20,193 bases of DNA from a virus (IMGVR_UViG_3300034073_002022:1-20193); one strand, 5' to 3'. Shown: positions 1 to 20,193, counted from the stretch's first letter. Numbers and translations: made by a program. Notes: a model not told the origin generated them from the letters alone.

Positions 1-623
1 GCGTTTGGAAACTGAAAACTGCGATTAGATGTAAGAAAATCCGCGCCTGCGTTTAGTTGGACGACATTGCTGTTATTGTCTTCAATTTCTAAAGTTTGAT
101 TAAATACAGCCGACAAACTTGATGTAACGGTTACATTTTCAAACGTAACACTATCACTTGTGTTCAACGACTGATCGAAAAGCTCGTCGCTCCCGCCAGC
201 TTGGTGGCTCGCGGCATGAGCCGAAGGCGTAAAGCTGGCGGGCTTGTTCGTCAGATCATCGTAATCGCCAGAGGTCGCCACGGTGGCGAGGTCGCCGGGC
301 TGCACAGCGGTGTCGGCAAGCGCGCCTTGGGCCGAGGTAGCCGCGCCGACATCGGCGGCGTCGAGCGTCACAGCGCCCGTTTCGCCGTTTACGCTTGTCA
401 CCGCCCCGGACTCATTGCCCCATGCGGGGATGCCGCCCGACACTTTGAGCACTTGCCCTTCGCTGCCGATGGGCAAGCGGTCATTGGCAAGCGCGGCACG
501 ATAAAGCAAATCCCCTGTTGTGGTCAGCGTAGCCGCCTCCGCGCCAGATGGCCCTTGCGGGCCTTGCGTGACGATAGAAACCACCTCGTCGGCGGTTGTT
601 TCGATGAGAACGGTATCGCCCAT
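1..623 (-). CDS. Tail fibre protein, 5' part (runs off the left edge)
   Basis: This reading frame starts with ATG at 623, one base after the stop of the preceding gene, and stays open for 207 codons to the window edge. It therefore has no stop here and the gene is incomplete. Near residue 20 there is a collagen-like GPQGPSG. Residues 30-70 follow the fibre pattern TTTGDLLYR...RLPIGSEGQVLKVSGG..AWG. Then come SVNGETGAVTLDAADVGA and YDDLTNKP...HAASHQAGGSD. All are common low-complexity modules of siphovirus tail fibres, which bind the host surface. The end of the visible part is more AT-rich and Asn-rich. It is the last gene of the coupled tail cluster. The fibre call is firm by motif; the receptor is unknown. 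Confidence 0.8.
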   Translation of the reverse strand, partial: MGDTVLIETTADEVVSIVTQGPQGPSGAEAATLTTTGDLLYRAALANDRLPIGSEGQVLKVSGGIPAWGNESGAVTSVNGETGAVTLDAADVGAATSAQGALADTAVQPGDLATVATSGDYDDLTNKPASFTPSAHAASHQAGGSDELFDQSLNTSDSVTFENVTVTSSLSAVFNQTLEIEDNNSNVVQLNAGADFLTSNRSFQFPN

Positions 624-624
624 G

Positions 625-987
625 TTAGCGGGTAATTTCGCGGCTGACTACGGCGCGGCCTTCGACAAGCCGACGCACGTTGCCTGCGGGGTTTTCAAGT
701 TCGAGGTCGTAAAGGTAGGTGGCGGCGGTAATGGCCGAGGACGAAATGGCAGGATAGGCCAATTGAATCTCGCCGCTGGAATTTACCGTCATCGTCCCGG
801 CAACCGTGGAAAGCGAAACTGTCGGGCTGGCTGCTTCTGCCGTGGTGCGGAGCATCATGCGGGCGGCATATCCGGTAAGGTCAACGGCACTGCCTCCCGA
901 TTCCCACTTGAACTTTGTGTCCCATGTCTGGCCTTGCGGCAGACAAAGATCAGCTTGCACCGGGCATTTTCCGTAAAGCTCGCTCAT
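625..987 (-). CDS. Phage tail/baseplate-associated protein, BppU-N-like
   Basis: 120 residues. The ATG overlaps the stop of the upstream gene by four bases (ATGA), so translation is probably coupled. The pattern is that of a small beta-sandwich tail protein: PQGQTWDTKFKW, then VDLTGYAARMMLR, a GEIQLAYP stretch, then YLYDLELENPAGNVRRLVEGRAVVSREITR at the end. Many phages carry such a protein just before the fibre gene, and it resembles the N-terminal domain of baseplate upper proteins. Residues 55-70 of the 365-residue protein encoded at 2658-3755 show a related motif (DMSGATVKF). Exact role is inferred from family pattern and position. Confidence 0.75.
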   Translation of the reverse strand: MSELYGKCPVQADLCLPQGQTWDTKFKWESGGSAVDLTGYAARMMLRTTAEAASPTVSLSTVAGTMTVNSSGEIQLAYPAISSSAITAATYLYDLELENPAGNVRRLVEGRAVVSREITR

Positions 988-1199
988 TGTCCGTTACCTC
1001 CGCGTTTCCAGTAATCGCGCTCCAACACTTCAACGCGCGGAGCCAAGGCGCGGACATCCGCGTCGATCTCGGCAACCTTGCTGTCGAGCTTGGAAACAAA
1101 CCACACAAAGGCGAACACTTGCGCTACGCACGTTGCGCCGATGCTGAAGCTGGCTTTAATTAGCCATGCCTTGACTGCTTCGCGTTCAGAATCGCTCAT
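984..1199 (-). CDS. Small membrane protein with coiled coil, possible holin or spanin-like
   Basis: 71 residues. The start overlaps the stop of the upstream gene (ATGA). One hydrophobic segment lies at about residues 14-37 (SFSIGATCVAQVFAFVWFVSKL). It is followed by a charged heptad-like stretch, residues 38-63 (LDSKVAEIDADVRALAPRVEVLER), that should form a coiled coil. One membrane span plus a coiled coil within the tail-fibre block suggests a lysis accessory protein (holin or spanin-like), but no family signature fixes this and no endolysin is seen in the window. It could also be a small membrane-associated tail protein. Confidence 0.65.
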   Translation of the reverse strand: MSDSEREAVKAWLIKASFSIGATCVAQVFAFVWFVSKLDSKVAEIDADVRALAPRVEVLERDYWKRGGNGQ

Positions 1200-2656
1200 T
1201 GCACTTGGACAAGGATTCCGTTGGAAAAGACCAGCGTGTTGGTGTTGTTAGTTCCGACTACCGAGATGTTGGTTGTCGGGTATGTTGAAAGAGCGGCAAT
1301 GCGCGCCCATTCGTTCGTGTCTACTGAGCCAGCCGAAAGAAGCTGCACAGAATTGTCTACTGTGTTGGTTCCCGTCAAAAGCTGCACGCCATTGGTTGTG
1401 CGAGAATCTACACCCAATGAAACGCCGTTTCTTGTCCAAGCTCCGTATCCTCCAGCGATGCCGTTGGAACTAAAGGAATCCCAACCAACTGCTGCTCCAA
1501 ATCGAGTAAATGCAGCCTGTCCAATAGCCGCGCCCCCATAACTTGCCGCGCTTCGACCAATAGCCGCGCCGCTGTTTGTATAGCTTACCGCGCCGTAGCC
1601 TATGGCAATTCCACCGAAGTTATTGGAAGCCACATCGTAAATGCCTCCATATACTCCTGCGTTTTGCCCCATCGCAATTCCATATCCAGTGCTGTAAGCA
1701 AACGGCCCGATAGAAATGCCTTGCTCGGCGTCTGCTGCGCTGCCAATCGCCACGCCTCCATAAGCAACATCGTTGCCAATGCCAATCGCCACGGCCCTAA
1801 AAGTGGTGTTGGTATTGGTTACGCTAATCTGTGAGCCGATTGTGATGTGGCGGGAAGTGTCTCCGATGAGGGCCGTGTTTGTTCCGTCATCAAGACGAAC
1901 TCCTGCGTTTGCTGTTAAAATGTTTAGTTGTTGAAGTGCGCTTCTTCGGTTTGTCCCGCCTGTCCCACCATTTGCCACGCCGAGCGTATTGGTCACGCCG
2001 TTGGTGGTGTCGGCAAGATCGACAATGCCACCACCACCGCCTCCGCCATTAGTCACCCAAATCAAGCTGGTCGCGTTGCTGTCCAAGGCAAGAATCTTAT
2101 CGGCGTTGTTGGTATAGGCTGGCAGTAACGCCTCGATGGCTGCGGCGGCGTTGGTCTGCCCGGTGCCACCGTTGCTGATAGGTAAAATGCCCGTGGCGCT
2201 GCCGAGATCGGCGTTAGGAAGGTTCGTTAGTCCGCTTCCATCGCCATTGGTGCGAAGCAAAGATGACGGGAAATTAGTAAGTGCCGCCGCATTTCCATTT
2301 GTTCGCAACAGTTCTGAAGGAAAATTGGTAAGCGCAGCCGCGCTGCCATTTGTTCGCAACAGATTCAGCGGGAAATTTGTAAGGTCGAGGGCGCTTCCGT
2401 TTGTGCGAAGTAAGAGCGCGGGAAAGTTGGTTAGCGCAATAGCATCGCCGTTCGCGGCAAGTTTCCCGTCGAGCGCAGCCTGCAACCCCGTGATATTGCT
2501 AATGGCAAATGTTGCACCGCTCAAATCCAACACTTGCGAGCGAACAAGGCTAAAGTTGGTGCGGATTACTCGGTTGGTGTCTGCCGTCACCGTAATAAAC
2601 GTCTGGGCCTGCACGGAGGAACAGACAGCAAGCAGAATGGCTAAGGCTTTTTTCAT
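1196..2656 (-). CDS. Secreted-type adhesin-like tail protein: signal peptide, 17-residue repeats, YadA-like head repeats
   Basis: 486 residues from ATG at 2656, one base after the upstream stop. I prefer this start to one 11 codons upstream because it opens a clean Sec signal peptide: MKK, a hydrophobic core ALAILLAVCSS, and a VQA-Q cleavage site near residue 17. Residues 75-147 hold four 17-residue repeats (LTNFPxxLLRTNGxxxx) plus a partial fifth. Residues 156-170 are a fibre-like LPISNGGTGQTN, and a run of seven glycines lies near 204-210. Residues 288-418 repeat AIG/xxA units (VAIGSAADAEQG, IAIGYGAVSY, AAIGQAAFTR), as in the beta-roll head of YadA-type trimeric adhesins. The C-terminal part has further Asn/Thr-rich strands. 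Likely a trimeric fibre or surface-binding protein. A signal peptide is odd for a phage tail protein. Confidence 0.8.
   Translation of the reverse strand: MKKALAILLAVCSSVQAQTFITVTADTNRVIRTNFSLVRSQVLDLSGATFAISNITGLQAALDGKLAANGDAIALTNFPALLLRTNGSALDLTNFPLNLLRTNGSAAALTNFPSELLRTNGNAAALTNFPSSLLRTNGDGSGLTNLPNADLGSATGILPISNGGTGQTNAAAAIEALLPAYTNNADKILALDSNATSLIWVTNGGGGGGGIVDLADTTNGVTNTLGVANGGTGGTNRRSALQQLNILTANAGVRLDDGTNTALIGDTSRHITIGSQISVTNTNTTFRAVAIGIGNDVAYGGVAIGSAADAEQGISIGPFAYSTGYGIAMGQNAGVYGGIYDVASNNFGGIAIGYGAVSYTNSGAAIGRSAASYGGAAIGQAAFTRFGAAVGWDSFSSNGIAGGYGAWTRNGVSLGVDSRTTNGVQLLTGTNTVDNSVQLLSAGSVDTNEWARIAALSTYPTTNISVVGTNNTNTLVFSNGILVQVQ
1403..1795 (-). repeat. YadA-type head repeat domain (coding repeat)
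   Basis: Degenerate repeats of roughly 14-16 residues with the core [AV]IG..A, for example AVAIGIGNDVAYG, GVAIGSAADAEQG, GIAIGYGAVSYTN, AAIGRSAASYG and AAIGQAAFTRFG. In bacterial adhesins this pattern forms a left-handed parallel beta-roll in a trimer. Fold assignment is by pattern only. Confidence 0.6.
2216..2434 (-). repeat. Tandem 51-base repeat, four units plus a partial fifth
   Basis: The unit encodes LTNFPxxLLRTNGxxxx, residues 75-147 of the adhesin-like protein. Third-base and linker differences show the units have diverged, but the LTNFP and LLRTNG cores are intact in all four complete copies. Confidence 0.85.
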
Positions 2657-2657
2657 G

Positions 2658-3755
2658 TTATTGTTTGGCAAGTTGCAGCTCTCCATCATTGGTAATTGTC
2701 ACCGTCCACACGCCGCCATCCGGGCTTTCAAGGTCAAAGCTAGTAGCAACATTGGCCGGAAGCGGAGAAGGGCTGGTCGAGGTGATGAGGTCTGCCGAGA
2801 TTGTTGCCGCGCGGCGGAAGGTTTGACGCACGCTGCCTTCGCTGACTTCGACTTCCAGATTTACGTTGGTGGTTCCCGCGCTGATGAGCGCGGCGACTTC
2901 CGAAGTGTTAAAACTGACGTTGGCCCCCACTCCTTTTGCCCCGGCCAAAGTCGAGCCAACCACCGCAACATCGGCGTAGTCGCGGCCAGAGGATCGCCCG
3001 CCATAGACCAGCGTGAACTCCTTGCGCGGAATGCCAGAGACAGCTATCTGCGGAGCGCCGTTGTCAGCCAGCCCCGCCGCGACAATAGCCGCTTGAACCT
3101 CCGCCGCTGTGGCATCGTAGTCTATTTTGGGGGTCGTGATGGCGGGGACTGCCGCCGTGCCGCCGCCGCTTGTCACTTGGGCGTTGATCGCTGTTCCGTT
3201 GGCCGAGGTGGCAATGGAAAAAGTGTCTTTGGTCGAATCGACCACGATGTAACTGGCGTTGGCGAAAGTGCCGCCGCTGATCGTAAAGGCCGAAAGCGTG
3301 ACGGGCAGACCGCTGTAAAGGCCATGATCGGCGGCAGTAAAGACGCCCGCCGAAACGCTGCTGACGGTAACGTTGCGGGCGGGGAATTGCAGGGAATATC
3401 CTCCCTCGGCGGGGACGGCCCCGCTGAAAGTTATTTTTTGAATCTCACTTGTGCCGCTGGCCCCGGTCACAAGGCTTGTCACGCTGGCGGTAACGGTGGT
3501 CGTGAGGGCAGTCCATGCCGTTTGTAGGGCGGCGGGCGTCGTGGTGCCTACGGCAAATTTGACCGTGGCCCCCGACATATCAAGGTATTCGTAAGGCTGG
3601 TTCGGGTCTTCTGTCGGCTTGAGAAACAGAAGCTCGATAGCCTCAACATCCTCATCGAACCACGCAGGATCGGACGCGGGCAGAGTCGAATCCGGGGACG
3701 CGACGAACTGCCGTGCTTGGACATCCAGAAAAAAGCGGCGCGCCTGCAAGGCCAT
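2658..3755 (-). CDS. Tail/baseplate fibre-like protein
   Basis: 365 residues, rich in Ala, Ser, Thr and Val as in beta-structured tail proteins. Residues 37-75 (IELLFLKPTED....YLDMSGATVKFAVG) resemble the BppU-N-like start seen in the 120-residue protein encoded at 625-987. Residues 128-190 (VSSVSAGVFTAADHGLYSGLPVTL...VDSTKDTFSIATS) match a module often found in phage fibres, of the form 'HGL..G..V.....Y.V...D..TF.I'. The start ATG lies 13 bases after a TTGACA box and has no Shine-Dalgarno. It is the first gene of the final coupled block; the next gene follows one base after its stop. Probably a structural protein at the tail tip; exact role not known. Confidence 0.75.
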   Translation of the reverse strand: MALQARRFFLDVQARQFVASPDSTLPASDPAWFDEDVEAIELLFLKPTEDPNQPYEYLDMSGATVKFAVGTTTPAALQTAWTALTTTVTASVTSLVTGASGTSEIQKITFSGAVPAEGGYSLQFPARNVTVSSVSAGVFTAADHGLYSGLPVTLSAFTISGGTFANASYIVVDSTKDTFSIATSANGTAINAQVTSGGGTAAVPAITTPKIDYDATAAEVQAAIVAAGLADNGAPQIAVSGIPRKEFTLVYGGRSSGRDYADVAVVGSTLAGAKGVGANVSFNTSEVAALISAGTTNVNLEVEVSEGSVRQTFRRAATISADLITSTSPSPLPANVATSFDLESPDGGVWTVTITNDGELQLAKQ

Positions 3756-3784
3756 GCCGCTTGTCGGGTGTCAAACAGGCGCGC
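3729..3784 (-). promoter_or_regulatory. Two competing hairpins over a start codon, one terminator-like
   Basis: Hairpin one has perfect 9-bp arms GCGCGCCTG / CAGGCGCGC (3776-3784 with 3738-3746), and its 29-base loop holds the TTGACA box and the ATG. Hairpin two has 7-bp arms AAGCGGC / GCCGCTT (3756-3762 with 3733-3739), an inner GCCT/AGGC pairing, and runs into six U (3729-3734). The arms overlap, so only one can form. The second looks like an intrinsic terminator at the very start of the gene, as in attenuation. Function is inference. Confidence 0.4.
3769..3774 (-). promoter_or_regulatory. TTGACA start-linked box
   Basis: TTGACA with 13 bases to the ATG at 3755. It lies in the loop of a 9-bp inverted repeat, and no Shine-Dalgarno is visible between box and start. 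Confidence 0.55.
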
Positions 3785-4021
3785 TCAGTATTGGTCGGCC
3801 CTGTCGCAGCAGCCCGAAATGATCTCCCCCTCGCGGAACTGGTCGGCCGCCGAGACGGCATAGCCGCGATATTTGCGCCTGATGCGGAAGAAGTCGCTCG
3901 GCTTAAAGCACCAAAACTGATCGGCGGTGCGGATTTGCGCGGCGGCTTGGCAGTCGTCCAGATACGCCACGGGCATTTTGGCGGCCTTGGCGTAGATTTC
4001 TTGAGAAGCAACGCAAATCAT
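3785..4021 (-). CDS. Small hypothetical tail-cluster protein
   Basis: 78 residues. ATG overlaps the stop of the upstream gene by four bases, which supports real translation. Five cysteines (positions 3, 24, 38, 71, 72), a basic aromatic centre (FKPSDFFRIRRKYRGY) and an end GCCDRADQY. I do not recognise the family. It sits between a Cys-rich protein and the tail fibre block, so a small structural or assembly role is possible. Confidence 0.6.
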   Translation of the reverse strand: MICVASQEIYAKAAKMPVAYLDDCQAAAQIRTADQFWCFKPSDFFRIRRKYRGYAVSAADQFREGEIISGCCDRADQY

Positions 4022-4725
4022 GGGGGCGAAGAGGATAGAGAAACTGTAATGGTAAAACTTGCGGATTCTACAACCTCAGTGACTGGAAGAATTTGAGTCG
4101 GAAACACGCGCACAATGTTTCGGAAATGCGGCACGCCGAAAGCAATTCCTGACGAGGCGCTAGGTATGCCGCCGGAAAACCTTCGTTCGCTTGCTTCAAA
4201 ATCTACCACATCCGAAAGATTTAACTGAGCCCGAACGCGAGCCGAATGTGTCACATGAAGGCAAAATTTTTGAGGACTATCAAAGACCTTTAGCGAGGCG
4301 CTAAGACTACCAAAAACCACCCCGTTTAAGTTTTGCACGCCTCCGGTAAAAAATGTCGTTTTTGTTCCCACGGTTCCAATTTGCTCTTCAAATTGCGCGC
4401 CAAAACCGCACCCACTTCCAGAAAAGTTGTAAGACTTGTCGTGGCTTATTTCATATTCATACAAGCCAGCGCCGCCGCCAAAACCATTGAAGCTCCCTCC
4501 GGCCTGTAGCTGCATTCTCATTGAATAAGTGCCGCCTGCATAAATAGCTGCCGCAGTCGCTCTAGTGATGCGTCCAGCAGCTCCGTCAATGGGGGCAACG
4601 CAAGAGGCAACGCCAGCACACGGAAGAGTGATTATCGGACCTACTTCCGTGAAACAGCATTCGCATGACGGCTTTCCGTTTTTAAGAACAACCTTGCCGT
4701 TTTGCAGCTTAATGGTCGAAGACAT
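4018..4725 (-). CDS. Hypothetical tail-tip protein with Cys-rich N-terminus
   Basis: 235 residues. The start codon directly follows the stop of the upstream gene with no gap. The N-terminus reads KLQNGKVVLKNGKPSCECC, followed by two more Cys near residues 36-42. The rest is Gly/Ser-rich and beta-like (GGSFNGFGGGAGLYEYEISHD; FFTGGVQNLNGVVFGSLSASL). DNA composition is clearly more AT-rich than in the head genes. Likely a virion surface protein of the tail tip by position. The four clustered cysteines could bind metal or form disulphides. No family recognised. Confidence 0.65.
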   Translation of the reverse strand: MSSTIKLQNGKVVLKNGKPSCECCFTEVGPIITLPCAGVASCVAPIDGAAGRITRATAAAIYAGGTYSMRMQLQAGGSFNGFGGGAGLYEYEISHDKSYNFSGSGCGFGAQFEEQIGTVGTKTTFFTGGVQNLNGVVFGSLSASLKVFDSPQKFCLHVTHSARVRAQLNLSDVVDFEASERRFSGGIPSASSGIAFGVPHFRNIVRVFPTQILPVTEVVESASFTITVSLSSSPP

Positions 4726-5100
4726 TTAGGTCGTGCAAGCCTCGGTCGCCAGCCATGCCAGCGCCCCGTTTTGAGATCCTAAAACATAAACACCAGAAGA
4801 CGGAGGCGGCGGAACAACAACGATAGATGACCATGCGGCGTTTTTTCTTGCGTAAGTTGTTCCGTCACTTGGCGCGTCTCCTACTGGTGTCGCGCCTTGA
4901 TTTAGCTCTTGTGCCTCTGGAAACAGCCGCAAAAACCACCCGTCCGGCGTTTCGTCAATGGCGTATTGGCGGTTGTTGCCGTCCTGCGCCAGCGGTTTGA
5001 GCTTGGCAAAGTTGGCATCCAAATCGCGCGCGGGAATGCGATAGGGTGGCCCCGCCGGGTCTTTGCCGCCAAGTTGCGTGCTAAACTTGAGCAATTCCAT
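4726..5100 (-). CDS. Hypothetical tail-tip protein
   Basis: 124 residues, starting one base after the upstream stop and ending directly at the next start. The N-terminal half (FSTQLGGKDPAGPPYRIPARDLDANFAKLKPL) looks globular. The C-terminal half has fibre-like features: APSDGTTYARKNAAWSSIVVVPPPP, a proline run, then GVYVLGSQNGALAWLATEACTT. The segment 'DGTTYARKNAAW' is like the 'YVRKNGAW' motif frequent in phage fibres. Probably a small fibre or tail-tip adaptor. Confidence 0.65.
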   Translation of the reverse strand: MELLKFSTQLGGKDPAGPPYRIPARDLDANFAKLKPLAQDGNNRQYAIDETPDGWFLRLFPEAQELNQGATPVGDAPSDGTTYARKNAAWSSIVVVPPPPSSGVYVLGSQNGALAWLATEACTT

Positions 5101-5101
5101 T

Positions 5102-5776
5102 TTAGAAAATGCGCTGGCTTACCTCGTAAATGCCGCTGCTGCTTTTTGTGTAAGTGTAGGTTCCGCGAGATGAGCGCGACTTGCTGGTGGTTTCCACGGT
5201 GGCCGCGCGCCACTGACCAAACACAAAGGCAGTCTGTCCGCTGATTTCGCCAACCGACTTGTTGAACGGCAATCCAACCGATCCTTTGACTTCCGGCAGG
5301 GCTCGCGGGTTCTTGGCCTCGACGCGCACGGTGGTCGAAATGTAGTCGAAGGAAACATTGACCTGTCCTTCGACGGTGATGGTGGTTCCGAGATTGCCCG
5401 CCGTGCGAATGCTGCCTGTTACTGTGGCGCTGAAGTTACGCTGCTCCGTGCTTTCGGTAAGGATCACTTCGCCGGGGTCAAGGCTGGCCGCTGAGTAGCG
5501 TGCGTTGAAGTAGGTTAGCCCGTTCTGCGTGCTGGTGGTTAAGTCGTAGAGCTTGGGCGCGCCGTCGATGCGTAGCTGCGACATCGAGGCAGGGATGGCC
5601 GTGGGCGGCTGCGCTCCCGTGCGGAACTTGCCGATGTGGTTGTTGGCGAATGCAGCAAGGCAGCAATAGTCGGCCTCATAGTTGAGTGTGCCATCGTCGG
5701 TGGTCGAATAGCTGCGGCGAAGGACGGCAAGCCCCCCAGCGGTCAGCGATGCGTTGGCTTTAACGATGGAGGCCAT
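5102..5776 (-). CDS. Minor tail protein (distal tail position)
   Basis: 224 residues. Its ATG shares one base with the tape-measure stop (TAATG), so it is coupled to it. It has a beta-rich composition with long strands (NFSATVTGSIRTAGNLGTTITVEGQVNVSFDYISTTVRVEA) and a Tyr/Ser-rich end (SRSSRGTYTYTKSSSGIYEV). In lambda-like phages the gene after the tape measure is a distal-tail or tail-tip protein (gpM position), which makes that role likely here. No sequence similarity to gpM is evident by eye. Confidence 0.65.
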   Translation of the reverse strand: MASIVKANASLTAGGLAVLRRSYSTTDDGTLNYEADYCCLAAFANNHIGKFRTGAQPPTAIPASMSQLRIDGAPKLYDLTTSTQNGLTYFNARYSAASLDPGEVILTESTEQRNFSATVTGSIRTAGNLGTTITVEGQVNVSFDYISTTVRVEAKNPRALPEVKGSVGLPFNKSVGEISGQTAFVFGQWRAATVETTSKSRSSRGTYTYTKSSSGIYEVSQRIF

Positions 5777-7464
5777 TAGACAAGGACGGGTTGAGGGAGT
5801 TTTCCGTTTAGCTCCTCAAGGAATTTGGCGACTTTTTGGAGGGTGGTTTCGGTGGCGATTTTTTCGGATTCGGACTTGGTTGATGTTGCCTGCTTGGCCG
5901 CGGCAGACTCTTGGCGCTTGCGTGCAGCTTCGGGAGTTGCGGCCTGTTGGGCCATTTGCCCAAAGGCTTCTTTTTTGGCTTGTAGATATTGAGCATCAAG
6001 GCGAATCCGCATTTTGGTTTGCTGCGGCCCGCTGGCGCTTGAAGATTTTATTGCATCAATCTCTCGCGCATAGATTTGCTCAATTTGTTTGAGTTTGTCT
6101 GCAACTCCAGAGGCGGCTTGCTGTATTTGGGCGGAGGTTGCGGCCTGAGTTGTTCGCGCTGCGACAGGCTCTTGACCCATCGCACCTTGAAAATTGGCAA
6201 CAGCCCTGCCTGCATAGTATGCCTCACCAAACAAATCTTGGCGGTTGTAGACGCCTTGCCCGGCGCGCATAAATGCGCCGCCTGCCTGCGACATTCCTTG
6301 GCGCATTTGCTCGCTGGCTGCGTGGTAGGCATCGGCGGCTTTGTTGGCTTCTTGACGCGCCGCTTCGCCAAGTCCGTCAAACATTTTGCCAGCAACAGGA
6401 ACGCGAGACGCAGCCTCAAGCGCCTTGGCAATAGCGTCCACAATGGCAAACTCAAAAGCGCGCGCAGCCTTTAGCAACGCGCCCTGCACCACATCTCCAA
6501 CGCCCGTCCAGAAATCGCCAGATACGATCAAGTTTACCAATCCCCTAAATGCCGCCATGACTTGCGCGGCAATTTCGTTGGATATGTCTGCGCCAACGCT
6601 CAAAAGCGTATTGCCAAGAGCTTCAAGAGCCTTGAGGGGATTAGTGGCAACAAAGCGCGCCAGATTGCCAACGCTTAGGCCCGCGCCTGCGGCATCTACT
6701 TTGGAAAGCGCATTGGCAAGATCGTTGGCTCCCTGAGCCCCGGCCAGCGCCCCCACGGCAAACTCGTTGAGCTTGTTGCCTATTGAATTGGTGAGCTTAT
6801 CTCCAAGTTCGTCTAGGCTTTGGTTGGTTTTGTCTAAGATTGCCGGAAGGCTTCCAAGTTCTTGGCGCGCGTTAGAAAGTTCGCCCTCAAAGTTTTTTAG
6901 CAAAGTTGTTACCTTACCGCCGGCTCTGGTTCCAAAAATCAGCATTGAAGCGTCTGCGGCGGTTCCGGCGTCTTCAATTCGGTTAAGGCCAGCAGCAAGC
7001 AATCGCATTTGCTCCAACGGCGTTTTGCCGCGCAAATCTTCAAAAGAAACCCCAAGAATTGCGGCGGCGGTTTTTGCAGCGGCCATTCCGCGCCCCAAGT
7101 TCCCGATAAACGCTTGCATTTTGCCGATGGTTTGGCCGACTCGATCTGCGCCGACTCCGGCGTTGGCAAACGCTCTTTCCAGTATCGACAAATTGCCCGC
7201 GCTTTCTCCTGTGGCGCTGGACAAATCGTTAAGCCGCCCGCCCATATCCAAAGCGTTTTTGAAAGAATTGATGACGGTATACATTCCGCCAAACGCAGCG
7301 GTTAAGGCGACGAGGCGACGGCCAAGGGCAGAAAAAGCAGAGTTCATGCCCTGCACTTGGCCGTTGATGAGATTGCGCGCGCGCTGAACGTCGCGCGGCA
7401 TGGTCATTACCGCTTTGCTGAATTGGCTGGTGTCAGCCCCAAACTTGAAAAGCGTGCCAAACAT
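5776..7464 (-). CDS. Tail tape measure protein
   Basis: 562 residues, long, Ala/Gly-rich and mostly helical. The N-terminus FGTLFKFGADTSQFSKAVMTMPRDVQRARNLI is the typical tape-measure opening (variants of 'gadtS.f..al..m...v.'). A hydrophobic helix follows near residues 48-66 (GRRLVALTAAFGGMYTVINSF). Then come GGRLNDLSSATGESAGNLSILERAFANAGVGADRVGQTIGKMQ and LGVSFEDLRGKTPLEQM, which are standard tape-measure segments. The end is basic and coiled-coil-like. The protein fills the tail tube and sets its length; at the usual ~0.15 nm per residue this suggests a tail near 80 nm. The start has a TTGACA box 16 bases upstream and a moderate GAGGG. Confidence 0.93.
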   Translation of the reverse strand: MFGTLFKFGADTSQFSKAVMTMPRDVQRARNLINGQVQGMNSAFSALGRRLVALTAAFGGMYTVINSFKNALDMGGRLNDLSSATGESAGNLSILERAFANAGVGADRVGQTIGKMQAFIGNLGRGMAAAKTAAAILGVSFEDLRGKTPLEQMRLLAAGLNRIEDAGTAADASMLIFGTRAGGKVTTLLKNFEGELSNARQELGSLPAILDKTNQSLDELGDKLTNSIGNKLNEFAVGALAGAQGANDLANALSKVDAAGAGLSVGNLARFVATNPLKALEALGNTLLSVGADISNEIAAQVMAAFRGLVNLIVSGDFWTGVGDVVQGALLKAARAFEFAIVDAIAKALEAASRVPVAGKMFDGLGEAARQEANKAADAYHAASEQMRQGMSQAGGAFMRAGQGVYNRQDLFGEAYYAGRAVANFQGAMGQEPVAARTTQAATSAQIQQAASGVADKLKQIEQIYAREIDAIKSSSASGPQQTKMRIRLDAQYLQAKKEAFGQMAQQAATPEAARKRQESAAAKQATSTKSESEKIATETTLQKVAKFLEELNGKLPQPVLV

Positions 7465-7480
7465 TTTGCCCTCTTTTCAG

Positions 7481-7486
7481 TGTCAA
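7481..7486 (-). promoter_or_regulatory. TTGACA start-linked box
   Basis: 16 bases to the tape-measure ATG at 7464. The TGA within the box is also the stop codon of the upstream gene. Confidence 0.55.
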
Positions 7487-8226
7487 GCCGCCTTCAGAAG
7501 CTGCGGGTATTTCTTAGTTATGGCGTCCACCTTGCCTTTGCCGCGCTGCTTCATGGCGCTGTTGAACGTGGTCACGCGGCTGCGGACGGCGCTGGCCAAG
7601 GCTTGGTGGCCGCGCGCATGACGAGTCGAGAGCTTGCTGAAGTTGCCGCCCTCAATCACAAACTCTTTGCCCTTGCCGCCCTTGTGTGCTTTGACGGCCA
7701 GCTTGTAGCTGTTCTTGGCGCGCGACACTTCTGCCGGGGCGTTGATTGGCAGGACAAGGACGCGGGCTATTTCCAACCAGTGTTTTGCCGCTAGCCCGAT
7801 CTTTTCCAAGCGTTCTTTGGTGCGCTCTTGGCGGCGGCGCTTAAGTTCCGTCCACAGCCAATCGGGATGCAGATGCTTGTATCCAGCGGGCAGAGAATAA
7901 AGCAGCGCCCCGCGTTCCCTGCCGCGCCGTTCGGCAGCTTGCTTGCGTAGTCGCGCTTGCTCGTTAAGTGGGATCGTCCTGCCTTTGGTTGATTGTGGCC
8001 CGCGATAGTCAATGTCTTGCCGCGTCATTTTTTGCTTGTTCATGTAGGCAAGCACTTTGCCGGGGTCTGATTTTTTGGTGCGCCCTATTGCCAGTTCCAA
8101 GATGCGCGCCACTTCATGCTCTAGCACGCTTTGAAAATCCCTGCCGCTGACCAGCGCCAATTCATTGACGCAAAAGGTGAATGCGTCCATCTGCGGACCT
8201 TTTTGGGCAATGACTTTGACGGCCAT
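7483..8226 (-). CDS. Basic hypothetical protein between tail chaperone and tape measure
   Basis: 247 residues, strongly basic, starting one base after the stop of the frameshifted chaperone. The N-terminus (FTFCVNELALVSGRDFQSVLEHEVARILELAIGRT) looks helical. The middle is Arg/Lys-rich (RRRQERTKERLEKIGLAAKHWLEIARVL). The C-terminal third reads NSYKLAVKAHKGGKGKEFVIEGG...RHARGHQALASAVRSRVTTFNSAMK. I do not recognise it. Lambda has nothing between gpG/T and the tape measure, so this is an extra tail-assembly or structural gene. An alternative start is the ATG 12 codons in. Confidence 0.7.
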   Translation of the reverse strand: MAVKVIAQKGPQMDAFTFCVNELALVSGRDFQSVLEHEVARILELAIGRTKKSDPGKVLAYMNKQKMTRQDIDYRGPQSTKGRTIPLNEQARLRKQAAERRGRERGALLYSLPAGYKHLHPDWLWTELKRRRQERTKERLEKIGLAAKHWLEIARVLVLPINAPAEVSRAKNSYKLAVKAHKGGKGKEFVIEGGNFSKLSTRHARGHQALASAVRSRVTTFNSAMKQRGKGKVDAITKKYPQLLKAA

Positions 8227-8227
8227 G

Positions 8228-8455
8228 CTAAAGCCCCGCTGTCAGCGCGTCAGATAACAATGCGTCAATGTCTTTGGCCCCGCCTTCTCCGCTATCCAGC
8301 CAGCGCGGCTGGCGACCGTTGGCTAGGTCATCGTAGACAAGCAACTGGTTTAGCGCGGCCAGCGGCAAGTCCCACATGGCTTGCTCAAGCGTGATGCCGT
8401 ATTTAGCGACCCGCGCCGCAAGGCAAAGCTGCCAAGCTGGACGGGCCGCTAGGCT
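8228..8455 (-). CDS. Tail assembly chaperone, gpT-like extension made by -1 frameshift
   Basis: 75 codons with no start of their own that matter: they are read after ribosomes slip at the CCCAAAA site at the end of the upstream gene. The slipped frame continues SLAARPAWQLCLAARVAKYGITLEQAMWDLPLAALNQLLVYDDLANG and ends at TAG one base before the next ATG. Fusion length is 131 + 75 = 206 residues. In lambda the gpG-T fusion recruits tail tube subunits to gpG-coated tape measure. Same position, size and mechanism here. The open frame reaches back to 8536, but that part is not coding-like. Confidence 0.8.
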   Translation of the reverse strand, partial: SLAARPAWQLCLAARVAKYGITLEQAMWDLPLAALNQLLVYDDLANGRQPRWLDSGEGGAKDIDALLSDALTAGL

Positions 8456-8847
8456 TTTGGGCCAACGTCTCCGGGTGTGACGGGCGCTGCCTGAGTAATT
8501 GTTGCGGCGACTCGCTCCATCTGAGACGTGATCCACGGAACAAAGTTGAAAAGGTCTTCCACGGGCCGGGTGTCCATGAAGTCGTAAATGTCGGAGCGCA
8601 AATCGTCCATCGTGCTAACTTTGCGGCGAATATCGCTAATCGGTTTGCTGTGCAAAAACACGAACGAATAGACGGCAAAAGCGTAATCGCCGTCTTGCTC
8701 GCCTGTGATAAAGCTGTTTTTCAGTCGGGCCAAAAGGCTCCACGTTGCCGAGGTCACGGGCCGAAGCTCAATTCCGTTGACGGTTTCGTTGCCTTGAAGC
8801 GCGGCGGCTTCCAGCAACCCTTCTCTTTTCTCAGGGTCAATATCCAT
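8449..8847 (-). CDS. Tail assembly chaperone, gpG-like (short product)
   Basis: 132 residues: MDIDPEKREGLLEAAALQGNETVNGIELRPVTSATWSLLARLKNSF..., an acidic helical protein typical of the first tail chaperone, which coats the tape measure before tail tube polymerisation. It ends GPKA-stop, and the codons GGC CCA AAA GCC TAG contain the slippery heptamer that leads to the longer fusion. It is placed directly upstream of the tape-measure block. The start is 16 bases after a TTGACA box and lacks a Shine-Dalgarno. A strong terminator lies just upstream, separating it from the tail-tube-position genes. Confidence 0.82.
   Translation of the reverse strand: MDIDPEKREGLLEAAALQGNETVNGIELRPVTSATWSLLARLKNSFITGEQDGDYAFAVYSFVFLHSKPISDIRRKVSTMDDLRSDIYDFMDTRPVEDLFNFVPWITSQMERVAATITQAAPVTPGDVGPKA
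8455..8461 (-). promoter_or_regulatory. -1 ribosomal frameshift site CCCAAAA
   Basis: Reads C CCA AAA in the zero frame, an exact X XXY YYZ heptamer, one codon before the TAG stop. The -1 frame continues for 75 codons. A small GGCA/TGCC hairpin lies downstream but no strong stimulator is obvious. Confidence 0.8.
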
Positions 8848-8863
8848 ATCGCCCGCGACGTGC

Positions 8864-8869
8864 TGTCAA
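8864..8869 (-). promoter_or_regulatory. TTGACA start-linked box
   Basis: 16 bases to the chaperone ATG at 8847, in the U-rich tail of the preceding terminator. Confidence 0.55.
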
Positions 8870-8899
8870 AACAAACAGGGCGGAGCCGAAGCCCCGCCC
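8866..8899 (-). terminator. Rho-independent terminator upstream of tail chaperone
   Basis: Nine-base arms GGGCGGGGC / GCTCCGCCC (8891-8899 with 8878-8886; one G-U pair) closed by a stable TTCG tetraloop, followed on the minus strand by TGTTTGTTTT. It lies in the 84-base gap after the 133-residue gene. Confidence 0.85.
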
Positions 8900-8931
8900 T
8901 GCCCTGCATGAACAAACACACCCAAACAAAT

Positions 8932-9333
8932 TCACATGACCATCTGCGCGACTTGGCGCTTGGTTTCGGCGCTTAGTTTCTCGTCGGCCAGCATTACGCC
9001 GCCTTGAGGCAAGTTGACCATGACCAAGCGCCTTGTTTTCTTGAAAATCACATCGAGCAGGATCTCGCGGTTGTATAAAGCCGCGCGGGCGCCGGGGAGG
9101 TCGGGCAACTGGTCGCGCAGGGCTTCGCAAGCCTCTTGGCTTTCGAGGATGGCCTCGACAATCTTGCCCGTGGGGACGCCTGCCGCGCCGTCGCAACTAA
9201 ACCAATAGTGACACGTCTCGCGGCCCTTTTGGACCACGCGGCTGATGGGATCTTGCTGGCGAAGTTGGACCCCGACCGTGCAGAGGCACGAGGCGACTTT
9301 CGTATCGGTTGTTGCGTAAAAGGCTGCTTGCAT
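8932..9333 (-). CDS. Hypothetical protein in the tail-tube region
   Basis: 133 residues, mixed alpha/beta: YATTDTKVASCLCTVGVQLRQQDPISRVVQKGRETCHYWF..., then an Ala-rich helix and FKKTRRLVMVNLPQGGVMLADEKLSAETKRQVAQMVM. No family recognised. It begins 34 bases after the upstream stop, with neither a TTGACA box nor a clear Shine-Dalgarno (only AGAG). It lies between the small beta-rich protein and the tail chaperone and is followed by a strong terminator. A structural or tail-assembly role is likely from position alone. Confidence 0.7.
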   Translation of the reverse strand: MQAAFYATTDTKVASCLCTVGVQLRQQDPISRVVQKGRETCHYWFSCDGAAGVPTGKIVEAILESQEACEALRDQLPDLPGARAALYNREILLDVIFKKTRRLVMVNLPQGGVMLADEKLSAETKRQVAQMVM

Positions 9334-9367
9334 AATCTGTATCTCTGGTTGCGCCTATCGGCGCGGC

Positions 9368-9715
9368 TTAGAAGCCGTGGTTGCTCGCGCCGATGGTGAC
9401 TTGCTGGAAGTCGTTCGGGGCGCGGTTCACGGCCACGGAATCGACGTAGAAAGTGCCAGTGACGCCGCCGAGGCCCGCCGTGGCATTCGCCAAAGTGATC
9501 GAGGCGCCGATGGTCGGGGTGGTGCTCTTCAGGTAGCCGCTCATGTTGGCGACTGATTTTTTACCGTGGTAGGCCACGGCGATGTGGTCGCCATCCTCAT
9601 CGACCACGATGGTTTTGTCGCTGTCCGAGGTCTGCGAGAAGGAGGTAAAAACGGCCACGGTTTCCGCCGAGCCGCCGAAAGTGATGGAAGTTAAGCCAAT
9701 GACAGTTGCCGCCAT
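9368..9715 (-). CDS. Small beta-rich protein, candidate tail tube (major tail) protein
   Basis: 115 residues: VIGLTSITFGGSAETVAVFTSFSQTSDSDKTIVVDEDGDHIAVAYHGKKSVANMSGYLKSTTP...ITLAN...GTFYVDSVAVNRAPNDFQQVTIGAS. The alternating strands and the late 'V.S.....PNDFQQVTI' fit tail-tube-like folds. Its place between the tail terminator and tail chaperones is where the major tail protein lies in lambda-like phages. It is shorter than most tube proteins, so this is a candidate only. The start is 16 bases after a TTGACA box and has no Shine-Dalgarno. Confidence 0.7.
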   Translation of the reverse strand: MAATVIGLTSITFGGSAETVAVFTSFSQTSDSDKTIVVDEDGDHIAVAYHGKKSVANMSGYLKSTTPTIGASITLANATAGLGGVTGTFYVDSVAVNRAPNDFQQVTIGASNHGF

Positions 9716-9731
9716 AATAGCTATGGCGGTT

Positions 9732-9737
9732 TGTCAA
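9732..9737 (-). promoter_or_regulatory. TTGACA start-linked box
   Basis: 16 bases to the ATG at 9715. A CTGACA lies seven bases further upstream. Confidence 0.55.
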
Positions 9738-9741
9738 CCTG

Positions 9742-9867
9742 TCAGCGGCTATAGATGCCAGTCCTCTGCCCGGCCTTCTGCTCGTATCCCTCGTAGGCCG
9801 CGCCCTCGATGGACGCCGCCACGGCCTTGTCAGCGAGGCAATCCGGCCAATTCGGCAGGCGGATCAC
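9742..9867 (-). CDS. Possible small protein, 41 residues from GTG
   Basis: The 130 bases between the stop of the tail-terminator candidate and the tail-tube candidate are filled by one frame: VIRLPNWPDCLADKAVAASIEGAAYEGYEQKAGQRTGIYSR. A GTG at 9867, a few bases after the upstream stop, gives 41 residues. An ATG at 9948, inside the upstream gene, gives 68. Neither has a good ribosome site. The composition looks protein-like, but the evidence is weak. Confidence 0.4.
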   Translation of the reverse strand: MIRLPNWPDCLADKAVAASIEGAAYEGYEQKAGQRTGIYSR

Positions 9868-9871
9868 GCCG

Positions 9872-10360
9872 TCAGGCTGCGGGATAGGCTTCGTTGACCC
9901 AACAGCGGAAGTTGATGGATCGGCGGAAGGCGCGCGTTTCGTTTTCATAGCTTACGGGGTCGAACTCGATGCCCCAGACTTTGACGAGGTCCGTGGCGTT
10001 AAGGTTGGCGACAAAGTTCGGGCCGTCCACCACACTCCAAAGGTCGTGCCAAAGCGCCTTGAAGCCTGCCGCGCCCTCGTCATCGTCCTCGCTGTCGGGT
10101 AGTCGGCGCCCGTTTCGCTCCTCGTCGGGCGTCTCGTCGGCGGCTGTGGTCAGGGCGATCGTGACGCGGGTGTTCCACGTCTGCATTCCAAGGACAAGCT
10201 CATCGAGCTTTTCGGCGCGAATGGAGATAATCGGCAGACTATCCTCGTCGGACTCGTCGGCAGACGTAATGCGGCACCCGGCAAGGTTGCTGTCGGCGCT
10301 CAAAACCGTATCGACGGCGCGTTCTAAAGATTCCTCAAGGCTGTATTCTGGCGCGCTCAT
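9872..10360 (-). CDS. Probable tail terminator / tail completion protein
   Basis: 162 residues. ATG overlaps the upstream stop (ATGA). Helical N-terminus SLEESLERAVDTVLSADSNLAGCRI, strands DSLPIISIRAEKLDELVLGMQTWNTRVTIALTT, a very acidic linker (DSEDDDEG), a helix FKALWHDLWSVVDGP, and final strands VKVWGIEFDPVSYENETRAFRRSINFRCWV. This alpha-beta layout, the 'R..v.i....' strand ending and the position after the connector match gpU-like tail terminators, which cap the tail and join it to the head. Similarity is structural pattern, not clear homology. Confidence 0.7.
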   Translation of the reverse strand: MSAPEYSLEESLERAVDTVLSADSNLAGCRITSADESDEDSLPIISIRAEKLDELVLGMQTWNTRVTIALTTAADETPDEERNGRRLPDSEDDDEGAAGFKALWHDLWSVVDGPNFVANLNATDLVKVWGIEFDPVSYENETRAFRRSINFRCWVNEAYPAA

Positions 10361-10662
10361 TTAGCGTCGGGCGATTGCAGTGTCAGGTCGATGGTGGCCG
10401 TGTCTGTGTCTATTCCGGTAATGCGGTAGCGGCGGTCTTGGAATTTCACGATGCCGCCGAGTCGGAAGGCCGGGGCGCCCGCTTTAAGAACGGTAGCGGT
10501 CAGCCCGCGCTGCGCCTCAAAGCCCCCCTCGCCCAAGGCGTTGCCATAAGTTTCTTCTCCCACCACGGCCAAGTAACGGCGCTCGCGGTATTCGATTTCG
10601 TCGCGGATGGTGCCGATGGCTTCGGCGCTGGCGGCGGTGTAAGCCTGGGCAAATTGGCTCAT
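10357..10662 (-). CDS. Head-tail connector, gpFII-like
   Basis: 101 residues. ATG overlaps the glycosyltransferase stop by four bases. The N-terminal helix (SQFAQAYTAASAEAIGTIRDEIEYRERRY) is followed by a small beta-barrel: GGFEAQRGLTATVLKAGAPAFRLGGIVKFQDRRYRITGIDTDTATIDLTLQS. The 'lG..v.f.dr.YrI.gid.D......l.L' pattern and size resemble lambda gpFII, which joins the finished head to the tail. A CTGACA, one base off the recurring box, lies 13 bases upstream. Role inferred from size, fold pattern and place. Confidence 0.7.
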   Translation of the reverse strand: MSQFAQAYTAASAEAIGTIRDEIEYRERRYLAVVGEETYGNALGEGGFEAQRGLTATVLKAGAPAFRLGGIVKFQDRRYRITGIDTDTATIDLTLQSPDAK

Positions 10663-12443
10663 GCGGTGGCCGTGGTGTCAGCCTTCGGCACAAGGTCGGG
10701 GTTGCGGCGGCGGAAGATCTCCTCGCCGAGCTTGTAGGCTTCGGATGAGTTTTCCATCGCGTAGGTTTCATCGGACGGCACGGCGGGATTCCAGAAGGGA
10801 TGCTCGTGCTTGAAAACGATGTCGGACGGCACAAGGAGCCCGCTGTTTTTGGCGCGCAGGGAAAATTCGGTGTCGGAAAAGACGCCCGCGTAGTCTGCGG
10901 CAAGGATGTTTTGCGCGCCGTAGCCGAGGCGCTTGAAGGTCGGGCGCGTGACGCAAAACGTGACCATGAGGTCATCATTGCGGTAGCCGTCGCGGATTTG
11001 CAGGATGGCTGGTTGGTTGGCGTCCACCTTGGCGCGCAGGGCTTCCTCAACGGCAAGATCCCAATGCAGCGGCGGGAAGACGTCATCCTGTGCGGTGACG
11101 ATGATTTGCCCGGTGGCCGCGTTGGTGGCCGCGTTGTAGTTTTGGACGGCGGTGCCGCCGGGGCGATCAAGGTTGCCAGCGGGCGAAAGCGCGTGGCGGA
11201 AGCGCGAGAGCAGGCCCACGGATTCCTCGTCATCGGCAGAGAAGCCAAAGATGTATTCGATGCGCTCCGGGTTGGCGGCGGCATCGAGCCAGCGTTTGCG
11301 GGTGGCGGCGGCTTGCTGGGCGCGGGCGCGGGTCGGGTGGCAAACGCTGATGCTGTATCTGTGGCCTTTGAGTCGAGCGCGCTCGATCTCGTCGGCCCTG
11401 TCGGCTTGCCCGGCCATGCGGAGCCATTGCGTCCAAAGCGCCTCCCCTGCCCAGCCGTAAAGCCCGTCGCGGTGCGTCCACGGCTTATCCACGGGACGCG
11501 GCAGGGCCATCATGGCGCGGATATACGCCTCGGCAGTCACAAGGTCGCCAAGGTCGAGATGCATGGCGCCGAGCAGGGCCAAGGCTTCGCGGCGGTTGGG
11601 CTGCGTTTTGTAGGCGCTGTGGAGCGCCGTCATCATGGCTTTGTATTCTGCCGAGTCCGTTTCAAGGATCGGCGGGCGGGCCAGTTCGCAGATGTTGAGG
11701 CAAAGCTCGTAGCGTTCGGTGGGCTTGAGGCCGGGATGGGCCAACGCCTTTTTGGCAAGCTCCATCGCTTCGGCCTTACGCCCGTGGCCCATGTATTCGC
11801 CGTGGAGGTGGTAAATCTCAGAAACGGTGCGCTCGGCTTCGGGGATCGACTCCAAGATGGTCAGGTTGCGGTTGTTGCCCTGCTTGGGCTCATCGTCGGG
11901 CAGATGCACCACGGTCGGCTCGTCGCACTTGGCAATGCGGGCATCGGCGGCAAGCTGGAAGTTCTCGTGGATGCGGTTGACCCACTTGCCCTTGTCGCGG
12001 CGCACAAGGCGCTCGCGGATATTGTGGGCGATGCCGCGCCCGGCGACATTGTGGAACAGTGCAAAGGCGTCGAAGTTCTCGCCGTGCTTTTCCAATAGCT
12101 CGTGCAGGGCGGGCGCGAAGTTCGGCCCCGGCGTGTCATCGGAATCCACCCAGAGTGCCCACGGCTTGGTGGCGAGGTCGAAGGATTGCTGCCGCGCGGC
12201 GCCAAAATTATCGACGTGCGGCCATTGGTTGCCGTGGTCGTTGGCATAGACGCCGTAGGTGGCGCCGTGCTTCTGGCACACTTCGGCCACCTTGATGCTC
12301 TTGGCCTCGGCCCCAGTGGCGTGGACTACGACAATTTCGCTGACGGCTGGCGCGAATTGAGTCAAGCAACGGTCAAGCCGTTTGGGTTCGTTGCCGACGA
12401 TGACGCAAAGCGCGATCTGCTCGCGCGGGCTTTTGTTCTCCAT
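10659..12443 (-). CDS. Tandem glycosyltransferase-like protein (GT2 – helical repeats – GT-like)
   Basis: 594 residues. Residues 10-165 are a GT-A family 2 domain: ALCVIVGNEPKRLDRCLTQF, EIVVVHATG and WALWVDSDDTPG, with the sugar-nucleotide/metal motif DSDD at 100-103, then RIHENFQL near 157. Residues 200-355 are helical, TPR-like. Residues 363-560 look like a second GT-A-type domain: YSISVCHPTRARAQQA, EYIFGFSADDEES, IIVTAQDDVFPP (DD at 453-454), DTEFSLRAKNSG, HEHPFWNP. Likely transfers sugars in the cytoplasm, perhaps to virion proteins since it lies between capsid and connector genes. No signal peptide or membrane span. A terminator separates it from the capsid gene; its start has a TTGACA box 17 bases upstream. 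Confidence 0.85.
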   Translation of the reverse strand: MENKSPREQIALCVIVGNEPKRLDRCLTQFAPAVSEIVVVHATGAEAKSIKVAEVCQKHGATYGVYANDHGNQWPHVDNFGAARQQSFDLATKPWALWVDSDDTPGPNFAPALHELLEKHGENFDAFALFHNVAGRGIAHNIRERLVRRDKGKWVNRIHENFQLAADARIAKCDEPTVVHLPDDEPKQGNNRNLTILESIPEAERTVSEIYHLHGEYMGHGRKAEAMELAKKALAHPGLKPTERYELCLNICELARPPILETDSAEYKAMMTALHSAYKTQPNRREALALLGAMHLDLGDLVTAEAYIRAMMALPRPVDKPWTHRDGLYGWAGEALWTQWLRMAGQADRADEIERARLKGHRYSISVCHPTRARAQQAAATRKRWLDAAANPERIEYIFGFSADDEESVGLLSRFRHALSPAGNLDRPGGTAVQNYNAATNAATGQIIVTAQDDVFPPLHWDLAVEEALRAKVDANQPAILQIRDGYRNDDLMVTFCVTRPTFKRLGYGAQNILAADYAGVFSDTEFSLRAKNSGLLVPSDIVFKHEHPFWNPAVPSDETYAMENSSEAYKLGEEIFRRRNPDLVPKADTTATA

Positions 12444-12460
12444 CTCGGCGGGAGATGGTT

Positions 12461-12466
12461 TGTCAA
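12461..12466 (-). promoter_or_regulatory. TTGACA start-linked box
   Basis: 17 bases to the glycosyltransferase ATG at 12443; no Shine-Dalgarno. Follows the terminator hairpin directly. Confidence 0.55.
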
Positions 12467-12467
12467 C

Positions 12468-12499
12468 AAACGAAAACCCCCGGCGTTGGCCGGGGGCTT
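12468..12499 (-). terminator. Rho-independent terminator after the major capsid gene
   Basis: Perfect 8-bp arms CCCCCGGC / GCCGGGGG with a four-base loop CAAC (12477-12496), extended by A-T pairs and followed on the minus strand by TTTTCGTTTG. Lies 28 bases past the capsid stop. Confidence 0.9.
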
Positions 12500-12524
12500 C
12501 GTGTTGCGGTCAGGAGGTGGAGAA

Positions 12525-13421
12525 CTACGCTCCCAAAGCCAGTTTCGCGGCTGCCGTGATTGCGCGGCTCGCACCGTAGACGCACTCGAAGGAAACGTAG
12601 TGCTTGCCGGTGGCGGGCTGGTAGTGACGGCGGTAGCCGAGCGTGATGCCGCTCTGCGGATCGGTGACCGTGGTCGCAGCGAGGTATTCGCTGGGAGCCT
12701 GCGGCTCAAGCGCGCGAATGGCGACAGCGGCGGCGTTCGGGTGAACGGCCAGACCGCTCAAGCTGATGCTGTTGGTCGGGAGGATGAGCGACTCGTAGAC
12801 GTTCATGCCCATGATGCGAGGCACGCGGCCATCGACCACGGCGTCGCGGGCGCCGAAGGCGCTGGCGTCGATCAAGCCCGACTGCGAGAGCAGGCTGTCG
12901 TAGAGCGAGGTGTTGAGCACCAGCGAGCGGCCCGTCTGCGGAACTTTCGCGTCGGAAAGCGCCTTGCGGAGGCTGCGAGCGTTGGTGATGGTGAAAGCGG
13001 AAAGGCCAGTCAGCGTGGCGGCATACTGCGCGGCGCTGGAAGCCGTGGTCAGGAAGAGTCCGTAGACGCTTTCCATGACGGCCTGCGCGAGAGCTTTGCC
13101 CTGCTGGTTGGCGAACTTGGTGATCTCGGCAACCGAGGACTTGGAATACTCGGTGTCGGACAGCGAAACGGTCACGATCTTGTGGGTGTCCACGGAGATC
13201 GAGACGTTGTTCATCGTGCCGCCAGCCGCCTCGTAGGAGTCGTTGAACGTCGTGGCGGTCAGGTTGGCGATGAGCGGAACTTCAACCGTGGAACCGCGAC
13301 GAACGACTTCGCTGGAATAGCTGGTCGTGAAGACGGACAACGGCTCAAGGTCAGCGGTGAAAGCCTCCAACGCGGTTTGCGCGAGGAGCTTGTCGTTTAG
13401 GGCTGAGTTGATGGTGGCCAT
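12525..13421 (-). CDS. Major capsid protein
   Basis: 298 residues: MATINSALNDKLLAQTALEAFTADLEPLSVFTTSYSSEVVRRGSTVEVPLI, then TATTFNDSYE..GGTMNNVSISVDTHKIVTVSLSDTEYSKSSVAEITKFANQQGKALAQAVMESVYGLF. The middle reads LRKALSDAKVPQTGRSLVLNTSLYDSLLSQ and the late part PRIMGMNVYES.ILP. These are the layout and phrases of HK97-fold coat proteins of the P22/lambda-like type ('..VP..gR.lvl......ll'). It follows the protease/scaffold gene by six bases and precedes a strong terminator. The upstream bases lack any Shine-Dalgarno and any TTGACA box, so it may depend on coupling. Confidence 0.9.
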   Translation of the reverse strand: MATINSALNDKLLAQTALEAFTADLEPLSVFTTSYSSEVVRRGSTVEVPLIANLTATTFNDSYEAAGGTMNNVSISVDTHKIVTVSLSDTEYSKSSVAEITKFANQQGKALAQAVMESVYGLFLTTASSAAQYAATLTGLSAFTITNARSLRKALSDAKVPQTGRSLVLNTSLYDSLLSQSGLIDASAFGARDAVVDGRVPRIMGMNVYESLILPTNSISLSGLAVHPNAAAVAIRALEPQAPSEYLAATTVTDPQSGITLGYRRHYQPATGKHYVSFECVYGASRAITAAAKLALGA

Positions 13422-13427
13422 AAGAGT

Positions 13428-13802
13428 TTAGGAGTAAAAGGTTTTGAGGATCGCGGCTTTGTTGGCGCGGAAGAACGTGGTGGCCTCGTCGCCTTCGAGG
13501 GCGGCGAACTTCTGCGCGGCGGTCAGTTCCGGCTCGGCAGGCACGACAGCCACGGGCTCAATGCCAACAGAAGCGACGATTGCCGCAGCTTGCTCACCAG
13601 CACTTTTGGACGCGGCGAGGAGATCGTTAATCTGCTCGTCCTTGCTCGCGCTCTCGGCGGTGAGGCGCTCCACTTCGGCCTTGAGGGTTTCGATTTCCTT
13701 GGCCGTCACTTCGTCGGCTTGCGCGCGGACGGTATCGGCTTCGACTTTGGCGTTCAGTTCGGCCTGGAGGGCGTCAACCTTCGCTTGAAGTTCGGCGTTC
13801 AT
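13428..13802 (-). CDS. Nested scaffolding protein (Nu3-like internal start)
   Basis: 124 residues in the same frame as the protease. ATG at 13802 is preceded by GAGGAAG seven bases upstream, the best ribosome site in the head genes, and by a TTGACA box 17 bases upstream. The product is a long coiled coil: MNAELQAKVDALQAELNAKV..., then KEIETLKAEVERLTAESASKDEQINDLLAA. It ends in a small basic C-terminal helix (FFRANKAAILKTF) suited to capsid binding. Lambda makes Nu3 scaffold from an internal start of the protease gene C in just this way. Confidence 0.8.
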   Translation of the reverse strand: MNAELQAKVDALQAELNAKVEADTVRAQADEVTAKEIETLKAEVERLTAESASKDEQINDLLAASKSAGEQAAAIVASVGIEPVAVVPAEPELTAAQKFAALEGDEATTFFRANKAAILKTFYS

Positions 13803-14855
13803 GTTAACTTCCTCGGAGTTGTCAACGGCCACGTCAGCGACGGGCTCTTCGACAACCGCTTCCGCGATGACTTCAGCGGGGGCGGCTTCCTCGGCCTTGA
13901 TGGTTTTGGTCGATTTACGGGCCATAGAGTTGGAAAAGGTGTCAAAGCGGGCGCGGGCGGCTTCGGGCGTGATGGAGGCGGCGGCTTCCATGCCGTCCTC
14001 GATATAGTCGGCAAAGCCAAGGGCCACCGCTTCCTCGGCGCCGAGCCATGTTTCCTCGTTCATCATGTCGCTGATCTCGTCGGCATCCATGCCCGTCTTG
14101 CGCTTGTAGGCGTTGATTAGCGTGCTTTTGAGCTTGTCGAGGACATCGGCTTCTTTGCGGAGATCGTCCGCGTCGCCCATGCTCATGCTCCAAGGATTGT
14201 GGATCATCAGCAGCGCGTTGTCGGCAATGGCAACTTCCTCGCCCGCCATCGCCACCACGGAGGCCATGCTTGCGGCAAGTGCTTCGACGTGAACGGTTAA
14301 GCCGCCTTTGTGCCGACGTAGTGCGTTATAGATTGCGGTGCCCTCAACAACACTTCCTCCGACAGAATTGATGCGGAGGTGAAGATGCTGGCCGGAAAGT
14401 TTTTTGAGGTCTGCGATGAACGCTTTCGCGCTCGTGCCTCCGAAACCAATTTCGTCAAATAAGGTGATCTCGGCTTCGCCGTCTTGGGTCGATTGAATTG
14501 CATACCATTTAGACTTTGCGGCCATGCCTTCGGCCTCGTTGTCAAGTTCATCGCTTTTGCGGTTGGCCCACGATTGCCCGGCGTCACCACCCCACAAGGC
14601 CCACGCAATGCGCCCGGCGCTCGGATAACCTTCTTCGCCGGGGCTGAAGCCCTCGCCTTTCTTGTCCACTTCGTGCCGCGCGAAGTAGGACTTCATGCGG
14701 CGCACAGTATCTGGCGAAAGGTTCTTGCGGTTCTTGATGTCGCGGGCGCGGGCCACGCCGACTTCGGTCCCGCCGCGATTGTATTCCTCGCGCCACGCCA
14801 GGCCGCGCTCGGCTTCTGCGGCCATCGCTTCGGTCGGCTTGAGGTCAACGGCCAT
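13428..14855 (-). CDS. Prohead maturation protease (ClpP-like, S14/S49 type) with C-terminal scaffold
   Basis: 475 residues from ATG at 14855, which overlaps the portal gene by 11 bases; the frame reaches 15053, but that part is not coding-like. Residues 1-100 are an extra domain (KPTEAMAAEAERGLAW...KNLSPDTVRRMKSYFARHEV...GYPSAGRIAWALWGGDAG). Residues 115-290 are the ClpP fold: LHLRINSVGGSVVEGTAIYNAL, nucleophile Ser196 in ALAASMAS, His219 in MIHNPW and Asp283 in GFADYIED. An acidic Ala/Val-rich linker (residues 310-350) leads to a coiled-coil scaffold. In-frame ATGs at codons 111, 311 and 352 each follow a TTGACA box. It processes capsid and scaffold during head maturation. The family placement is clear; which starts are used is inferred. 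Confidence 0.9.
   Translation of the reverse strand: MAVDLKPTEAMAAEAERGLAWREEYNRGGTEVGVARARDIKNRKNLSPDTVRRMKSYFARHEVDKKGEGFSPGEEGYPSAGRIAWALWGGDAGQSWANRKSDELDNEAEGMAAKSKWYAIQSTQDGEAEITLFDEIGFGGTSAKAFIADLKKLSGQHLHLRINSVGGSVVEGTAIYNALRRHKGGLTVHVEALAASMASVVAMAGEEVAIADNALLMIHNPWSMSMGDADDLRKEADVLDKLKSTLINAYKRKTGMDADEISDMMNEETWLGAEEAVALGFADYIEDGMEAAASITPEAARARFDTFSNSMARKSTKTIKAEEAAPAEVIAEAVVEEPVADVAVDNSEEVNMNAELQAKVDALQAELNAKVEADTVRAQADEVTAKEIETLKAEVERLTAESASKDEQINDLLAASKSAGEQAAAIVASVGIEPVAVVPAEPELTAAQKFAALEGDEATTFFRANKAAILKTFYS
13820..13825 (-). promoter_or_regulatory. TTGACA box before nested scaffold start
   Basis: 17 bases to the ATG at 13802; lies inside the protease frame, codons Val-Asp-Asn. 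Confidence 0.55.
13940..13945 (-). promoter_or_regulatory. TTGACA box before internal ATG 13925
   Basis: 14 bases to an in-frame ATG (MARKSTKTIK) at the end of the protease domain. A product from here would be linker plus scaffold, 165 residues. Confidence 0.45.
14540..14545 (-). promoter_or_regulatory. TTGACA box before internal ATG 14525
   Basis: 14 bases to an in-frame ATG (MAAKSKWYAI) exactly where the ClpP-like domain begins, as the N-terminus of stand-alone prohead proteases usually does. Confidence 0.5.
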
Positions 14856-16332
14856 CGGTCGCGGGTGCTTGTGCCGTGGTCGGCGGCGCAGGGTTGGGAT
14901 TGAAAGTGGCGATGCTGTCCGGGCTGATGCCAAACTCGGCAGACAAGTCGGCCAGATACTTGGCCTCGACGGCGCGCTGGCGCAGGGCGTCTTTCCATTC
15001 GATGCCGCGCTCGCTGTAGTCCTCGCTGTAGGTGCGAAGGCCCGCGCGGACATCGTTGAGGTTGGCTTGTGCCTCGCGTCCGTAGTCTACGGAAGCCGCA
15101 GCCGGGCGCTGCCATTCGACGCGCCACCAATTTTCGTTCTGCGGAATGAGGCCGCGCTGCATACCCAAGCTGATAACGTGAGCCCAAACGCGCGAGCAGA
15201 GGCGGTCAATCAGCAGGGCTTGGCGCTGCTCAAAGGTGCGTTGTGCGCGCACCAGCACGGCGCGCAGGGCTGCGCCGCCAGCATCAGCCGGACGCGCGGC
15301 AAACTCCCACGGCACGCCGATGTTAAGGCACACTTCGCGCAAAAGAAGGTCGCAAAACTCGCGGAAATTCTGGCTTGGGCGGTTGCTATTCCATGCCACG
15401 AGGTCTTCGCCAAGGCCGAGGCGCGGGATGGCGCCCCCGGCATTGCCGAGAGATTCGACGGTCACTTCGCTGTTGTCGGTGCTGTTGACGCTGTGGGTCG
15501 CCTCGCCAAAGAAGTCGGCGCCCTGCGGGTTGCTGCTCTTGATGGCGAGCGCGATATAGGAGGAAATCTTAATCGCCATCTTCTCAAAGCTAATGGCGTC
15601 GGACACATCGCGGAGGTGATTGATGGACGGCGCCAGCGGCGTGACGTAGCGCAATTCGTCGCCTTGGCTGGCCTCACCAACGTGGATCAGTTGCTGCGCC
15701 GGGATGTCCTCAAAACGCTGCGCGGGGTCCACGCCTTCGCCTACGAGATGGCGGTAGAAGATCGGGCGCAGTTGCGGATTGACCACCACGCCGTCGATGA
15801 TGTTTTGGCCACCCTCGCGGGCCAGCGGGTTGCTTGGCTCGTAGATGGAGGAGCGCGCGTCACCGATGCGGTGGGCGAGGATCAGTTGCAACGCGGGATA
15901 CCCGGTGCTTTGTGCCGTGGTGCGGAAGAAAACCTCGCCGTCGCGGTCGATGGCAACCGAGGCGATGCGCTGCATTTCGCGCCAAGTGTAACGGCCTTGG
16001 ATGTCGGCCACCCGGCTCCACTGCTCAAAGAAAGCCTCGGCGGCATTGTCCCATGCTTCATCGCCGCTGCGCGCCTGCGGGCGGATGCCGCTGCCTGTGA
16101 CGTAGCGGGCCTTCTCGGTGATAAGGCCGCGCACGAAGGGCATATTGTTGTAGACCCAACGCGACAGCTTCATTAGCCGCTCGCGGTCGGCGCCGGATAC
16201 GTCAATGTGCGAGTCGGTCGCCGTGGCGTTGTAGGGAAATCGGCGCTGGATCGAGGGCCGCGCGGCATCGTAGCTCTGAGCCTTCGGGCTGAAGGCTTTG
16301 GTCACAAGTTTCCAGCGGTCGGCCAATTTCAT
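14845..16332 (-). CDS. Portal protein, lambda gpB family
   Basis: 495 residues, a normal length for the lambda portal family. Typical features: DRERLMKLSRWVYNNMPFVRGLITEKARYVTGSGIRPQA near the start, EAFFEQWSRVADIQGRYTWREMQRIASVAIDRDGEVFFR, LQLILAHRIGD, and the later IGVPWEFAARPADAGGAALRAVLVRAQRTFEQRQALLIDRLCSRVWAHVI. It forms the dodecameric ring for DNA entry at one capsid vertex and docks terminase. The ATG overlaps the upstream stop by four bases, and its own end overlaps the protease by 11. The terL, small connector, portal, protease order is that of lambda A-W-B-C. Confidence 0.95.
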   Translation of the reverse strand: MKLADRWKLVTKAFSPKAQSYDAARPSIQRRFPYNATATDSHIDVSGADRERLMKLSRWVYNNMPFVRGLITEKARYVTGSGIRPQARSGDEAWDNAAEAFFEQWSRVADIQGRYTWREMQRIASVAIDRDGEVFFRTTAQSTGYPALQLILAHRIGDARSSIYEPSNPLAREGGQNIIDGVVVNPQLRPIFYRHLVGEGVDPAQRFEDIPAQQLIHVGEASQGDELRYVTPLAPSINHLRDVSDAISFEKMAIKISSYIALAIKSSNPQGADFFGEATHSVNSTDNSEVTVESLGNAGGAIPRLGLGEDLVAWNSNRPSQNFREFCDLLLREVCLNIGVPWEFAARPADAGGAALRAVLVRAQRTFEQRQALLIDRLCSRVWAHVISLGMQRGLIPQNENWWRVEWQRPAAASVDYGREAQANLNDVRAGLRTYSEDYSERGIEWKDALRQRAVEAKYLADLSAEFGISPDSIATFNPNPAPPTTAQAPATDGR

Positions 16333-16649
16333 ACGAGCGGATAGTTAAAGGCCGCAACGGCGGTCTTGTTCGTTTTCCTTGTCAGCCACAGTTCCAAGTT
16401 GGCGGCGCTCAAATCCTTAATCTGCTTCCAGCAGTAGAAAGCCAGATCGGCCACGGTCCCGGCGGTCTGGTCGGGTGGGAGCGAGTAGGAATACGACTTG
16501 CCACCCATCGAGGCGCTGACGAGAACGCGCCCGCCTTCCTTGGCGACGGTGAAATTGTTGGAGGCGATGGCCTCAAGTGCCGCGACCGTCTTTGTCGCGT
16601 CTTTGTTGTTGGCTACCCAGACCGAGAATACAAAGGAGCGCGGAGACAT
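16329..16649 (-). CDS. Small head protein in the gpW position
   Basis: 106 residues. A helix (DATKTVAALEAIAS) is followed by a two-strand hairpin (FTVAKEGGRVLVSASMGGKSYSYSLPP) and a second helix (VADLAFYCWKQIKDLSAANLELWL). Lambda gpW, the head-completion protein, has the same helix-hairpin-helix order and the same place just before the portal gene. Identity beyond that pattern is not visible, so gpW-like is a suggestion. The start is 16 bases after a TTGACA box. Confidence 0.7.
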   Translation of the reverse strand: MSPRSFVFSVWVANNKDATKTVAALEAIASNNFTVAKEGGRVLVSASMGGKSYSYSLPPDQTAGTVADLAFYCWKQIKDLSAANLELWLTRKTNKTAVAAFNYPLV

Positions 16650-16665
16650 TGCTCACGCGCGGCGG

Positions 16666-16671
16666 TGTCAA
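16666..16671 (-). promoter_or_regulatory. TTGACA start-linked box
   Basis: 16 bases to the ATG at 16649, in the 26-base gap after the preceding gene; no Shine-Dalgarno. Confidence 0.55.
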
Positions 16672-16675
16672 TCGG

Positions 16676-16861
16676 TCAGGGCTTGGCCTTGCGCTTGGCC
16701 CACCGGGCCATCACAGCGGCGCGGGCTTGCTCGCTGGTGCGGGCTTTGAGCGGCGACTTTACCTTGCCGCCCTTGCTGCCAGCGGCGCGGGTGTCCACAA
16801 AGCTGGCTGGCAGGGGCTTGTTGCAGTTTGGGCATTTCACGCCCGCGATGTTAGCGCGCAT
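16676..16861 (-). CDS. Small basic protein with CPNC motif
   Basis: 61 residues from ATG at 16861, overlapping the upstream gene by 11 bases. A TTG at 16876 would add five residues and has GGA at a fair distance, so the start is unsure. It begins MRANIAGVKCPNCNKPLPASF, a half zinc ribbon with only one CxxC pair, then a basic tail (GSKGGKVKSPLKARTSEQARAAVMARWAKRKAKP). That composition suits nucleic acid binding. Last gene of the small cassette between terminase and head genes. Confidence 0.6.
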   Translation of the reverse strand: MRANIAGVKCPNCNKPLPASFVDTRAAGSKGGKVKSPLKARTSEQARAAVMARWAKRKAKP

Positions 16862-17036
16862 CGTCGGCAAGCTCAATCGGTAGTTCCAGTTGCGGATCGG
16901 CGGCTTTGGTCCGTGCGATTTGCACGGTGTGCGCGTGGTGGATGACCACCTCGACGAGCTTTAGCGCAGCGGCAAGATCGTAGTCGTGCGCGGCGTTAAA
17001 GGTTGCAGCGGTTTGTTGGATGGTGTGGAGGTTCAT
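16851..17036 (-). CDS. Small hypothetical protein
   Basis: 61 residues: MNLHTIQQTAATFNAAHDYDLAAALKLVEVVIHHAHTVQIARTKAA..., ending acidic (ELPIELADDAR). Mostly helical. The ATG overlaps the upstream stop by four bases and GGAG lies about ten bases ahead. The frame is open further upstream to 17618, but that part is out of frame with two better genes. No family recognised. Confidence 0.6.
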   Translation of the reverse strand: MNLHTIQQTAATFNAAHDYDLAAALKLVEVVIHHAHTVQIARTKAADPQLELPIELADDAR

Positions 17037-17335
17037 AGCCCATCGTCTCCGTATTGGTCGCCGTGTTGTCCGAGGTCGGCAATGTTGCCGCCTGCGGCCA
17101 TGTCCTTCATCACCTCGCGGGCGCAGGGCAGATTGGGCATGGTGACGTAACATCCCGGCGTGTTGTCGGGCTTGATGTGAAGAACGGCGTAACGCTCGTC
17201 GCGCCCCGTCCCGGTGACCCAATCGCCGCCCTTGTCCCGCGCGAAAATCGCGAAGTGTCCGGGCAGCTTGGGGTGCTTGGACTTGAACTCGCAGACGTAG
17301 CCCGCAAGATGGTTGTGTGGTTTTCTTGTGCTCAT
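17033..17335 (-). CDS. Hypothetical protein
   Basis: 100 residues: MSTRKPHNHLAGYVCEFKSKHPKLPGHFAIFARDKGGDWVTGTGRDERYAVLHIKPDNTPGCYV.... The first two thirds look like a small beta domain; the end is Gly-rich and acidic. The start has CCGGAGG seven bases upstream, the clearest canonical Shine-Dalgarno in the window, unlike most structural genes here. It follows the previous gene by 14 bases. No family recognised; not an obvious virion protein. Confidence 0.65.
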   Translation of the reverse strand: MSTRKPHNHLAGYVCEFKSKHPKLPGHFAIFARDKGGDWVTGTGRDERYAVLHIKPDNTPGCYVTMPNLPCAREVMKDMAAGGNIADLGQHGDQYGDDGL

Positions 17336-17349
17336 TGTTCTGCCTCCGG

Positions 17350-17694
17350 TTATTTGACGACCATGCGGACGCGGCCATGCTGATCGAGCACTGCTCCGGT
17401 CTGCCGCTCGTATGCCGCGAGCAAGCGACGAGCCGAGTTGATGATTGAGGCGTAGCAGGGGTCAAACCCTCCACGACCCGACATTGATTCGTCGCCGTAG
17501 TAGGCGGCGTCGTTGAGCAGTTCGGGCATTGCCGGATCATCGACGCGCATGACGTAGCACTTGCCAGAGGTCTTGATGATTTCGGGCGTGGCGCATCCGC
17601 GCTCGCTGTGGTCATCAATGAACGTCGCAGGAAGTTTAATTGTTTGCGCGGCGGTGGTGTTCCCCGCGCCCGTTGGTGTGTTTTGTGTTCTCAT
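17350..17694 (-). CDS. Hypothetical protein, first gene of the cassette
   Basis: 114 residues. After a low-complexity start (MRTQNTPTGAGNTTAAQ) comes IKLPATFIDDHSERGCATPEIIKTSGKCYVMRVDDPAMPELLNDAAYYGDESM, then FDPCYASIINSARRLLAAYERQTGAVL. The 'lP..FIDDH.eRgc.tPe' and 'DA.yYgd....d......SArr...a' phrases seem conserved-looking, as in small phage proteins of unknown function, but I cannot name a family. It starts three or so bases after the predicted transcription start, so its message may be nearly leaderless. Confidence 0.65.
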   Translation of the reverse strand: MRTQNTPTGAGNTTAAQTIKLPATFIDDHSERGCATPEIIKTSGKCYVMRVDDPAMPELLNDAAYYGDESMSGRGGFDPCYASIINSARRLLAAYERQTGAVLDQHGRVRMVVK

Positions 17695-17696
17695 TA

Positions 17697-17766
17697 CGCC
17701 CCCACTATACGCAAGCCGCTGGCGTATGCAAGGAAAAAAATCACTTTTTTGAAAATTTTTTTGCCC
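17697..17766 (-). promoter_or_regulatory. Probable promoter with A/T-tract UP element
   Basis: On the minus strand, A- and T-tracts (17732-17766) are followed by TTGCAT (17726-17731), a 16-base spacer, and TATAGT (17704-17709), five of six matches to the -10 consensus. The start of transcription would fall near 17697, just before the ATG at 17694. This is the only AT-rich gap in the right half of the window. Confidence 0.6.
17707..17727. promoter_or_regulatory. 21-bp palindrome, operator-like
   Basis: Arms ATACGC / GCGTAT with inner AGC / GCT also pairing; only one mismatched pair across 21 bases. It fills the spacer and overlaps both promoter boxes, so a bound dimeric repressor would block the promoter. 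Confidence 0.55.
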
Positions 17767-17772
17767 TCTGCT

Positions 17773-17793
17773 AACCCCTTGATTTTGGGGGTT
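17773..17793. terminator. Weak hairpin after terminase large gene
   Basis: Arms AACCCC / GGGGTT with a nine-base loop, starting right after the TAA at 17794-17796. On the minus strand no U-run follows directly (A-rich instead), so termination there is doubtful. On the plus strand it is followed by only a few T. Confidence 0.3.
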
Positions 17794-19521
17794 TTACTCT
17801 GTGGGCTCGTCCAGCTTCGGGCGGATGATGTTCCCGTATTCGGCCAGCGCGAGGATCATCAGTTCACAATCGAGCATGTGGTTCGGCCTGCGCCCGATCT
17901 GCTTCCAGATGTAGTTCTCGCGGCCCGTGAGCGGGCTGCGTTTCACCACTTTGCGGTGCGCGTCCAAGTGCGCTTTGTATTCCTCGGAGGCATCTGCGGC
18001 CACCGTCCATGCCGGGCCTTTGCCACCGCGTAGCCATTCCAGCACATCCTGCGCGGCGGGTGACGAGAACAGCATGAGGAAATAGCCGCGCCGATACGGC
18101 TTGAGCACCGAAATGGCTTTGCGGAGCGTCTTGCCAAACTTCACGCCGTAGCCGTCCGCGCGGTCTTCGCCCTTGGCCGGGATGTAGCGATTGCGAAGGC
18201 AAACATCAAGCACCTCGTCGGTGCGGAAACCTGAGTCCACCACCACGAGTTTTGCCATTGTGCCGCCGATGTTGCGCGGCTGGTCGAGGCCAAGCTCTTG
18301 CACCTTGAACTCCAAATCTGCCCATGTGGTCAGTCGGCCTTCGTCTACGAGTTTGCTGCTGCCGTCTTTAGCGAAGGCGCGGCAGACGAAATAGAAACAA
18401 TCTTGCTGCACGTCCACGGCCATGATGCGGGCGGTGCCTTCCTCGATGTCGGCGCGGAGGTTGTATTCGCCCACGGTGAGCGGGCGGGATTCGTCGGTCA
18501 TGGCATCTTCCCAAGGCTCGGCAAGGATGCTGTTGACGAAATCTTGCAGGCCCATCAGCGATTGTTTGTCCTGAAGGAACTTGACGGCCAGCGCGCCGAA
18601 GCTGCGGCGCACGGAGTAGAGCGCGGACAGGTGGTAGCTGCGATGTCCCGGCAGGGCGTTGGCATTCTCCGCGCGCCATTCGCCGCCGCGCAGCATCTTG
18701 GTCTTGAGCGCGTCGGTGATGTGGCCGTTGCAATGCGGACACTCAAGGCGGGCGGTTTCGCGGACGCGCTTCAGATCCCATTGGTTCTGGTCAATGCGGG
18801 CGTCATCGTCCCACTTCATCATCGGCCACGAGAGCAGCGTCATCTCCCCGCAATGCGGACATGGCAACCAGAAGCGGCGCTGGTCGCCTTCCAGCCATGC
18901 TTTCCAGATCGAGCCTTCTTGAGTGGTGGGGGTGCTGGTCATTACGATCAAGTGCATCGGGAAGGACGCGACACGCTGGACGGCAAGCTGCACGGCGGCG
19001 GCTTCCTGCTTGGTCTTGGTTTTGTATTTGTCCACCTCGTCCAAGCAGAGCAGCGAGATGGAGCGGCCCGCGAGGTTGCCGGGGCTGTTGCTGCCGATGA
19101 ACCACAAGTGCATCCGCGCAAATGCTTGGTCGAGGTTCTTGAACTTGTCTTTATTCCTCGGCAACTGAGCGCGCAAAACCTCGTTGTCATCAATCATCAC
19201 TTGCCAGCGGGATTCGCTGAAGCTCTGGGCGTTGGTCTGGGTATCGAGCACCCACAGCGCGGGGGCCGGGGCGCGCACAAGGCGGTAGGCCATGCCGACT
19301 TGAATGGCCGTGCTTTTCGCCACCTGTGCCCCGCAAAGCAGCGCCATCGAGCGGACGCCGCTGGCCGGGTGGAAGCAGTCGAGCCACTCGCGCATATACG
19401 GATAGCTCCGCACGCGGAACGGCCCCGGCGACGAGGTGAACCGCGACGAGAAGGACAAGTTGGCCTCGGCCCACTCGGTCACGCTTTGGCGCGGGTGCGG
19501 CACCCATTGGCTACGCCACAT
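17794..19521 (-). CDS. Terminase large subunit, lambda gpA family
   Basis: 575 residues from ATG at 19521, chosen because GAGAAGG lies eight bases upstream; an ATG at 19566 would add 15 residues and overlap the small subunit by 26 bases. Numbering from 19521: WA..NLSFSSRFTSSPGPFRVRSYPYMREWLD (18-47), Walker A-like CGAQVAKST (63-71), Walker B SLLCLDEVDK with D161-E162, coupling motif VMTSTPT (193-199). Two CxxC pairs (CPHCG at 221, CPHC at 261) form a zinc ribbon as in gpA proteins. The nuclease part begins at IMAVDVQQD (D370), with VVDSGFRTDEV later. It packages DNA by ATP hydrolysis and cuts concatemers. Confidence 0.95.
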   Translation of the reverse strand: MWRSQWVPHPRQSVTEWAEANLSFSSRFTSSPGPFRVRSYPYMREWLDCFHPASGVRSMALLCGAQVAKSTAIQVGMAYRLVRAPAPALWVLDTQTNAQSFSESRWQVMIDDNEVLRAQLPRNKDKFKNLDQAFARMHLWFIGSNSPGNLAGRSISLLCLDEVDKYKTKTKQEAAAVQLAVQRVASFPMHLIVMTSTPTTQEGSIWKAWLEGDQRRFWLPCPHCGEMTLLSWPMMKWDDDARIDQNQWDLKRVRETARLECPHCNGHITDALKTKMLRGGEWRAENANALPGHRSYHLSALYSVRRSFGALAVKFLQDKQSLMGLQDFVNSILAEPWEDAMTDESRPLTVGEYNLRADIEEGTARIMAVDVQQDCFYFVCRAFAKDGSSKLVDEGRLTTWADLEFKVQELGLDQPRNIGGTMAKLVVVDSGFRTDEVLDVCLRNRYIPAKGEDRADGYGVKFGKTLRKAISVLKPYRRGYFLMLFSSPAAQDVLEWLRGGKGPAWTVAADASEEYKAHLDAHRKVVKRSPLTGRENYIWKQIGRRPNHMLDCELMILALAEYGNIIRPKLDEPTE

Positions 19522-19540
19522 GGCGCGTGCCTTCTCGGTG

Positions 19541-20131
19541 CTATCTGGAACCCACGCGCAGCGCATCGCCTGTATTGCTCAGGGTCGAGAAGACTTGCTC
19601 CAGATAGTCGGCCACGGCATCGCGCGCCAGTTCGGGGTCGTGCGGATTTGCGGCCATTGCGATGGCGCCGGGCATGGCTTCCAAAAGGGCGCGGAGCTTG
19701 CCGACTTCCTCGGCAATGACGGTCTGCACTTGGTCCCTGTGCATGAGGTTTTGGGCCTCTTGCTCGGAGCGGACCAAATCGCGCTTGCGGATCTCGTGGG
19801 CTTCTTCGGCGTCCTTCACCGTGCGGCTGGCGGCGCTGCGCTCTTGGATCGTGCTGGCGCGCTCAAAGTCATTGACCGCGATGCGGCGCAGCTTGTCGGT
19901 GACGGCTAGGTCGTCGGGCAGTTCGGGCAGGGCGGAGAGGCCGATGGGTTCCGGCGTTGGCGTTGGCTGGGCGCTAGACTTGGTGCGCTTGGCGCTCTGG
20001 TTAACTCGGCGCCACGCCAGTGCGTCTTTGACGCTGGTTAGCGGCATCCCGCGCTTGGCGGCTTTGGCTACGGCGGGTTGGCTGATGCCGAGAGCCTTTG
20101 CCATCTGGCCCTGCGATAACCCTTGGGACAT
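19541..20131 (-). CDS. Terminase small subunit
   Basis: 196 residues. A helix-turn-helix lies at residues 4-30 (GLSQGQMAKALGISQPAVAKAAKRGMPLTSVKDALAWRR), as in gpNu1-type DNA-binding subunits. The rest is a helical, charged oligomerisation region (DLAVTDKLRRIAVNDFERASTIQERSAASRTVKDAEEAHEIRKRDLVRSEQEAQNLM), then VIAEEVGKLRALLEAMPGAIA...DPELARDAVADYLEQVFSTL, typical of these proteins. It recognises the packaging site and loads the large subunit. Start is 13 bases after a TTGACA box and lies among GGTTAT repeats. Confidence 0.9.
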   Translation of the reverse strand: MSQGLSQGQMAKALGISQPAVAKAAKRGMPLTSVKDALAWRRVNQSAKRTKSSAQPTPTPEPIGLSALPELPDDLAVTDKLRRIAVNDFERASTIQERSAASRTVKDAEEAHEIRKRDLVRSEQEAQNLMHRDQVQTVIAEEVGKLRALLEAMPGAIAMAANPHDPELARDAVADYLEQVFSTLSNTGDALRVGSR

Positions 20132-20157
20132 AACCCATAACCATTGTCAAAGGTTAT
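20116..20157. promoter_or_regulatory. GGTTAT hexamer cluster at the small terminase start, candidate terminase binding site
   Basis: Three GGTTAT copies in direct orientation on the minus strand (20116-20121, 20130-20135, 20137-20142), 7 and 14 bases apart, plus one inverted copy (20152-20157). The outer pair forms ATAACC-N9-GGTTAT around the TTGACA box. Resembles the repeated R sites of cosB next to Nu1 in lambda, or an autoregulatory operator. Confidence 0.45.
20145..20150 (-). promoter_or_regulatory. TTGACA start-linked box
   Basis: 13 bases to the small terminase ATG at 20131; its TGA is also the stop of the partial upstream frame. Confidence 0.5.
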
Positions 20158-20193
20158 AGGCTCGCAGGAAATCTTCGGTGTTGATCGGGCACT
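20147..20193 (-). CDS. Possible C-terminal end of an upstream gene
   Basis: One frame reads CPINTEDFLRAYNL and stops at TGA 16 bases before the small terminase start. It is too short to identify, and only the position and plausible residue mix support it. Confidence 0.3.
   Translation of the reverse strand, partial: CPINTEDFLRAYNL

Follow-up and report, generated by a model that had tools for sequence, protein, structure and literature searches.

A TTGACA element tied to late-gene start codons in phages related to Verrucomicrobiota prophages, and a candidate HTH protein as its partner

Introduction

What is TTGACA, the consensus hexamer of the sigma70 -35 box, doing a short and nearly constant distance in front of phage start codons? 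The question is raised by a 20,193-bp virus record, analysed at its full length and referred to here as the window, in which all ten copies of the hexamer lie on the minus (coding) strand with an ATG 13-17 nt downstream, while the plus strand holds none. The number of copies is ordinary (7.3 expected) and it is their placement that is extraordinary. An ATG falls in the 13-17 range at 6.6% of random coding-strand positions, which gives a P of ~1.6e-12 for ten out of ten, and among the other hexamers with at least five copies in the window none is comparably linked to ATG, the next best reaching three out of five. A preliminary description had listed the coordinates and gaps of all ten copies, with which our recount agrees, and its judgement that the arrangement is not chance holds at the measured background in place of its assumed one of about 8%. 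The copies and two variant sites, all on the minus strand, are as follows.

20145..20150, minus strand: TTGACA, gap 13 to the ATG at 20131 of the terminase small subunit gene (20131-19541)
16666..16671, minus strand: TTGACA, gap 16 to the ATG at 16649 of a 106-aa gene between terminase and portal
14540..14545, minus strand: TTGACA, gap 14 to the in-frame ATG at 14525, putative start of a ClpP-like prohead protease domain
13940..13945, minus strand: TTGACA, gap 14 to the in-frame ATG at 13925, putative nested scaffold start (MARKSTK..), kept in relatives
13820..13825, minus strand: TTGACA, gap 17 to the in-frame ATG at 13802, putative second nested scaffold start (MNAELQAKV..), kept in relatives
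12461..12466, minus strand: TTGACA, gap 17 to the ATG at 12443 of a 594-aa gene
9732..9737, minus strand: TTGACA, gap 16 to the ATG at 9715 of a 115-aa gene
8864..8869, minus strand: TTGACA, gap 16 to the ATG at 8847 of a 132-aa gene, with a terminator-like hairpin directly upstream
7481..7486, minus strand: TTGACA, gap 16 to the ATG at 7464 of the tape measure gene
3769..3774, minus strand: TTGACA, gap 13 to the ATG at 3755 of a 365-aa late gene, probably a tail gene
10676..10681, minus strand: CTGACA variant, gap 13 to the ATG at 10662, a variant enriched in relatives
8240..8245, minus strand: CTGACA variant, gap 13 to the ATG at 8226

A strong terminator-like hairpin also follows the capsid gene, directly upstream of the copy at 12461..12466, and across the wider collection such hairpins adjoin 14 of 93 TTGACA sites in viral loci and 4 of 88 in prophages. 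At 7481..7486 the gene upstream (8226-7483) ends on the TGA within the copy, and the motif's internal TGA stops the preceding gene in this way at several further sites.

Distribution among phages and prophages

A terminase search yielded 77 viral loci with terminases 60-98% identical, and the TTGACA copies on the coding strand of these loci and the window are followed by an ATG at a gap of 12-18 in 379 of 417 cases, compared to none of the 20 on the opposite strand; the main counts are on raw ATGs, our gene calls being home-made, and the sites are not independent of one another, since the viral loci and prophages are related by descent and several records are fragments. The motif search in related phages that had been named beforehand as a check thus finds the start linkage again. 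TTGACA at gaps of 13-17 stands far ahead of all hexamers in its linkage to starts (z 27), the next word, at 14, being one that overlaps it. In most Verrucomicrobiota prophages whose terminases are only 27-37% identical TTGACA is likewise start-linked, and in 320 kb of prophage sequence 71 of 136 copies have an ATG at 13-17 nt compared to 5 at 23-27 nt. The prophages of terminase relatives suggest that the window's phage infects Verrucomicrobiota, a suggestion that extends to the phylum and not to the host itself. The window-clade phages are probably temperate because eight out of ten genomes encode an integrase, and on the same grounds the idea that this clade is virulent and hence in no need of a repressor was discarded. 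Prophages with a PF03354 terminase were considered as a separate, unrelated phage class and were dropped as too few.

The CTGACA sites of the preliminary description are genuine, though CTGACA is the weaker form within the window's clade, where 25 of 88 copies in relatives have an ATG at 13-17 nt compared to 7-8 at control distances. In the prophages TTGACT is possibly a variant.

Host genes do not share this arrangement. Across 289 Verrucomicrobiota genomes TTGACA is no commoner 13-17 nt before an ATG than 23-27 nt before one, a control-distance search that rules out a host-wide start signal, and in a 400-kb sample of one prophage-bearing host genome the two ranges account for 9 and 6 of 83 copies. 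Several genomes whose raw counts were high (G168, G262, G245) proved to be TTGACA-rich with no positional preference and were rejected as users of the motif. The readable 3' ends of host 16S rRNA are ordinary (CCTCCTTTCT/CCTCCTTTTT; also as GGATCACCTCCTTTCT), with no complement of TTGACA and no variant anti-Shine-Dalgarno sequence among them, so that the 16S comparison proposed in advance returned nothing. TTGACA is a phage element and not a host start signal. The earlier reading therefore stands in part: the element is start-linked, is not a sigma70 promoter and may be a protein-binding site, as had been suggested, while the proposal of a host initiation element falls on the genome survey, the 400-kb sample and the 16S ends alike.

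Nested starts and the absence of Shine-Dalgarno sequences

Three copies in the window precede ATGs that lie in frame within a longer gene. In our reading these are true starts, that at 14525 belonging to the ClpP-like protease domain and those at 13925 and 13802 to a nested scaffold, the latter two in an in-frame arrangement like that of lambda C/Nu3. Both nested scaffold sites are conserved in relatives, and TTGACA also stands before an apparently homologous scaffold that is encoded as a separate gene (L256 17686). Judged from these sequences, TTGACA tracks the start codon and not the gene boundary, since it is present in front of the scaffold whether nested or separate. A pool of 141 dereplicated sites was used to examine fine structure, and none of these starts has a strong Shine-Dalgarno sequence, while any such sequence is present at 7%, which is lower than at random ATGs. 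Some Verrucomicrobia are themselves listed as Shine-Dalgarno-poor (PMC10783764).

Fine structure of the element

The spacer is C-rich at motif positions +6 to +12 and then G-rich at +16 and +17 (52% and 64% G, respectively), and the whole stretch between TTGACA and ATG is about 75-80% GC. Across gaps of 13 to 17 the G peak holds its distance to TTGACA and not to the ATG, and TTGACA and GG are for this reason a single unit behind which the ATG floats at 1-6 nt from the GG. Where a -10 element would be required, 16-18 nt downstream of TTGACA, there is no A/T signal and the position is occupied by the ATG, which confirms the preliminary verdict that a sigma70 promoter does not fit. Hairpins above threshold that carry the ATG in their loop are present at 19 of the 141 sites (13.5%) compared to 2-3 in shuffles, and at 2.1% of other called starts and 4.2% of random ATGs. 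Their sequences vary between sites and their 5' arms lie mostly at or upstream of the GG. A mini-hairpin in fixed register between TTGACA and ATG was rejected, as no pair was prominent after controlling for base composition.

The strand on which TTGACA is tolerated was measured in genes against synonymous-codon shuffles. In either phage set antisense copies (TGTCAA) reach 0.27 of the number expected from these shuffles, compared to 0.59 in the host sample, a deficit on the non-coding strand that a signal in translation does not readily account for. For sense copies away from starts the ratio is 0.07 in the window's clade, compared to 0.97 in the other prophages.

A candidate HTH partner protein

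The sole protein shared by the window clade and the prophages that has no obvious role in the virion or in packaging is an HTH protein of 170-200 aa, encoded for example at L256:1695-2264 and L254:5320-5865. Its gene lies at the boundary between early and late genes and in L009, a locus whose terminase is 97% identical to that of the window, precedes the large terminase gene by about 1.3 kb; the window itself ends before the point at which its own HTH gene would begin. The family was found in 11 of 11 motif-bearing prophages with enough sequence examined, plus six window-clade genomes. A profile of the family then matched three prophages that had been classed by motif alone (p105, p114 and p365), of which p114 matches weakly (E about 1e-7) and p365 carries its copy on the strand opposite its terminase, and it matched none of four motif-less prophages (p267, G060, G394 and G247). 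On the terminase (TerL) tree, motif and HTH protein occur together in four separate places beside relatives without either, and in viral contigs found by HTH alignment the top start-linked words again include TTGACA/GTTGAC.

The best solved relative of the HTH profile is ArdK (7bbq, E 1.4e-5), a match that is confined to the HTH and was obtained after the protein had already been picked by co-occurrence. Pfam KORA matches only below its cut-off, and a weak likeness to sigma region 4 (phrog_351, E 2.8e-4) is accompanied by no match to sigma region 2 in Pfam scans. ArdK was crystallised on GTATTGACACCTATTGACA, which contains TTGACA direct repeats, with R45 contacting a guanine of the site, and its recognition motif is reported to be identical to the HTH with which sigma70 touches the -35 box (PMC9723621). 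The HTH is homologous in the phage protein, and the guanine-contacting arginine is conserved (VTR/ITR) in most of its members. ArdK is however a repressor of about 100 aa that acts on paired sites at -35 boxes (PMC9723621), whereas the phage protein is nearly twice as long and its candidate sites are single and located at start codons. Phage members with a KQ-type (SKQ) recognition helix accompany TTTTGACA sites, with T at -1 in 17 of 20, compared to mostly GTTGACA and T at -1 in 42 of 168 for the [T/S]RA type (P 2e-7, where the SKQ type is represented by two phages only and the sites are not fully independent). In the divergent p114, G precedes TTGACA at five out of five sites. A predicted model of the protein is of low confidence outside the HTH (pLDDT 57.6), and a fold search with it gave no significant match. 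The iteron-like repeats that precede the HTH gene were considered as autoregulatory TTGACA sites and set aside as not general, and a PF00940 search for a phage RNA polymerase was uninformative, as no control genome matched.

The DNA-binding nature of the partner, the avoidance of antisense copies and the locking of GG to TTGACA together point to an element that works at the level of DNA over one that is a phage-only translation element, and the phage HTH protein probably acts on the TTGACA sites as DNA.

Comparison with known systems

The closest known kind of element is the start-associated sequences of cluster K mycobacteriophages (SAS/ESAS), although the phage element described there differs in sequence; we found no published naming of a TTGACA start element in Verrucomicrobiota phages in the open-access literature. 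SAS/ESAS are short asymmetric repeats, present 11-19 times per genome, nearly always in the same orientation and just upstream of start codons (mostly ATG), which are absent from the host genome, carry inverted repeats in about half of the cases and have no proven function (PMC3203893; PMC12699233). A start-locked repeat with one orientation and absent in the host is also what is found here. SAS is however a 13-bp sequence, GGGATAGGAGCCC, with a Shine-Dalgarno core, located 3-7 nt from the start of non-structural genes (PMC3203893; PMC12699233), whereas TTGACA is a 6-bp core with GG that lies 13-17 nt away from the starts of structural and late genes, has no Shine-Dalgarno sequence and comes with a candidate protein.

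The consensus of the L5 stoperators, GGTGGMTGTCAAG, resembles the reverse of TTGACA, a likeness which kept an L5-type stoperator among the rival explanations, with the nested starts speaking against it. Like TTGACA, the stoperators of L5 (cluster A) are asymmetric sites, more than 20 per genome, that are oriented with transcription and read by an HTH; unlike it, they measure 13 bp, lie in promoters or short spaces between genes and halt transcription, and the accessible text of the source states no start-codon distance rule (PMC9283540). Late promoters of jumbo phages (AR9 AACA-6N-TA/G, phiKZ TATG) likewise combine a short box with a purine start close downstream, and are numerous in each genome and in some cases inside genes, but they are used by phage multisubunit RNA polymerases and AR9 leaders measure 26-491 nt (PMC5312081), while the phages considered here have genomes of 35-37 kb, in which no such polymerase was noticed.

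Alternative explanations

Chance or an artefact of start calling might be entertained for a few sites in one window if there were nothing else, but given the P value obtained there and the recurrence at hundreds of sites in counts that used raw ATGs and no gene calls it is hardly credible. Ordinary sigma70 -35 boxes share the consensus hexamer, and yet with an ATG in the place of the -10 sequence and no such positional lock in host chromosomes this explanation is very improbable. A translation element, in which TTGACA in the mRNA would be a non-Shine-Dalgarno start signal acting through a ribosome that the phage has modified or through an RNA-binding factor of the phage and the HTH protein would be linked by descent only, has more to recommend it: the distance to the ATG is narrow, the nested scaffold starts are in frame, Shine-Dalgarno sequences are lacking, the motif often contains the upstream stop codon and RNA hairpins surround the ATG. 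It is nevertheless rather unlikely, as host genes do not use TTGACA and host 16S ends are ordinary, copies on the non-coding strand are avoided, the GG is tied to TTGACA instead of the ATG, structure at the ATG is raised where a start signal would have it lowered, and the partner's HTH is of the DNA-binding kind, with a solved relative that binds TTGACA.

The same relative lends itself to a different function at the DNA level, since ArdK and KorA are repressors. The HTH protein could shut off late genes in lysogeny, or stop read-through polymerase, in the manner of L5 stoperators or ArdK/KorA operators, which would suit phages that are probably temperate and a precedent in L5 where the asymmetric sites follow the direction of transcription (PMC9283540). 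A roadblock has however no use for a spacing of 13-17 nt to the ATG, nor for sites at start codons nested within another gene, it leaves the GG and the start-codon hairpins unexplained, and the HTH gene sits beside the terminase genes, in the place of a late activator, and not beside the integrase. Repression of this kind is thus unlikely, and the presence of sites at the nested start codons as well as at the start of the scaffold as a separate gene leads us to favour a positive role.

Proposed mechanism

It is proposed that TTGACA is a phage-specific late-gene DNA element that is read by the phage HTH protein as an unusual late promoter, a reading to which we give not far short of an even chance. 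A late promoter with RNA beginning at the GG is favoured because TTGACA follows the start codon and not the gene boundary. We infer binding by the HTH protein, the positive sign of its regulation, the start site and the short leaders from sequence features. The protein, with its sigma-region-4/ArdK-like recognition helix, would bind TTGACA and recruit RNA polymerase, and transcription would start at the purine-rich GG, 10-11 nt past TTGACA and 1-6 nt ahead of the ATG. In this way a separate near-leaderless mRNA without a Shine-Dalgarno sequence would be made for every gene so marked, and also for the scaffold that lies within the protease gene. The hairpin with the ATG in its loop would form in read-through RNA only and silence it, as the 5' arms, lying mostly at or upstream of the GG, would be missing from RNA begun at the GG. 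In the T4 lysozyme gene early read-through RNA is silent, a case which this scheme resembles. That all these parts hold together as a new class of late promoter, with an ArdK/sigma-4-like HTH reading TTGACA, a start at GG, near-leaderless mRNAs and AUG hairpins silencing read-through, is put forward more tentatively, as a possibility.

Several observations run against a promoter. A -10 element is lacking, and a spacer of about 75-80% GC is poorly suited to opening of the DNA. From its normal position on RNA polymerase, a sigma region 4-like protein would direct a start some 30 nt downstream, within the gene. Both ArdK and KorA act as repressors, and sense TTGACA away from starts is not avoided in the other prophages. 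The evidence is comparative throughout.

Implications

In a large set of phages, most of them uncultured, TTGACA provides a marker of gene starts and late genes, with nested starts overlooked by gene callers among them. It also brings a candidate protein for a type of start-associated phage repeat that has awaited an explanation since 2011. Should the promoter reading be true, these phages would have a promoter layout without a -10 element that is read by a relative of plasmid repressors, and if instead the translation reading is true, they would have a phage-only start signal in Shine-Dalgarno-poor hosts.

Structural genes

Two features of the window belong here:
1196-2689, a tail-fibre-like protein made of LTNFP-x-LLRTNG repeats
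13428-15053, a ClpP-like protease and scaffold in one common frame, with two nested scaffold starts

The nesting of scaffold starts within the protease gene is reminiscent of lambda C/Nu3, and the protease/scaffold of the window phage carries an additional N-terminal part that is fused in frame.

Sites and genes in the compared loci

TCAGAC is start-linked as well, with 33 of the 80 copies located 13-17 nt before an ATG in the pooled HTH-anchored viral loci L352-L404; these start-linked copies possibly represent one orthologous site. In L208, a locus of genome G325, a divergently oriented metallophosphoesterase-like gene (5089-5829, minus strand) is preceded by TTGACA on its own coding strand, approximately 16-17 nt before a GTG. 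L208 also encodes a second small protein (14276-14800) directly upstream of the HTH gene. In this protein sigma region 4 is clearly recognisable (phrog_351, E 7e-15), and it matches Q-like and activator families too; a pattern search of the other genomes did not detect it.

Iteron-like TGTCAAAAC / TTGACAGC repeats adjoined by a terminator-like hairpin are located upstream of the HTH gene in L256 (about 1500-1695) and likewise in L263, L262, L405, L407 and L408, while in L254 and L258 they are replaced by TTTGAACCC repeats. In L057-L066 (e.g. L058:45), TTGACA lies inside a GTTCACC...GGTGAAC repeat close to the contig end and upstream of the terminase genes, with a GTG about 15 nt downstream, and this region may be cos-like or regulatory.
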